Of a DNA stretch of 64,000 bases, positions 1 through 64,000 are shown piece by piece (position 1 is the stretch's first letter; each line of letters opens with the position of its first letter). The notes beneath the pieces are model-generated. The model worked only from the letters and a program-made list of their open reading frames with translations. It was not told the origin of the DNA and did not search any database. Where the stretch lies: assembly GCF_007830265.1 (NCBI RefSeq), contig NZ_VLKE01000001.1:4774001-4838000 (forward strand). The letters run 5' to 3'. The position numbers and the translations under genes are program-made. This DNA is from Micromonospora olivasterospora (lineage in GTDB: Bacteria > Actinomycetota > Actinomycetes > Mycobacteriales > Micromonosporaceae).

Positions 1-119
1 GCCGGCCACCGGGTCGGACCAGGAGAAGGTGCGGCTGCGCACAGGCTGCTGCGTCTGTGTCATGGGCCCAGCCTGCGGGCCCGTTGCTGAGTCTGTCAAC
101 CAGACCTAGGCTGGTCGTC

Positions 120-620
120 GTGAGACCCGCGGCACTGGACTGGTCGGTGGAGAACTGCACCATCGCCCGCGCGATGGCGATCCTCGGCGAGCGGTGGACG
201 CTGGTCGTGCTCCGCGAGGTGTTCAACGGCGTGCGCCGCTTCGACGACATGCGCGTACACACCGGCATCCCGCGCCAGTTGCTCGCCAACCGGCTGGCCG
301 CCCTGGTCGAGCGGGAGGTGCTGCGCCGGGAGCCGTACCGGGAGCCGGGCAGCCGGGTGCGCCACGAGTGCCGGCTCACGGAGAAGGGCCTCGACCTCTG
401 GCCCGTGCTGGTCGCCGTGCTCGACTGGGGCGACCGCTACCTCGCCGACCCGGACGGCTCGCCACTCAGCGTGGCGCACCGGGACTGCGGGGCCGAGGTG
501 CGCGTGGAGCTGCGCTGCGCGGCCGGGCACGAGGTGGCCGTGCCGCGCGACGTGCTGCCCCGACCCGGCCCGGGCGCCCGCCGCCGCGAGGCGGCGCCGG
601 AGCGCGGCAGCGGGGACTGA
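120..620 (+). CDS. HxlR-family winged-helix transcriptional regulator
   Basis: A small DNA-binding repressor/activator of the HxlR family, which usually responds to redox or reactive-electrophile stress. The protein has about 166 residues. The family signature runs from residue 12: an N-C pair (Cys13) followed by IARAMAILGERWTLVVLRE, then the winged-helix segment FDDM...TGIPRQLLANRLAALVE and the wing EPYREPGSRVRHECRLTEKG. I chose GTG at 120 because the homologous region begins just after it; GTG at 57 would add 21 residues of low-complexity sequence. The gene stands alone, is followed at once by a hairpin, and no divergent target gene is visible because the window starts here. The C-terminal 25 residues are disordered. 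The family call is firm; the ligand is unknown. Confidence 0.88.
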   Translation: MRPAALDWSVENCTIARAMAILGERWTLVVLREVFNGVRRFDDMRVHTGIPRQLLANRLAALVEREVLRREPYREPGSRVRHECRLTEKGLDLWPVLVAVLDWGDRYLADPDGSPLSVAHRDCGAEVRVELRCAAGHEVAVPRDVLPRPGPGARRREAAPERGSGD

Positions 621-621
621 C

Positions 622-669
622 GCGCCGGGACCGGCCGCCGGGCGTGGGCGCGGCCGACGGTCCCGGCGC
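622..669 (+). terminator. hairpin after the HxlR gene
   Basis: Two bases after the stop codon, GCGCCGGGACCG (622-633) is the exact reverse complement of CGGTCCCGGCGC (658-669), around a 24-nt GC-rich loop. No T-run follows, as is common for actinomycete terminators. Function is inferred from position. Confidence 0.55.
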
Positions 670-674
670 CGGCG

Positions 675-758
675 TCACCAGCCGAGGCCGGCGGCGTACG
701 AGACGCCGGCCAGCACCTGCTGGCCGGCGGTGTTCGGGTGGTCATGGTGGCCTCCGGG
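675..758 (-). pseudogene. C-terminal remnant of an SGNH/GDSL-type hydrolase
   Basis: On the minus strand an open stretch of 28 codons bounded by stops reads ...HHDHPNTAGQQVLAGVSY... and ends GLGW before a TGA at 675. The Asp-x-His-Pro-Asn plus TAGQQVLA pattern is what the last block (catalytic Asp/His) of SGNH hydrolases looks like. Nothing of the rest of the enzyme is present; upstream sequence in this frame begins with a stop. It is therefore probably the tail of a lost gene, but the match is short. Confidence 0.35.
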
Positions 759-788
759 TCACGGGTGCCTGCGGAGAAAATCGGGACG

Positions 789-809
789 AATCGATCGGAT
801 AGATCGATT
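789..809. promoter_or_regulatory. perfect inverted repeat, candidate operator
   Basis: AATCGATC (789-796) and GATCGATT (802-809) form a perfect 8-bp inverted repeat with a 5-bp centre, AT-rich against its surroundings, in the 380-bp gap between the HxlR gene and the protease. A TATGAT hexamer at 881 could be a -10 element for the protease. An HxlR- or other dimer-binding site is plausible but unproven. Apart from this, the hairpin and the hydrolase remnant, I see nothing else in 621-999. Confidence 0.4.
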
Positions 810-999
810 GGTGTATCTGCAATGTTGCCCGCTTGTGACCGCGGGGATCGAGGTGAAGCTGGGGCGAACCGGGTCTTGCCTATGATCTTAATGATGTGAA
901 TACTTCGCTCAACCTGCACGGTTCCCCCAGGTCCGTCGGGTTGTCCTCGGGTCCGTCACCCCCGGCGTGACCCGTCGCCCCCTTCCGGGAGGTTGTTAC

Positions 1000-2052
1000 A
1001 TGCGACCCACGAGGTCCTCGCTCCTCCGCGCCGCGGCCGTCGCCGCGGCCGGCACCCTGGTTGCCGCCGGCGCCCTGATCGGCGCGCCTGCCCAGGCCGC
1101 CCCGCTCACGTCCGCCGACACCGCCGCCAGCCTGGCCGACCGGCTCGGCGACCGCGCCGCCGGCACGTACGCCGACGCCAGCGGCCGCATGATCGTCGCC
1201 GTGACCGACGAGGCCACCGCCCGTCAGGTCCGGGCCGCCGGCGCGATCGCGAAGCTCGTCACGCGGGGCGCCGCGGAGCTGAACCGGGCCACCGCGGAGC
1301 TGGAGCGCTCGGCGAAGATCCCGGGCACCGCCTGGTGGACCGACGTCGTCACCAACCAGGTCGTGATCTCGGTTGACCCGACCGTCACCGGCGCCAAGCT
1401 GGAGCGCGTCAAGGCCGCCGCCGCCCGGACCAACGGCGCCGTCCGCATCGAGCGTGAGGCCGGCGCGCTGAGCACCCGGATCTCCGGCGGCCAGGCCATC
1501 TACGCCCAGGGCGGTGGCCGCTGCTCGCTCGGCTTCAACGTCCGCAGCAGCTCCGGCGTCACCTACTTCCTGACCGCCGGCCACTGCACCGACATTGCCG
1601 CGAACTGGTACAGCAACTCGGCGCAGACCGCCCTCATCGGCACCCGGGCCGGCACCAGCTTCCCGGGCAACGACTACGGCATCGTCCGGCACAGCAACTC
1701 CGCCAACGCGAGTGGCGACGTGTACCTGTACAACGGCAGCTACCAGGACGTCACCGGCGCCGCCAACGCGTTCGTCGGCCAGAGCGTGCAGCGCTCCGGC
1801 AGCACCACCGGCCTGCGCGGCGGCTCCGTGACCGCTATCAACGCCACGGTCAACTACGCCCAGGGCAGCGTCTACGGCCTGATCCGCACCAACGTCTGCG
1901 CCGAGCCCGGCGACAGCGGCGGCTCGCTGTTCAGCGGCAGCACCGCCCTCGGCCTCACCTCGGGCGGCAGCGGCAACTGCACCGTCGGTGGCACGACCTA
2001 CTTCCAGCCGGTCACCGAGCCGATGAGCGTCTACGGCGTCAGCATCATCTGA
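1000..2052 (+). CDS. secreted S1-family serine protease (alpha-lytic/streptogrisin-like)
   Basis: An extracellular chymotrypsin-fold endopeptidase made as a pre-pro-enzyme of 350 residues. The order is: signal peptide (residues 1 to about 30: basic start, hydrophobic core, end AQA); a pro-region to about residue 160 that in this family acts as folding chaperone; then the protease domain. The triad is visible as His195 (TAGHCTD), Asp225 (GNDYGIV) and Ser306 (GDSGGSLF). Cysteine pairs flank His195 and Ser306 as in streptogrisins. ATG at 1000 is preceded by GGAGGT at 988-993; upstream in-frame GTG at 967 lacks this. The gene is monocistronic, with a strong hairpin directly downstream. No C-terminal carbohydrate-binding module is present. 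Confidence 0.93.
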
Positions 2053-2069
2053 CCCCGACCGACACCGCG

Positions 2070-2101
2070 GAGCGGGCCGCCGACCTCCCGGCGGCCCGCT
2101 C
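2070..2101 (+). terminator. strong hairpin after the protease gene
   Basis: A perfect 13-bp stem (GAGCGGGCCGCCG at 2070-2082 with CGGCGGCCCGCTC at 2089-2101) closes a 6-nt loop, 17 nt after the protease stop. No U-tract follows. It probably isolates the protease from aspS. Confidence 0.75.
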
Positions 2102-2207
2102 TGCGCGTACCCGGAAGGGCCCGCAACCGCTCCCGGTGCCGGCGGGGCGCGGGGCACCCTGACAGAATGCGGGGGCAGACCGATCGCAGATGAGGGAGAC
2201 GCAAGTC

Positions 2208-4031
2208 GTGATCCGTACCCATGACGCCGGCAGCCTGCGCGCGACGGACGCCGGCACCACGGTGACGCTCGCCGGGTGGGTGGCCCGCCGGCGCGACCAC
2301 GGCGGTGTCATCTTCGTCGACCTGCGCGACGGCTCCGGCATCGTCCAGGTGGTCTTCCGCGAGGAGGACGCCCACGCGCTGCGCAACGAGTTCTGCGTCA
2401 AGGTGACCGGCGAGGTGACCCGCCGCCCCGAGGGCAACGAGAACCCGGAACTGCCCACCGGCGAGATCGAGGTGACCGCGACCGCCCTGGAGGTGCTCTC
2501 CGAGGCGGCGCCGCTGCCGCTGCCGGTCGACGACCAGGTCGAGGCCGGCGACGACATCCGGCTCAAGTACCGCTACCTGGACCTGCGCCGCAGCGGCCCG
2601 GCCCGCGCGATGCGGCTGCGCTCGCGGGCCAACCAGCTGGCCCGCACCGTGCTGCACGAGCGGGACTTCCTGGAGATCGAGACGCCGACGCTGACCCGCT
2701 CGACCCCGGAGGGCGCCCGCGACTTCCTGGTCCCGGTCCGCCTCCAGCCGGGCAGCTGGTACGCCCTGCCGCAGTCGCCGCAGCTGTTCAAGCAGCTGCT
2801 GATGGTGGGCGGCATGGAGCGGTATTACCAGATCGCCCGCTGCTACCGCGACGAGGACTTCCGCGCCGACCGGCAGCCGGAGTTCACCCAGCTCGACATC
2901 GAGATGTCCTTCGTCACCGAGGACGACGTGATCGACCTCGGCGAGGCCATCGTCTCGGCGCTCTGGTCCGACCTCGCGGGCTACGAGATCCCCCGGCCGA
3001 TCCCGCGCATCACCTGGCACGACGCCATGGCCCGGTACGGCTCGGACAAGCCGGACCTGCGCTACGGCGTCGAGCTGACCGAGCTGACCGAGTACCTGCG
3101 CGGCACCGAGTTCCGGGTCTTCGCGTCGGCGATCGACGCGGGCGGGTACGTCGGCGCGGTGGTCATGCCGGGCGGCGCGAGCCAGACCCGCAAGGAGCTG
3201 GACGGCTGGCAGGACTGGGCGAAGGCGCGCGGCGCGCGTGGCCTGGCGTACGTGGTGCTCGACGCCGAGACCGGCGAGGCCCGCGGCCCGGTGGCCAAGA
3301 ACCTCTCCGAGGCGCACCTGGCCGGGCTGGCCGACGCGGTCGGCGCGAAGCCGGGCGACGCGATCTTCTTCGCCGCGAGCACGAACACCCGGGAGGCGCA
3401 GGAGCTGCTGGGCGCGGCCCGGGTCGAGATCGCCAAGCGGGCCAAGCTGGTCGACGAGAGCGCCTGGGCGTTCTGCTGGGTGGTCGACGCGCCGATGTTC
3501 GAGCCGACCTCCGACCAGGAGAACGGCCGGGAGGGCGGCTGGACGGCCGTGCACCACCCGTTCACCTCGCCGAACGCCGAGTGGGTGGACCGGTTCGAGG
3601 AGGCGCCCGACCGGGCGCTGGCGTACGCGTACGACATCGTCTGCAACGGCAACGAGATCGGCGGCGGCTCGATCCGTATCCACCGCGGCGACGTGCAGCA
3701 GCGCGTCTTCGACCTGCTCGGCATCACCCCCGAGGAGGCGCGGGACAAGTTCGGCTTCCTGCTGGAGGCGTTCAAGTACGGCGCCCCGCCGCACGGCGGC
3801 ATCGCGTTCGGCTGGGACCGGGTGTGCATGCTGCTGGCCGGGGCCGACTCGATCCGCGAGGTCATCGCGTTCCCGAAGACCCGGGGTGGCTTCGACCCGC
3901 TCACCGGCGCGCCGACGCCGATCACGGCGCAGCAGCGCGCCGAGGCCGGCATCGACGCCAAGCCGAAGCCGCCCGCGGCGGCCCACACCGGCACCGCCGG
4001 GCCGGCCGCCCCGGTCGCCGACCCGACCTGA
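2208..4031 (+). CDS. aspS: aspartyl-tRNA synthetase
   Basis: Charges tRNA-Asp (and, in organisms using the amidotransferase route, tRNA-Asn) with aspartate in the cytoplasm. The 607-residue protein has the full bacterial layout: an N-terminal OB-fold anticodon-binding domain ([20 protein letters not shown]), class II catalytic motif 2 ([19 protein letters not shown]), the inserted GAD domain in the middle, and motif 3 ([15 protein letters not shown]) near the C terminus. GTG at 2208 is preferred because GAGGGAGA lies just upstream and it matches the usual VIRTH start; ATG at 2190 is the alternative. The last 40 residues are an Ala/Pro-rich tail. Length and motifs are normal, with no sign of damage. 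Confidence 0.97.
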
Positions 4032-4138
4032 CCTGACCGGTCCCGATCTGGTCGATCAGGAGGTTGGCGGGGCCCACGCCGGGGCGGGGTCGTCCCGCTA
4101 ACCTCATGATCGACGGTCGGTGTGGCGGGAGGGGCGGC

Positions 4139-4953
4139 GTGACGGTGCTCGTGGTGGGGGCCAGCGGCTATCTCGGCGGCGAGGTGTGCCGGCAGGCCGT
4201 GGCCGCGGGGGAGCGGGTCGTCGGGACGTACCACGCCAACCCGGTGGACCTGCCCGGCGGCGCGGCGCGGCGGCTCGACGTGACCGACCGCGCCGCCGTG
4301 CGCGCGCTGGTCGCGGCCGTGCGGCCGGCCGTCGTGGTGAGTACCCCCTACCGGTACGACGACTGGACCGTCACCGCCGACGGCGCGGCCCACGTCGCGT
4401 ACGCCGCCGCCGAGGTGGGCGCGCGGCTGGTGCACCTGTCCAGCGACGCGCTGCACGCCGGCCGCCCCGAGGCGTACGCCGACGACGAGCCGCCCAGCCC
4501 CGTCTTTCCGTACGGGGCGGCGAAGGCGGCGGCGGAGACCGCGGTGCGCCTGGTGGGCCCGGCTGCCGCGCTGGTGCGTACGTCCCTGATCGTCGGCGGC
4601 GAGCGGAGCAGGCAGATCCAGCTCTGCCTGGACGCGCTCGCGGGCCGGGCGAGCCTGTTCACCGACGAGGTCCGCTGCCCGGTCCACGTGGCCGACCTGG
4701 CCGCCGCCGTCCTGGAGTTGGCGGCCACCGACTACGCCGGCCCGCTCAACGTGGCCGGCCCGAGGCCGTCAGTCGCGCCGAGATGGGGCTGCTGGTGGCC
4801 CGCCGCCACCAGCTCGACGCGGCCGGGATGAAGACCACCACCATTGTCGCGGCCGGCCTGGTGCGGCCCGCCGAGGTGCGCCTCGACAGCTCCCGCGCCG
4901 CCGCGCTGCTGCGCACCCGCCTGCGCGGCATCAGCGAGATCCTCGCCCCCTGA
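4139..4953 (+). CDS. RmlD-like NAD(P)-dependent sugar reductase (SDR), one frame break
   Basis: Extended short-chain dehydrogenase resembling dTDP-4-dehydrorhamnose reductase. The N-terminal nucleotide-binding loop is VVGASGYLGGEV, and the active-site Tyr-x-x-x-Lys is FPYGAAKAAAE. The frame that starts at GTG 4139 (after GGGAGGGG) reads well to NVAGP near 4757, then turns to nonsense. The +1 frame continues sensibly from PEAVSRAEMGLLVARR to the stop at 4953. One missing C in the run at 4757-4761 explains it: the span is 815 nt, and 816 would encode 271 residues. Either a sequence error or a recent mutation. The substrate is unknown; no other deoxysugar genes are near. Confidence 0.8.
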
Positions 4954-5012
4954 TCCCCCTGTCGGGGAGCGGTTGCCGGGCGCTGGGTCCGTCCTCCTGA
5001 CCCTGTCGGGTG

Positions 5013-5070
5013 GTGCACACTTCCTATGCACAAGTCTTGTGCATAGGAAGTGTGCACAGATATTGTGCAC
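5013..5070. promoter_or_regulatory. large palindromic operator with a third half-site
   Basis: Positions 5013-5034 are the exact reverse complement of 5036-5057 around a single T at 5035: a perfect 45-bp palindrome. Each arm contains CACACTTCCTATGCACAAG-like sequence, so TGCACA occurs repeatedly, and a further TTGTGCAC half-site lies at 5063-5070, just 2 bp before the start codon of the ArsR-like gene. This looks like a high-affinity autoregulatory operator overlapping the promoter of the 5073-7578 operon. Confidence 0.7.
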
Positions 5071-5072
5071 CC

Positions 5073-5669
5073 ATGGGGAACGGCGAGAGGCCGGCGCCGC
5101 GCAGCGTGCGCCTCGACCACCGACAGGTGCGGGTGCTGGCGCACCCGCTGCGGCTGCGCCTGCTCGGGGCGCTGCGGGTGAAGGGACCGGCGACGGCGAC
5201 CACCCTCGCCGAGCTGCTGCACACCAACACCGGGGCGACCAGCTACCACCTGCGCCAGCTCGCCGAGGTCGAACTGGTCGTGGAGGCCCCCGACCTGGGC
5301 AGCGGCCGGCAGCGCTGGTGGCGGGCCGCGCACGACGTCACCAGCTGGGAGCCCAGCGACTTCGACGACGACCCGGACGCCCGCGCCGCCATCGAGTGGA
5401 TCCAGGGCGACCAGGTGCGCCTCCTGGTCGAGCGCGCCGAGCGGTGGTTCGCCGTCCAGCACGAGTGGTCCCCGGCCTGGCGGGACGCCCTCGGCATGGG
5501 CGACATCTTCATGACCGTCCCGCCCGAGCGGCTGGAGGCGCTCAAGACCGAGCTGTGGCAGGTCCTCGAGCGCTACCGGCACGAGGCCAACGCCGGGCCG
5601 GCCGCGCCCGGCGCCGAGCGGGTGCAGATCTTCCTCGCCGCGTACCCGCTGTTCAAGGAGATGCGATGA
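5073..5669 (+). CDS. ArsR-type winged-helix regulator
   Basis: A 198-residue regulator with an N-terminal ArsR-like winged helix: LAHPLRLRLLGALR, then TTLAELLHTNTGATSYHLRQL as recognition helix, then the wing LGSGRQRWWRAAHD. The remaining ~110 residues are helical and may serve dimerisation or ligand sensing; no metal-binding Cys cluster is seen. ATG at 5073 follows the palindrome so closely that the repressor should block its own promoter. Its stop overlaps the ATG of the MFS gene (ATGA), so both are co-translated, and the exporter is the natural regulated partner. Upstream in-frame codons lie inside the palindrome and are unlikely starts. Confidence 0.88.
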   Translation: MGNGERPAPRSVRLDHRQVRVLAHPLRLRLLGALRVKGPATATTLAELLHTNTGATSYHLRQLAEVELVVEAPDLGSGRQRWWRAAHDVTSWEPSDFDDDPDARAAIEWIQGDQVRLLVERAERWFAVQHEWSPAWRDALGMGDIFMTVPPERLEALKTELWQVLERYRHEANAGPAAPGAERVQIFLAAYPLFKEMR

Positions 5670-7015
5670 CCGCGCTGTCCGTACGCCAGGTCCGGTTCCG
5701 CTACCTCACCCTCTACGGCCTGCGCTGGCTGCCCACCGGCCTGCTGATCCCGGTCATGATCCTGCTGATGCAGGAGCGCGGCCTGTCGCTGTCGCAGATC
5801 GGCCTGGTGGCCACAGCCCAGGGGCTGGTCGTCCTCGCCCTGGAGTTGCCCACCGGCGGGTTCGCCGACGCGCTCGGCCGCAAGCCGGTGCTCGTCACCG
5901 CGTGGGCGATCTGCCTGGTCTCGCTGGCCGTCTTCGCGGTGGCCGACTCGTTCTGGTTGTTCTTCCTGGTCTGGGCGTTGCAGGGCGTCTACCGGGCGCT
6001 CGACAGCGGCCCCCTGGAGTCCTGGTACGTCGACGCCACCCTGGCCGCCGACCCGGACGCCGAGTACGAACGCGGGCTCGGTTGGGCCGGCACCGTCATC
6101 GGCCTCGCCATCGGCACCGGCGCGCTGCTCGGCGGCGGGCTGGTCGCGGTCGGCCCGGTCGGGCCGGTCAGCGCGCTCACCCTGCCCGTGCTCGTGGCCA
6201 TCGCGCTCCAGGCGGTCGCCCTCGTCGCGCTGCTGGTCCTGATGGTGGAGGCCCGGCCGGCCCGGGGCGCCGGGGCGCTGCGCGCCTCGATGGTCGAGGC
6301 GCCGCGGATGGTCGGGCAGGCGGTCGGGCTGCTGCGCCGCTCCCGGGTGCTGCTCGCCCTGGTCGCGGTCGAGCTGTTCTGGGGCTTCGGCATGGTCACC
6401 TTCGAGTCGCTGCTGCCCCTCCGGCTCGCCGACGTGGTCGGCGACGCCGACCGGGCCGCCGCGCTGCTGGGCCCGGCCGGCTCGGCGGCCTGGCTGGCCA
6501 ACGCCCTCGGCGCCGCGCTCACCCCGCTGCTGCTGCGCCGGCTCGGGGCGGCCCCCGCCGCCGCGCTCATGCGGGTGCTCCAGGGCGCGACCGTGGTCGG
6601 GATGGGCCTGCTCGCCGGCCCGGTCGGGGTGCTGGTGGCCTACCTGGCCTGCTACACCATCCACGGAGCGTCGAACCCGCTGCACATGGGGCTACTGCAC
6701 CGGCAGGTCGACGGCCCGTACCGGACCAGTGTGCTCTCGCTGAACTCGATGATGGCGCAACCGGGCTTCGCGCTCGGTGCGGTGGTGCTGACCGCGCTGG
6801 CCGACCGCAACGGCGTCAGCACGGCGATGCTGGTCGGCGGGGTGGTGCTGGCCCTGGCCGCGCCGCTGTACCTGCCGGCCTGGCGGGCCGCCCGCGCCAC
6901 GCCGCCGCCCGCGGCGGACGCACTGCCCGTCCCCGCACCCGCGCCCGCCGCGGCCGGCGGGCCCGCTGAAGCGACTGCGCCCGCTGCGGCTGGCGCTCCC
7001 GGTGGTGCGCCGTGA
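5666..7015 (+). CDS. major facilitator superfamily transporter
   Basis: A 449-residue polytopic membrane protein with about 12 hydrophobic segments and the MFS loop 2-3 signature in GGFADALGRKPVLVTAWA. Residues between helices 6 and 7 carry a basic/polar loop (VEARPARGAG), and the last 45 residues are an Ala/Pro-rich cytosolic tail. Such transporters with an adjacent ArsR-like repressor usually export small toxic compounds. Start overlaps the regulator stop by ATGA and its own stop overlaps the GTG of the acetyltransferase (GTGA), so three genes form one tight operon. The substrate cannot be read from sequence. Confidence 0.9.
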   Translation: MTALSVRQVRFRYLTLYGLRWLPTGLLIPVMILLMQERGLSLSQIGLVATAQGLVVLALELPTGGFADALGRKPVLVTAWAICLVSLAVFAVADSFWLFFLVWALQGVYRALDSGPLESWYVDATLAADPDAEYERGLGWAGTVIGLAIGTGALLGGGLVAVGPVGPVSALTLPVLVAIALQAVALVALLVLMVEARPARGAGALRASMVEAPRMVGQAVGLLRRSRVLLALVAVELFWGFGMVTFESLLPLRLADVVGDADRAAALLGPAGSAAWLANALGAALTPLLLRRLGAAPAAALMRVLQGATVVGMGLLAGPVGVLVAYLACYTIHGASNPLHMGLLHRQVDGPYRTSVLSLNSMMAQPGFALGAVVLTALADRNGVSTAMLVGGVVLALAAPLYLPAWRAARATPPPAADALPVPAPAPAAAGGPAEATAPAAAGAPGGAP

Positions 7016-7578
7016 GAGGGGTTCCCCCCACCACCGCAGGCGTCTACCCCGTACGACTGGCCGGGGAGCGGTGCGTCCTGCGCGAGGTCGAGGACGGCGA
7101 CGTCGACGCCGTGTACGCGCTGACCGCCCACCCGGGGGTGCTGGAGCGCGTGCTCGACGAGCACCCGCCGTCGCGGGAGGAGATCCGGGCCGCGCTGACG
7201 GCCTGGCGTGCGGAGGCGCGCGCGGAGCCGCGGTCGAGCTACCGGCTGGCCGCCGTGGCGGGCGGGGAACTGGTGGGCATGGGCACGCTGACCGTCGACA
7301 GTGCCGCGCACCGCCGCGGCGAGATCGGGTACGTGCTCCACCCCGACCACTGGGGCGCGGGCCTCGGCACGGAACTGTCCAGGCTGCTGCTGCGCCTGGG
7401 GTTCGAGCGGGTGGGGCTGCACCGGATCGAGGCGACGACGCGCCCGGACCACGTCGCCTCCTGCCGGGTGCTGGAGAAGGCCGGGAGGCGCCGGGAGGGG
7501 CTGAGCCGCGACCACCTCCTGGTCCGGGGGCGGTGGTGGGACTCGGTGCGGTACGCCGTCCTGGCGACGGAGCGGTGA
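7012..7578 (+). CDS. GNAT-family N-acetyltransferase (RimJ/RimL-like)
   Basis: A 188-residue acetyl-CoA-dependent acetyltransferase. The family core is clear: strand RLAGERCVLREVEDGDVDAVYAL, then AAVAGGELVGMGTL, the acetyl-CoA loop region GYVLHPDHWGAGLGTELSRLLL, and the C-terminal HRIEATTRPDHVASCRVLEKAG that marks the RimJ/RimL-type group acting on protein N termini or small amines. GTG at 7012 overlaps the transporter stop. Being third in an ArsR-like/exporter operon, it may modify the compound that is exported, but that is inference. Confidence 0.88.
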   Translation: MRGVPPTTAGVYPVRLAGERCVLREVEDGDVDAVYALTAHPGVLERVLDEHPPSREEIRAALTAWRAEARAEPRSSYRLAAVAGGELVGMGTLTVDSAAHRRGEIGYVLHPDHWGAGLGTELSRLLLRLGFERVGLHRIEATTRPDHVASCRVLEKAGRRREGLSRDHLLVRGRWWDSVRYAVLATER

Positions 7579-7677
7579 CAGCGCGTACGGCGGGGCCGGT
7601 CCACGGTGGAGATTGACGGGCGGACCGATCGGGTACATCACGGGACGACCGACTCGAAACCCCTCCGGAGGACCGAC

Positions 7678-7881
7678 ATGCTCGCCATCATCGCGGCCAT
7701 CGTCTTCGGCTTCGCCCTGCTGCTCGACCTGTTCGACACGAACCTCGGCGCGCCGGACCTGTTCAACGTGCACACCCTGCTGATGCTCGGCCTGCTGCTG
7801 GTCGCCCTCCACCTGGCCGGGGTGGGCGGCGCCGCGCGTGGCGGCCGCTGGTACCGGGGCCGGCGCCCCGGCCGGGGCTGA
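7678..7881 (+). CDS. small two-helix membrane protein
   Basis: A 67-residue protein with an N-terminal hydrophobic segment (LAIIAAIVFGFALLLDLF), a short loop DTNLGAPDLFN, a second segment (TLLMLGLLLVALHLAGV) and a basic, Gly/Arg-rich C-terminal tail that should face the cytoplasm. ATG at 7678 is preceded by CCGGAGGA. Small proteins of this plan are common in actinomycetes and have no assigned role. I do not recognise a named gene. Confidence 0.72.
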   Translation: MLAIIAAIVFGFALLLDLFDTNLGAPDLFNVHTLLMLGLLLVALHLAGVGGAARGGRWYRGRRPGRG

Positions 7882-7956
7882 CCGGAAACGATCACGACGG
7901 GCCGGGTCCGCGGCGCACTTCGGGTGCCGCCGATCCGGCCCGGTACTGTCTTCGTG

Positions 7957-9453
7957 ATGGAGTCCGACGCCCTCTTCACCCTCGGGGCACCCGCCGGTGC
8001 GCCCAGCGCCCCCGCGGGTGCCACCGGCGTCGACGGCCTCACGCCGGTCTCGCCCGACTCGCCGCTGCCCGTACGGATGCGCCCGGCCAGCATCGACGAG
8101 CTCGTCGGGCAGGACCACCTGCTCGCCCCGGGCGCCCCGCTGCGCCAGCTCGTCGGCGGCGCCACCCCGATGTCGGTGATCCTGTGGGGCCCGCCGGGCA
8201 GCGGCAAGACCACGATCGCCCACCTCGTGGCGCGGGCCACCGACCGCCGCTTCGTGGCGATGTCCGCGCTCTCCGCCGGGGTGAAGGACGTCCGCGCGGT
8301 GATCGACACCGCCCGCCGGCAGCGCCGCTCCGGTGGCCCGCAGACCGTGCTGTTCATCGACGAGGTGCACCGGTTCAGCAAGACCCAGCAGGACTCGCTG
8401 CTCGCCGCGGTGGAGGACCGGACGGTCACGCTGCTGGCGGCGACGACGGAGAACCCGTACTTCTCGGTCATCTCGCCGCTGCTCTCCCGGTGCGTGCTGC
8501 TCACCCTCCAGCCGCTGGACGACGCGGCGGTGCGTGGCCTGCTGCGCCGCGCGGTCGCCGACGAGCGTGGCCTCGCCGGCGCACTGACGCTCGAGACCGA
8601 GGCAGAGGACCATCTCGTACGCCTCGCCGGCGGCGACGTCCGCAAGGCGCTGACCGCCCTGGAGGCGGCGGCCGCCTCGGCCACGGCGCTGGGCACCGGC
8701 CGGATCGACCTGGCGACCGCCGAGCAGGCGGTCGACGTCGCGGCGGTGCGCTACGACCGGGCCGGGGACGCGCACTACGACGTGACGAGCGCCTTCATCA
8801 AGAGCATGCGCGGCTCCGACGTGGACGCGGCGCTGCACTGGCTGGCCCGGATGCTGGTGGCCGGCGAGGACGCCCGGTTCATCGCCCGCCGGCTGGTCAT
8901 CTTCGCCAGCGAGGACGTCGGCATGGCCGATCCCACCGCGCTCGGCGTCGCCACCGCCGCCGCGCACGCGGTGGAGTTCGTCGGCCTGCCCGAGGCGCAG
9001 CTCAACCTCGCCCAGGCGGTGATCCACCTGGCGACGGCGCCGAAGTCCAACTCGGCGACCACCGCGATCGGGGCGGCCGTGGCGGACGTTCGGGCCGGTC
9101 GGGGCGGGCCGGTGCCGCGCGCCCTGCGGGACGCGCACTACTCCGGCGCCCGCGGGCTCGGCCACGGCGCCGGATACCGGTACCCGCACGACGACCCGCG
9201 CGGCGTGGTCACCCAGCAGTACGCTCCCGACGATCTTGTCGGGGCCGACTACTACCGTCCCAGCGGGCACGGTGCCGAGCGGTCCGTGGCCGCCCGGCTG
9301 CCGGTGCTGCGCCGGATCGTCCGTGGGCTGCCCGCCCCGGCGCGTCCGGACGCATCGGCGCCCGCCGGGAACGGCCGCCACCCGTCGGGCAACGGGCACG
9401 CCAGCGCGGCGGACGAGGACGGCGCAGACGCCGTCGGGGAGGGTCAGCAGTGA
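7957..9453 (+). CDS. rarA: replication-associated recombination ATPase RarA/MgsA
   Basis: AAA+ ATPase of the clamp-loader clade that acts at stalled replication forks. The 498-residue protein has the RarA-typical lead-in [19 protein letters not shown], Walker [10 protein letters not shown] (Lys84), Walker [10 protein letters not shown], sensor 1 AATTENPYF, the arginine-finger segment SPLLSRC, and the C-terminal tetramerisation domain with [21 protein letters not shown]. An Ala/Pro-rich extension precedes the AAA core. ATG at 7957 is chosen; the region before it lacks a clear Shine-Dalgarno sequence, so the transcript may be leaderless. The stop overlaps the GTG of the next gene. Confidence 0.95.
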
Positions 9454-10199
9454 GATCCCGTGGTTCGGAGCGACCTGAGGACGGGCCCGAGGAGCGGCCC
9501 GAACCGCGCGCCAAGGGGCGCCGGTGGGGCCGGGGCCGATCCGACAGCGAGCCCGAGGAGCCGGTCAGCGGCGAGGAGTTCGGCTGGATCGACGACCTGC
9601 GCTCGGCCAAGCAGCAGCGCGGCGACCTGGGCCCCGGAGGGCCGGCGGGCCCGGGCCGGAGCCGGCGCGTGGTCCCGGCGGGCCGCAGGCGGCGCCGCCC
9701 GTGCGTGGCGGCGAGCCGTCCGCCCCGCGCCCCCGCCCCGTCGACGGGCCCTGGCCCGGCCCCACCGAGCCCGGGCGCCGCCCGGCCCCACCGAGCAGCC
9801 CTCGGGCCGCCTCCCGCGGCGCAGCCGCCCGTCCGTCCGGCACCGCAGCCGGCCGCCGGGGCGCAGCCGCCGGGGCAACCCGCGCGTCCGGCGCACCCGC
9901 CGGCCCAGCCGGCGGGCCCGGTGGCCGGGGCGGCCCGTCCGCCGTACCCGTCGGAGGTGACGCCCCGGCGACCGCAGCCGGCCGGCGAACAGCCCGGCCC
10001 GGTCAGCGCGCCGCCGGGGGAGGAACCCCGGCCACAGGAGCCCGTCGCCCCCGTCTCCGGTGCCCCCGGTCAGCGTCTCCGGCCGCGCGGGGCGCACGGC
10101 GCGGCCGCGGCCCCGCCGGTGCGCGGCGGCCGGCCGCCGACCGGCGGGTGGCCGGTCGGCCCGACGGGCCGCCCCCGCGCGCGACGCCGGCCTGCCGCG

Positions 10200-10350
10200 C
10201 CGCCGGCCGCCGCGCCGCGCCGGAGCAGCCTGCCGCGCCGGCCGGCCGCCGCGCCGCGCCGGAGCAGCCTGCCGCGCCGGCCGGCCGCCGCGCCGCGCCG
10301 GAGCAGCCTGCCGCGCCGGCCGGCCGCCGCGCCGCGCCGGAGCAGCCCGC
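10200..10350 (+). repeat. 39-bp tandem repeats in the disordered gene
   Basis: About three and a half near-identical 39-bp units, each encoding APEQPAAPAGRRA in the best frame. Repeat slippage or misassembly here could account for neighbouring frame changes. Confidence 0.8.
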
Positions 10351-11506
10351 CGCCTATCCGCCCCCGACCGGCGATGCGCTGCGCGGGGCGAGCGGCGAAC
10401 ACCCGGGCCGACCCGGCCGCGACCGGGACGACGCCGACGAGCCGACCGGGCGCGGCGCCGCCGTCCCGGCCCCGCCCGCCCCGGCGGTCGGCGGCGCGCT
10501 CCCGAGGAGCCCTCGATCGTGCCGGCCAGCGGCAACGCCCCGCCGGTGCCGGCCGCGCCCGGTTCGCCGGTCGTCCCCGGGCCGGCCGCCGCCCCCGGTC
10601 ACGTCGACCCGGCCGGCGCACCCGAGGGCGGCCGGCGTCGGGCCGGTCGCGCCCACCACACCGACCCGGCCATGCCCGTGGTCGACCGGTCCGGCGTGCC
10701 GGCCGCCGGAGAACCGACCGGTGCGCGCCCGGCGCCGGGCGGTGCCGGCCGCGCGTCCGTCGGCCGCGTCCGGCCCGGCACCGAACCCGCCGCGCCGGGA
10801 GAGCCGGGCACCCCGGCCACCGCCCGCGCCGCCGTGACCCCGCCGCGCCCGGAGGACCCCCGCACCGGCGAGGCCCGCCCGGTGCAGGAGCAGGGCACGG
10901 GCGAGTTCCGTCCGCCCCGGGAGCGGGGCGCCGCGGTCGTCCAGCCGGCGGAGCGGGCACCGGCGAGATCCTTCCGCCGCGGGACCCGGGCGTCGGCGAG
11001 CTCCGGCAGCCGGGGCCGGCGCGCGGCGCCGCCCGTCCTGTGGGCCCGGGCGAGGGCCAGGGCCGTCCGGGGGCCGAGGACCGGCCGGCGCCGGCGGCCG
11101 GGGTCGAACTCCGGCCCGGCGTGGCTCCGGGCCCCCGGTCCCCCAGCGGTGCCCGCCCCGACGCGGCGGGCGCGAGCCCGACGATGCCCGGCGCCGGGCC
11201 GGCCCCGGAGGTCGGTCCCGGTCACCCGGACCGCCCGGACGGGCCACCGGCCGCCCCCGCGGGGCGGGCGGCGCCGCCGGGCGCCCGGCCCGGCCGAGCC
11301 ACCCCACCCGGCGTCGTCCCGGCCCGACGGCGGCGCCGGCCCCCGGCCGTGGCGCGCGCGGCGGCCGCGGTCGGTCGCCCCGACGACGGGCCGGAGCACC
11401 GGGGAACCCCGCTGCAGCGCGGCGCGGGCCGACCCGGGCCCACCGGCGTGCCGGTGGCGCAGCCGGACCGCCCGGGCACCCACCCGCTGCGGCCCGGGCC
11501 ACAGCC

Positions 11507-12256
11507 GTGGTGGCCCCCGCCGCCGTACCCGCCGACGAGCACGGCGGTGAGCCGTCGCTGCGGCGGGCCGCCGGGCAGGAGGGCGACGACGACGCCCCGG
11601 CCCGTCCCCGCGGGCTGCGCTCGGAGCTGCGCCGCCAGATGCGCCAGCGGCGGCGGCTGCGGCTGGGCGTGCTCGTGATGGTCAGTGTGGTGCTGCTCGG
11701 CGCGCTGCCGCTCTACTTCGGCATCCGGACGCTGAGCCGCGACCCGGTCTTCGACTCCCTCGACGGGCTGGACGTGCCGGGCTGGGCGGCGACGAAGACG
11801 GTGGACAACGTCAGCGGCAACCGCTGGTGCCTGGAGGAGTGCCGGCTGCGGGAACGCACGCTGGAGTCGGGGCGGCCCGTCGAGGAGACCGCGCAGGCGT
11901 ACGAGCGTGCCCTGAGCGCGGCCGGCTGGCGGCGGTGGAAGACGAGCCACTGCCCGGCCCAGCCGGCGAAGGGCAGCTACACCTGCTGGCGCCGCGACGA
12001 GCTGACCCTCGACCTCTGGGTACGCGCGCCGACGTGCGTCCCGCCGCCGGTCGACGGCCAGCCGGCGCCGACGCCGCTCGCCTCGCCCGCAGCGCAGGAG
12101 TGCACCGGCTCGTTGGTGTCGGTGAAGGTCCGCAACGCGATCGACGACGAGCGGATCGGGCCGCTGCCGAGCACCGACCCGTCGCTCACGGGCGAGGACC
12201 CGTTCCCGACCCTGAGCGAGGATCCGCTGGGCGAACCGACACCCTCACCGTCGTGA
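11507..12256 (+). CDS. single-pass membrane protein with Cys-containing outer domain (C-terminal part of the 9450 gene)
   Basis: Intact frame forming the conserved end of the preceding broken gene; the GTG at 11507 is only its first possible start. It holds a basic juxtamembrane stretch (RSELRRQMRQRRRLRLG), one membrane helix (VLVMVSVVLLGALPLYFGI) and an extracytoplasmic domain beginning SRDPVFDSLDGLDVPGWA with six cysteines, including CLEEC and TCWRRDELTLDLWV, that could form disulfides. The tail is acidic and Ser/Pro-rich. This resembles conserved actinobacterial proteins of unknown role; no enzyme motif is visible. Confidence 0.7.
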   Translation: MVAPAAVPADEHGGEPSLRRAAGQEGDDDAPARPRGLRSELRRQMRQRRRLRLGVLVMVSVVLLGALPLYFGIRTLSRDPVFDSLDGLDVPGWAATKTVDNVSGNRWCLEECRLRERTLESGRPVEETAQAYERALSAAGWRRWKTSHCPAQPAKGSYTCWRRDELTLDLWVRAPTCVPPPVDGQPAPTPLASPAAQECTGSLVSVKVRNAIDDERIGPLPSTDPSLTGEDPFPTLSEDPLGEPTPSPS

Positions 12257-12405
12257 GCCGGTTTTCGTCACTGACGGTAGGGTCTGGGGCTGGTACGCCC
12301 GCCTGCACCCGCTGACCCGTCCTGGGTGGTCGAGCGCCGGTACGGGTGATCACGGTCGCGCGTCCCGGGCGGCGGGCCCCGGGACTCTGCTTGAGGAGGA
12401 CATGC

Positions 12406-12867
12406 GTGGATGGTGGACAGATCGCTGCGCTGATCGCGGCCGGCGCGTTCCTGATGCTGGTGCTCGTGCTGGCGGTGCCGATCCTGCGGCTGCGGCACAC
12501 CGTGGACGCCACGACCCGGATGATCAACGAGCTCAACGACCGCACCACCCCGCTGCTCGCCGACGTCAACGTCACGGTGCGGAACGTCAACACCGCGCTG
12601 GAGCAGGTGCAGACCTCGCTGGACGGGGTGAACCTCCAGCTGGCCAAGGTCGACACGATGACCAGCCACGCGCAGAACGTCACCGCGAACGTGGCGAACC
12701 TGGCCACCGTCGTCTCCGCCGCGGCGGCGAACCCGCTGGTGAAGGTCGCCGCGTTCGGCTACGGCGTACGCCGTGCCGCCGCCGCCCGGCGGCACGCGGA
12801 GAGCGAGCGCGAGGTGCGCGACACCATCAAGCAGCAGCGCCGGGCCGCCAGGCGCGGCGACCGGTGA
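12406..12867 (+). CDS. DUF948-type membrane-anchored helical protein
   Basis: A 153-residue protein: a membrane helix right at the N-terminus (IAALIAAGAFLMLVLVLAVPIL), then a long amphipathic helix with regularly spaced Asn/Asp/Val (TTRMINELNDRTTPLLADV; VNTALEQVQTSLDGVNLQL), then a basic tail. This is the DUF948 pattern. GTG at 12406 has GAGGAGGA five bases upstream, so it beats ATG 12403 and the further upstream frame. In actinomycetes this gene sits just upstream of alaS together with the next small gene, as here. The molecular role is unknown. Confidence 0.85.
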   Translation: MDGGQIAALIAAGAFLMLVLVLAVPILRLRHTVDATTRMINELNDRTTPLLADVNVTVRNVNTALEQVQTSLDGVNLQLAKVDTMTSHAQNVTANVANLATVVSAAAANPLVKVAAFGYGVRRAAAARRHAESEREVRDTIKQQRRAARRGDR

Positions 12868-12895
12868 GCCGGCCGCAGGACGGGAGGATGAGAGC

Positions 12896-13201
12896 ATGAG
12901 GCGCCTGTTCTGGCTCGGCATCGGGCTGGCCGTCGGCGTGGTGGTGGTCCGCAAGGCGACCCGCACCGCGCAGGCGTACACCCCGGCCGGCATCGCGAGC
13001 GGCCTGGCACAATCCGCTGGCGGCCTGGTGGAGTCGCTGCGTAGCTTCGTGGAGGACGTCCGGGTCGGGATGGCCGAGCGGGAGCAGGAGATCCACGAGG
13101 CGTTCGCCCGGGGCGAGGCGTTCGACGACCAGTTCGCCGAGCTGCGGGAGGACCCGCGCATCGGGGACCGAGAGATCTTTCCGGAGGAGCACCAGCGATG
13201 A
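12896..13201 (+). CDS. small membrane-anchored protein upstream of alaS
   Basis: A 101-residue protein with one N-terminal membrane segment ([18 protein letters not shown]), a helical middle ([25 protein letters not shown]) and an acidic/basic C-terminal part. ATG at 12896 follows GGGAGGA with normal spacing. The stop overlaps the start of alaS (ATGA), so the two are co-translated. It matches the conserved DUF6167-like gene of the actinobacterial DUF948-alaS-ruvX-mltG cluster by position and topology; the family name is from memory. Confidence 0.8.
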
Positions 13202-15876
13202 AGACAGCGGAGATCAGGCGGCGGTACCTCGCCCACTTCGAGGCGAACGGCCATGCCGTGGTGCCGTCCGCTCCGCTGCCCGCCATCAGCGACCCGAACC
13301 TGCTGTTCGTCAACGCCGGCATGGTGCAGTTCGTCCCCTACTTCCTGGGGCAGCAGACCCCGCCCTACCCGCGGGCCGTCAGCGTGCAGAAGTGCATCCG
13401 CACCCCGGACATCGACGAGGTCGGCAAGACCAGCCGGCACGGCACGTTCTTCCAGATGAACGGCAACTTCTCCTTCGGCGACTACTTCAAGGCCGGGGCG
13501 ATCCCGCTGGCCTGGGAGCTGTCCACCAAGCCGGTCGCCGAGGGCGGCTTCGGGCTGGACCCGGAGCGGATCTGGGCGACGGTCTACCTCGACGACGACG
13601 AGGCGTACCAGATCTGGCGGGAGACCGGCGTGCCGGCCGAGCGGATCGTGCGGCGGGGCAAGAAGGACAACTTCTGGTCGATGGGCATTCCCGGCCCGGC
13701 CGGCCCCTGCTCTGAGCTGTACTACGACCGGGGCCCCGCCTACGGGCGCGAGGGCGGCCCGGAGGTCGACGAGGACCGCTACCTGGAGTACTGGAACCTC
13801 GTCTTCATGCAGTACGAGATCGCCGACGTGACCAGCAAGGAGCACTTCCGCATCGTCGGCGACCTGCCCAAGAAGAACATCGACACGGGCATGGGCCTGG
13901 AGCGGATGGCCTCCCTCCTCCAGGGCGTCGACAACCTCTACGAGATCGACGAGGTCCGGCCGATCCTGGCCCGGGCCGCCGAGCTGACCGGCAAGCGGTA
14001 CGGCGCGCACTCCGGCCACGTGGCCAGCGAGTCGCACCCGGACGACGTCCGGCTGCGGGTGATCGCGGACCACGTCCGGACCGCGCTCATGCTGATCGGC
14101 GACGGGGTCACCCCGAGCAACGAGGGCCGCGGGTACGTGCTGCGCCGGATCATGCGCCGCGCCATCCGGGCCGTCCGGCTGCTCGGCTGGCAGGACCGGG
14201 CGCTGCCCGAGCTGCTGCCGGTGGCCCGGGACTGCATGGCCCCGTCGTACCCGGAGATCGCGGCCGAGTTCGACCGGATCGCGCAGTACGCGTACGCCGA
14301 GGAGGACGCCTTCCTGGCGACGCTGCGCGCCGGGACGACGATCCTGGACACGGCGATCGCCGAGACCAAGGCGGCCGGGCAGCCGGCGCTGCCGGGCGAC
14401 AAGGCGTTCCAGCTGCACGACACCTACGGCTTCCCGATCGACCTGACCCTGGAGATCGCGGCCGAGCAGGGGCTCCAGGTCGACGCCGACGGCTTCCGCC
14501 GGCTGATGGCCGACCAGCGGGCGCGGGCGAAGGCTGACGCGCAGGCGCGCAAGACCGGGCACGTCGACCTGTCGGCGTACCGGACGGTGCTCGACGCGGG
14601 CGGCCCGGTGGAGTTCACCGGGTACACCGAGCTGAACCGCGAGTCGCGGGTCCGCGCGGTGCTCTCCGGCGGCGACGAGGTCGGCGCGGCGGTCGAGGGC
14701 GACACGATCGAGCTGGTGCTCGACACCACCCCGTTCTACGCCGAGGGCGGCGGCCAGCAGCCCGACCAGGGCATGATCACCGTCGGCGGCGGGCTGGTCG
14801 AGGTCTTCGACGTGCAGCAGCCGGTGCCCGGCCTGATCGTGCACCGGGCCCGGGTGGTCCGGGGCGAGGTGCGCGCGGGCGAGACCGGGTACGCCGAGAT
14901 CGACGTGACCCGGCGGCGGGCGATCTCCCGCTCGCACACCGCGACGCACCTGGTGCACCAGACCATGCGCAACTTCCTCGGCGAGTCGGCCACCCAGGCC
15001 GGTTCGCTGAACGCCCCGGGCCGGCTGCGGTTCGACTTCAACACCCCGACCGGGGTGGCGCCGAGCGTGCTGCACGACGTGGAGCAGCAGGTCAACGAGG
15101 TGCTGCTGGCCGACCTGGAGGTGCACGCGTTCATCACCAGCCAGGAGGAGGCCCGCCGGATCGGCGCGATGGCCCTGTTCGGCGAGAAGTACGGTGAGCG
15201 GGTCCGGGTCGTCGAGGTCGGCGACTACGCCCGGGAGCTGTGCGGCGGCACGCACGTGGCCCGCTCGGCGCAGCTCGGCCTCGTCAAGATCCTGTCCGAG
15301 TCGTCGGTCGGCTCCGGCGTCCGCCGGATCGAGGCGCTGGTCGGCATGGACGCGTTCGGCTTCCTGGCCCGCGAGCACCTGCTGGTCTCCCGCCTCGCCG
15401 AGCTGTTCCGGGTCCCCGGCGACCAGGTCGCCGACCGGGTGGAGCAGACCGTCACGCAGCTCCGCGACGCGGAGAAGGAGCTGGAGAAGCTGCGCGCCCA
15501 GCTCGTGCTCGGCGGCGCGGCGGCCCTCGCGGCGCAGGCGAAGGACGTGCGCGGCGTCGCGTACGTCGGCACGGAGGCGCCGGAGGGCGCGGCCGGCAAC
15601 GACGTGCGGACCCTGGCCCAGGAGATCCGCGGCAAGATCGACCCGGCCCGCCCGGCCGTGGTGGCCGTGGCGGCCCGGGCCGGCGGGAAGGCGTCCCTGG
15701 TGGTGGCCGTGAACGCGGCGGCCCGGGGCCGGGGCGTGTCGGCGAAGGACCTGGTGAAGGCGGCGCTGTCCGGCCGGGGCGGCGGCAGCGACGACCTCGC
15801 CCAGGGTGGCGGCCTGCCGGCGGCCGAGGCGCCGAACCTGCTGGCCACCGTCGAGAAGGCGATCGCCGAGGCGTGA
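13198..15876 (+). CDS. alaS: alanyl-tRNA synthetase
   Basis: Class II synthetase that charges tRNA-Ala and edits mischarged Ser/Gly. The 892-residue protein is full length: catalytic domain ([34 protein letters not shown]), tRNA-recognition domain, editing domain with the zinc site His580-x3-His584 (HTATH) and Cys682-x3-His686 (CGGTH), and the C-terminal DHHA1-like domain (ending in [13 protein letters not shown]). ATG at 13198 overlaps the preceding stop. A hairpin closes the transcript or separates it from ruvX. No abnormality seen. Confidence 0.97.
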
Positions 15877-15889
15877 TCGCGCAGCGTGT

Positions 15890-15926
15890 CGAGTCGGGGC
15901 GGACCGAGCCGGTTCGCCCCGACTCG
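15890..15926 (+). terminator. hairpin between alaS and ruvX
   Basis: CGAGTCGGGGCG (15890-15901) pairs perfectly with CGCCCCGACTCG (15915-15926), loop 13 nt, 13 nt after the alaS stop. Only TT follows, so it may be a weak terminator or an RNA-stabilising stem within the operon. Confidence 0.55.
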
Positions 15927-15976
15927 TTCCATGACGGGGGAAGTAACGGCTCGTCCCACGGCGGGGTGAACGACAG

Positions 15977-16438
15977 ATGACGGAATCGTCGCGCGGTGTC
16001 CGGTTGGGCGTGGACGTCGGTCAGGTCCGGGTCGGGGTGGCCCGGTCGGACCCGCACGGGGTGCTCGCCACGCCGCTGGTCACCCTCGCCCGGGACCTGA
16101 CCGCCGAGCCCGACGCGGTGCCGGCGGACATGGCGGAGCTGGCGGCGCTGGTCGCCGAGCACGAGGCGGTCGAGGTGGTGGTCGGTCTTCCGGTCAACCT
16201 GGCCGGCCAGCACGGCCCGGCGGCCCGAAACGTGAAGGCGTACGCTGACCGACTGGCCGGTGTAATAGCACCCGTTCCGGTAACGCTCACCGACGAGAGG
16301 ATGTCGACCGTGGTCGCGTCTCGTAGGCTGGCCGAGCGTGGCGTCAGGGGGAAGCGCCAACGCGCGGTGGTCGACCAGGCCGCCGCGGTCGAGATCCTGC
16401 AGAGCTGGCTGGACGCGCAGCGGAGGCGGACGCGATGA
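15977..16438 (+). CDS. ruvX: putative pre-16S rRNA nuclease / Holliday junction resolvase-like RuvX
   Basis: YqgF/RuvX-family RNase H-fold nuclease of 153 residues, implicated in pre-16S rRNA 5' end processing. The first acidic residue is in the strand RLGVDVGQVRVGVA (Asp in DVG), followed by VVGLPVNLAGQHGPAARNV, the second acidic site in LTDERMSTVVASRRL, and the C-terminal Asp in AVVDQAAAVEILQSWLD. Length is typical. The stop overlaps mltG's ATG (ATGATC), consistent with the conserved alaS-ruvX-mltG order. Confidence 0.94.
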   Translation: MTESSRGVRLGVDVGQVRVGVARSDPHGVLATPLVTLARDLTAEPDAVPADMAELAALVAEHEAVEVVVGLPVNLAGQHGPAARNVKAYADRLAGVIAPVPVTLTDERMSTVVASRRLAERGVRGKRQRAVVDQAAAVEILQSWLDAQRRRTR

Positions 16439-17631
16439 TCGACGATCTGGACCTCGGGTTCGACGAGTCGGATCGGGGTGAGAAGGGCCGGCACCGGCGC
16501 AGCGCGGTGCGCAGACGCCAGGGCAAGTCCTCTGGCGGTGGCGGGAAGACGGTCTTCGCCCTGCTCATGGCCCTCGTCCTGCTCGGTGGCATCGGTGGCG
16601 GGGCGTTCTACGGCTTCGACCGGGTCCAGAGCTACTTCGTCACCCCCGACTACGACGGCGCCGGCACCGGGGAGGTCGTGGTCGAGATCAAGCAGGGTGC
16701 GCTGATCGCCGACATGGCCGACGCCCTGTACACGGCCGGGGTGGTCAAGAGCTCGAAGGCGTTCATCGAGGCCGCCGCCGGGAACTCGCGGAGCAAGAAC
16801 ATCCAGCCCGGCAGCTACAAGGTGCGCAAGCAGATGAGCGCCGAGCACGCGCTGGGCATGCTGCTGGACCTGAAGAACAAGGTGATGAACGGGATCACCA
16901 TTCCCGAGGGCCGCACCGCCAAGAGCGTCTACAAGCTGCTGTCGGAGAAGACCAAGATCCCGGTCAAGGACTTCGAGGCCGCCGCGAAGGACCCGGAGGC
17001 GCTCGGCGTGCCGGACTGGTGGTTCAAGCGCACCGACAACAAGCCGGTGAAGAAGTCGATCGAGGGCTTCCTTTACCCGGACACGTACGAGATCCCGCCG
17101 AAGGCCACCGCCGAGAGCATCCTGTCGATGATGGTGGAGAACTTCCTCACCGTCACGAGCGAGATGAAGTTCGTCGACCGGGTGCAGGCGGAGCGCAAGA
17201 TCGCGCCGTACGAGGCGCTGATCGTCGCGTCGCTGGCGCAGGCCGAGGCCGGCAACCCCGACGACCTGGGCAAGGTCGCCCGCGTGGCCTACAACCGGGT
17301 GTACGGGGAGTTCCCGTGCAACTGCCTGGAGATGGACGTCACGGTCAACTACTACCTGGAGCTCACCGGCCAGAAGACCAAGGCGTCGAAGGATATGACC
17401 CCCGCCGAGTTGGACGACTCGAAGAACCCGTACAACCGGAAGCTGCGCGGCCTGCCGCCCACCCCGATCGACAACCCGGGCAAGCAGGCGCTGGAGGGCG
17501 CGATGGCCCCGCCGAACGGCAAGTGGCTCTACTTCGTGGCGATCGACAAGGAGGGGCACTCCGAGTTCGCCGATACGTACGAGCAGCACGAGCGGAACAT
17601 GGCCAGGGCCAAGGAGGCCGGGATCATCTGA
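16435..17631 (+). CDS. mltG: endolytic murein transglycosylase MltG
   Basis: Membrane-bound lytic transglycosylase (YceG/MltG) that cuts nascent glycan strands and helps set peptidoglycan chain length. The 398 residues comprise a charged cytoplasmic N-terminus, one membrane helix (about residues 38-61, FALLMALVLLGGIGGGAFYG), a LysM-like region, and the catalytic domain with VASLAQAEAG containing conserved Glu271, then KVARVAYNRV and NPYNRK..GLPPTPIDNPG near the end. All are family hallmarks. In related genomes aroE usually follows; here conserved synteny stops at this gene's end and an IS630 remnant begins 25 bp later, marking the left border of the accessory region. Confidence 0.95.
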   Translation: MIDDLDLGFDESDRGEKGRHRRSAVRRRQGKSSGGGGKTVFALLMALVLLGGIGGGAFYGFDRVQSYFVTPDYDGAGTGEVVVEIKQGALIADMADALYTAGVVKSSKAFIEAAAGNSRSKNIQPGSYKVRKQMSAEHALGMLLDLKNKVMNGITIPEGRTAKSVYKLLSEKTKIPVKDFEAAAKDPEALGVPDWWFKRTDNKPVKKSIEGFLYPDTYEIPPKATAESILSMMVENFLTVTSEMKFVDRVQAERKIAPYEALIVASLAQAEAGNPDDLGKVARVAYNRVYGEFPCNCLEMDVTVNYYLELTGQKTKASKDMTPAELDDSKNPYNRKLRGLPPTPIDNPGKQALEGAMAPPNGKWLYFVAIDKEGHSEFADTYEQHERNMARAKEAGII

Positions 17632-17656
17632 TATCCGGCATAACGCGGCGGCGGAC

Positions 17657-17960
17657 GTGGTCTTCTGGGTCCTCCGGGTTGTTGACCTCGGGCGGAAGGT
17701 CCACCTGATCGTGGACCGGCACCCGGTCCACCGCCGAGTCACCGTGCGCGACTGGCTGTCGGAACGCGTTGAGCATATTGAGAAAAGGCTTTCACGGCTT
17801 CGGGCTGGTTCTGCCTGCGGCGCAGGTGCGCAGCAGCCGCTGCGGCGAGTTCGGCGGGGTTGGCCGGGTTCGCTTGCGCCACATGCCGTTTGATGTCGCT
17901 GTTGAGCAGTTCCATGGGGTTGAGTTCGGGTGCGTAGCCGGGCAGGAAGTGCGTTCGGCA
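17657..17960. mobile_element. IS630-family transposase remnant with its 3' part inverted
   Basis: On the plus strand 17657-17785 reads VFWVLRVVDLGRKVHLIVDR, then HPVHRRVTVRDWL and SERVEHIE: the second-Asp block of IS630 DDE transposases. The block that should follow (HFLPGYAPELNPMELLN and on to AVKAFSQYA) is present, but on the minus strand, from about 17957 down to 17786. Flipping that ~170-bp segment would rebuild VEHIE-THFLPGYAPELNP in frame, so this is an in-place inversion of a transposase fragment. The N-terminal half and both IS ends are missing. It cannot be active. Confidence 0.75.
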
Positions 17961-18055
17961 AGCCAGAGGTCCGCTACGCCGCCGGCTGATCAGCACATGT
18001 TTGCCCTTCGGGCCGCACTCGCTTCCGAAGGACGCCGAGAGATACGGCAGGAAGG

Positions 18056-18078
18056 GCCCCCAGCGGGGGCCGTTTTTG
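18056..18078 (+). terminator. rho-independent terminator
   Basis: GGCCCCC (18056-18062), a 3-nt loop AGC, GGGGGCC (18066-18072), then G and TTTTT (18074-18078): a classic intrinsic terminator for plus-strand transcripts. It lies inside the IS630/GntR debris and would shield the PP2C gene from upstream transcription. It is unusual here in having a real T-run. Confidence 0.8.
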
Positions 18079-18119
18079 TCCGGATTGCCGTTGGCCACTT
18101 TATCGCTACTGTCCGACAG

Positions 18120-18226
18120 CCTGGCACACGACGTACGACACCGCCGGACGCCCCGTGGAAGTCATGCTCGCCGTCATCGCAGGCGATATGGTCCAGATGT
18201 CGTACCGATTCAAGATCCCCGACTGA
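18120..18226 (+). pseudogene. C-terminal fragment of a GntR-family regulator (UTRA domain)
   Basis: The plus-strand frame ending at TGA 18224-18226 reads TTYDTAGRPVEVMLAVIAGD, then MVQMSYRFKIPD. YDTAGRPVEV followed by a beta strand with a Tyr-x-Phe ending is the usual end of a GntR UTRA ligand-binding domain. No winged helix or start is present upstream; the 5' part has been lost where the IS630 debris lies. The PP2C gene follows after 6 bp, so the pair was probably one operon. Confidence 0.6.
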
Positions 18227-18232
18227 GGCGGC

Positions 18233-19036
18233 CTGTGCACGGCACCTACACGGCCGCAACCGGAGGCGGCGCCGGACGGCCCCAACGAGGACCACTTCGC
18301 CGTCGGCGACGGGTGGGCCCTGGTCCTGGACGGCGCAGGTCGCTATCCCAACGAGTCAGGCGGCTGCATTCACCCCGTCACCTGGGTCGTTGCTCGCCTC
18401 GGCGCCCATCTCAGCCGCCACCTGGCCGAGCGGCCCGAGCAGCCGCTCACCGCGATAGCCCGCTCTGCGATCGAGGCAACCATGGCCGATCACGGCCCGG
18501 CCTGCGACCTAAGCCACCCACTCTCCCCAGGGGCGACAGCCGCGATCATTCGGCTTCGAGACGACCAAGTCGAGTGGTTGGTGGTCGGTGACTGCGCGGT
18601 CGTCATCGACCAAGGGCAAGGCGAACCCACGAGCATCATCGATGACCGGGTTGATCGCCTGCCCGGCGCACCGGTTGTCGAGGGCCGCGTACGCACCTAC
18701 TCGCCGGCCTATGTGGCAACGATTCGCAATCGGCCAGGCGGGTTCTGGGTCCTGGGAGCCGCGCCTGCTGCGGCCGAACACGCGCTGACGGGAGCCCTTC
18801 CACAGCGCTCGGTCACACAGATCCTGCGGTGCACCGACGGCGTCTCACGCCTGACTGAGCGTTACGGGTGGGGTTGGAGTGCTGTCTTTGCCCTATGCGA
18901 GGAAGGCGGCCCCGAGGCGCTCATCCGTGCCGTGCGTAGCGCCGAACGCGATGATCCGAACCCGCGGCGTTGGCGGGGCAAACGTCATGACGATGCGACC
19001 GTGGTCGTCCTACGGATGGATCAGGTCTACGCCTGA
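18233..19036 (+). CDS. PP2C-family serine/threonine phosphatase-like protein
   Basis: A metal-dependent (PPM) phosphatase fold of 267 residues if it starts at the CTG at 18233. Motifs in order: NEDHFAVGDGWALVLDGAG (Asp33-Gly), SPGATAAIIRL, WLVVGDCAVVI, RCTDGVSRL and the final KRHDDATVVVL: all metal-binding Asp positions of the family are kept. No ATG, GTG or TTG occurs in frame before ATG 18482, which would cut off the first motif, so a CTG start just after the GntR stop (with GAGGCGG before it) or translational coupling is inferred. Such proteins often neighbour GntR regulators in actinomycetes; their substrate is unknown. Confidence 0.75.
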   Translation: MCTAPTRPQPEAAPDGPNEDHFAVGDGWALVLDGAGRYPNESGGCIHPVTWVVARLGAHLSRHLAERPEQPLTAIARSAIEATMADHGPACDLSHPLSPGATAAIIRLRDDQVEWLVVGDCAVVIDQGQGEPTSIIDDRVDRLPGAPVVEGRVRTYSPAYVATIRNRPGGFWVLGAAPAAAEHALTGALPQRSVTQILRCTDGVSRLTERYGWGWSAVFALCEEGGPEALIRAVRSAERDDPNPRRWRGKRHDDATVVVLRMDQVYA

Positions 19037-19273
19037 CCGAGGTCGCGGCGCTGGTAGTCATGGCGCTCGACCCGATCGGCGTTGACGAGGCGGCCACACC
19101 GCTCTGTCGAGAGCTTGCACCAAATGGCGGCGGCGGGCTCGTAGGCATCGCGCGGGTGGGGCCTGCCCGGAAAGTCAAAACCCCGGCTGCGTGCCCGCGT
19201 GGGGCAGAGGCGGACCGGGGTCTTCGTAGCTGAGCGTAGCGCTTGATCGGCACCTTTGGGACGTCAGCGCGGC

Positions 19274-19554
19274 TCAGAGAGTGTCGTAGACGTCGCTGCG
19301 GTGGCCGAGGTGGACCACGAGGACGATCAGCTCCTGGTCGCGGACGGTGTAAACGATGCGGTAGGCACCGACGCGGATTCGGAGCAGGCCGGGGTGTCCG
19401 GTCAGGGCTTTGACGCCGGCTGGGCGGGGTTCGTGGCCAGGCCGGCGATGGCGGTGACGAGGCGAGCCTGCACGGGACGGTCGAGCTTGCGCAGCAGCTT
19501 GGCGGCGGCGCGGTCGACCTGGACGGTGTACGCCGGCGGCGTCGGGCTGGTCAC
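19274..19554 (-). CDS. RelE/ParE-type toxin, one frame break
   Basis: Minus-strand toxin partner of the gene upstream. From GTG 19554 it reads SPTPPAYTVQVDRAAAKLLR, then KLDRPVQARLVTAIAGLATNP; the frame then shifts by one and continues GVKALTGHPGLLRIRVGAYR and IVYTVRDQELIVLVVHLGHRSDVYDTL to TGA 19274. This is the complete RelE fold, including the C-terminal Arg/Tyr residues used for mRNA cleavage at the ribosome. One missing base in the C/G run near 19422-19430 explains the break (281 nt; 282 would give 93 residues). Real inactivation or a sequence error. Start overlaps the antitoxin stop (GTGA). Confidence 0.75.
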
Positions 19555-19820
19555 AGGCCGAGCTCGTTGCGCAGCTCAGTCAGCGGGACCGGGGTGTCGC
19601 CGGCGTCGATGCGGGCCAGGGCCTCGCGGGCGGCGGCGACGTCGGCGGCGTCCTCGGCCCGCTCGATCGCCTCGGCGACCTCGGCCGGCACGATGGCGGC
19701 CAGGCGTTGCCCGCGGCGGGTGACGTAGGTGATTCGCCCGGCGTAGTGGGCGCGGGAGACCACGTCCGCGAGGCTGTCGCGGGCGTCGGAGATCGGCAGT
19801 TCGGCTGCGGGCTCACTCAT
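19551..19820 (-). CDS. Phd/YefM-family antitoxin
   Basis: An 89-residue antitoxin. The N-terminal half is the Phd/YefM DNA-binding fold: ELPISDARDSLADVVSRAHY, then AGRITYVTRRGQRLAAIVPA, the pattern where YefM homologues have SEAR..L..L...V and the beta-turn with a conserved Arg-Gly. The Ala/Glu-rich C-terminal half, ending LTELRNELGL, should wrap the toxin. ATG at 19820 is preferred to the one at 19844, which lies inside the operator repeats. It overlaps the toxin by 4 bp and should repress its own promoter. Confidence 0.85.
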   Translation of the reverse strand: MSEPAAELPISDARDSLADVVSRAHYAGRITYVTRRGQRLAAIVPAEVAEAIERAEDAADVAAAREALARIDAGDTPVPLTELRNELGL

Positions 19821-19827
19821 GCCCGCA

Positions 19828-19854
19828 TCGTACAACTCGTACAACTCGTACGAC
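19828..19854. promoter_or_regulatory. triple 9-bp operator repeat of the toxin-antitoxin operon
   Basis: TCGTACAAC, TCGTACAAC and TCGTACGAC stand head to tail at 19828, 19837 and 19846, immediately upstream of the antitoxin start; another TCGTACGAA occurs near 19918. GTAC centres make each unit partly self-complementary. This is the expected position for Phd/YefM binding. Confidence 0.65.
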
Positions 19855-19954
19855 TAACATCCGGCGCCGGAGGTCGGGCGTTCGGCTGAGGTTCACTCGC
19901 ACCCGCCATTCGCACACTCGTACGAATCAATATTCCTGAGCAGCAAAAAGACGG

Positions 19955-20254
19955 ATGGCGAGATCACGAGGACGCCTCGTACCCTCGGAGGCTCGACCGT
20001 CGACCCCTCCGGAGGTGACGCCGCGTATGCCGCCCGTCCCGGTCATCACTCTCACCGCCAGCCATCTGCCCGACCAGGAAGCCGTCTGCACTGTCGCCGA
20101 ATGCCCCAGGGCTCCGGTGGTGACCTGGCAGGTGGCCCGGTCCGGGGTCATCTTCGGAGACCGGTAGATCGCCGGCGAGGACGTCGACCTGTGCCGGGAG
20201 CACGACAAGCGGGCCCTGCGGCTGACCGGCGCCGAGGACTACGTCGACGCCTGA
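19955..20254 (+). pseudogene. small Cys/His protein gene interrupted by a stop codon
   Basis: The frame from ATG 19955 (or 20029) reads ...VPVITLTASHLPDQEAVCTV and AECPRAPVVTWQVARSGVIF, hits TAG at 20165-20167, and continues with equally sensible sequence IAGEDVDLCREHDKRALRLT and GAEDYVDA to TGA at 20252-20254. The Cys-x4-Cys plus Cys-x2-His spacing suggests a small zinc-ribbon-like protein. One substitution (for example CAG to TAG) would account for the break. I do not recognise the family. Confidence 0.5.
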
Positions 20255-20734
20255 TCAGGGTCGGGGTAGCCGCAACTGGAAGCGGGCGTGTTCGGCCAGG
20301 GCGGCGACGTCGTCGACGGGCTGGCCGTGCCGGTACAGCACTGCGAGGTTGCGGCTGGCGAGGTGGGCCAGGGCGTCGCGGACGACGGCCGTGGGGTGGC
20401 CGGTGTAATCGGCGAGGCGGGTCAGGGTGGCGTCGGTGGTCTGGCCGCCGAAAGCAACGATCAGGGTGCCTGCGGCGGCGGCCGTGGCGTCCTCGGGCGG
20501 GTCGGCGTACTCCGGTGGCTGGTGAACGCGGCGGCGGTCGGGCAGCGGATCCTCGCCGAGGGCGTGCAGCACTTCGTTGAGGGCGTCGCGGATCCGGTGG
20601 CGGTCCCACGTGTGGCGGCCGGCGCGGAGCTGGCCGGCGAGCGCGGCCAGGACGGTTTCCCACTGGGAGGCGGGTGGTGGCCCGTCCCGTAGGGGCGGGG
20701 CGGCGGACGCCGGAACCACGACGGCGGGTGCCAT
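20255..20734 (-). CDS. hypothetical protein, helical with possible DNA-binding region
   Basis: A 159-residue protein. The N-terminus (about 25 residues) is Ala/Pro-rich; the middle (WETVLAALAGQLRAGRHTWD; RHRIRDALNEVLHALGE) is helical; the C-terminal half TRLADYTGHPTAVVRDALAH and LASRNLAVLYRHGQPVDDV looks like a small winged helix. Stop at 20255 directly abuts the end of the converging stop-interrupted gene. Composition suits actinomycete plasmid or integrative-element cargo. Function unknown. Confidence 0.6.
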   Translation of the reverse strand: MAPAVVVPASAAPPLRDGPPPASQWETVLAALAGQLRAGRHTWDRHRIRDALNEVLHALGEDPLPDRRRVHQPPEYADPPEDATAAAAGTLIVAFGGQTTDATLTRLADYTGHPTAVVRDALAHLASRNLAVLYRHGQPVDDVAALAEHARFQLRLPRP

Positions 20735-21402
20735 CGCTGGCGTCCGTCACGTCATGGCCACGCCCAAAAGGCAGACTTTTGCTCCAACCTGCTCCGGCAG
20801 CGCCGGGGCGTCGACGACGTCGACGTCGGGGCCGTGCCCCGGCCACAAGAACCTCTTTTTCTGCAACTTGCTCCGCGCACGCGGCGTCCGACCGGGGGGC
20901 GGCAACGCCCGGCGCAACGCTCCCCGGGTGGTTCCCCGAGAGCTGCCCCGGAAGGTTCCTCGGGAGCTTCCGTAAATCGCCGGGCCGGTCGGCGCGCTGC
21001 GGCACGTCAGGCTGTTGGCAACGCCCTGGCAACGCTGGTCGACAACTTCTTCGTCGCGATGCTGGCCGCGCGCCTCGAAGCTCACGCCCCGCACCGCGTG
21101 CCCCTCCCCCAGCGGTCGGGCCGAGAATGCAAGAGGGTGTGCCGCGTACAAGGCAGCCAGCGGCCGTGACCTGGGCGGACACGGCGGCCGGGACCGGCTG
21201 ACATTGCGGCCAGGATCGAACAGCTCGGCGGGGCGGCTGGACCGCTTGGTCGCGATGCCTGGGTGTGTCTTCCTGGCGGGCGCTTCTCGGCGGGGACCTG
21301 GTCGTGGTCGACGTCGTGTCGGCGCGCCGCTCAGGGGAGAGAGAAGGAGTTCCCTCCTCACGGGAGGGAGTCTGGCTTTCGCGACCTGGTCGGCTGGGTC
21401 TG
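20735..21402. other. gene-free stretch with short direct repeats
   Basis: No convincing coding sequence on either strand in about 670 bp. A 15-bp motif occurs twice, GGTTCCCCGAGAGCT at 20930-20944 and GGTTCCTCGGGAGCT at 20954-20968, spaced 24 bp, iteron-like. The stretch sits between decayed accessory genes and may be the remains of a plasmid or integrative-element control region. Confidence 0.4.
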
Positions 21403-21867
21403 TCAGACGGCCGTTGACCTGCGCTGTGAGCCGACCGGGCGGGGGCTGTGGTGTGCTGCTCGGGGGTGCGCCGTGGTGAAGGCGTGGTGAAGCCCCGGCG
21501 GAAGGGGCGGAAGGCGGCTCGCGGTCAGATGGTCGCCGCCGGGCCGGCCGGGTGTGTCACGGCGGCGGGTGTGCTGACAGAACCGGCTGTGACCTGCGCT
21601 GTGAGCCGGTGTGGGTGGCGGTGGGCGGTCAGGCGGCGCGCGGCTGGCCTGGGCGGCGGCGATCGCGTGGCGCGGCGCGGACAGGGACACGGGCCGGTCG
21701 TTCTCCAGCTCGGTCAGCCCGAGTTCGATCCACTCGCGGATGAGGGTGGATGCCTTCACGCCGGCGGCGTCGGCGTCGGCGCGGACCCGCTGGTCCAGGT
21801 TCACGGGCAGGCGCACTCCGCGCACAGGTAAGAGGCTTGCGCATGCAATCGATGCGTGGACATACAT
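21403..21867 (-). CDS. ribbon-helix-helix (CopG-like) protein
   Basis: The core VRLPVNLDQRVRADADAAGV, KASTLIREWIELGLTELEND is a standard ribbon-helix-helix: a short strand with alternating residues, then two helices with the turn at Gly-Val-Lys-Ala-Ser. Such proteins are antitoxins or plasmid/transposon regulators. ATG 21867 is a guess; GTG codons at 21822-21828 would give a start right at the strand. After residue ~80 the sequence turns Pro/Arg/His-rich and looks like out-of-frame reading, so the true C-terminus may end earlier. No toxin partner is visible. Confidence 0.45.
   Translation of the reverse strand: MYVHASIACASLLPVRGVRLPVNLDQRVRADADAAGVKASTLIREWIELGLTELENDRPVSLSAPRHAIAAAQASRAPPDRPPPPTPAHSAGHSRFCQHTRRRDTPGRPGGDHLTASRLPPLPPGLHHAFTTAHPRAAHHSPRPVGSQRRSTAV
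21415..21608. repeat. 19-bp direct repeat pair
   Basis: TGACCTGCGCTGTGAGCCG occurs at 21415-21433 and again at 21590-21608, 175 bp apart, each preceded by a CTGTCAG/CTGACAG-type sequence. The spacing and exact identity suggest recombination footprints or binding sites of a lost element. Confidence 0.55.
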
Positions 21868-21999
21868 ACATAACTGCCAGTCCTCAGTGCTGACCCATGC
21901 TCCTGCTGTTGGTGTGCCGGTAAGAGCGGGGGTCATGAACACCGCTATGGCGTTCAGTCCGCTGAACGTCTTGCTTTGGCCGCGCCGTGATCGGGGGCC

Positions 22000-22388
22000 T
22001 CAGCGTGGCCGGAACGGGTTGTCCGCCTGGAACGGTGGGGTGTCGGTCTCGCCGTGTCGGTGTCGCTCGGCCTGCCAGGCGTCCAGGCGCGTTCGAGGTG
22101 TGGGGTCGAGGATGCCGGCAGTTGTTTGCTGCGGCAGAACTCGCGGAAGTCCAGCTCCGGCTCGGCTGCCCGGCGGCGACGCTCGGCACGCCGGTCAGGC
22201 AGGACGGCCGCGTTCTTCAGGTCGGCCACGCGGCGGGCGCGGGCCAGCTCGTCGACGTCGACGGCGATGCGGTGCAGGATTGCCGCCCACCCGTGGCAGG
22301 TCCACCACCACCTGCGCCCGGTCCGGGTGGTCTCCCTCAGGCCGCAGGTCGAGCGTGAACCGGCGCTTCGGTTCAGCCGTGAGATGGT
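22000..22388 (-). pseudogene. frame-broken small accessory gene
   Basis: Pieces in different minus frames join into one protein: TAEPKRRFTLDLRPEGDHPD and RAQVVVDLPRV; then AILHRIAVDVDELARARRVA and DLKNAAVLPDRRAERRRRAA, EPELDFREFCRSKQLP; then LDPTPRTRLDAWQAERHRHG and ETDTPPFQADNPFRPR before TGA at 22000-22002. At least two frame changes (near 22290 and 22115) and no clear start codon. It looks like a real gene that has decayed; I do not recognise the family. It lies directly downstream of the broken recombinase, as accessory genes of integrative elements often do. Confidence 0.5.
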
Positions 22389-22442
22389 AGGGGGGCCGAC
22401 CGGAATACGCCGGAAACGGCAATAGGCTGGTGAATCCGCTGG

Positions 22443-22720
22443 TCAGCGGTCGGTGAGGAGGCTGTTGATGGCGGCTTCGCGGTCGGCGTCGGTGGGCAAG
22501 CTGTACGCCCCGGGTGGTTTCGAGGCGTGCGTGTCCCATGAGCTCGGCGACCAGGACGATGGTCGTGGCCTTTGCGGACCAGGCGGGTGCCGAAGGTGTG
22601 GCGCAGGACGTGGCCGCCGGTGAAGTCGGCGGTGATGCCGGCTTCGTCGGTGATGGTGAGCAGGATGTCGTGGGCACCGCGGTCGGAGAGCGTGTCGGGG
22701 TCAACACGGAGGAGACCGGC
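22443..22720 (-). pseudogene. tyrosine recombinase (integrase) C-terminal remnant
   Basis: The catalytic end of a phage-type integrase is spread over three minus frames: DTLSDRGAHDILLTITDEAG and ITADFTGGHVLRHTFGTRLV (the His-x-x-Arg box), VLVAELMGHARLETTRG (the second His box), then YSLPTDADREAAINSLLTDR with the catalytic Tyr, ending at TGA 22443-22445. Two frame changes, near 22565 and 22515, make it non-functional. The N-terminal two thirds are absent. It is divergent from the giant gene that starts 110 bp away and may be the enzyme that once brought the island in. Confidence 0.75.
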
Positions 22721-22828
22721 ATAATTTTGGTGCCGGACATGAGCGGCGGTCAGCGCGGCTGGTTTGCACGTGGCTGACTGATCCGCATTGGGTGCCCCTG
22801 TTTCGGGGCGGGAGGGAAGCGTTGCGCG

Positions 22829-25800
22829 TTGGCCGCCGCCGGTCCGACCCTTGAGCTCAGCGAGAGCGCGTTGCGGGCTTTGGAAGCGTTCACCGGGATG
22901 AGGGTGTCCCGGGCGGAGCTGCCGTTGTTGCGGGATGACATCGGCACGCTGGGAACGCTGGCGGGTCGGGTGCGTACGGTGCTGGGTCCGTTGCTGGAGC
23001 AGACGATCAGGGCGGTCCGGCAGGCGGGGGAGGGTGAGGCCTTCGACCGGTTCGTGGCGCAGACCGCTCCGTTTGTGAGGAAGATGGCCGAGACGGCCGA
23101 CCTGATGCTCGCCGTGGTCGAGGCGGAGAAGAAGTTCTTCGTGGAGACGGAGGTCGGCAAGCGTACGGCGTTGGCCATGTTCAACTTCATGATTGCCGAG
23201 TTCGCTGTCGCCGCGGCGATGTGGTTCTGGAATCCGGTGGGGGCGGCGGCGCACGTCGCGCAGACGCGGACGATCATTCAGGCGATTCTGCGTTCGGCGT
23301 TGGTGCGGTCGGCGGCGAGTGGCACGGCTATGCAGATGTTGTTCATGCCGGGTTCTGCGTTGCTGGCCGAGGTGTCGATGATGACCGATGGTCTGCAGCC
23401 GGGGGTGAACTGGTCGACGGTCGGTAAGCAGGCGGCGTTCGCGGGGGCGGCGGCGTTCCTCGGCACGGTGGGCGGGCCGGCGTTGGGCAGGGCCGCTGGC
23501 GTTGTCGCGGGCGCGGTCGGCAAGCTCGCCGTGTCGGACACCACCAAGCATCTGCTGACCGATGTGCTGACGCGGCCGGTGACGGAGACCCTCGGGGAGG
23601 GGCTGTTCGGTATCGGTGCCAGCTTGATGGTCGATGGGTACTGGGACCCCGGTAATCTTGGTGCGGATCTTCTGTCCGGGGCGATTTCGGGGGCAGGCGG
23701 GGCGGCCGCGAGCGGGCTCGGGTTCGTCGTGAGTCGCGCCGTGGTGCAGCCCCGGGTGCAGATGCCTCACCTCGCGTTCACGCCGGACGGTAAGCCGGTC
23801 CTGCCGGTGGGGCCGACACCGGTGGGGTTGGACACGTCCGCGGGGTACGAGGCTGGGGTCGACGATCCGAAGCCTGTGGTGACCGGCGGGCAGGCCCCGC
23901 CGCCCCCGCCCGTGCCGCTGCTGCCGGCGTCGAATCTGCCCGCGCCGGCGCTGGACCTGCCCGCGCCGAAGCTGGATCTGTCCGTGCCGTCGTGGTCGGT
24001 GCCGTCGTGGTCGATGCCGGCTGCGCCGGTGCCGCAGTGGGTCGCGCTCGCCGGTGCGCCGGTGGTGGAGCAGTGGCATGGGTTCCAGCAGGAACTGGCG
24101 GACCACTACGGTGGGTTGTTGGCCGGGACGGGGCAGGCGCGGCAGTTCCTGGCCGGGCTGCCCGTGCCGGTCGAGCAGGTGTTCACCGAGTGGGCCGACG
24201 TCCGGCAGAACGACCCGGCCGTCCCCGTTTTCCTGTCTCAGGTCGGTCTGCCCGCCACCGCCCTGACCGACCAGTTCCTGTTCGGTGTCCGGGACCGGGC
24301 GGTCGCCCAGGTCACCGAAACCCTCGCGGGGCAGGTCCCGGCGGGCGGGCAGATCCCGGCGGCGGTACGTCCGGAGCAGGTTGTCGCGGCGCTGCCGGGG
24401 GAGTTCGACCGGCAGGCGTTGCGTTCGATCGCGCACCTGGCCGTCGGGCATCACCTCGATCAGTACTTCACCACGGGCGCACCGGCGACCGTCCCCCTGC
24501 CAGGCGGCGTCGTCCTGCCAGGCGGTGTCGTCCCGCCAGGGGTCGCTGGCGTGCCGGGGGCTGCTGGCGTGCCGGGGGGTTCCGGGGCGGCGGCGCCACC
24601 GTCGGATGCTGTGCGCGCCGCGGTCGAGCGGGAGGTGCGGGCCCACGTGGACCGGAGCCTCGACGCGATCCTCGGCGCCACTCCACTACCCGCCGCACCA
24701 CTGACCGCACTACTGGCCGTGCCGCCCGTCGTGCCGCCGGCTGCGGTGGTCAGGCCCGACGCCGCGCAGGTGAGCGCCGTGGCGGACGTGGTCCGGCAGG
24801 CGGTCACCGACCTGCCCGCCCGTGTCACGGCCGCGGCCATCTCCGACACCACCGCACCACACACCACCCCATCCGGCACGGACACCCCGACACACCGGCG
24901 TACCGACCTGCCGACGGTGCCGGTGACTCCCGAGCAGCACACCGCAGCAGCGACCAGCCAGGCGGAAACCCAGTTCACCGCCCTGGCCCGCGAGTACGGC
25001 GTCGAACCGGCCAGCCACGACACCCTCGCCGGATCCTTCCAACGGGACTGGGTCAACGGATACCACCAGGTACTCGCCCAGGCCACCGGCAACGCCACGC
25101 CCGCCACCCCCAGCACGCCAGGCACGCCGGGCACGCCGGATGCGGCCGGCGCCCGCAGTACGGTGCCGGGTGGTGTTGCCCCCCGCACCGACGGCACGCC
25201 GAACCACGACCACATCAGCGACAGGACGTCGGTCAGTGACCCGTCCGTCTCCAGCATCTTCAGCCGCGATAACAGGCCCGACGACACCTTCACGGTCAGT
25301 GACCTTTCCTCACTGGACGAGCCGATCAGCCGCGACCCGGTCACACGCGACTTCATCGACGGGGATCCGGTCAGTGGCGTCCCGTCGCTAAACGAGTCGG
25401 ACAATGGTGAAGCGGCCAAGCGCGAATTCAGGGACACGGACCCGTTCAGGGACGCCTCTTCGCGGGACGGGTTGATCAGCGGCGACCCGGTCGGACGCGG
25501 CGAGCCGGCTGTCGCGGCAACTGGGCAGGCTGTCGCGCCGTTCGGGTCCGGGCAGCGGGTCGCCAACTGGGCGGCTGGGGAGCAGGTACGTCCCGGCAGC
25601 AGCGGCGACCTGTGGTGGTGCGTGGCGGCCACGCTCGATGTGTTCCAAACCGAGTACAAGCGGCTGGGCAACCGGGCGGTGTTCGACGACCGGATCATCG
25701 GACCGGACGGCCGGCTCGCGCCCACCATGGGCTGGCCGCAACTGATGGAGATCCTCGACACGGTACCCGAGCGTGTCGCCCACCCGGACGGGGTCGCGGG

Positions 25801-28800
25801 AGAGGACGTGCTGGCCGCGTTGCGGGCGGTGCCGGGGTCGATGGTCGTGGTCAGGGCCGCGCCACCGAACGAGCCCCAACACGTGTTCGCCCTCCACAGC
25901 CAACCACAACCATCCGGACCGCCGACGATCAAGGTGCGCGACGGCCTGGTGCCCGGCGCCGAGGACCGACCACCCGACCCGTGGCTGCGACACCTGTTCA
26001 TGTCCGGCACCTGGCTGGCCGCGTTCGACGCGGACGGGCGACCCGCCACCATCACCGACCTACTCGGCCAGGCCGCCCGCCACCCGCGGCCGATCACCAC
26101 GACGGGCGCCGACACCAGCGCGTTCCTGCTCGCCTCTACCAGCACGCCGCGCAGTCCGTCCCAGGCGATGCGAGCCACCTCTACCGACCCGGCCGACTCG
26201 GCCGGCTCCGCCCCGGGCAGGCAGCCGTCCGATCCGGTGGAAGGTGACGGATCGTCTGCTCCTGCCCCGTCGACCGTGGTGGACACCGGAGCGTTGAGTG
26301 GCCGGGTTGGCCAGGGTGAGGCAGCTGCCGCGGAGCCGGACGTGCACGTCGGGCAGGCTCCCGCCGGTGCTGCCACGCCGCCGCCAGCGGTGGTGTCCTC
26401 GCAGCTGCTGACCGGCCACCCCGGCCTGGTGTTCGCGTCGACGTCGTGGCAGGAGGCGTCGGGCCGGTGGCTGCGGGCCTCGGCCGGCACGGATGGGACG
26501 GTGCGGATCTGGGATGCGGCCGACGGTCGCCTGCTCCAGACGTTGGAAGGCCACACCCTCCCGGTGTGGGCGGTGACGTCGTGGCAGGAGGAGTCGGGCC
26601 GGCGGCTGGTGGCCTCCGCCAGCGGGGATGGGACGGTGCGGATCTGGGATGCGGCCGACGGCCGCCTGCTCCAGATGTTGGAAGGCCACATCGACGAGGT
26701 GCGGGCGGTGACGTCGTGGCAGGCGGGGCCGGGCCGGCGGCTGGTGGCCTCCGCCAGCGGGGATGGGACGGTGCGGATCTGGGATGCGGCCGACGGCCGC
26801 CTGCTCCAGATGTTGGAAGGCCACACCGGCCAGGTGTTGGCGGTGACGTCGTGGCCGGCGGGGCCGGGCCGGCAGCTGCTGGCCTCCGCCGGCGCGGATC
26901 GGACGGTGCGGATCTGGGATGCGGCCGACGGCCGCCTGCTCCAGACGTTGGAAGGCCACACCGACGAGGTGTCGGCGGTGACGTCGTGGCCGGCGGGGCC
27001 GGGCCGGCAGCTGCTGGCCTCCGCCAGCGACGACTCGACGGTGCGGATCTGGGATGCGGCCGACGGCCGCCTGCTCCAGACGTTGGAAGGCCACACCGAC
27101 GAAGTGTGGGCGGTGACGTCGTGGGAGGAGGCGTCGGGCCGGCGGCTGCTGGCCTCCGCCGGCGAGGATCGGACGGTGCGGATCTGGGATGCGGCCGACG
27201 GTCGCCTGGTCCGGACGTTGGACGGCCACACCGGCTCGGTGTGGGCGGTGACGTCGTGGCCGGCGGGGCCGGGCCGGCGGATGCTGGTCTCCGCCAGCGA
27301 GGATCGGACGGTGCGGTTGTGGTCCCTGCCGGATGGTGTTGCGGGGCTGGCGGGGTTGCCTGCCGTGCCGGGTGGGCGGGCTGCCGCTGGAAACGACCCC
27401 GCACCTGTGTCCGCGACCAGTGTCGGGGAGTTGAGTGGCCGGATTGGCCGGGTTGAGGCAGCGGCCGCGGAGTTGGACGCGCACGTCGGGCAGGCTCCCG
27501 CCGGTGCTGCCACGCCGCCACCGGCGGTGGTGTCCCCGCGGCTGCTGACCGGCCACGCCGGCCCGGTGTGGGGGGTGACGTCGTGGCAGGAGGCGTCGGG
27601 CCGGTGGCTGGTGGCCTCCACCGGCACGGATCGGAGGGTGCGGATCTGGGATGCGGCCGATGGTCGCCTGATCGGGACGTTGGAAGGCCACACCGGCGCG
27701 GTGCGGGCGGTGACGTCGTGGCAGGAGGGGCCGGGCCGGCGGATGCTGGCCTCCGCCAGCGGGGATCGGACGGTGCGGATCTGGGATGCGGCCGACGGCC
27801 GCCTGCTCCAGACATTAAGAGGCCACACCGGCACGGTGTTCGCGGTGACGTCGTGGCAGGCGGGGTCGGGCCGGCGGATGCTGGCCTCCACCGGCACGGA
27901 TCGGACGGTGCGGATCTGGGATGCAGCCGACGGCCGCCTGCTCCGGACATTGGACGGCCACACCGGCCCGGTGTCGGCGGTGACGTCGTGGCAGGAGGGG
28001 CCGGGCCGGCGGATGCTGGCCTCCACCAGCGGGGATCAGACGGTGCGGATCTGGGATGCGGCCGACGGCCGCCTGCTCCGGACATTGGACGGCCACACCG
28101 GCCCGGTGCGGGCGGTGACGTCGTGGCAGGAGGAGTCGGGCCAGCGGCTGCTGGCCTCCACCAGCACGGATCGGACGGTGCGGATCTGGGATGCGGCCGA
28201 CGGCCGCCTGCTCCGGACGTTGGACGGCCACACCGGCCAGGTGTTGGCGGTGACGTCGTGGCAGGAGGAGTCGGGCCGACGGCTGCTGGCCTCCGCCGGC
28301 GCGGATCGGACGGTGCGGATCTGGGATGCAGCCGACGGCCGCCTGATCCGGACATTGGAAGGCCACACCGGCACGGTGTGGGCGGTGACGTCGTGGCAGG
28401 AGGAGTCGGGCCGACGGCTGCTGGCCTCCACCAGCGGGGATCAGACGGTGCGGTTGTGGCCCCTGCCGGATAGTGCTGCAGAGCTGGCGGGGTTGCCTGC
28501 CGTGCCGGGTGGGCGGGTTGCCGCTGGAAACGATCCCGGACCTGTGTCCGCGACCGGTGTCGGGGCGTTGAGTGGCCGGATTGGCCAGGGTGAGGCAGCT
28601 GCCGCGGAGCCGGACGCGCACGTCGGGCAGGCTCCCGCCGGTGCTGCCACACCGCCGCCGGCGGTGTCTCCGCAGTTGCTGACCGGCCACACCGGCCCGG
28701 TGTACGCGTCGACATCGTGGCAGGAGGAGTCGGGCCAGCGGCTGCTGGCCTCCACCAGCTACGACCGGACGGTACGGATCTGGAATGCGGCCGACGGCCG

Positions 28801-31800
28801 CCTGATCCGGACATTGGAAGGCCACACCGCCGCGGTGTCGGCGGTGACATCGTGGCCGGCGGCGTCGGGCCAGCGGCTGCTGGCCTCCACCAGCTACGAC
28901 CGGATGGTACGGATCTGGAATGCGGCCGACGGCCGCCTGATCCGGACGTTGGAAGGCCACACCGCCGCGGTGTTGGCGGTGACATCGTGGCCGGCGGCGT
29001 CGGGCCAGCGGATGCTGGCCTCCACCAGCACGGATCGGACGGTACGGATCTGGGATGCCGCCGACGGCCGCCTGCTCCAGACGTTGGAGGGCCACACCGG
29101 CCCGGTGTTGGCGGTGACATCGTGGCCGGCGGCGTCGGGCCAGCGGATGCTGGCCTCCACCAGCTGGGATCAGACGGTGCGGATCTGGGATGCGGCCGAC
29201 GGTCGCCTGGTCCGGACGTTGGAAGGCCACACCGGCCAGGTGTTGGCGGTGACGTCGTGGCAGGAGGGGCCGGGCCAGCGGCTGCTGGCCTCCACCAGCG
29301 GGGATCAGACGGTGCGGATCTGGAATGCGGCCGACGGTCGCCTGATCCGGACGTTGGAAGGCCACACCGGCACGGTGCGGGCGGTGACATCGTGGCCAGC
29401 GGCGTCGGGCCAGTGGCTGCTGGCCTCCGCCAGCGCGGATCGGACGGTACGGATCTGGAATGCGGCCGACGGCCGCCTGGTCCGGACGTTGGACGGCCAC
29501 ACCGGCACGGTGTCGGCGGTGACGTCGTGGCAGACGGGGCCGGGCCGGCGGATGCTGGCCTCCGCCAGCGAGGATCGGACGGTGCGGTTGTGGCCCCTGC
29601 CGGATGGTGCTGCGGGGCTGGCGGGATTGCCTGCCGTGCCGGGTGGGCGGGCTGCCGCTGGAAACAACCCCGCACCTGTGTCCGGGCCCGGCATTGGTGT
29701 GACCGCTGGGCACGGTGCGACGTCCGTCGGCCGGCCGAGCATCGACGATCAGGCCGGCGACGGCAGCGGGAACCTCGGCGCCTGGGCCACCTACCAGGGG
29801 CCGGACATCATGGATTGGCAACCATCCGCGCCCTCCCCGGCGGTGACCCGCACCGACGCCGGCACTGTCCACGCCGGCGACACCCTTCATTCCCCCGCCG
29901 ACGAGCCACCCACCACCCTCGCCCCGCTGCACCCCGACCAACCCCAACCCGCTGCGGGCAGCCGGTGGGTGCGCGACCGGAATGAGGCCCGGACGCTGTT
30001 CGACCAGCACGCCGACCACATCGCCACCACAACACGGCAGCGGGATCAGCTGCGGCAGTTGTGGGACGCCCTGATCGACCATATGGACGCCTACGGGATC
30101 ATCACCGCCAGCGGGTTCGCCCTCGCCGCGGCGACATCCACACCGCGGAGGAGGGTGCATCACCAGATCGGGGTATTGCGCGGCAGTGGTCTGCTGCATC
30201 CGGTCCAGAGAGGTCACGGTCGCGTGGGGGCGCCGTACAGGGTGATCGATCCGGGTCAGCCCCGGCGACTATCGGTCCCGCCAGACCGCATCGCCGAGGA
30301 AGTCACCGCACGGCCGCCGACGGTCCCGGCCGACTCGGCCGGCTCCGCCCCAGGTTTCCTGACGGTTCGGGGTGTCGCCAGTGCTGCCGGCCCCGCCGAG
30401 GCGGTGGTGGTGTATCCGGATGGTGTGGGCGCTGAGGTTGATCCGCGAGGTCTGTCTGTGGTGGCGCAGCGGCAGGCGGTGACGGATGCCGAAACGTGGT
30501 CGGCGAGGGCGGTTGAGAGGACGTGGAATCGGTCTGCGGATGAACTGCTGGACGAGGTGCAGGGCCGTGGTGGGGTGTGGCGGGTGGTACTGGCGTTCGG
30601 CGATCGCGGGCATGAGGGTGTGCTGGATCTCGTGAGGCGATTGCTTGATGGCCGGCTCCCGGGGGTGCAGGTGCCTGCGACGGCGGTGATCGAGTTGTCG
30701 CCGTATGGTGCTGGTCCGTTGGTGGAGCCTCGGACGGTGGTCGAGGTCGCGGCGTTGCGGGTAAGGCGTGGCCAGTCGGGGGCGGTAGCGATCCGTTCGC
30801 GGTATGTGGCGGGCGTGGGGGCGAGGTCTGTTCCTCAGGGTCTGATTCCTGTCGATTTCTCGGGTCGGGAGACGTTCGCGGGTGGGGCGTTGCTGTGGGA
30901 GTTCCACGCGCGTCCGATCCGTCCGGAGGATGCCCGGTCGGCTCAGTTCTACCGGGAGGCGCGGGGATTGCACGGTGTGCATGCGCCGTATCTTCTGCCG
31001 CCGGACCGGCGTTGGGCGCGGTTCGGGCAGCGGGCGGCCTCGTATATGCGGGATTGGGTGTTCCCTCCGGTGCCGTCGTCAGGGCTTGGTCGGTGGCGGG
31101 TGGTGGAGTTGCGGCAGGCGGGGTTGCTTGCCGGGGAGAGTGTGGCGGGGGCGACGCCGGACGTGGGGCCGGTGGGGTGGGTGCCGGATGGCGCGCGGGT
31201 GTTGGTGGTGGGTGTGCCGCGGCCGCATCCGGTGCATCCCACGGCGGTCGTGGACACATTGTTCGACACGTTCCTGAACAGTGCGTTGCCGCCGGTGGAG
31301 TCGGGGTTGCGGGAGCCGGTGTATGTGGTGGTGCACGGGTTCGGTGGGCGGGCATCGCCGGTGGTGTTGGCGCATGTGGCGGAGGGTGACCTGTGGCCGG
31401 TGCGGATGGGTGAGATGGCCGCCGGCCAGCCGGTGGTAGGCACTCGGGAGGTGTCGAATCTCGTCGAGGCGCAGAGTTGGACCCGGGTGCGGTCCGAGTT
31501 GCCCCCGATCGCGGCGGCGCTGCAACCGGGCGGGGCGGCTGAGCAGTGGCGGGCTCGGGTTCCGGAGCTGACGGCGATGCTTCCCGATGTGACCGTGACC
31601 GATCCGCTGGCGGTCGACCTGTCGACCCCGGACGCCGCCGGCACGGTAGGGGTGCGGGCGCACCGCCGGATGGGTGAGCGGGTGGAGCAGCTGGTCGCGT
31701 TGGGTGCAGGAGTTGGTCCGGCATACACGCGAGTGGGTGGGTGGGGCTGCGGTAAACGGATCGGCTCGATCTGCGGCTGGAGGAATGGGCGGGGCACGGC

Positions 31801-31819
31801 GACAGTCAGCAGTTGGTGA
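22829..31819 (+). CDS. giant WD40 protein, N-terminal part: helical/hydrophobic region, papain-like domain, propellers 1-3, start of module A1
   Basis: A 2,996-codon frame, from TTG 22829 (GGAGGG at 22811; no other start in frame after the stop at 22775). Residues 1-110 are helical and charged; about 120-290 contain hydrophobic and Gly/Ala-rich segments (FNFMIAEFAVAAAMWFWNPV; GAAAFLGTVGGPALGRAAGV) like the WXG100-like region of actinobacterial giant toxins. Pro-rich linkers follow. Residues ~920-1060 form a papain-like domain with Cys931 (DLWWCVAATLD), His1018 (HVFALH) and Asp1038 (KVRDGL). Propellers 1, 2 and 3 (seven blades each) run 26400-29600. After a linker (GSGNLGAWATYQGPD) and a small helix-turn-helix-like segment near 30000-30250, module A1 begins at 30361; one extra base near 31710 ends the frame at 31819. 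No signal peptide. Secretion by a type VII system is inference. Confidence 0.8.
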   Translation: MAAAGPTLELSESALRALEAFTGMRVSRAELPLLRDDIGTLGTLAGRVRTVLGPLLEQTIRAVRQAGEGEAFDRFVAQTAPFVRKMAETADLMLAVVEAEKKFFVETEVGKRTALAMFNFMIAEFAVAAAMWFWNPVGAAAHVAQTRTIIQAILRSALVRSAASGTAMQMLFMPGSALLAEVSMMTDGLQPGVNWSTVGKQAAFAGAAAFLGTVGGPALGRAAGVVAGAVGKLAVSDTTKHLLTDVLTRPVTETLGEGLFGIGASLMVDGYWDPGNLGADLLSGAISGAGGAAASGLGFVVSRAVVQPRVQMPHLAFTPDGKPVLPVGPTPVGLDTSAGYEAGVDDPKPVVTGGQAPPPPPVPLLPASNLPAPALDLPAPKLDLSVPSWSVPSWSMPAAPVPQWVALAGAPVVEQWHGFQQELADHYGGLLAGTGQARQFLAGLPVPVEQVFTEWADVRQNDPAVPVFLSQVGLPATALTDQFLFGVRDRAVAQVTETLAGQVPAGGQIPAAVRPEQVVAALPGEFDRQALRSIAHLAVGHHLDQYFTTGAPATVPLPGGVVLPGGVVPPGVAGVPGAAGVPGGSGAAAPPSDAVRAAVEREVRAHVDRSLDAILGATPLPAAPLTALLAVPPVVPPAAVVRPDAAQVSAVADVVRQAVTDLPARVTAAAISDTTAPHTTPSGTDTPTHRRTDLPTVPVTPEQHTAAATSQAETQFTALAREYGVEPASHDTLAGSFQRDWVNGYHQVLAQATGNATPATPSTPGTPGTPDAAGARSTVPGGVAPRTDGTPNHDHISDRTSVSDPSVSSIFSRDNRPDDTFTVSDLSSLDEPISRDPVTRDFIDGDPVSGVPSLNESDNGEAAKREFRDTDPFRDASSRDGLISGDPVGRGEPAVAATGQAVAPFGSGQRVANWAAGEQVRPGSSGDLWWCVAATLDVFQTEYKRLGNRAVFDDRIIGPDGRLAPTMGWPQLMEILDTVPERVAHPDGVAGEDVLAALRAVPGSMVVVRAAPPNEPQHVFALHSQPQPSGPPTIKVRDGLVPGAEDRPPDPWLRHLFMSGTWLAAFDADGRPATITDLLGQAARHPRPITTTGADTSAFLLASTSTPRSPSQAMRATSTDPADSAGSAPGRQPSDPVEGDGSSAPAPSTVVDTGALSGRVGQGEAAAAEPDVHVGQAPAGAATPPPAVVSSQLLTGHPGLVFASTSWQEASGRWLRASAGTDGTVRIWDAADGRLLQTLEGHTLPVWAVTSWQEESGRRLVASASGDGTVRIWDAADGRLLQMLEGHIDEVRAVTSWQAGPGRRLVASASGDGTVRIWDAADGRLLQMLEGHTGQVLAVTSWPAGPGRQLLASAGADRTVRIWDAADGRLLQTLEGHTDEVSAVTSWPAGPGRQLLASASDDSTVRIWDAADGRLLQTLEGHTDEVWAVTSWEEASGRRLLASAGEDRTVRIWDAADGRLVRTLDGHTGSVWAVTSWPAGPGRRMLVSASEDRTVRLWSLPDGVAGLAGLPAVPGGRAAAGNDPAPVSATSVGELSGRIGRVEAAAAELDAHVGQAPAGAATPPPAVVSPRLLTGHAGPVWGVTSWQEASGRWLVASTGTDRRVRIWDAADGRLIGTLEGHTGAVRAVTSWQEGPGRRMLASASGDRTVRIWDAADGRLLQTLRGHTGTVFAVTSWQAGSGRRMLASTGTDRTVRIWDAADGRLLRTLDGHTGPVSAVTSWQEGPGRRMLASTSGDQTVRIWDAADGRLLRTLDGHTGPVRAVTSWQEESGQRLLASTSTDRTVRIWDAADGRLLRTLDGHTGQVLAVTSWQEESGRRLLASAGADRTVRIWDAADGRLIRTLEGHTGTVWAVTSWQEESGRRLLASTSGDQTVRLWPLPDSAAELAGLPAVPGGRVAAGNDPGPVSATGVGALSGRIGQGEAAAAEPDAHVGQAPAGAATPPPAVSPQLLTGHTGPVYASTSWQEESGQRLLASTSYDRTVRIWNAADGRLIRTLEGHTAAVSAVTSWPAASGQRLLASTSYDRMVRIWNAADGRLIRTLEGHTAAVLAVTSWPAASGQRMLASTSTDRTVRIWDAADGRLLQTLEGHTGPVLAVTSWPAASGQRMLASTSWDQTVRIWDAADGRLVRTLEGHTGQVLAVTSWQEGPGQRLLASTSGDQTVRIWNAADGRLIRTLEGHTGTVRAVTSWPAASGQWLLASASADRTVRIWNAADGRLVRTLDGHTGTVSAVTSWQTGPGRRMLASASEDRTVRLWPLPDGAAGLAGLPAVPGGRAAAGNNPAPVSGPGIGVTAGHGATSVGRPSIDDQAGDGSGNLGAWATYQGPDIMDWQPSAPSPAVTRTDAGTVHAGDTLHSPADEPPTTLAPLHPDQPQPAAGSRWVRDRNEARTLFDQHADHIATTTRQRDQLRQLWDALIDHMDAYGIITASGFALAAATSTPRRRVHHQIGVLRGSGLLHPVQRGHGRVGAPYRVIDPGQPRRLSVPPDRIAEEVTARPPTVPADSAGSAPGFLTVRGVASAAGPAEAVVVYPDGVGAEVDPRGLSVVAQRQAVTDAETWSARAVERTWNRSADELLDEVQGRGGVWRVVLAFGDRGHEGVLDLVRRLLDGRLPGVQVPATAVIELSPYGAGPLVEPRTVVEVAALRVRRGQSGAVAIRSRYVAGVGARSVPQGLIPVDFSGRETFAGGALLWEFHARPIRPEDARSAQFYREARGLHGVHAPYLLPPDRRWARFGQRAASYMRDWVFPPVPSSGLGRWRVVELRQAGLLAGESVAGATPDVGPVGWVPDGARVLVVGVPRPHPVHPTAVVDTLFDTFLNSALPPVESGLREPVYVVVHGFGGRASPVVLAHVAEGDLWPVRMGEMAAGQPVVGTREVSNLVEAQSWTRVRSELPPIAAALQPGGAAEQWRARVPELTAMLPDVTVTDPLAVDLSTPDAAGTVGVRAHRRMGERVEQLVALGAGVGPAYTRVGGWGCGKRIGSICGWRNGRGTATVSSW
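26400..29600 (+). repeat. WD40 array 1: propellers 1-3 (21 blades)
   Basis: Twenty-one copies of a 135-bp unit encoding GHTxxVxAVTSWQEESGRR-LLASASGDxTVRIWDAADG-RLLxTLE. Propellers start near 26400, 27540 and 28672, a super-period of about 1,135 bp made of seven units plus a linker of about 75 residues. The seventh blade always ends TVRLW(P/S)LPD in place of TVRIWDAADG, then AGLAGLPAVPGGR. Blades of propeller 3 have several TVRIWNAADG variants not common elsewhere. Confidence 0.95.
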
Positions 31820-33221
31820 CGGCGTTCGCGAGGGCTGGGCGGTTGACCGGATGAGGTGGAAGGCCTGGTAGCGGACCATATTGGGCGGGTGTGGGCCGCG
31901 GCGGTGCCACCGGGGATCGTCTTGGCCGCAGAGGGCGCGACGGTACCGGACGCCGTCCGGGACGTGTTGCGGGCGGTGTATCTGGGTGCCTGGGTCCTTG
32001 CTACGGGATCGGGCGGACCGGTCGTGGTTCGAGGATACGCTGGCGGCGGCAGGCTGACCTGTCCCGCGTGCGGTCTGGCAGTGGGGCGGAGTTCACCCGG
32101 TTCCTGGCTGATCATGGCGGGGACGTGGCGTTGTTGTGGTCGGCGGACGGTCCGGCAGACCCGGGAGCGCAGGTTTCCAGGCTCCGGGCTGCCCTGGACG
32201 TGCCGCTGGTGCCGCGGCGGGTGGACGTGGTGGGGCGGGTGCCGGGGGTGTCCGAGCAGCGGAGCGCGGAGTTGCTCTCCGCGGTGAGCGCGTTCGGGTT
32301 GGCGCGGGAGTTGTTGGAGGAACAGATCCGGTTGCTGCCGGCTCGGGCGGCGGTGTTGCCGGGGCAGGCCAGCGTAACGGCGCCACCACCGGAAGCGGCA
32401 CCGTCACCACACGCCGGCGATGCTCCGGTGGTGTACGAGTGGGTGGCCGGGCCGCAGGGTGTGGCTCCGGGTGGGGGGCAGCCGTCGGCGGGTGGGTTGC
32501 CGGAGTGGATGCACCGGGGGATCGCCGGGGTGACGGGCTGTTGTGTTTGCTGGACTCGTTGGCGCAGACGCTCAATGGTGTGCGGCCGGGCCAGTATCGC
32601 GGGTTCGACAACGTGGAGACACGGGCGCAGGCGCTGCTGGACCGGATGGAGGGGCGGCTGGGTTCCGATCATGTGGTGATCCGGGATCTGCGGTCTGCGC
32701 GCGGTGCCGAAGTGTATTCGGGTGGGTTCCTGAACGCGTTGGCGGAGCTTTTCCAGGTGCGGGTCCAGGTCGTCGAGCAAGGAGGCGACCGCAGGTGGTA
32801 CGGACACCCGGTGGTGGGACGGGACGGAAACGCGCCGTTGATGTTGGTCGAGTTCGTGTCACCCGGTTCGGGTGGTCGGGGTGGTCCGGCCGATGAGGAA
32901 ATGGGTACGTTCTATCCGTTGTTCGTCGATACGGTGCATGCCGCCGCTCTCGGTGGCGCGGCCACCATCACCGATCATCTCATCCAGCGGTGGGAGGCTC
33001 TGGTCGGTGGCCATGCGGAGCGTATCGACAGACTTCAAGCCGCTGAGAGGCCGTTGGTGGAGGCGGCCGAACGCGGCCAGGACGTCGGCCAGGCGCGGTC
33101 GGTCCTGGATCGGCTGTCCGACCGGTACCTCGACGGGCTGCGGGACCTCAGGCTCGCGCGGGGGTCGCGTGACCTGAGCGAGTACGTCCGATCGGTGTCC
33201 GACATCGCTGCGTTGAGCGGC
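30361..33221 (+). repeat. module A1, first copy of a 2.86-kb duplicated segment
   Basis: Nearly identical over its whole length to 41148-44001. The left boundary is GACGGTTCGGGGT; the right boundary merges into the propeller linker after SVSDIAALSGRI. Differences: five one-base indels between 31710 and 32520, one in-frame 6-bp insertion near 32870, and scattered substitutions. Confidence 0.95.
31700..32519 (+). pseudogene. giant WD40 protein, frame-broken middle of module A1
   Basis: Compared with the intact second copy (offset about 10.78 kb) this stretch has +1 at ~31710, +1 at ~31750, +1 at ~31850, -1 at ~32045 and -1 at ~32515. Between them the peptide continues in different frames: EGLVADHIGRVWAAAVPPGI (31859 on) and then GAEFTRFLADHGGDVALLWS (32093 on). 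Base substitutions are also denser here than in the flanks, e.g. around 32060-32080. The clustering suggests true loss of constraint in this copy rather than random errors, although both may contribute. Confidence 0.7.
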
Positions 33222-35882
33222 CGCATTGGCCGGATTGAGGCAGCGGCCGCGGAGTTGGACGCGCACGTCGGGCAGGCTCCCGCCGGTGCTGCCACGCCGC
33301 CACCGCTCGTGTCCCCACAGCTACTGACCGGCCACACCGGCATGGTGCGGGCGGTGACGTCGTGGCAGGAGGAGTCGGGCCGGCGGCTGCTGGCCTCCGC
33401 CAGCTTGGACGAGACGGTACGGATCTGGGATGCGGCCGACGGCCGCCCGGTCCGGACGTTGGAAGACCACACCGGCCCGGTGTCGGCGGTGACGTCGTGG
33501 CAGGAGGCGTCGGGCCGGCGGCTGCTGGCCTCCGCCAGCGGGGACGGGACGGTGCGGATCTGGGATGCGGCCGACGGTCGCCTGATCCGGACGTTGGAAG
33601 GCCACACCGACGCGGTGTGGGCGGTGACGTCGTGGCAGGAGGAGTCGGGCCGGCGGCTGCTGGCCTCCGCCAGCGGGGACGGGACGGTGCGGATCTGGGA
33701 TGCGGCCGACGGCCGCCTGCTCCGGACGTTGGAAGGCCACACCGACGAGGTGTCGGCGGTGACGTCGTGGCAGGAGGAGTCGGGCGGGCGGCTGCTGGCC
33801 TCCGCCAGCGGGGACGAGACGGTGCGGATCTGGGATGCGGCCGACGGCCGCCTGCTCCGGACGTTGGACGGCCACACCGGCGAGGTGTCGGCGGTGACGT
33901 CGTGGCAGGAGGAGTCGGGCCGGCGGCTGCTGGCCTCCGCCAGCGGGGACGGGACGGTGCGGATCTGGGATGCGGCCGACGGCCGCCTGGTCCGGACGTT
34001 GGACGGCCACACCGACGAGGTGTCGGCGGTGACGTCGTGGCAGGAGGAGTCGGGCCGGCGGCTGCTGGCCTCCGCCAGCGTGGACGAGACGGTGCGGATC
34101 TGGGATGCGGCCGACGGCCGCCTGATCCAGACGTTGGAAGACCACACCGACATGGTGTTGACGGTGACGTCGTGGCCGGCGGGGCCGGGCCGGCGGATGC
34201 TGGCCTCCGCCGGCGGGGATCAGACGGTGCGGTTGTGGACCCTGCCGGACGCTGCTGCGGGGCTGGCGGGGTTGCCTGCCGTGCCGGGTGGGCGGGTTGC
34301 CGCTGGAAACGACCCCGGACCTGTGCCCGCGACCAGTGTCGGGGAGTTGGGCAGCGGGAACCTCGGCGCCTGGGCTACCTACCAGGGGCCGGACATGGAC
34401 TGGCAACCATCCGCGCCCTCCCCGGCGGTGGTGGTGTCTCCGCAGCTACTGACCGGCCACACCGGCCCGGTGTCGGCGGTGACGTCGTGGCAGGAGGAGT
34501 CGGGCCGGCGGATGCTGGCCTCCGCCAGCTGGGACGAGACGGTACGGATCTGGGATGCGGCCGACGGCCGCCTGGTCGGGACGTTGGCAGGCCACACCGA
34601 CGCGGTGTCGGCGGTGACGTCGTGGCAGGCGGCGTCGGGCCGGCGGCTGCTGGCCTCCGCCGGCGAGGATGGGACGGTGCGGATCTGGGATGCGGCCGAC
34701 GGCCGTCTGATCCGGACATTGGAAGGCCACACCCGCGCGGTGTGGGCGGTGACGTCGTGGCAGGCGGCGTCGGGCCAGCGGCTGCTGGCCTCCGCCAGCG
34801 GGGATCGGACGGTGCGGATCTGGGATGCGGCCGACGGCCGCCTGATCCGGACATTGGAAGGCCACACCGGCCAGGTGTTGGCGGTGACGTCGTGGCAGGA
34901 CGAGTCGGGCCGGCGGCTGTTGGCCTCCACCAGCACGGATCGGACGGTGCGGATCTGGGATGCGGCCGACGGCCGCCTGCTCCAGACGTTGGAAGGCCAT
35001 ACCGGCCCGGTGTCGGCGGTGACGTCGTGGCAGGAGGAGTCGGGCCAGCGGCTGTTGGCCTCCGCCAGCGGGGACGAGACGGTGCGGATCTGGGATGCGG
35101 CCGACGGTCGCCTGCTCCAGACGTTGGCAGGCCACACCGGCCCGGTGTCGGCGGTGACATCGTGGCAGGCGGCGTCGGGCCAGCGGCTGTTGGCCTCCGC
35201 CAGCGGGGATCGGACGGTGCGGATCTGGGATGCGGCCGACGGCCGCCTGATCCGGACATTGGAAGGCCACACCGGCTCGGTGTTCGCGGTGACGTCGTGG
35301 GAGGCGGGGCCGGGCCGGCGGATGCTGGCCTCCGCCGGCAGGAATCAGACGGTGCGGTTGTGGCCCCTGCCGGATGGTGCTGCAGGGTTGGCGGGGTTGC
35401 CTGCCGTGCCGGGTGGGCGGGTTGGCGCTGGAAACGACCCCGCACCGGTGCTCGCGACCAGTGTCGGGGAGGTGAGCGGCCGGATTGGCCGGGTTGAGGC
35501 AGCGACCGCGGAGCCGGACGCACACGTCGGACAGACTCCCGCCGATGCTGCCACGCCGCCAGCAGTGGTGTCCCCGCAGCTGCTGACCCACACCGGCATG
35601 GTGTCGGCGGTGACGTCGTGGCAGGAGGAGTCGGGCCAGCGGCTGTTGGCCTCCGCCAGCTGGGATCAGACGGTACGGATCTGGGATGCGGCCGACGGCC
35701 GCCTGCTCCAGACATTGGACGGCCACACCGACCCGGTGTACGCGGTGACCTCGTGGCAGGCGGGCCGGGCCAGCGGCTGCTGGCCTCCGCCAGCAGGGAC
35801 CGGACGGTACGGATCTGGGATGCGGCCGACGGTCGCCTACTCCGGACATTGGCAGGCCACACCCGCCCGGTGTTGGCGGTGA
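32520..35882 (+). CDS. giant WD40 protein, part 2: OTU-like end of module A1, propellers 4 and 5, start of propeller 6
   Basis: Frame regained at GAT 32520 with GDGLLCLLDSLAQTLNGVRP and ELFQVRVQVVEQGGDRRWYG, an OTU-like cysteine-protease pattern, then a helical spacer with AERGQDVGQARSVLDRLSDR. Propeller 4 (33314-34237) and propeller 5 (34445-35366) have seven blades each; between them the linker carries the GSGNLGAWATYQGPD segment also seen after propeller 3. Propeller 6 starts at 35584 with THTGMV instead of GHTGMV. A missing G in GCGGGCCGGGCC at ~35765 breaks the frame, and the nominal stop is 35882. The segment has no start codon of its own; it belongs to the same giant gene. Confidence 0.7.
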   Translation, partial: DRRGDGLLCLLDSLAQTLNGVRPGQYRGFDNVETRAQALLDRMEGRLGSDHVVIRDLRSARGAEVYSGGFLNALAELFQVRVQVVEQGGDRRWYGHPVVGRDGNAPLMLVEFVSPGSGGRGGPADEEMGTFYPLFVDTVHAAALGGAATITDHLIQRWEALVGGHAERIDRLQAAERPLVEAAERGQDVGQARSVLDRLSDRYLDGLRDLRLARGSRDLSEYVRSVSDIAALSGRIGRIEAAAAELDAHVGQAPAGAATPPPLVSPQLLTGHTGMVRAVTSWQEESGRRLLASASLDETVRIWDAADGRPVRTLEDHTGPVSAVTSWQEASGRRLLASASGDGTVRIWDAADGRLIRTLEGHTDAVWAVTSWQEESGRRLLASASGDGTVRIWDAADGRLLRTLEGHTDEVSAVTSWQEESGGRLLASASGDETVRIWDAADGRLLRTLDGHTGEVSAVTSWQEESGRRLLASASGDGTVRIWDAADGRLVRTLDGHTDEVSAVTSWQEESGRRLLASASVDETVRIWDAADGRLIQTLEDHTDMVLTVTSWPAGPGRRMLASAGGDQTVRLWTLPDAAAGLAGLPAVPGGRVAAGNDPGPVPATSVGELGSGNLGAWATYQGPDMDWQPSAPSPAVVVSPQLLTGHTGPVSAVTSWQEESGRRMLASASWDETVRIWDAADGRLVGTLAGHTDAVSAVTSWQAASGRRLLASAGEDGTVRIWDAADGRLIRTLEGHTRAVWAVTSWQAASGQRLLASASGDRTVRIWDAADGRLIRTLEGHTGQVLAVTSWQDESGRRLLASTSTDRTVRIWDAADGRLLQTLEGHTGPVSAVTSWQEESGQRLLASASGDETVRIWDAADGRLLQTLAGHTGPVSAVTSWQAASGQRLLASASGDRTVRIWDAADGRLIRTLEGHTGSVFAVTSWEAGPGRRMLASAGRNQTVRLWPLPDGAAGLAGLPAVPGGRVGAGNDPAPVLATSVGEVSGRIGRVEAATAEPDAHVGQTPADAATPPAVVSPQLLTHTGMVSAVTSWQEESGQRLLASASWDQTVRIWDAADGRLLQTLDGHTDPVYAVTSWQAGRASGCWPPPAGTGRYGSGMRPTVAYSGHWQATPARCWR

Positions 35883-38881
35883 CATCGTGGGAGGAGGAGG
35901 GGTCGGGCCGGCGGCTGCTGGCCTCCGCCAGCGGGGATCGGACGGTGCGGATCTGGGATGCGGCCGACGGCCGCCTGCTCCGGACATTGGAAGGCCACAC
36001 CGACCCGGTGTACGCGGTGACCTCGTGGCAGGCGGGGCCGGGCCAGCGGCTGCTGGCCTCCGCCAGCAGGGACGAGACGGTACGGATCTGGGATGCGGCC
36101 GACGGCCGCCTGGTCGGGACGTTGGCAGGCCACACCGGCCCGGTGTTGGCGGTGACGTCGTGGCAGGCGGCGTCGGGCCGGCGGCTGCTGGCCTCCGCCA
36201 GCGGGGACGAGACGGTGCGGATCTGGGATGCGGCCGACGGCCGCCTGCTCCGGACATTGGAAGGCCACACCGACCCGGTGTGGGCGGTGACGTCGTGGCA
36301 GGCGGCGTCGGGCCAGCGGCTGCTGGCCTCCGCCAGCAGGGACGAGACGGTGCGGATCTGGGATGCGGCCGACGGCCGCCTGCTCCAGACATTGGAAGGC
36401 CACACCGGCGAGGTGTCGGCGGTGACGTCGTGGGAGGCGGGGCCGGGCCGGCGGATGCTGGCCTCCGCCAGCGCGGATCAGACGGTGCGGTTGTGGACCC
36501 TGCCGGATGGTGCTGCAGGGTTGGCGGGGTTGCCTGCCGTGCCGGGTGGGCGGGTTGCCGCTGGAAACGACCCCGCACCCGTGTCCGCGACCAGTGTCGG
36601 GGCGTTGAGTGGCCGGATTGGCCAGGGTGAGGCAGCGACCGCGGAGTCGGACGCGCACGTCGGGCAGGCTCCCGCCGGTGCTGCCACGCCGCCGCCGGCG
36701 GTGGTGTCCCCGCGGCTGCTGACCGGCCACACCGAGTGGGTGCGGGCGGTGACGTCGTGGCAGGAGGAGTCGGGCCGGCGGCTGCTGGCCTCCGCCAGCA
36801 CGGATCAGACGGTGCGGATCTGGGATGCGGCCGACGGTCGCCTGATCCGGACGTTGGAAGGCCACACCGGCCCGGTGTTGGCGGTGACGTCGTGGCAGGA
36901 GGCGTCGGGCCGGCGGCTGCTGGCCTCCGCCGGCACGGATGGGACGGTGCGGATCTGGGATGCGGCCGACGGCCGCCTGATCGGGACGTTGGCAGGCCAC
37001 ACCGGCCCGGTGCGGGCGGTGACGTCGTGGCAGGAGGCGTCGGGCCGGCGGCTGCTGGCCTCCGCCAGCGGGGACGAGACGGTGCGGATCTGGGATGCGG
37101 CCGACGGCCGCCTGGTCCGGACGTTGGAAGGCCACACCGACTGGGTGTCGGCGGTGACGTCGTGGCAGGAGGAGTCGGGCCGGCGGCTGCTGGCCTCCGC
37201 CGGCGACGATCGGACGGTGCGGATCTGGGATGCGGCCGACGGCCGCCTGGTCCGGACGTTGGAAGGCCACACCGACTGGGTGTCGGCGGTGACGTCGTGG
37301 CAGGAGGAGTCGGGCCGGCGACTGCTGGCCTCCGCCGGCGACGATCGGACGGTGCGGATCTGGGATGCGGCCGACGGTAGCCTGCTCCGGACGTTGGACG
37401 GCCACACCGACCCGGTGTGGGCGGTGACGTCGTGGCAGGAGCAGTCGGGCCGGCGGCTGCTGGCCTCCGCCAGCATGGATCAGACGGTGCGGATCTGGGA
37501 TGCGGCCGACGGCCGCCTGCTCCGGACATTGGAAGGACACACCGACCCGGTGTGGGCGGTGACGTCGTGGCCGGCGGGGCCGGGCCGGCGGCTGCTGGCC
37601 TCCGCCAGCGGGGATCGGACGGTGCGGTTGTGGCCCCTGCCGGATGGTGCTGCGGGGCTGGCGGGGTTGCCTGCCGTGCCGGGTGGGCGGGTTGCCGCTG
37701 GAAACAACCCCGCACCTGTGCCCGCGACCAGTGTCGGGGAGTTGAGCGGCCGGATTGGCCAGGGTGAGGCAGCGACCGCGGAGTCGGACGTGCACGTCGG
37801 GCAGGCTCCCGCCGGTGCTGCCACGCCGCCGCCGGCGGTGGTGTCTCCGCAGTTGCTGACCGGCCACACCGGCGCGGTGTGGGCGGTGACGTCGTGGCAG
37901 GAGGAGTCGGGCCGGCGGCTGCTGGCCTCCGCCAGCACGGATCGGACGGTGCGGATCTGGGATGCGGCCGACGGTCGCCTGGTCGGGACGTTGGAAGGCC
38001 ATACCGGCCCGGTGCGGGCGGTGACGTCGTGGCAGGAGGAGTCGGGCCGGCGGCTGCTGGCCTCCGCCGGTGCGGATCGGTCGGTGCGGATCTGGGATGC
38101 GGCCGACGGTCGCCTGGTCGGGACGTTGGAGGGCCATACCGGCCCGGTGTTGGCGGTGACGTCGTGGCAGGAGGCGTCGGGCCGGCGGCTGCTGGCCTCC
38201 GCCAGCGGGGACGAGACGGTGCGGATCTGGGATGCGGCCGACGGCCGCCTGCTCCAGACATTGGCAGGCCACACCGACGAGGTGTCGGCGGTGACGTCGT
38301 GGCAGGAGGCGTCGGGCCGGCGGCTGCTGGCCTCCGCCAGCGACGACGAGACGGTGCGGATCTGGGATGCGGCCGACGGCCGCCTGCTCCAGACATTGGC
38401 AGGCCACACCGACGAGGTGTCGGCGGTGACGTCGTGGCAGGAGGCGTCGGGCCGGCGGCTGCTGGCCTCCGCCAGCGACGACGAGACGGTGCGGATCTGG
38501 GATGCGGCCGACGGTAGCCTGCTCCGGACGTTGGACGGCCACACCGGCGCGGTGTGGGCGGTGACGTCGTGGCAGGAGCAGTCGGGCCGGCGGCTGCTGG
38601 CCTCCGCCGGCACGGATGGGACGGTGCGGATCTGGGATGCGGCCGACGGCCGCCTGCTCCGGACGTTGGAAGGCCACACCCGCGCGGTGTTCGCGGTGAC
38701 GTCGTGGCCGGCGGGGCCGGGCCGGCGGATGCTGGCCTCCGCCAGTCATGACCGGACGGTGCGGTTGTGGACCCTGCCGGATGGTGCTGCGGGGCTGGCG
38801 GGGTTGCCTGCCGTGCCGGGTGGGCGGGTTGCCGCTGGAAACGACCCGAACCTGTGCCCGCGACCAGTGTCGGGGCGTTGA
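35766..38881 (+). CDS. giant WD40 protein, part 3: rest of propeller 6, propellers 7 and 8
   Basis: Continuation in the next frame from PGQRLLASASRDRTVRIWDA. Propeller 6 finishes at 36500; its third blade has the rare EEEGSG insertion shared only with propeller 15. Propeller 7 (36718-37636) contains two consecutive identical-looking blades (both GHTDWVSAV...AGDDRTV), and propeller 8 (37857-38774) another such pair (GHTDEVSAV...SDDETV), signs of very recent single-blade duplication. In the following linker one base is missing (AACGACCCGAACC at ~38846 against the usual AACGACCCCGGACC), so the frame stops at 38881. Confidence 0.7.
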
Positions 38882-39304
38882 GTGGCCGGATTGGCCAGGG
38901 TGAGGCAGCGACCGCGGAGTCGGACGCACACGTCGGGCAGGCTCCCGCCGGTGCTGCCACGCCGCCGCCGGCGGTGGTGTCTCCGCAGTTGCTGACCGGC
39001 CACACCGGCGCGGTGTGGGCGGTGACGTCGTGGCAGGAGGCGTCGGGCCGGCGGATGCTGGCCTCCGCCGGTGCGGATCGGTCGGTGCGGATCTGGGATG
39101 CGGCCGACGGTCGCCTGGTCGGGACGTTGGAAGGCCATACCGGCACGGTGTCGGCGGTGACGTCGTGGCAGGAGGCGGGCCGGCGGCTGCTGGCCTCCGC
39201 CGGTGCGGATCGGTCGGTGCGGATCTGGGATGCGGCCGACGGTCGCCTGGTCGGGACGTTGGAAGGCCATACCGGCACGGTGTGGGCGGTGACGTCGTGC
39301 AGGA
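38846..39304 (+). pseudogene. giant WD40 protein, part 4: linker and first blades of propeller 9, frame-broken
   Basis: Third-frame segment: EPVPATSVGALSGRIGQGEA, then HVGQAPAGAATPPPAVVSPQ and propeller-9 blades GHTGAVWA, GHTGTVSA and the start of the third. One blade lacks the Ala-Ser of QEASG (in-frame 6-bp loss near 39176). At ~39298 the text GTCGTGCAGGAGGGGCGG replaces the usual GTCGTGGCAGGAGG and the frame changes. Propeller 9 is the most damaged of the seventeen. Confidence 0.65.
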
Positions 39305-40963
39305 GGGGCGGGCCGGCGGCTGCTGGCCTCCGCCGGTGCGGATCGGTCGGTGCGGATCTGGGATGCGGCCGACGGTCGCCTGGTCGGGACGTTGGAAGGC
39401 CACACCGGCACGGTGTGGGCGGACGTCGTGGCAGGAGGCGGCCGGCGGCTGCTGGCCTCCGCCGGTGCGGATCGGTCGGTGCGGATCTGGGATGCGGCCG
39501 ACGGTCGCCTGGTCGGGACGTTGGAAGGCCACACCGGCACGGTGCGGGCGGTGACGTCGTGGCAGGAGGCGTCGGGCCGGCGGCTGCTGGCCTCCGCCGG
39601 CGAGGATCGGTCGGTGCGGATCTGGGATGCGGCCGACGGCCGCCTGGTCGGGACGTTGGAAGGCCACACCGACCCGGTGTGGGCGGTGACGTCGTGGCAG
39701 GAGGCGTCGGGCCGGCGGCTGCTGGCCTCCACCAGCGGGGATCGGACGGTGCGGATCTGGGATGCGGCCGACGGCCGCCTGCTCCGGACGTTGGAAGGCC
39801 ACACCGGCCCGGTGTTGGAGGTGACGTCGTGGCCGGCGGGGCCGGGCCGGCGGATGCTGGCCTCCGCCAGTCATGACCGGACGGTGCGGTTGTGGACCCT
39901 GCCGGATGGTGCTGCGGGGCTGGCGGGGTTGCCTGCCGTGCCGGGTGGGCGGGTTGCCGCTGGAAACAACCCCGCACCTGTGCCCGCGACCAGTGTCGGG
40001 GAGTTGAGCGGCCGGATTGGCCGGGTTGAGGCAGCGGCCGCGGAGTTGGACGCGCACGTCGGGCAGGCTCCCGCCGGTGCTGCCACGCCGCCACCGGCGG
40101 TGGTGGTGTCTCCGCAGTTGCTGACCGGCCACACCGGCGCGGTGTGGGCGGTGACGTCGTGGCAGGCGGCGTCGGGCCGGCGGCTGCTGGCCTCCGCCGG
40201 TGCGGATCTGTCGGTGCGGATCTGGGATGCGGCCGACGGTCGCCTGGTCGGGACGTTGGAGGGCCATACCGGCGCGGTGGTGGCGGTGACGTCGTGGGAG
40301 GAGGCGTCGGGCCGGTGGCTGCTGGCCTCCGCCGGTGCGGATCGGTCGGTGCGGATCTGGGATGCGGCCGACGGTCGCCTGGTCGGGACGTTGGAGGGCC
40401 ATACCGGCCCGGTGGTGGCGGTGACGTCGTGGCAGGAGCAGTCGGGCCGGTGGCTGCTGGCCTCCGCCGGCATGGATCGGACGGTGCGGATCTGGGATGC
40501 GGCCGACGGTCGCCTGGTCGGGACGTTGGAAGACCACACCGGCCCGGTGCGGGCGGTGATGTCGTGGCAGGAGGCGTCGGGCCGGCGGCTGCTGGCCTCC
40601 GCCGGCGCGGATGGGACGGTGCGGATCTGGGATGCGGCCGACGGTCGCCTGGTCGGGACGTTGGAGGGCCATACCGGCCCGGTGGTGGCGGTGACGTCGT
40701 GGCAGGAGGCGTCGGGCCGGCGGATGCTGGCCTCCGCCGGCGCGGATGGGACGGTGCGGATCTGGGATGCGGCCGACGGTCGCCTGCTCCGGACGTTGGA
40801 AGGCCACACCGGCCCGGTGCGGGCGGTGACGTCGTGGCAGGCGGGGCGGACGAGTGGCTGGTGGCCTCCGCCAGCGGGGATCGGACGGTGCGGATCTGGG
40901 ATGCGGCCGACGGTCGCCTGCTCCGGGCGTTGGAAGGCCACACCGGCCCGGTGTTGGAGGTGA
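39305..40963 (+). CDS. giant WD40 protein, part 5: rest of propeller 9 and most of propeller 10
   Basis: Reads GRRLLASAGADRSVRIWDAA onward; the first in-frame GTG is 39350. Near 39421-39440 two small deletions (2 + 4 bp) cancel, giving the odd blade TVWADVVAGGGRRLL. Propellers 9 and 10 are dominated by LVGTLEGHTG blades with SAGADRSV, a local homogenised subfamily. Propeller 10 runs 40124-41036. At ~40850 GCGGGGCGGACGAG replaces GCGGGGCCGGGCC, changing the frame, so only sequence to about 40852 belongs to the protein; the nominal stop is 40963. Confidence 0.68.
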   Translation, partial: GAGRRLLASAGADRSVRIWDAADGRLVGTLEGHTGTVWADVVAGGGRRLLASAGADRSVRIWDAADGRLVGTLEGHTGTVRAVTSWQEASGRRLLASAGEDRSVRIWDAADGRLVGTLEGHTDPVWAVTSWQEASGRRLLASTSGDRTVRIWDAADGRLLRTLEGHTGPVLEVTSWPAGPGRRMLASASHDRTVRLWTLPDGAAGLAGLPAVPGGRVAAGNNPAPVPATSVGELSGRIGRVEAAAAELDAHVGQAPAGAATPPPAVVVSPQLLTGHTGAVWAVTSWQAASGRRLLASAGADLSVRIWDAADGRLVGTLEGHTGAVVAVTSWEEASGRWLLASAGADRSVRIWDAADGRLVGTLEGHTGPVVAVTSWQEQSGRWLLASAGMDRTVRIWDAADGRLVGTLEDHTGPVRAVMSWQEASGRRLLASAGADGTVRIWDAADGRLVGTLEGHTGPVVAVTSWQEASGRRMLASAGADGTVRIWDAADGRLLRTLEGHTGPVRAVTSWQAGRTSGWWPPPAGIGRCGSGMRPTVACSGRWKATPARCWR

Positions 40964-43900
40964 CGTCGTGGCCGGCGGGGCCGGGCCGGCGGATGCTGGC
41001 CTCCGCCAGTCATGACCGGACGGTGCGGTTGTGGCCCCTGCCGGATGGTGCTGCGGGGCTGGCGGGGTTGCCTGCCGCGCCGGGTGGGCGGGCTGCCGCT
41101 GGAAACGACCCCGGACCTGTGTCCGCGGTGTCGGGGGAGGTGTTCCGGACGGTTCGGGGTTTCGCCAGTGCTGCCGGCCCCGCCGAGGCGGTGGTGGTGT
41201 ATCCGGATGGTGTGGGCGCTGAGGTTGATCCGCGAGGTCTGTCGGTGGTGGCGCAGCGGCAGGCGGTGACGGATGCCGAAGCGTGGGCGGCGAGGGCGGT
41301 TGAGAGGACGTGGGATCGGTCTGCGGATGAGCTGCTGGACGAGGTGCAGGGCCGTGGTGGGGTGTGGCGGGTGGTGCTGGCGTTCGGCGATCGCGGGCAT
41401 GAGGGTGTGCTGGATCTGGTGGGGCGATTGCTTGATGGCCGGCTCTCGGGGGTGCGGGTGCCTGCGACGGCGGTGATCGAGTTGTCGCCGTATGGTGCTG
41501 GTCCGTTGGTGGAGCCTCGGACGGTGGTCGAGGTCGCGGCGTTGCGGGTAAGGCGTGGCCAGTCGGGGGCGGTAGCGATCCGTTCGCGTTATGTGGCGGG
41601 CGCGGTGGCGAGGTCTGTTCCTCAGGGTCTGATTCCTGTCGATTTCTCGGGTCGGGAGACGTTCGCGGGTGGGGCGTTGCTGTGGGAGTTCCACGCGCGT
41701 CCGATCCGTCCGGAGGATGCCCGGTCGGCTCAGTTCTACCGGGAGGCGCGGGGATTGCACGGTGCGCATGCGCCGTACCTCCTGCCGCCGGACCGGCGTT
41801 GGGCGCGGTTCGGGCAGCGGGCGGCCTCGTATATGCGGGATTGGGTGTTCCCTCCGGTGCCGTCGTCAGGGCTTGGTCGGTGGCGGGTGGTGGAGTTGCG
41901 GCAGGCGGGGTTGCTTGCCGGGGAGAGTGTGGCGGGGGCGACGCCGGACGTGGGGCCGGTGGGGTGGGTGCCGGATGGCGCGCGGGTGTTGGTGGTGGGT
42001 GTGCCGGGGCCGCATCCGGTGCATCCCACGGCGGTCGTGGACACATTGTTCGACACGTTCCTGAACAGTGCGTTGCCGCCGGTGGAGTCGGGGTTGCGGG
42101 AGCCGGTGTATGTGGTGGTGCACGGGTTCGGTGGGCGGGTATCGCCGGTGGTGTTGGCGCATGTGGCGGAGGGTGACCTGTGGCCGGTGCGGTTGGGTGA
42201 GATGGCCGCTGGCGAGCCGGTGGTAGGCACTCGGGAGGTGTCGAATCTCGTCGAGGCGCAGAGTTGGACCCGGGTGCGGTCCGAGTTGCCCCCGATCGCG
42301 GCGGCGCTGCAACCGGGTGGGGCGGCTGAGCAGTGGCGGGCTCGGGTTCCGGAGCTGACGGCGATGCTTCCCGATGTGACCGTGACCGATCCGGTGGCGG
42401 TCGACCTGTCGACCCCGGACGCCGCCGGCACGGCAGGGGTGCGGGCGCATCGCCGGATGGGTGAGCGGGTGGAGCAGCTGGTCGCGTTGGGTGAGGAGTT
42501 GGTCCGGCATACACGCGAGTGGGTGGGTGGGGCTGGGGAAACGGATCGGCTCGATCTGCGGCTGGAGGAATGGGCGGGGCACCGCGACAGTCAGCAGTTG
42601 GTGACGGCGTTGGCGAGGGCTGGGCGGTTGACCGGTGAGGTGGAAGGCCTGGTAGCGGACCAGATTGGGCGGGTGTGGGCCGCGGCGGTGCCACCGGGGA
42701 TCGTCTTGGCCGGAGAGGGAGCGACGGTACCGGACGCCGTCCGGGACGTGTTGCGGGCGGTGTATCTGGGCGCCTGGGTCCTCTCTACGGGATCGGACGG
42801 ACCGGTCGTGGTTCGAGGATACGGCGGGTGGCAGCGTGCTGACCTGTCCCACATGCGATTACGCAGTGGGGCGGAGTTCACCCGGTTCCTGGCTGATCAT
42901 GGCGGGGACGTGGCGTTGTTGTGGTCGGCGGACGGTCCGGCAGACCCGGGAGCGCAGGTTTCCAGGCTCCGGGCTGCCCTGGACGTGCCGCTGGTGCCGC
43001 GGCGGGTGGACGTGGTGGGGCGGGTGCCGGGGGTGTCCGAGCAGCGGAGCGCGGAGTTGCTCTCCGCGGTGAGCGCGTTCGGGTTGGCGCGGGAGTTGTT
43101 GGAGGAACAGATCCGGTTGCTGCCGGCTCGGGCGGCGGTGTTGCCGGGGCAGGCCAGCGTAACCGTGCCACCACCGCAACCGGCACCGTCACCACACGCC
43201 GGCGATGCTCCGGTGTTGTACGAGTGGGTGGCCGGGCCGGACGGTGTGGTTCCGGGTGGGGGGCAGCCGTCGGCGGGTGGGTTGCCGGAGTGGATGCACC
43301 GGGGGGATCGCCGGGGTGACGGGCTGTTGTGTTTGCTGGACTCGTTGGCGCAGACGCTCAGTGGTGTGCGGCCGGGCCTGTATCGCGGGTTCGACAACGT
43401 GGAGACACGGGCGCAGGCGCTGCTGGACCGGATGGAGGGGCGGCTGGGTTCCGATCATGTGGTGATCCGGGATCTGCGGTCTGCGCGCGGTGCCGAAGTG
43501 TATTCGGGTGGGTTCCTCAACGAGTTGGCGGAGCTTTTCCAGGTGCGGGTCCAGGTCGTCGAGCAAGGAGGCGACCGCAGGTGGTACGGACACCCGGTGG
43601 TGGGACGGGACGGAAACGCGCCGTTGATGTTGGTCGAGTTCGTGTCACCCGGTGGTCGGGGCGGTCTGGCCGATGAGGAAATGGGTACGTTCTATCCGTT
43701 GTTCGTCGATACGGTGCATGCCGCCGCTCTCGGTGGCGCGGCCACCATCACCGATCATCTCATCCAGCGGTGGGAGGCTCTGGTGGGTGGCCATGCGGCG
43801 CGTATTGACAGACTTGAAGCCGCTGAGAGGCCGTTGGTGGAGGCGGCCGAACGCGGCCAGGACGTCGGCCAGGCGCGGTCGGTCCTGGATCGGCTGTCCG

Positions 43901-46900
43901 GCCGGTACCTCGACGGGCTGCGGGACCTCAGGCTCGCGCGGGGGTTGCGTGACATGAGCGAGTACGTCCGATCGGTGTCCGACATCGCTGCGTTGAGCGG
44001 CCGGATTGGCCGGGTTGAGGCAGCGGCCGCGGAGTTGGACGCGCACGTCGGGCAGGCTCCCGCCGGTGCTGCCACGCCGCCGCCGGCGGTGGTGTCTCCG
44101 CAGTTGCTGACCGGCCACACCGGCGCGGTGTGGGCGGTGACGTCGTGGCAGGAGGAGTCGGGCCGGCGGCTGCTGGCCTCCGCCAGCACGGATCGGTCGG
44201 TGCGGATCTGGGATGCGGCCGACGGTCGCCTGGTCGGGACGTTGGAAGGCCATACCGGCACGGTGTCGGCGGTGACGTCGTGGCAGGAGGCGTCGGGCCG
44301 GCGGATGCTGGCCTCCGCCGGTGCGGATCGGTCGGTGCGGATCTGGGATGCGGCCGACGGCCGCCTGCTCCAGACATTAAGAGGCCACACCGGCCCGGTG
44401 CGGGCGGTGACGTCGTGGCAGGAGGAGTCGGGCCGGCGGCTGCTGGCCTCCGCCAGCTTGGACGAGACGGTGCGGATCTGGGATGCGGCCGACGGCCGCC
44501 TGATCCGGACGTTGGACGGCCACACCGGCACGGTGTTGGCGGTGACGTCGTGGCAGGAGGAGTCGGGCCGGCGGCTGCTGGCCTCCGCCAGCGGGGACGA
44601 GACGGTGCGGATCTGGGATGCGGCCGACGGCCGCCTGCTCCAGACATTTAGAGGCCACACCGACGCGGTGTGGGCGGTGACGTCGTGGCAGGAGGAGTCG
44701 GGCCGGCGGCTGCTGGCCTCCGCCGGCGAGGATCGGACGGTGCGGATCTGGGATGCGGCCGACGACCGCCCGGTCCGGACGTTGGCAGGCCACACCGGCA
44801 CGGTGCGGGCGGTGACGTCGTGGCAGGAGGGGCCGGGCCGGCGGCTGCTGGCCTCCGCCAGCGGGGATCGGACGGTGCGGATCTGGGATGCGGCCGACGG
44901 CCGCCTGCTCCGGACGTTGGAAGGCCACACCGGCACGGTGTTCGCGGTGACATCGTGGCAGGAGGAGTCGGGCCGGCAGGTGCTGGCCTCCGCCAGCGCG
45001 GATCGGACAGTGCGGTTGTGGACCCTGCCGGATGGTGTTGCGGGGCTGGCGGGGTTGCCTGCCGTGCCGGGTGGGCGGGTTGCCGCTGGAAACGACCCCG
45101 CACCTGTGCCCGCGACCAGTGTCGGGGAGTTGAGTGGCCGGGTTGGCCGGGTTGAGGCCGCGGCCGTGGAGTCGGACGCGCACGTCGGACAGGCTCCCGC
45201 CGGTGCTGCCACGCCGCCGCCGGTGGTGTCCCCGCAGCTGCTGACCGGCTACACCGGCACGGTGTTCGCGGTGACGTCGTGGCAGGAGGAGTCGGGCCGG
45301 CGGCTGCTAGCCGCCGCCGGCGACGAGCGGACGGTGCGGATCTGGGATGCGGCCGGCGGTCGCCTGGTCGGGACGTTGGAGGGCCACACCGGCCCGGTGT
45401 TGGCGGTGACGTCGTGGCAGGAGGAGTCGGGCCGGCGGCTGGTGGCCTCCGCCAGCTTGGACGAGACGGTGCGGATCTGGGATGCGGCCGACGGCCGCCT
45501 GCTCCAGACGTTGGAAGGCCACACCGACGAGGTGTTGGCGGTGACGTCGTGGCAGGAGGAGTCGGGCCGGCGGCTGCTGGCCTCCGCCAGCTTGGACGAG
45601 ACGGTGCGGATCTGGGATGCGGCCGACGGTAGCCTGCTCCGGACGTTGGCAGGCCACACCGGCGCGGTGTCGGCGGTGACGTCGTGGCAGGAGGCGTCGG
45701 GCCGGCGGCTGCTGGCCTCCGCCAGCGTGGACGAGACGGTGCGGATCTGGGATGCGGCCGACGGTAGCCTGCTCCGGACGTTGGAAGGCCACACCGACAC
45801 GGTGTCGGCGGTGACGTCGTGGCAGGACGAGTCGGGCCGGCAGCTGCTGGCCTCCGCCAGCGTGGACGAGACGGTGCGGATCTGGGATGCGGCCGACGGT
45901 CGCCTGGTCCGGACGTTGGAAGGCCACACCGACACGGTGTCGGCGGTGACGTCGTGGCAGGAGGGGCCGGGCCGGCGGCTGCTGGCCTCCGCCAGCATGG
46001 ACGAGACGGTGCGGATCTGGGATGCGGCCGACGGTCGCCTGGTCCGGACGTTGGAAGGCCACACCGACGAGGTGTTGGCGGTGACGTCGTGGCCGGAGGA
46101 GTCGGGCGGGCGGATGCTGGCCTCCGCCGGCGGGGATCAGACGGTGCGGTTGTGGCCCCTGCCGGATGCTGCTGCGGGGTTGGCGGGGTTGCCTGCCGTG
46201 CCGGGTGGGCGGGTTGCCGCTGGAAACGACCCCGCACCTGTGCCCGCGACCAGTGTCGGGGAGTTGCGTAGCCGGATTGGCCAGGGTGAGGCAGCGGCCG
46301 CGGAGCCGGACGCGCACGTCGGGCAGGCTCCCGCCGGTGCTGCCACGCCGCCACCGGCGGTGGTGTCTCCGCAGTTGCTGACCGGCCACACCGACACGGT
46401 GTCGGCGGTGACGTCGTGGCAGGAGGCGTCGGGCCAGCGGCTGCTGGCCTCCGCCGGCGACGAGCGGACGGTGCGGATCTGGGATGCGGCCGACGGTCGC
46501 CTGGTCGGGACGTTGGAAGGCCACAGCGGCCCGGTGTGGGCGGTGACGTCGTGGCAGGAGGCGTCGGGCCGGCGGATGCTGGCCTCCGCCAGCGGGGATC
46601 AGACGGTGCGGATCTGGGATGCGGCCGACGGCCGCCTGATCCGGACGTTGGAAGGCCACACCCGCACGGTGTGGGCGGTGACGTCGTGGCAGGAGGAGTC
46701 GGGCCGGCGGATGCTGGCCTCCGCCAGCGGGGATCAGACGGTGCGGATCTGGGATGCGGCCGACGGCCGCCTGATCCGGACGTTGGAAGGCCACACCGAG
46801 TGGGTGCGGGCGGTGACGTCGTGGCAGGAGGAATCGGGCCAGCGGCTGCTGGCCTCCGCCAGCGGGGACGAGACGGTGCGGATCTGGGATGCGGCCGACG

Positions 46901-48537
46901 GTCGCCTGCTCCAGACGTTGGAAGGCCACACCGACGAGGTGTTCGCGGTGACGTCGTGGCAGGAGGAGTCGGGCCAGCGGCTGCTGGCCTCCGCCAGCGG
47001 GGATCGGACGGTGCGGATCTGGGATGCGGCCGACGGTCGCCTGGTCCGGACGTTGGAAGGCCACACCGACGAGGTGTCGGCGGTGACGTCGTGGCAGGAG
47101 GCGTCGGGCCAGCGGCTGCTGGCCTCCGCCAGCGGGGATCGGACGGTGCGGATCTGGGATGCGGCCGACGGTCGCCTGGTCCGGACGTTGGAAGGCCACA
47201 CCGACTGGGTGTTGGCGGTGACGTCGTGGCCGGAGGAGTCGGGCGGGCGGATGCTGGCCTCCGCCGGCGGGGATCAGACGGTGCGGTTGTGGCCCCTGCC
47301 GGATAGTGCTGCGGGGTTGGCGGGGTTGCCTGCCGTGCCGGGTGGGCGGGCTGCCGCTGGAAACGACCCCGCACCTGTGCCCGCGACCAGTGTCGGGGAG
47401 CTGAGCGGCCGGATTGGCCGGGTTGAGGCAGCGGCCGCGGAGTTGGACGCGCACATCGGGCAGACTCCCGCCGGTGCTGCCACGCCGCCGCCGGTGGTGC
47501 CCCCGCAGTTGCTGACCGGCCACACCGAGGAGGTGCGGGCGGTGACGTCGTGGCAGGAGACGTCGGGCCAGCGGATGGTGGCCTCCGCCAGCGACGACCG
47601 AACGGTGCGGATCTGGGATGCGGCCGACGGTCGCCTGGTCCGGACGTTGGAAGGCCACACCGACGAGGTGTTGGCGGTGACGTCGTGGCAGGAGGAGTCG
47701 GGCCGGCGGCTGCTGGCCTCCGCCAGCGTGGACGAGACGGTGCGGATCTGGGATGCGGCCGACGGTCGCCTGCTCCGGACGTTGGAAGGCCACACCGACG
47801 AGGTGTTGGCGGTGACGTCGTGGCAGGAGGAATCGGGCCGGCGGCTGCTGGCCTCCGCCAGCGTGGACGAGACGGTGCGGATCTGGGATGCGGCCGTCGG
47901 CCGCCTGCTCCAGACGTTGGCAGGCCACACCGACGCGGTGTCGGCGGTGACGTCGTGGCAGGAGGAATCGGGCCAGCGGCTGCTGGCCTCCGCCAGCGCG
48001 GACGAGACGGTGCGGATCTGGGATGCGGCCGACGGCCGCCTGCTCCAGACGTTGGACGGCCACACCGACCCGGTGTTCGCGGTGACGTCGTGGCAGGCGG
48101 CGTCGGGCCAGCGGCTGCTGGCCTCCGCCAGCTGGGACGAGACGGTGCGGATCTGGGATGCGGCCGACGGTCGCCTGCTCCAGACGTTGGAAGGCCACAC
48201 CCGCCCGGTGTCGGCGGTGACGTCGTGGCAGGCGGCGTCGGGCCAGCGGCTGCTGGCCTCCGCCAGCGGGGATCAGACGGTGCGGATCTGGGATGCGGCC
48301 GACGGCCGCCTGCTCCAGACGTTGGAAGGACACACCGACTGGGTGTGGGCGGTGATGTCGTGGCCGGCGGGCCGGGCCGGCGGATGCTGGCCTCCGCCAG
48401 CGGGGATCGGACGGTGCGGTTGTGGCCCCTGCCGGATGGTGCTGCGGGGCTGGCGGGGTTGCCTGCCGTGCCGGGTGGGCGGGTTGCCGCTGGAAACAAC
48501 CCCGCACCTGTGCCCGCGACCAGTGTCGGGGCGTTGA
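40853..48537 (+). CDS. giant WD40 protein, part 6: end of propeller 10, intact module A2, propellers 11-14
   Basis: The longest unbroken stretch after the first. Module A2 (41148-44001) is intact: RTVRGFASAAGPAEAVVVYP start, a beta-rich middle with YVVVHGFGGRVSPVVLAHVA, helical region GEELVRHTREWVGG, and the OTU-like part with Cys codon at 43330 (GDGLLCLLDSLAQ) and ELAELFQVRVQVVEQGG; where OTU proteases end HYDPLF, this has GTFYPLF, so the catalytic His seems lost. Propellers 11 (44107-45024), 12 (45241-46160), 13 (46379-47294) and 14 (47513-48428) follow, seven blades each. A missing G at ~48366, in the same GCGGGCCGGGCC context as 35765, breaks the frame. Homology starts at 40853; the nominal stop is 48537. 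Confidence 0.75.
41148..44001 (+). repeat. module A2, second and intact copy of the duplicated segment
   Basis: Direct repeat of module A1 in the same orientation, separated from it by the seven propellers of array 2. It keeps one open frame throughout, so it is the copy to use for function prediction. Confidence 0.95.
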
Positions 48538-51500
48538 GCGGCCGGATTGGCCGGGTTGAGGCAGCGGCCGCGGAGTTGGACGCGCACGTCGGGCAGGCTC
48601 CCGCCGATGCTGCCACGCCGCCAGCAGTGGTGTCCCCGCAGCTGCTGACCGGCCACACCGGCATGGTGTCGGCGGTGACGTCGTGGCAGGAGGAGTCGGG
48701 CCGGCGGCTGCTGGCCTCCGCCAGCGGGGATCAGACGGTGCGGATCTGGGATGCGGCCGACGGCCGCCTGCTCCAGACATTGGACGGCCACACCGGCCCG
48801 GTGTACGCGGTGACCTCGTGGCAGGAGGGGCCGGGCCAGCGGCTGCTGGCCTCCGCCAGCAGGGACGAGACGGTGCGGATCTGGGATGCGGCCGACGGTC
48901 GCCTACTCCGGACATTGGCAGGCCACACCCGCTCGGTGTTGGCGGTGACATCGTGGGAGGAGGAGGGGTCGGGCCGGCGGCTGCTGGCCTCCGCCAGCAT
49001 GGACGAGACGGTGCGGATCTGGGATGCGGCCGACGGTCGCCTGCTCCAGACGTTGGAAGGCCACACCGACCCGGTGTTCGCGGTGACCTCGTGGCAGGAG
49101 GGGCCGGGCCGGCGGCTGCTGGCCTCCGCCAGCATGGACGAGACGGTGCGGATCTGGGATGCGGCCGACGGTCGCCTGCTCCAGACGTTGGAAGGCCACA
49201 CCGACCCGGTGTGGGCGGTGACGTCGTGGCAGGAGGAGTCGGGCCGGCGGCTGCTGGCCTCCGCCAGCGCGGACGAGACGGTGCGGATCTGGGATGCGGC
49301 CGACGGTCGCCTGCTCCAGACGTTGGAAGGCCACACCGACACGGTGTCGGCGGTGACGTCGTGGCAGGAGCAGTCGGGCCGGCGGCTGCTGGCCTCCGCC
49401 AGCGGGGACGAGACGGTGCGGATCTGGGATGCGGCCGACGGTCGCCTGGTCGGGACGTTGGAAGGCCACACCGACACGGTGTTGGCGGTGACGTCGTGGC
49501 CGGCGGGGCCGGGCCGGCGGATGCTGGCCTCCGCCGGCAGGGATCAGACGGTGCGGTTGTGGACCCTGCCGGGCGCTGCTGCGGGGCTGGCGGGGTTGCC
49601 TGCCGTGCCGGGTGGGCGGGTTGGCGCTGGAAACGACCCCGGACCTGTGTCCGGGACCAGTGTCGGGGAGTTGAGTGGCCGGGTTGGCCGGGTTGAGGCA
49701 GCGTCCGCGGAGTCGGACGTGCACGTCGGGCAGGCTCCCGCCGGTGCTGCCACGCCGCCGCCGGCGGTGGTGTCCCCGCGGCTGCTGACCGGCCACACCG
49801 AGTGGGTGCGGGCGGTGACGTCGTGGCAGGAGGAGTCGGGCCGGCGGATGCTGGCCTCCGCCGGCATGGATCGGACGGTGCGGATCTGGGATGCGGCCGA
49901 CGGCCGCCTGATCCAGACGTTGGAAGACCACACCGGCCCGGTGCGGGCGGTGACGTCGTGGCAGGAGGAATCGGGCCAGCGGCTGCTGGCCTCCGCCGGC
50001 ACGGATGGGACGGTGCGGATCTGGGATGCGGCCGACGGTCGCCTGATCGGGACGTTGGAAGGCCACACCGACGCGGTGTTGGCGGTGACGTCGTGGCAGG
50101 ACGAGTCGGGCCGGCAGCTGCTGGCCTCCGCCAGCGGGGACGAGACGGTGCGGATCTGGGATGCGGCCGACGGCCGCCTGCTCCAGACGTTGGAAGGCCA
50201 CACCGACCAGGTGTCGGCGGTGACGTCGTGGCAGGACGAGTCGGGCCGGCAGCTGCTGGCCTCCGCCAGCGACGACGAGACGGTGCGGATCTGGGATGCG
50301 GCCGACGGCCGCCTGCTCCAGACATTGGAAGGCCACACCGGCGAGGTGTTGGCGGTGACGTCGTGGCAGGACGAGTCGGGCCGGCAGCTGCTGGCCTCCG
50401 CCGGCAGGGATCAGACGGTGCGGATCTGGGATGCGGCCGACGGCCGCCTGCTCCAGACGTTGGAAGGCCACACCGACGAAGTGTGGGCGGTGACGTCGTG
50501 GGAGGAGGCGTCGGGCCGGCGGCTGCTGGCCTCTGCCGGCAGGGATCAGACGGTGCGGATCTGGGATGCGGCCGACGGTCGCCTGCTCCGGACGTTGGAA
50601 GGCCACACCCGCGCGGTGCGGGGGGTGACGTCGTGGCCGGCGGGGCCGGGCCGGCGGATGCTGGCCTCCGCCAGTCATGACCGGACGGTGCGGTTGTGGC
50701 CCCTGCCGGATGGTGCTGCAGGGCTGGCGGGATTGCCTGCCGCGCCGGGTGGGCGGGCTGCCGCTGGAAACGACCCCGCACCTGTGCCCGCGACCAGTGT
50801 CGGGGCGTTGAGTGGCCGGATTGGCCGGGTTGAGGCAGCGGCCGCGGAGTCGGACGCGCACGTCGGGCAGGCTCCCGCCGGTGCTGCCACGCCGCCGCCG
50901 GCGGTGGTGTCCCCGCGGCTGCTGACAGGCCACACCGGCCCGGTGTACGCGTCGACGTCGTGGCAGGAGGCGTCGGGCCGGCGGATGCTGGCCTCCGCCA
51001 GCGGGGACGAGACGGTGCGGATCTGGGATGCGGCCGACGGCCGCCTGATCTGGACGTTGGAAGGCCACACCGGCCCGGTGTTCGCGGTGACGTCGTGGCA
51101 GGAGGCGTCGGGCCGGCGGATACTGGCCTCCGCCGGCATGGATCGGACGGTGCGGATCTGGGATGCGGCCGACGGCCGCCTGCTCCGGACATTGGAAGGC
51201 CACACCGGCCCGGTGCGGGCGGTAACGTTGTGGCCGGCGGTGTCGGGCCGGCGGATGCTGGCCTCCACCAGCACGGATCGGACGGTGCGGATCTGGGATG
51301 CGGCCGACGGTCGCCTGATCCAGACGTTGGACCACACCGGCCCGGTGTGGGCGGTGACGTCGTGGCAGGAGGCGTCGGGCCGGCGGATGCGGGCCTCCAC
51401 CAGCAGGGATCGGACGGTGCGGATCTGGGATACGGCCGACCGTCGCCTGCTCCGGACGTTGGAAGGCCACACCGGCCCGGTGTTGGCGGTGACGTCGTGG

Positions 51501-51702
51501 CAGGAGGAATCGGGCCGGCGGCTGCTGGCCTCCGCCAGCGCGGATCGGACGGTACGGATCTGGGATACGGCCGACGGCCGCCTGCTCCAGACGTTGGAAG
51601 GCCACACCGGCCCGGTGTGGGGGGTGACATCCTGGCAGGCGGGGCCGGGCCGGCGGATGCTGGCCTCCGCAAGCCATGACGAGACGGTGCGGTTGTGGCC
51701 CC
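44107..51702 (+). repeat. WD40 array 3: propellers 11-17 (48 blades)
   Basis: Starts near 44107, 45241, 46379, 47513, 48647, 49786 and 50923; super-period 1,133-1,142 bp. Six propellers of seven blades and a last one of six. Propellers 15 and 16 resemble propellers 6 and 7 in linker and blade order, 13.06 kb apart. Confidence 0.95.
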
Positions 51703-51860
51703 TGCCGGATGATGCTGCGGGGCTGGCGGGATTGCCTGCCGTGCCGGGTGGGCGGGTTGCCGCTGGAAACAACCCCGAACCTGTGGCATTGACCGCCCAA
51801 AATGACTCGGACTCGCCAATGGAAGATGTGGACGACAACCCGGACTCGTCCATGTCGTAG
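48366..51860 (+). CDS. giant WD40 protein, part 7: propellers 15-17 and acidic C-terminus
   Basis: Final frame, beginning PGRRMLASASGDRTVRLWPL at the end of propeller 14. Propeller 15 (48647-49564) and propeller 16 (49786-50702) have seven blades; propeller 17 (50923-51702) has only six, and one of its junctions has lost a codon (TLDHTG for TLEGHTG near 51328). Its blade 1 has YASTSW, as in propeller 3. The protein ends with VALTAQNDSDSPMEDVDDNP and DSSMS, a short acidic tail unlike any linker, then TAG at 51858. No immunity-like gene follows. Confidence 0.75.
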   Translation, partial: GGPGRRMLASASGDRTVRLWPLPDGAAGLAGLPAVPGGRVAAGNNPAPVPATSVGALSGRIGRVEAAAAELDAHVGQAPADAATPPAVVSPQLLTGHTGMVSAVTSWQEESGRRLLASASGDQTVRIWDAADGRLLQTLDGHTGPVYAVTSWQEGPGQRLLASASRDETVRIWDAADGRLLRTLAGHTRSVLAVTSWEEEGSGRRLLASASMDETVRIWDAADGRLLQTLEGHTDPVFAVTSWQEGPGRRLLASASMDETVRIWDAADGRLLQTLEGHTDPVWAVTSWQEESGRRLLASASADETVRIWDAADGRLLQTLEGHTDTVSAVTSWQEQSGRRLLASASGDETVRIWDAADGRLVGTLEGHTDTVLAVTSWPAGPGRRMLASAGRDQTVRLWTLPGAAAGLAGLPAVPGGRVGAGNDPGPVSGTSVGELSGRVGRVEAASAESDVHVGQAPAGAATPPPAVVSPRLLTGHTEWVRAVTSWQEESGRRMLASAGMDRTVRIWDAADGRLIQTLEDHTGPVRAVTSWQEESGQRLLASAGTDGTVRIWDAADGRLIGTLEGHTDAVLAVTSWQDESGRQLLASASGDETVRIWDAADGRLLQTLEGHTDQVSAVTSWQDESGRQLLASASDDETVRIWDAADGRLLQTLEGHTGEVLAVTSWQDESGRQLLASAGRDQTVRIWDAADGRLLQTLEGHTDEVWAVTSWEEASGRRLLASAGRDQTVRIWDAADGRLLRTLEGHTRAVRGVTSWPAGPGRRMLASASHDRTVRLWPLPDGAAGLAGLPAAPGGRAAAGNDPAPVPATSVGALSGRIGRVEAAAAESDAHVGQAPAGAATPPPAVVSPRLLTGHTGPVYASTSWQEASGRRMLASASGDETVRIWDAADGRLIWTLEGHTGPVFAVTSWQEASGRRILASAGMDRTVRIWDAADGRLLRTLEGHTGPVRAVTLWPAVSGRRMLASTSTDRTVRIWDAADGRLIQTLDHTGPVWAVTSWQEASGRRMRASTSRDRTVRIWDTADRRLLRTLEGHTGPVLAVTSWQEESGRRLLASASADRTVRIWDTADGRLLQTLEGHTGPVWGVTSWQAGPGRRMLASASHDETVRLWPLPDDAAGLAGLPAVPGGRVAAGNNPEPVALTAQNDSDSPMEDVDDNPDSSMS

Positions 51861-51944
51861 ATGGACGAGGTAGCGACGCCGTTGTTGACTCCGCTCGATG
51901 GTGGGTCGGTGGATGGCTTCGTACGGGCCCCTGGTATGGATGCT

Positions 51945-52055
51945 TGCCCGCCGCCGGGGCGTACGACGGGCCGAGACCCGCTCGAAGGCATTGCCGCCAC
52001 GGCGGACGATCCCGGTCCGCTCACCGACGCTCAGCGGAATCCAGTACACGTCCAC
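51945..52055 (-). pseudogene. 5' fragment of a minus-strand accessory gene
   Basis: From GTG 52055 on the minus strand: DVYWIPLSVGERTGIVRRGG and NAFERVSARRTPRRR, resembling the start of small actinomycete proteins of unknown function that begin with DVYWIPLGAGG. Similarity fades after about 36 codons; the frame then runs antisense through the end of the giant gene and is meaningless there. Probably cut when the giant locus and this DNA were joined. Confidence 0.45.
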
Positions 52056-52064
52056 AGTAGTCGA

Positions 52065-52240
52065 TCATTCCGTGCGTATGCTGCCGATCGGCAGGCCCAT
52101 CGCGCTTACCATGGCCTGCCGTTCGGCCCGCACCTGTTCCTTGCGGGCCAGCACAGCAGGGCGGTGTACTCGGCGATGTCGTCCGTTCCCGGCACGGCCC
52201 GTTGGACCAACGGCCGGGAATCCGGCGCTAAAGCGTTGGG
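52065..52240 (-). pseudogene. decayed small minus-strand gene with a 5-bp insertion
   Basis: The end reads ARKEQVRAERQAMVSAMGLP and IGSIRTE to TGA at 52065-52067; upstream, in another frame, lies ALAPDSRPLVQRAVPGTDDI and AEYTALL. A duplicated TGCTG near 52152-52160 separates the two halves (CTGCTG-TGCTGG). Without it one reading frame AEYTALLARKEQ results. A helical, charged peptide of unknown family, upstream of and in the same direction as the DVYWIPL fragment. Confidence 0.45.
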
Positions 52241-52280
52241 GTGGCGGGCTGCACGGCCGGATCGACGGGCCGGATCAGCC

Positions 52281-52306
52281 GTCCCGGAAACGCTCGTTTC
52301 CGGGAC
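52281..52306. promoter_or_regulatory. perfect 11-bp inverted repeat
   Basis: GTCCCGGAAAC (52281-52291) and GTTTCCGGGAC (52296-52306) with a 4-nt centre. It could be an RNA hairpin or an operator of the decayed minus-strand genes. It lies outside the IS21 end, 86 bp before it. Confidence 0.45.
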
Positions 52307-52511
52307 GATCCACTACCGGGCGCGGCCGCCGATGTTCCCGCAGGCCGCCGAGTCCCGAAACCCGTCCCGGAACCGGCGTGTCGTCGCCGTGTGTCGGGGT
52401 ACGGCCTGGAGTGCAGAGCTAAGTACAGCTGATCTTGCAGAGGTGCGCACTGTTTGTCCGTCGTCAGCGGGTGACTGAGGGTGAGGCTGCTCGGGTCGTG
52501 ATCGGGCAGAC

Positions 52512-53301
52512 GTGGGGCGGCTGGCGATGGGAGCGATGGATGAGCAGCGGTGGCTGGATGTGCGCCGGTTCCGGGCGTTGCACGAGGCTGGTGCGAGTGT
52601 CTCGGAGATCGCTCGTGAGACGGGCCTGAACTGGCGGACGGTGAAGAAGTACCTGGCTGCTGGTAGCGGCGAGGTGGTGCCGCCGGTTCGGGCGCGGCCG
52701 GCTCGGGGGCAGTTGATCGACGTGTTCGCGCACGTGGTCGATGCGTGGCTGCGGGCGGAGTTGCTGCTCAAGGGCACGGTGATCCATGAACGCCTTGTCG
52801 AGCAGTACGGGTTCACCGGCAACTATCAGCGGGTGAAGCTGTATCTGCAGCAGGCCCGGCCGCGGATCGCTGCGGAGTTGGGGATCAGTCCGGATCAGCT
52901 GGCCGGGCTGCACCGCCGGTTCGAGGTCGTTCCGGGCGCCCAGGCGCAGGTGGACTGGGGCGACGAAGGCGGCATCCTGGCCCATGTCGGGATCCCGAAG
53001 GTGTACTCGTTTCACATGGTGCTGTCGTACTCGCGGGACCCGTTCTGCTGTTTCACCACCAGCCGGGACCTGGCCGCGTTCTGGGAGTGTCACCGGCGGG
53101 CGTTCGCGCACTTCGGCGGGGTTCCCGGGGCGATCGTCTACGACCGGACCAAGACCGTGGTCCGCCGGCATGTCGCCCCGGGCCAGGCGGTGCCGCTGCA
53201 CCCGGAAGCGGTCGCGTTCGCCGGGCACTACGACTTCGACATCGATGTGCTGGCCGCCTATCGGCCGACCGGCAAAGGGCGGGTCGAACGGCAGGTCACC
53301 A
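52512..53301 (+). pseudogene. istA: IstA transposase, 5' part (split by the IS4-family insertion)
   Basis: DDE transposase of IS21. Residues 1-60 hold the helix-turn-helix (DVRRFRALHEAGASVSEIAR; ETGLNWRTVKKYLAAG); the integrase core has the first Asp in QAQVDWGDEGG and the second in GAIVYDRTKTVV. It is cut after RVERQVT at the 10-bp target duplication. Joining 53301 to 54849 restores QVTIIRDHVLAGRAF and one frame of 480 residues (790 + 653 nt). GTG 52512 or ATG 52527/52536 may be the start. As it stands the element cannot make full IstA. Confidence 0.9.
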
Positions 53302-54838
53302 CAACACCGTTGCGTTTAGCGCCGTGAGCGGGAGGCAAGCCCCTTTTCGAAGATTGTGATGTCGGCGTGGAAGGTGTAGGTCTGCGTGGTTGCGGGGTGC
53401 TGTCCGGCGTTCGGGCTGTACTTGCTGGTCGGGTTCTTGCGGGAGCGGGCCTTGATTCGAGGGCGGCGCCAGGCGGGTAGGAGGTCGGCCAGCGCGGCGT
53501 GGCCTATCGTGCCGAGGAGGTCGGTTGAGCTGCCGGGAAGGATTCCGCTGGCGGTGGTGATCGTGTCGGCGGCGGCGTCGATGAGGACGGTGAAGCTGAT
53601 CCGGTCCATGTCCAGGCCGGGCTGGGTGCAGGTGGCGTCTGCTGCCGCGCGGATGAGGGCCTGGTAGGCGGTGAGCAGGGCGTACACCTCCTGCTCGATC
53701 CCGGGGATGCTGCGGGAGCGCAGGACGCGGCCGTCGAGCATGGTCGCTTTGATCGAGAAATACGTGGTTTCGGCCTGCCAGCGTTCGTGGTAGAGGTCCA
53801 CGAGTTCGTGGGCGGGGTAGCGGGTGTGGTCTGTCAGGCTGGTGATCAGCCGCCACTGCTCGCGCCGCAGGCTGCCGTCGGCCAGTGTGACGGTGACCTG
53901 CGCTTCGATGACCCGCACCAGGATGAGAGCGGGTAGGCTGCCGTAGCCGATGCGGGCCAGGTAGGAGCCGTCGGGTAGGCGACGCTGGATGGTCGGGCAG
54001 CGGCGGGCGGATGAGCGGACCAGGAACTGCGCGCCGGTGGCGCCGACGTCGCGCAGGAATTCCGCGGCGTCGAAGCCGGCGTCGGCCAGCAGCAGCATCG
54101 TGCGGTCCAGGACGCCCAGAAGCCGCCGCGCGTAAGCCAGTTCGCCTTCTGTTTCGGGGCCGAAGGCCGCGGCGAGCAGGGCGCGGGTCCCACACTCGAT
54201 CACCACGAGCAGCCGTAGCAGCGGGTAGCCGAACTCCAGCTTGTCTCCTACGCGTTTGGGGTAGCGCCAGGTGACCCGTTCCTCGTCGGGCACGTGCAGG
54301 TGGGTGCCGTCGATGGCCACGGTACGCAGGCCCCGGTAGAACACGCCGGGCTGGCCGAGCAGACCGACGGCACCGGCCAGGGTCTCGAACAGGCGCCGTA
54401 GCGGCGCTACTCCGACCCGGCGGCGAGCGCGTGACAGTGAGGAGATACTCGGCCGCGTCAGGCACAAGCCGGCCAGGGCCGCGGTCAGCTTCCCCCACGT
54501 CGCTCGGTAGGAACAGCGGTCGAGCAGGGCGAGTGCGAGGACGAAGTACACCACGACCCGAGACGGCAGCAGCCGCAGCCGCTTCTCGCGTGTCCCGGTT
54601 TCTTCCAGCACCGCGTCGACCAGGTCGAAGTCGATGATCTGGGTCAACTCGCCCAGATGTCCGGGCGCGTGCACACCCCCGGCTACCTCGATCGACCGGG
54701 TGATGACAGACTTCTCCTGCAACGGGACTCCTGAGGCATGATCTTCTTGCTCGACACAAGTTGATCTATCAGAAGTCCCGTTCGCGTCTTCAAAGTCCCC
54801 CTTGACTCATCCGCCGATCGCCAAACGCAACGGCGTTG
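53302..54838 (-). mobile_element. IS4-family insertion sequence nested in istA
   Basis: Terminal inverted repeats: CAACACCGTTGCGTTTAGCG at the left and, on the other strand, CAACGCCGTTGCGTTTGGCG at the right (two mismatches). It is flanked by a perfect 10-bp duplication CAGGTCACCA at 53292-53301 and 54839-54848. Length 1,537 bp with a single transposase gene. Intact ends, intact gene and a perfect target duplication indicate a recent insertion. Confidence 0.95.
53316..54722 (-). CDS. IS4-family DDE transposase
   Basis: A 468-residue transposase. The N-terminal domain (HLGELTQIIDFDLVDAVLEE; LPSRVVVYFVLALALLDR) is the IS4 N-terminal fold. The catalytic core has the first Asp in TVAIDGTHLHVPD and the second in LLLADAGFDAAEF; the Glu lies in the IS4 YREK signature: Tyr in DLYHERWQAETTYFSIK followed by Arg (+3), Glu (+7) and Lys (+14). 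The start is 113 bp inside the right end. It seems fully intact and so may be active. Confidence 0.95.
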   Translation of the reverse strand: MQEKSVITRSIEVAGGVHAPGHLGELTQIIDFDLVDAVLEETGTREKRLRLLPSRVVVYFVLALALLDRCSYRATWGKLTAALAGLCLTRPSISSLSRARRRVGVAPLRRLFETLAGAVGLLGQPGVFYRGLRTVAIDGTHLHVPDEERVTWRYPKRVGDKLEFGYPLLRLLVVIECGTRALLAAAFGPETEGELAYARRLLGVLDRTMLLLADAGFDAAEFLRDVGATGAQFLVRSSARRCPTIQRRLPDGSYLARIGYGSLPALILVRVIEAQVTVTLADGSLRREQWRLITSLTDHTRYPAHELVDLYHERWQAETTYFSIKATMLDGRVLRSRSIPGIEQEVYALLTAYQALIRAAADATCTQPGLDMDRISFTVLIDAAADTITTASGILPGSSTDLLGTIGHAALADLLPAWRRPRIKARSRKNPTSKYSPNAGQHPATTQTYTFHADITIFEKGLASRSRR

Positions 54839-54848
54839 CAGGTCACCA

Positions 54849-55501
54849 TCATCCGCGATCATGTCCTGGCCGGGCGGGCGTTCTCGTCGCTGGCCGAACT
54901 CGACGCCACGTTCATGGCCTGGGTGCCACAGCGGCGGGCCGTAAGGCATCGCACCCACGGCGAGATCATCGGCGTGCGGGCGGTCCGCGACCACGCCGCG
55001 CTGCGACCGATCCCCGCCCGGCCGTATGTGGTCGCCGACCGGCATCTGCGGCACGTCGGCAAGGACTGCCTGGTCGCCTACGCCGGCAACCTCTACTCCG
55101 TGCCGGCCCGACGGGTCCGCCACCGCCAACTCGTGGAGATTCGGGCGACCGCCGCCACGATCACTATTCACGCCATCGTGCCCGGTCTGGACGGCACCAC
55201 GCTGCTGGCCACGCACCAGCGGGCCGTGGGCCGCGGCGCCCGCGTGGTCGACGAGAGCCACTGGGACGGTCTGCCCGACGGACACACCCGGGCCGTCACC
55301 ATCGGCGACCCCGACAGCGGGCAGTCGACCGCACGCCGACCGGCCCGTCACGACGGCGGCCAGGGGCCGCTGCAAGCCCTGCTCAACCGGGCCGCCGCCG
55401 CCCAGATCGCCGTCGAGGCCCGGCCGCTGTCGGTCTATGAGCAGATCGCTGCGGCCAGCCCGTTCACCAACCGCCCACACCTGAAGGACGTCTCGAAGTG
55501 A
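54849..55501 (+). pseudogene. istA: IstA transposase, 3' part
   Basis: Remaining C-terminal region of IstA after the nested insertion: IIRDHVLAGRAFSSLAELDA, the strand-rich domain VADRHLRHVGKDCLVAYAGN and LYSVPARRVRHRQLVEIRAT, and the Gly/His-containing tail ending RPHLKDVSK. GTG 54836 lies in the IS4 end and would not give a functional protein. Its stop overlaps istB (GTGAGTG), preserving the IS21 translational coupling. Confidence 0.9.
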
Positions 55502-56259
55502 GTGAGCTGGTCACCAACCGCATCCACGCCAGCGCCACCAAACTCGGCCTGCCTCACCTGGCCAAGACGCTGCGGGAACTCACCGGCCGGGCCGACACCG
55601 AAGCCATGGGCTACCTGGAGTTCCTCGACCTCGTCCTGGAAGAGGAACTCGCCGTCCGCGACGAACGCCGCTTCCGCGCCGGGCTACGCCTGTCGAAGCT
55701 GCCGCACCACAAGACCCTCGACGACTACGACTTCAGCTTCCAACCCGACCTGGACCCCCGCAAGGTCCGTGACCTCGCGACCCTCGCATTCGTGCAGGCC
55801 AAGGCCAACGTCGCTCTCCTCGGCCCACCCGGCGTCGGCAAGACCCACATCGCCGTGTCCCTCGCGGTCGCCGCCTGCCGAGCCGGATTCACCGTCTACT
55901 TCACCACCCTCGACGACATGGTCCGCCACCTCACCGCCGCCGACGCGATCGGCCGCCTGGCCCGCAAGCTGCAAACCTACCTACGCCCCACCGTCCTGGT
56001 CATCGACGAAGTGGGCTACCAACCCCTCGAACGACCCGAGGCCAACCTCGTCTTCCAAGTGATCTCGAAACGCTACGAGAAGGGCTCCACCCTGCTGACC
56101 TCGAACAAAGGCTTCGGCGAATGGGGCCAAGTCTTCGGCGACGAGGTCCTGGCCACCGCCATCCTCGACCGGCTCCTGCACCACTGCGACGTCGTCCCCA
56201 TCAACGGCCCCAGCTACCGACTCAAGAACCGCCTCACCGCCATCGAGAACGTCGCCTGA
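55498..56259 (+). CDS. istB: IstB AAA+ transposition helper ATPase
   Basis: A 253-residue DnaC/DnaA-like ATPase that assembles on target DNA and activates IstA. Motifs: N-terminal helices ASATKLGLPHLAKTLRELTG, Walker A LGPPGVGKTHI (Lys115), Walker B VLVIDEVGY, sensor LLTSNKGFGEWG, and the C-terminal RLLHHCDVVPINGPSYRLKN typical of IstB. GTG 55498 overlaps istA's stop. The gene is intact and could serve related IS21 copies in trans. Confidence 0.96.
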   Translation: MSELVTNRIHASATKLGLPHLAKTLRELTGRADTEAMGYLEFLDLVLEEELAVRDERRFRAGLRLSKLPHHKTLDDYDFSFQPDLDPRKVRDLATLAFVQAKANVALLGPPGVGKTHIAVSLAVAACRAGFTVYFTTLDDMVRHLTAADAIGRLARKLQTYLRPTVLVIDEVGYQPLERPEANLVFQVISKRYEKGSTLLTSNKGFGEWGQVFGDEVLATAILDRLLHHCDVVPINGPSYRLKNRLTAIENVA

Positions 56260-56510
56260 TGCCCACCCCGGACGACCCCGCAGCCACCAGCGACACCAAC
56301 CGCGGCGACCTGCTGCAACTCCTGCTCCAGATCTGCGAGGACTTCCTCGCCCGCACCACTCCGGCGACCCACCACGAGGTCGACACCCTCCTACGCGCCC
56401 GCGGCATCACCGGCGGACCCGGATGGCTGATCGACATGCTCGGCCTCACCCGCCTGCGCCTGCAAGACGCAACCCACCGTGACGAACAAGGCGCCCACCA
56501 CGACACCTGA
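56259..56510 (+). CDS. small accessory ORF of the IS21 element
   Basis: An 83-residue protein starting in the TGATG overlap with istB: PTPDDPAATSDTNRGDLLQL and ICEDFLARTTPATHHEVDTL, then LRARGITGGPGWLIDMLGLT. Helical, acidic N-terminus, ends 52 bp before the right IS end. Some actinomycete IS21-type elements carry such a third reading frame. Function unknown; its coupling to istB argues it is translated. Confidence 0.65.
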   Translation: MPTPDDPAATSDTNRGDLLQLLLQICEDFLARTTPATHHEVDTLLRARGITGGPGWLIDMLGLTRLRLQDATHRDEQGAHHDT

Positions 56511-56589
56511 CCTCTGCAAGATCAGCCGTACTCACCTCTGCACTCCAACGAGTACCCCGACACCGTGGTTGCGGGACGTTTCCGAGACG

Positions 56590-56727
56590 ATGTCCGGCAT
56601 GACGATCGCCTCCGCCGTCGCGCCGGCCGGCGGCGCGCAGCCGCACGACCGGATCCGCGTCGGGTACGCGCGGGTGTCGACCCGCGGCCAGGACGAGCAG
56701 GTGCTGCAGGACAGCGGTGCTGCTCGC
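56590..56727 (+). pseudogene. N-terminal fragment of a serine resolvase/invertase
   Basis: ATG 56590 opens SGMTIASAVAPAGGAQPHDR followed by IRVGYARVSTRGQDEQVLQD: the strand and catalytic Ser block (YARVST) of small serine recombinases, which continue with a Leu-Ala-Ala-Gly pattern. Here similarity stops at about residue 40 and the sequence becomes the complement of the tspO remnant. Start is 28 bp beyond the IS21 right end. Clearly truncated and inactive. Confidence 0.7.
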
Positions 56728-56744
56728 GCCGAGAGCCGGTTGAC

Positions 56745-56948
56745 CAGCGTTACCGTTGTTTTCGGGCTGGAAGCTACGGCTAGGCCGTACAGCGGGGTCC
56801 ACACGGCGGGGAAGGCCGCGGCGGGTGGCTGCCAGGAGGGCTTGCGCAGCCGGCGGTACCAGCGGGTCGACGGGTCTGTCGCCGCGGCGCCGATCGCCGC
56901 GGTCAGCGCGACGGCGGCGCTGGTTCTGATCCACATCGGCGTCCTCAT
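56745..56948 (-). pseudogene. truncated TspO/MBR-family protein
   Basis: The minus strand from ATG 56948 reads RTPMWIRTSAAVALTAAIGA and DPSTRWYRRLRKPSWQPPAA, AFPAVWTPLYGLAVAS: first membrane helix and the conserved KPSWQPP...VWTPLYGL loop of TspO (tryptophan-rich sensory, porphyrin-binding) proteins. The remaining four helices are absent; the resolvase fragment takes over near 56730-56745. This gives the right border of the accessory region. ATG 56936 is an alternative start. Confidence 0.75.
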
Positions 56949-56996
56949 CACAGTTGCATACCCGGAAAGCCGGAGATCGAGCGTCGCGCCGGCCGG

Positions 56997-57926
56997 TCAG
57001 CCGGCGGCGGCGACGAGCCGGCGGATCTCGGCGGCGGCCGGATGCTGCGGCGCCAGTGCGAGGAACCGGCGCAGCGTCGCCGCCGCCTCGGGGGAGCGGC
57101 GGTCGCGCTGCGCCAGCCCAAGCACCAGCAGGCCGTCGGGGGAGTCCGGGGCGCGGGCCAGCACCGCCCGCGCCGACTCCTCCGCCCCGGCCGAGTCGCC
57201 GGCCCGCAGCAGCGCGAACGCGAGGCGCAGCCGGATCGCGTCGTCGGGCCGGTCCCGCAGTGCCTCCTCGTACATCCGCGCGGCGGCGTCGTAGCGCTGC
57301 TGTTCCTCCAGGTCCCGGGCCAGCCCCACCGCGACCGTCACCGGGTCGGCGGGCTCGGGCCGCGCGCCCGGCCGGTCGAGCCGGCCGGCGGCCACCGCGA
57401 CCGACGCGACGAGGGCGACCACCCCGACCGAGCATGCCTGCCATGCCCGGCGGGTGCCCCGGCCGGTCGGCGTCGTCCCGTCGGCGGCGGGGCGCCCGTC
57501 CCCTGCCGGTTGCTCGCGGCGCGGGACGGGGGCGGCCGAAGCCGCGCGGGGCCGCAACGTGCGCAGGGCCGCGTACCCGGCGCCCAGCAGGGCCAGCGCG
57601 GGTACGGCCCAGAGCAGCGGGCCGGCCGGGCCGGGCGCGTCGGCCAGCACCTCCCGGCCGTACCGCTCGACGAACCACCGGCGGATCTCCTCGGCGTCCC
57701 GGCCCTGCGCGACCTGGTCCGCGACCGCCTGCCGCATCGCCGCCGCGATCGGTGAGCGGGAGTCGGCGACCGACTCGCCCTCGCAGGCCGGGCAGCGCAG
57801 CCCGGCGGCCACGGCGCGTACCGGGTCCTGACCGTCGGCGCCGCCCGCCGACCGGGCCAGTCCGGCACCGGCCGCGGCGAGCAGCGCCGCGGCCACGAGC
57901 GCCCCGAGGGCCCGACGCCACCTCAT
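56997..57926 (-). CDS. ccmH: cytochrome c maturation protein CcmH with C-terminal TPR (CcmI-like) region
   Basis: Last gene of the ccm operon, 309 residues. Signal/anchor helix at the N-terminus (RALGALVAAALLAAAGAGLA), then the CcmH thiol-reductase domain with Cys45-Pro-Ala-Cys48 (GLRCPACEGESVADS) and RRWFVERYGREVLADAP, a second membrane helix (LLWAVPALALLGAGYAAL), a Pro/Arg-rich spacer, a third hydrophobic segment (CSVGVVALVASVAVAAG) and TPR repeats (YDAAARMYEEALRDRPDDA). It reduces apocytochrome cysteines and presents apoprotein to CcmF. Fusion of CcmH and CcmI functions is seen in several bacteria. ATG 57926 overlaps the CcmG stop. Confidence 0.9.
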   Translation of the reverse strand: MRWRRALGALVAAALLAAAGAGLARSAGGADGQDPVRAVAAGLRCPACEGESVADSRSPIAAAMRQAVADQVAQGRDAEEIRRWFVERYGREVLADAPGPAGPLLWAVPALALLGAGYAALRTLRPRAASAAPVPRREQPAGDGRPAADGTTPTGRGTRRAWQACSVGVVALVASVAVAAGRLDRPGARPEPADPVTVAVGLARDLEEQQRYDAAARMYEEALRDRPDDAIRLRLAFALLRAGDSAGAEESARAVLARAPDSPDGLLVLGLAQRDRRSPEAAATLRRFLALAPQHPAAAEIRRLVAAAG

Positions 57927-58477
57927 CCGGCCAGCAGCGGCGCCACCCGCTGTTCCAGCCACTGCCGGCTGACCACGCCCCGCTGTCGGTCGACGACCCG
58001 GCCGTTGCGGTCCACCAGGAACGTCTCGGGCACGCCTCGCACGCCCCAGTCGACCGCCCGGGTGCCGTCGGGGTCCGGCAGCACGGTCAACCCCTGTGCG
58101 CCGGTCTGCTCCAGCAGCGCCCGGACAGCCTCGGCGCCGTCCCGGACGTTCAGCCCGACCAGCCGCAGCCCGTGCGGGGACCAGCGCCGGCCGGCGTCGA
58201 CCAGCAGCGGCAACTCGTCGCGGCAGGGCCCGCACCAGGAGGCGAAGACGTTCACCAGCACCACCTCGCCGCGGGCGTCGGCCAGGTCGAACCGGCCGCC
58301 GTCGAGGGTGGCGCCCGCGAGCGCCGGGGCCGGCCCGGGTGTTGCGCCGTTCGTGGCGGTGTCCGGCGGCGGCGCGGGCGAGCGCAGGCCGAGAGCGAAG
58401 ACCGCGCCGAGGACGCCGGTCAGCGCCAGCACCAGCGCCGGGCCCGGACGGGGCGGCCGGAAACGGCGGCGGATCAT
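57923..58477 (-). CDS. ccmG: thiol:disulfide interchange protein CcmG (DsbE/ResA-like)
   Basis: A 184-residue membrane-anchored thioredoxin-fold reductase supplying electrons for haem attachment. N-terminal anchor (ALVLALTGVLGAVFALGL), Pro/Ala linker, then the fold with VLVNVFASWCGPCRDELPLL (Cys82/Cys85) and the cis-Pro loop GVRGVPETFLVDRNG. Both ends overlap neighbours by ATGA. Topology places the catalytic domain outside the membrane, as required. Confidence 0.95.
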   Translation of the reverse strand: MIRRRFRPPRPGPALVLALTGVLGAVFALGLRSPAPPPDTATNGATPGPAPALAGATLDGGRFDLADARGEVVLVNVFASWCGPCRDELPLLVDAGRRWSPHGLRLVGLNVRDGAEAVRALLEQTGAQGLTVLPDPDGTRAVDWGVRGVPETFLVDRNGRVVDRQRGVVSRQWLEQRVAPLLAG

Positions 58478-60525
58478 CCCGCCGCCCCGGCGACCGGCTC
58501 GGACCGCGTCCCGGCCGGACCCGGCTCGGACCGCGTCTCGGCCGGACCCGGCTCGGACCGCGTCTCGGCGGCGACCGGTTCGGACGTGGCCGGGGCGGCG
58601 GGCCGGCGGCGTGGGCGGGTGACGCCGACCGCCGCCACCAGACCCCCCGCGGCGGTCAGCGCGCCGCCGGCCCAGAGCAGCCCGACGAGCGGGTTGACCG
58701 CCAGCCGTACGGTGGCGCTGCCGCCGTCCGGGGCCACCGCGAGCAGCGTGACGTACGTGTCCCGCAGCGGCCCGGTGCGGATCGCCGGCACGGTGACGGT
58801 GGCGTCCCGACCGGGGTGGTAGCGCAGCGCGGGTGCCACCGTGCGCTCGCCGCCCGCCCCGGTCAGCCGCAGCCGCGCGCGCACCGTCATGGTGCCCGCG
58901 TCGGCGCTCCGGTCCACGCCGACCAGGCGCGCGGAGGCGCCGGGCACCCGCAGCGTCTCCCCGGTGCGGACCACCCGCTCCGCGTCGCGGCCGTACGCGG
59001 CGGACCCGGCCACGCCCACGGCGACCACGGCGATCCCGGCGTGCGCGACCAGCCCGGCGAACCGGCCGGGCGACCGCCGCCGGTGCCCGGTGGCGGCGGT
59101 GCCCCGGTCGCGCCGCAGTCGCTCGGCCAGCTCCGCGGCCACGCCGGTGAGCACGAACGCCGCCGCCCCGAACGCGGTCAGCGCGGCCGCGCCGGGCCGG
59201 CTGAGCAGCCCCACCGCCGCGACGGTGGTCAGCGCCACGCCCCCGGGCACGGCGAGCCGCCGGAGTCCCCCCGCGCGGGCCGTGACCGCCGGCAGCGTCC
59301 CCATGACCAGCAGCACGGCGACCGCCAGCGGTACCGCCGTCCGCTCGTAGTAGGGCGGACCCACCGACGCGCGGACGCCCCCGAGCGGGCCGGACAGCAG
59401 CGGGAAGACCGTGCCGATCAGCACCACCGCCGCGATCGTCACCAGCAGCACGCCGTTGACCAGTACGGCGGTGCCGCGGGACAACGCCGGCGCGCCGCGA
59501 CCGGGATCGGCGGCCGGGCCGGCGCGGCGGGGCGGCTCGGGCACCCGGCGGCCCGCCAGGAGGGTCGCCGCGACCACCGCCAGCAGGACGAAGCCGAGCA
59601 GCATCGGCCCCAGCGGCGAGTCCGTGAAGGCGTGCACGCTGGACACCGCCCCGGAGCGGGTGAGGAACGTGCCGAACAGCACCAGCACGAAGCTCGCGCA
59701 GGCCAGCACCAGGTTCCAGCCGGCCCGGCCGGTGCCGCGGCGGGTGGCGGTGTGCAGGAACGCGGTGGCGGTGAGCCACGGCAGCAGGGAGGCGTTCTCC
59801 ACCGGGTCCCACGCCCAGTAGCCGCCCCAGCCCAGCACCGCGTACGACCACCAGGCACCGAGCCCGATGCCCGCGGTCAGCGCCGCCCAGGCGGCCAGCG
59901 CCCACGGGCGGGCGGCCCGCAGCCAGTCCCGCCCCTGCGGCCCGGCCAGCGGCGCGGCGAGCGCGAACGCGAACGGCACCGCCAGGCCCAGGTAGCCGGC
60001 GTACAGCAGGGGCGGGTGCAGCCCCATCGCCGGGTGCTGCTGCAGCAGCGGGTTCGGGCCGGGGCCGTCGGCGGGCACCGGGCTGACCGGCCGGAACGGG
60101 TTGGCCGCGAACGCGGACAGCGCGAAGAAGAACACGGTCAGCGTGCTGACGACCGCCATCGCGTACGCGTGCAGCCGGGCCGGGTACCGGCGGCGGCGGG
60201 CCAGCAGGGCGGCGTACCCGGCGAGGACCAGCAGCCAGAGCAGCAGCGACCCGTCCAGCGCCGCCCAGAGGCTGGTCACGGTGTAGTAGACGGGGACGTG
60301 CCGGCCGCCGTTCTCCGCCACGAACGTAACGCCGAAGTCGTGCCCCAGCAGGGCGGCCTCCAGCAGGGCGCAGGCGGCGGCGGCAGCGCCGAGGGTCGCG
60401 GCGGTGGCCAGCCGGGCCGGTCGGGCCGGCGCGGCGAACAGGGCCACCCGCAGCCAGAGCAGGGCGGTCAGGGTCGCGCAGAGCAGCCCGGCGGCGAGGC
60501 TGGCGGTGCCGAGGTCACCGAGCAC
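58474..60525 (-). CDS. ccmF: cytochrome c haem lyase CcmF
   Basis: A 683-residue polytopic membrane protein with the haem-handling WWD motif WGGYWAWDPVENASLLPWL and conserved His in AMGLHPPLLYAGY and AFLHTATRR. About 14-15 hydrophobic segments precede a periplasm-type loop domain; the last 55 residues are an Ala/Glu/Pro/Arg repeat tail (AETRSEPGPAETRSEPGPAG), an unusual low-complexity end built from three to four near-identical 10-residue units at 58490-58570. It overlaps CcmE by 11 bp and CcmG by 4 bp. Confidence 0.95.
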   Translation of the reverse strand: MLGDLGTASLAAGLLCATLTALLWLRVALFAAPARPARLATAATLGAAAAACALLEAALLGHDFGVTFVAENGGRHVPVYYTVTSLWAALDGSLLLWLLVLAGYAALLARRRRYPARLHAYAMAVVSTLTVFFFALSAFAANPFRPVSPVPADGPGPNPLLQQHPAMGLHPPLLYAGYLGLAVPFAFALAAPLAGPQGRDWLRAARPWALAAWAALTAGIGLGAWWSYAVLGWGGYWAWDPVENASLLPWLTATAFLHTATRRGTGRAGWNLVLACASFVLVLFGTFLTRSGAVSSVHAFTDSPLGPMLLGFVLLAVVAATLLAGRRVPEPPRRAGPAADPGRGAPALSRGTAVLVNGVLLVTIAAVVLIGTVFPLLSGPLGGVRASVGPPYYERTAVPLAVAVLLVMGTLPAVTARAGGLRRLAVPGGVALTTVAAVGLLSRPGAAALTAFGAAAFVLTGVAAELAERLRRDRGTAATGHRRRSPGRFAGLVAHAGIAVVAVGVAGSAAYGRDAERVVRTGETLRVPGASARLVGVDRSADAGTMTVRARLRLTGAGGERTVAPALRYHPGRDATVTVPAIRTGPLRDTYVTLLAVAPDGGSATVRLAVNPLVGLLWAGGALTAAGGLVAAVGVTRPRRRPAAPATSEPVAAETRSEPGPAETRSEPGPAGTRSEPVAGAAG

Positions 60526-60925
60526 CGGCCGGCTCCGGGGATGCCGTGACCGGGCCGTACTCGTTGCCGTGCCGGACCACGACGTGGTCGGCGCGGAACA
60601 CGCCGTCGGTCGACAGGATGCCCTCGACCACCGCCCCCTCGCCCTCCCGGAACGTCTCCGGTGGCGCGCCGCGCTGCTCGACGGTGATCTCGCGGCCGCC
60701 CTCGGCGAGGCGGAAGACCACGAGATCGCCGCTGCGGCGCAGCGACCCGGGCACCACGTCGCCGCCGAGCCGGATCCGCTCCCGGGCTCCGGCGGGGTCG
60801 CCGAGCACCTCGGCGGGCGTGCGGTAGTAGGTGAGCGTGTCGGCCAGCGCGGCGGCGACCAGCAGCGCGCCGCCCGCTAGCGCCACGGCGACGACGGCGA
60901 CCCGGCCGGCCCGGCGGCGGCTCAT
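60515..60925 (-). CDS. ccmE: cytochrome c maturation haem chaperone CcmE
   Basis: A 136-residue membrane-anchored OB-fold protein that carries haem covalently from CcmC to CcmF. Anchor helix (VAVVAVALAGGALLVAAALA), then LTYYRTPAEVL, the strand IRLGGDVVPGSLRR, and the haem-binding C-terminus DHVVVRHGNEYGP with His119 and Tyr123, i.e. the His-x3-Tyr form. ATG 60925 overlaps the CcmC stop (ATGA); a longer upstream frame exists but is out-of-frame CcmC sequence. Confidence 0.94.
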   Translation of the reverse strand: MSRRRAGRVAVVAVALAGGALLVAAALADTLTYYRTPAEVLGDPAGARERIRLGGDVVPGSLRRSGDLVVFRLAEGGREITVEQRGAPPETFREGEGAVVEGILSTDGVFRADHVVVRHGNEYGPVTASPEPAGAR

Positions 60926-61679
60926 CCGACCCGGGCCGGGAGGCGGTCGGTGGCGGGGGCCGCGTCGGCGGCGAGCCGGCGTTCCAGGCGGACCACCCGG
61001 TGCAGCAGGACGCAGAGCGCGGCGAGCGTGGCGGCGGCCACGGCGAGCAGCAGGGCGGCGCCCATCCGCGGGTCGATCGGCGGACGCTCGGGGGCGAGCA
61101 CGGTGGCCTGCTGGTGCAGCGACCGCCACCAGACGACGGAGAAGTGCACCACCGGCACGAGCAGGAACCCAGCCGCGCCGAGGACCGCCGCCGCCCGGGC
61201 CACCCGGTGGTCGCCGCCGTCGCGGGCCCCGTCCGCTCGGCCACCGCGCGGCGCAGGGCCAGGTAGCCGGCGTACGCGAGCAGCAGCAGCGCGGTGCTGA
61301 CCAGCCGCGGGTCCCAGGCCCACCAGGTGCCCCAGACCAGCCGGCCCCAGATCGACCCGGTGGCGATGGCCACGCCGGTCAGGGTCACGCCGATCTCGGC
61401 GCCCGCCCGGGCGAACCGGTCCCAGCGCAGGTCGCCGCCGATCAGGTACGCCCCGCCCCCGGCGAGCACGACGGCGAACGCGGCGTACGCCACCCAGGCG
61501 ACGGGGACGTGGACGTACATCAGCCGCTGTGCCTGGCCCTGCACCTCGTCCGGCGGGGCGACCCAGCCCCCGGCCACCGTCGCCGCCGCCGCGAGTCCCC
61601 CGGCGAACCACGCCATGCTCCGGCGTGCGGCGGCCGCTCTGGCGGTGTCCGCGACGAGGTCCACGCTGCGGGCGCGCAT
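60922..61679 (-). CDS. ccmC: haem exporter/ligase CcmC, one frame break
   Basis: First gene of the operon: an integral membrane protein that loads haem onto CcmE. From ATG 61679: helix SMAWFAGGLAAAATVAGGWV, then QRLMYVHVPVAWVAYAAFAV (haem-ligand His), and the WWD motif WGRLVWGTWWAWDPRLVSTA. After LALRRAVAERTG the frame shifts near 61227 and continues ARDGGDHRVARAAAVLGAAG, FLLVPVVHFSVVWWRSLHQQ (second His) to TGA at 60922. One missing G/C in the GGGCCCC run accounts for it. Because the rest of the operon is intact, an indel sequence error is a serious possibility. Confidence 0.85.
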
Positions 61680-61802
61680 GATCTCCCTGTCCGCGCCCCG
61701 GGGCGCTGGCTCACGAGTGGTGGTGAAGCAGACGATAGCCCGTTGTGACCAATAATCCGGAGCCTTGGGAGAAAAGGGGGGATCTGGACCGTATGGCATC
61801 TA

Positions 61803-62858
61803 GTGTCCCTCCTGGTGGACACGACAGCGGACACGACCAGGACGGCGGCCCGGCGCGCCGGGCGGCGCGGGCGGCCCCGTCCGCTCCCGGCGCTGCCGGC
61901 GGCATGCGGCCTGCTCCTGCTCGCCGGCTGCTCCGGCGGCTCGCCGTCCGCCCTGGACGCCCACGGCGCGGGGGCGATCCGCGTGGCCAACCTGTGGTGG
62001 CTGCTGTTCTGGATCTCCGTGGCGGTCTTCGTCGAGGTCATGGCGCTGCTGGCCTGGGCGCTGGTGTTCCGCCGGGGAGCCGTCCGGGTGCGGCACGGCC
62101 AGCCGTTGCGCTTCGTCGCGATCGCCGGTGCGGGCGTGCCCCTGCTCATCCTCGTCGCCGTCTACGCGGTGGGCCTGCGCGACCTCGCCGCGCTCGGCAC
62201 GACGTCCGACCCGGACGCGCACACCGTCGAGGTGATCGGCCACAAGTGGTGGTGGGAGGTGCGGTACGAGGGCAGGTCGGGGGCCACGGCCAACGAGATC
62301 CACATTCCGGTCGGCGAGCGGGTACGGGTGCGCCTGCGCACCGCGGACGTGCTGCACAGCTTCTGGGTGCCGCAGCTCATGCCGAAGACCGACCTGATCA
62401 GCGGCGAGGTGCGCGAGACGTGGCTGCGGGCCGAGCGGCAGGGCAGCTACCGCGGCCAGTGCGCGGAGTACTGCGGGACCCAGCATGCGCACATGGCGTT
62501 CCTGGTCGTCGCCGAGAGCCGCGCGGACTTCGACGCCTACCTCGCCCGCCTCGACGCGCCGGCCCCCGCCCCCCGGACCGACGCCGAACGCCGCGGCCAG
62601 CAGACGTTCGTGCAGGGCACCTGCGCCGCCTGTCACTCGGTGCGGGGCACCGACGCGTCGGGACGGGTCGGACCCGACCTGTCGGACGTGGGCGCGCGCT
62701 GGAGCATCGGCGCCGGGGCGGTGCCCAACGACGCGGGCCACCTCGGCGGCTGGATCGCCAACTCCCAGACGGTCAAGCCGGGCAACTACATGCCGCCACA
62801 GCCGGTCCCCGCCGCGCAGCTGCCCGACCTTCTCGCCTACCTCCGCTCGCTGAAGTAG
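61803..62858 (+). CDS. ctaC: cytochrome c oxidase subunit II fused to cytochrome c (caa3-type)
   Basis: A 351-residue lipoprotein subunit. Lipobox LLLLAGC after a twin-Arg-rich N-terminus, two membrane helices (WLLFWISVAVFVEVMALLAW; VPLLILVAVYAVGL), then the CuA cupredoxin domain with EVIGHKWWWEV, His185 (HSFWVP) and Cys220-x3-Cys224-x3-His228-x2-Met231 (CAEYCGTQHAHM). A C-terminal class I cytochrome c domain follows with Cys274-x2-Cys277-His278 (CAACH) and distal Met in NYMPPQ. Such fusions accept electrons directly from the cytochrome bc complex. GTG 61803 is chosen; GTG 61815 is possible. ctaD follows after 11 bp; ccmC is divergent with a shared 123-bp intergenic region. Confidence 0.95.
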   Translation: MSLLVDTTADTTRTAARRAGRRGRPRPLPALPAACGLLLLAGCSGGSPSALDAHGAGAIRVANLWWLLFWISVAVFVEVMALLAWALVFRRGAVRVRHGQPLRFVAIAGAGVPLLILVAVYAVGLRDLAALGTTSDPDAHTVEVIGHKWWWEVRYEGRSGATANEIHIPVGERVRVRLRTADVLHSFWVPQLMPKTDLISGEVRETWLRAERQGSYRGQCAEYCGTQHAHMAFLVVAESRADFDAYLARLDAPAPAPRTDAERRGQQTFVQGTCAACHSVRGTDASGRVGPDLSDVGARWSIGAGAVPNDAGHLGGWIANSQTVKPGNYMPPQPVPAAQLPDLLAYLRSLK

Positions 62859-62869
62859 CGGGGGCGGAC

Positions 62870-64000
62870 ATGTCCACGACGAGCACGCCATCGGCCGGCG
62901 TCGGCCGGGAGGACCTGGAGCGGCTGGCGGCGCACTGGGAGGAACGCCCCTCGCTACGGGCCTGGCTCAGCACCGTCGACCACAAGAAGATCGGGCGCCG
63001 CTACCTGGTCACCGCCGGGTTCTTCTTCGTCCTCGCCGGGCTCAGCGCGCTCGTGATGCGTACGCAGCTCGGCCGGCCCGAGTCGGGGCTCGTCGCGCCG
63101 CAGGAGTACAACCAGCTCTTCTCCATGCACGGCACGGCGATGGTCTTCCTGTTCGCCACCCCGATGCTCTTCGGCTTCGGCAACTTCCTCGTCCCGTTGA
63201 TGATCGGTTCCCGGGACATGGCGTTCCCGCGGCTGAACGCCTTCGGCTACTGGGTGTTCCTGTTCGCCGGGCTGTTCATGTGGGCGAGCCTGCCCTTCGG
63301 CGCGGCCCCCAACAACGGCTGGTTCGGGTACGTGCCGCTGAGCGACGAGCAGAACAACCCCGGCCTGCACATGGACGTCTACGCGCTCGGGCTGCTCTTC
63401 CTCGGCATCTCCACCACCTCCGGGGCGATCAACTTCATCGTCACCGCGCTCAAGCTGCGCGCGCCCGGGATGTCGCTCAACCGGGTCCCGCTGTTCGTCT
63501 GGGCGATCGTGGCCACCGCGTTCATGGTGGTCTTCGCCCTGCCGGCGCTGAACGCGGACAACGCCATGCTGTTCCTCGACCGCCGGTTCGGCACGCACTT
63601 CTTCGACCCGTCCCACGGCGGGAACGTGCTGCTCTGGCAGCACCTGTTCTGGATCTTCGGGCACCCCGACGTGTACATCATCGTGATGCCGGCGCTGGGC
63701 ATCGTCTCGGCGGTGCTGCCCGCGTTCACCCGCCGGGGAGTGGTCGGCTACGTCCTGGTCGTGCTGGCGATCGTGTCAATCTCGATCATCTCGTTCGGGG
63801 TCTGGGTGCACCACATGTTCGCCACCGGACTGCCGCAGCTGTCGTTCAGCTTCTTCAGCGCGGCCAGCACGATCATCACGATCCCGTCCGGCGTGCAGAT
63901 CTTCGCCTGGCTGGCCACCATGCTGCTCGGCCGGCTGGTCCTGCGGGTGCCGCTGCTGTTCGTGATCGGCTTCATCGTGACGTTCGTGCTCGGCGGGTTC
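62870..64000 (+). CDS. ctaD: cytochrome c oxidase subunit I (partial, continues past window)
   Basis: The first 377 codons of the haem-copper oxidase catalytic subunit, open to the end of the window. Seen: lead-in RAWLSTVDHKKIGRRYLVT, haem-ligand His87 (LFSMHGTAMVF), the CuB/cross-linked pair His265-Tyr269 (WIFGHPDVYI), and CuB ligands His314-His315 (GVWVHHMF). ATG 62870 has GGGGGCGG upstream. Together with the preceding gene it makes a caa3-type oxidase that needs the adjacent ccm-made c haem. The remaining helices lie outside the window. Confidence 0.96.
   Translation, partial: MSTTSTPSAGVGREDLERLAAHWEERPSLRAWLSTVDHKKIGRRYLVTAGFFFVLAGLSALVMRTQLGRPESGLVAPQEYNQLFSMHGTAMVFLFATPMLFGFGNFLVPLMIGSRDMAFPRLNAFGYWVFLFAGLFMWASLPFGAAPNNGWFGYVPLSDEQNNPGLHMDVYALGLLFLGISTTSGAINFIVTALKLRAPGMSLNRVPLFVWAIVATAFMVVFALPALNADNAMLFLDRRFGTHFFDPSHGGNVLLWQHLFWIFGHPDVYIIVMPALGIVSAVLPAFTRRGVVGYVLVVLAIVSISIISFGVWVHHMFATGLPQLSFSFFSAASTIITIPSGVQIFAWLATMLLGRLVLRVPLLFVIGFIVTFVLGGF

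Follow-up and report, generated by a model that had tools for sequence, protein, structure and literature searches.

What could keep more than a hundred WD40 blades together in one bacterial gene, and what would such an array serve? The window, by which is meant the whole stretch of 64,000 nucleotides of Micromonospora olivasterospora DNA that was analysed, contains at 26,400–51,702 what had been read from its letters as one gene with a tandem array of near-identical propellers. That reading did not include the non-WD40 modules, the wider gene family, the head that its members share, the connection to secretion or the breaks in frame described below.

Anatomy of the array

The window gene (gene A, 22,829–51,860) is composed of the following parts, in window positions.

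22,829–26,413, + strand: shared head, then a low-complexity linker, then a Cys...His region
26,414–29,593, + strand: WD40 block 1, propellers 1–3 of seven blades each, starting at 26,414, 27,551 and 28,685
29,594–33,329, + strand: module M1, non-WD40, about 3.7 kb, with frame changes at about 31.7–32.6 kb
about 29.8–30.3 kb, + strand: winged-helix-like unit inside M1, recognised by eye against the winged-helix repeats of the family
33,330–41,034, + strand: WD40 block 2, propellers 4–10 of seven blades each, starting at 33,330, 34,455, 35,586, 36,725, 37,862, 38,998 and 40,127
41,035–44,112, + strand: module M2, non-WD40, about 3.1 kb, in frame and open
44,113–51,698, + strand: WD40 block 3, propellers 11–17, of which 11–16 have seven blades (starts 44,113, 45,247, 46,384, 47,518, 48,651 and 49,791) and 17 has six (start 50,928)
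51,699–51,860, + strand: gene end, a linker and an acidic tail like the end of paralogue B

With a nucleotide profile built from 68 window blades, 118 blades are detected from 26,414 to 51,698, in sixteen groups of seven and one of six; 20 versions of the region with two-base blocks shuffled give no match. This is exactly the count of the original prediction (118 blades in 17 propellers), which had offered the grouping in sevens as one point on which it could be refuted. The repeat lengths it named, a 135-bp unit and a super-unit of about 1,135 bp, are borne out by Tandem Repeats Finder, which reports 135-bp arrays across 26,440–51,674, and by the spacing of propeller starts inside the blocks, which is 1,125–1,140 bp. 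About 118 hits had also been expected from a WD40 protein profile; that number comes from the DNA profile, while Pfam PF00400 matches strongly in the two WD40-bearing open reading frames scanned of the five main ones (18 and 12 stretches, E = 1.5e-160 and 6.4e-120).

The array is not an uninterrupted tandem, since the non-WD40 module breaks it at 29,594–33,329 and at 41,035–44,112. M1 and M2 are 97% identical over 2,984 bp, and M2 is also 97% identical to modules of paralogues B and C. Because the module interrupts the array twice, the WD40 blocks of three, seven and seven propellers form a third repeat level, and the window gene has three in all: blade, propeller, and block plus module. Genes of this type therefore offer a natural case of three nested repeat levels. 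A six-blade propeller closes the array in each of A, B and C; it is thus a fixed feature and no counting slip.

Paralogues and the mixing of propellers

Two further giant WD40 genes, B and C, lie on the same chromosome as gene A.

contig 1, 3,785,292–3,810,326, - strand: paralogue B, 97 blades in thirteen propellers of seven and one of six

Paralogue B is open over 25 kb, for 8,344 codons from stop to stop and 8,335 from the first start codon; paralogue C includes one eight-blade group. The locus had been called exceptional, which holds for its blade number, even the intact paralogue B far exceeding the record of 47 highly similar consecutive WD40 blades given in the accessible text of a survey (PMC9218822), and fails for its uniqueness, two such paralogues being found on the same chromosome.

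The propellers of the three genes are intermixed. Inside the window locus the closest pair reaches 94.3% identity. A propeller often has its nearest counterpart in another gene: the propeller at 38,998 of A is 98.8% identical to one of C, and a pair from B and C reaches 99.2%. Among 301 blades of seven-blade propellers, the best outside match falls in a different gene for 197; complete mixing was calculated to give about 205, and as this is no excess the count is taken as evidence of mixing only. The best match occupies the same blade position in 193 of the 301 against 43 expected, and whole propellers are therefore the main moving unit. Furthermore, propeller order is not conserved among A, B and C except at the end; window propellers 1 and 3 match late propellers of C, and 8 and 9 match early ones. 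Over window 29,785–31,706, a run of 1,922 bases of A recurs unchanged in C, a locus 2.1 Mb away, and the two modules of B have 1,618 identical bases in common; these tracts indicate recent conversion or duplication.

Reshuffling among dispersed paralogues like that of the fungal HNWD genes is thus found, with ongoing exchange and old shared ancestry incompletely separated by these data. Part of the mixing could have been inherited from a duplicated old array and then rearranged. Of the earlier claim of ongoing homogenisation by recombination, the recombination stands on the intermixed and reordered propellers; that it continues today is an extrapolation from them.

Diversified codons

The consensus blade of genes A–C is GHTGPVWAVTSWQEESGRRLLASASGDRTVRIWDAADGRLLRTLE. 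Blades had been described as near-identical, differing at only a few codons. In fact, mean pairwise DNA identity is 88.9% among 260 full 135-bp blades of genes A–C and 89.4% among the 93 of the window locus, all 93 of which are distinct. Identity is not the main feature either: the scaffold is alike, but four codons per blade are diversified. The codon comparisons cover the blades of exactly 135 bp (260 of 336 nhmmer rows), apart from blades of other lengths, each propeller's shorter last blade among them, and ratios of replacement to synonymous change were obtained by pairwise Nei-Gojobori counting without a codon model, in which related blades are non-independent.

Among the 45 codons of the pooled blades, those with most replacement differences are 26, 7, 5 and 28. 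At these four pN/pS is 4.32, against 1.04 at the remaining codons. They also come out on top in each gene separately, with pN/pS of 6.22 in A (93 blades), 3.64 in B (77) and 3.66 in C (90). The four form two pairs, flanking V6 (258 of 260 blades) and D27 (256 of 260), and carry 161 distinct four-residue combinations among the 260 blades. In gene D of a second genome, G116, codons 5, 7, 26 and 28 rank fourth, first, second and sixth, with pN/pS 4.47 against 1.07 elsewhere, and codons 39 and 4 also enter the top five for replacement; 42 of the 79 blades of D were usable, the other 37 being dropped as not alignable without gaps. G116 gene E, with only 3 of its 44 blades aligning without gaps, was left out of the comparison.

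A second tier of variable codons in A–C (42, 15, 41, 4 and 45; pN/pS 3.89) lies mostly away from the d-a loop and the b-c turn. Outside the repeats pN/pS is 0.91–1.45 in the head, where changes are few, and 0.54–0.90 in the module, and with values near 1 in the head and of this size in the module, constraint overall looks weak. The codon bias of a GC-rich genome may lower synonymous change. Four codons drawn at random from 45 would coincide with a given set once in 148,995 draws, which is not an independent probability, because repetitive WD40 proteins are already known to be diverse at interaction-hotspot sites (accessible text of PMC5587647).

Predicted propeller structure

One propeller (window 46,339–47,319) was modelled with an alignment that included 15 other propellers. 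As the original prediction expected of a seven-blade unit, a seven-bladed ring is predicted, with 28 strands as seven times four, pLDDT 94.4 and pTM 0.91; the best solved matches by Foldseek are designed and natural WD40 rings. From WD40 topology, the short first strand (residues 12–14) is expected to close the ring by completing the last blade. In the first blade of the model, codons 5, 7, 26 and 28 correspond to residues 20, 22, 41 and 43, and strands a, b and c to residues 21–28, 34–40 and 44–49, so that residues 20 and 22 fall before strand a and at its start, and residues 41 and 43 in the stretch linking strands b and c.

Podospora repeats diversify at corresponding places. According to the accessible text of Paoletti et al. 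(PMC1805685), codon pairs 7/9 and 25/27 diversify in Podospora HNWD blades around conserved codons 8 and 26, and these lie at the d-a loop and b-c turn (PMC1805685 and PMC2873952, likewise as far as accessible). The equivalence of the four codons is one of structural place, drawn without letter-by-letter alignment.

The shared head and its gene family

The head of gene A extends for about 1,200 codons from 22,829, and its first 324 or so residues are the part common to the family. This 324-residue head gives 43 rows, corresponding to at least 41 copies on contigs 1 and 2 of this genome after two split copies were joined; the number is a lower bound from 54 scored of 71 candidates. An open frame of at least 1,800 codons is found at 26 of the 41 copies and one of less than 1,000 codons at 14. 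The 26 long frames total about 85,000 codons, or 255 kb, 3.6% of the genome.

The head gives no match in Pfam or NCBIfam (E 0.1), PADLOC or PDB sequences; at the same threshold no WXG, LXG or CpnT-type domain is found in it by Pfam or NCBIfam. PADLOC gave no match in four proteins tested. No NACHT or STAND domain is found by Pfam at E 0.1 in 22,829–26,428, in module M2 or in the scanned part of M1. The AlphaFold model of the head has pLDDT 34.9, too poor for a judgement of fold. After the linker stands a Cys/His pair (WWCVAATLD at 25,613 and PQHVFALHS), which one regular expression finds in 17 of 48 loci scanned; a catalytic head domain was considered for this pair, which has no family match, and no enzyme is claimed.

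The bodies that follow the head vary. Genes A, B and C carry WD40 arrays. A 9,010-codon frame with two propellers of seven blades adjoins the head copy at 6,179,649, and we infer that head and frame form one gene though their frames differ. Other copies carry 336-bp winged-helix-like units of 112 residues (18 of 37 stretches scanned) or units of 300–327 bp. The winged-helix-like arrays gave 174 ungapped units in 18 loci, about seven of them counted twice where stretches L034 and L049 overlap. Codon 38 of 74 is the most replacement-variable there; it and the variable codons 32–34 lie in the presumed recognition helix, whose placement comes from a weakly scoring alignment (E 0.92) with a putative transcriptional regulator, and codons 27, 11, 57 and 55 vary as well. 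Two further repeat types yielded too few ungapped units for codon analysis, 19 for class 3 and 3 for class 4 (DGWTEGDPPQ...). The tails of A and B are short and acidic, judged by eye.

Link to type VII secretion

The head copy at 6,179,649 lies downstream of type VII secretion (ESX) genes on the same strand. The order before it is an EccC-like FtsK/SpoIIIE gene, EccD, EccB, two WXG100 genes, YbaB and four genes without a Pfam match. In other genomes of the genus a head gene follows EccB (G006) or YbaB (Micromonospora sp. MW-13). Within 10 kb, an EccB match accompanies this copy only of the 41, and not the window copy. From this locus context, the shared head probably marks the product for type VII secretion.

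CpnT-like and LXG proteins are type VII secretion substrates with large bodies. The present family resembles them in its place at an EccC–EccD–EccB–WXG100 locus, for one copy, and after EccB in G006, and differs in that its head lacks a WXG, LXG or CpnT-type match and that the tails of A and B are short and acidic.

Relatives in other genomes

Among 120 other genomes of the genus the head is matched in six: G116 with 23 rows, four genomes with one clear row each, and G098 with one weak row. Three G116 frames of 10,625, 6,405 and 19,120 codons carry 79, 44 and 15 blades, grouped in sevens and eights; eight-blade groups number 2 out of 11, 2 out of 6 and 1 out of 2, respectively. A frame of at least 2,176 codons is present at 22 of the 23 G116 head copies. 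The frame of 19,120 codons, on contig 1 of G116 at about 179–236 kb, is open and carries the family head besides its 15 blades; to our knowledge it is among the longest bacterial frames known.

A tree of 46 heads, with 38 of the 41 copies of this genome and 4 of the 23 of G116, places most of the former in one group, while three G116 copies join three copies of this genome, G006 and MW-13. This grouping of head sequences suggests separate expansions of the family.

Reading frames and assembly quality

The frame that carries the GHTxxV motif changes in the window at about 31.7–32.6, 35.8, 38.7–39.0, 39.3, 40.9 and 48.3–48.65 kb. No single open reading frame spans the locus, and a single continuous window gene is ruled out for this assembly; B serves as the intact comparison. 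An expansion of the window array by the assembly itself is unlikely, because exact repeats are short (the longest within its WD40 arrays is 170 bp, and the closest propellers are only 94.3% identical) and a second genome holds comparable intact genes.

We lean towards the explanation that the breaks are consensus errors in repeats that cannot be polished and that the gene is intact in the organism, which would be compatible with a role in recognition. Both ends of contig 1 fall within the WD40 array of gene C and split it, so the assembly broke there, and the C propellers adjoining both ends are dense in indels, which fits a poor consensus in repeats. Several other head copies lose their frame by one base in a G run, as seen by eye; a low-complexity G-rich tract at window 24,490–24,600, also present in other copies, is a site of such loss. 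In the accessible text of a 2025 Podospora study (PMC12222747), a one-base deletion in an array of this kind was judged a homopolymer misassembly. Furthermore, B and three G116 genes are open. On the other side, B is equally repetitive and yet has no frame break, and the one-base losses in G runs could be real phase variation as well as homopolymer error.

Proposed function and alternatives

On balance, the window gene appears to be a member of an amplified family of giants, probably exported, with recombining and diversified binding surfaces. The shared head would mark the giant product for a type VII secretion system. The body would be a string of mostly seven-bladed WD40 propellers offering many binding surfaces side by side, with 17 rings of contact residues per molecule. 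Through recombination, propeller cassettes would be spread, exchanged and homogenised inside each of at least three dispersed copies and among them, with the scaffolds kept alike, while selection would diversify the four variable positions of each blade, which lie at the d-a loop and the b-c turn, the contact face of WD40 rings. Mutation, exchange and selection together would renew the contact residues. This would be the logic of HNWD, that of renewable recognition specificities, on a carrier that is probably exported and has no recognisable NLR domain, and its ligands may be surfaces of neighbouring cells, phages or hosts. If so, a bacterium and a fungus would each have arrived independently at WD40 rings with diversifying recognition surfaces, at the same structural sites and by the same mix of homogenising recombination and selected replacement. 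A bacterial recognition repertoire would then become experimentally tractable.

A broader proposal, which we hold only tentatively, is that all of the at least 41 copies together make up one bacterial recognition repertoire, in which a single export head is combined with interchangeable, recombining arrays of different folds, each diversified at its own contact residues. The folds would be WD40 rings, winged-helix units and the two further repeat types, and one clone would carry and renew many specificities.

Repeat expansion of an inert or selfish kind, driven by unequal crossing-over and of little function, in which the window copy would be a decaying pseudogene, is the next alternative and a rather unlikely one. 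It would account for the broken frames of the window copy and of C, for the 14 of 41 head copies with an open frame below 1,000 codons, for pN/pS near 1 outside the variable codons, and for a head found in only six of the 120 other genomes, one of them weakly. It would not lead one to expect that the strongest replacement excess recurs at one set of four codons in all three genes A–C, or that this set ranks high in gene D of G116, nor a frame in B open for 25 kb, nor the long frames of 22 of the 23 G116 head copies.

It is improbable that the product is an intracellular receptor of NLR/STAND type that uses WD40 repeats as its sensors, in the manner of fungal HNWD or cyanobacterial WRAP. The product shares with HNWD the diversified sites and the intermixed repeats, but the 1,200-residue head and the modules, as far as scanned, lack a NACHT/STAND domain at Pfam E 0.1, and one head copy stands at a type VII secretion locus. 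Writing of the variable codons by a diversity-generating retroelement, known to diversify sensors in other bacteria (accessible text of PMC10907252), is very unlikely, for although the genome has reverse-transcriptase domains (8 rows), none of the eight is within the window, the variable codons mostly have the form NNG and change between all four bases instead of showing the adenine specificity of such elements, and the variation is spread over hundreds of blades.

Comparison with known systems

The closest parallel to the preferred reading of a recombining, diversified recognition protein is the HNWD/NWD family of Podospora anserina (het-d, het-e and het-r), in which, as here, the scaffold is alike, four codons diversify in two pairs, and repeats are exchanged among dispersed family members (PMC1805685 and PMC2873952, as far as accessible). 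Unlike HNWD, the window gene is bacterial and without a detected NACHT domain, its kind has 97–118 blades per gene where the accessible text of PMC1805685 gives about 70 for a ten-member HNWD family in all, and whole propellers are the main moving unit.

Repetitive prokaryotic WD40 proteins (Hu 2017; WRAP of Nostoc; Pereira and Lupas 2022) share the high internal identity and, according to the accessible text of PMC5587647, diverse interaction-hotspot sites. Here they are exceeded in size, with 97–118 blades against the maximum of 47 highly similar consecutive ones in the accessible text of PMC9218822, and, unlike them, the present genes have linkers between propellers, a repeated non-WD40 module and a family of at least 41 giants. 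A literature search outside subscription papers gave no account of this head family, of arrays on this scale, of WD40 repeats combined with type VII secretion, of propeller-level mixing among giant paralogues, or of a head common to several repeat types. Repetitive WD40 proteins and HNWD-type diversification are already known; apparently new are the scale of 97–118 blades, the mixing of whole propellers among giants, the head common to other repeat types and the ESX link.

Neighbourhood of the locus

The region at 17,700–22,800, between the alaS/yceG genes and the giant gene, is without clear long coding frames. Behind the giant gene a mobile element follows.

52,391–56,260: IS21-type element with IstB and with pieces of rve and Mu-type transposase, split by an IS4-type transposase gene

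Behind paralogue B, a stretch of this IS21-type element of 1,610 bp or more recurs with 100% identity.
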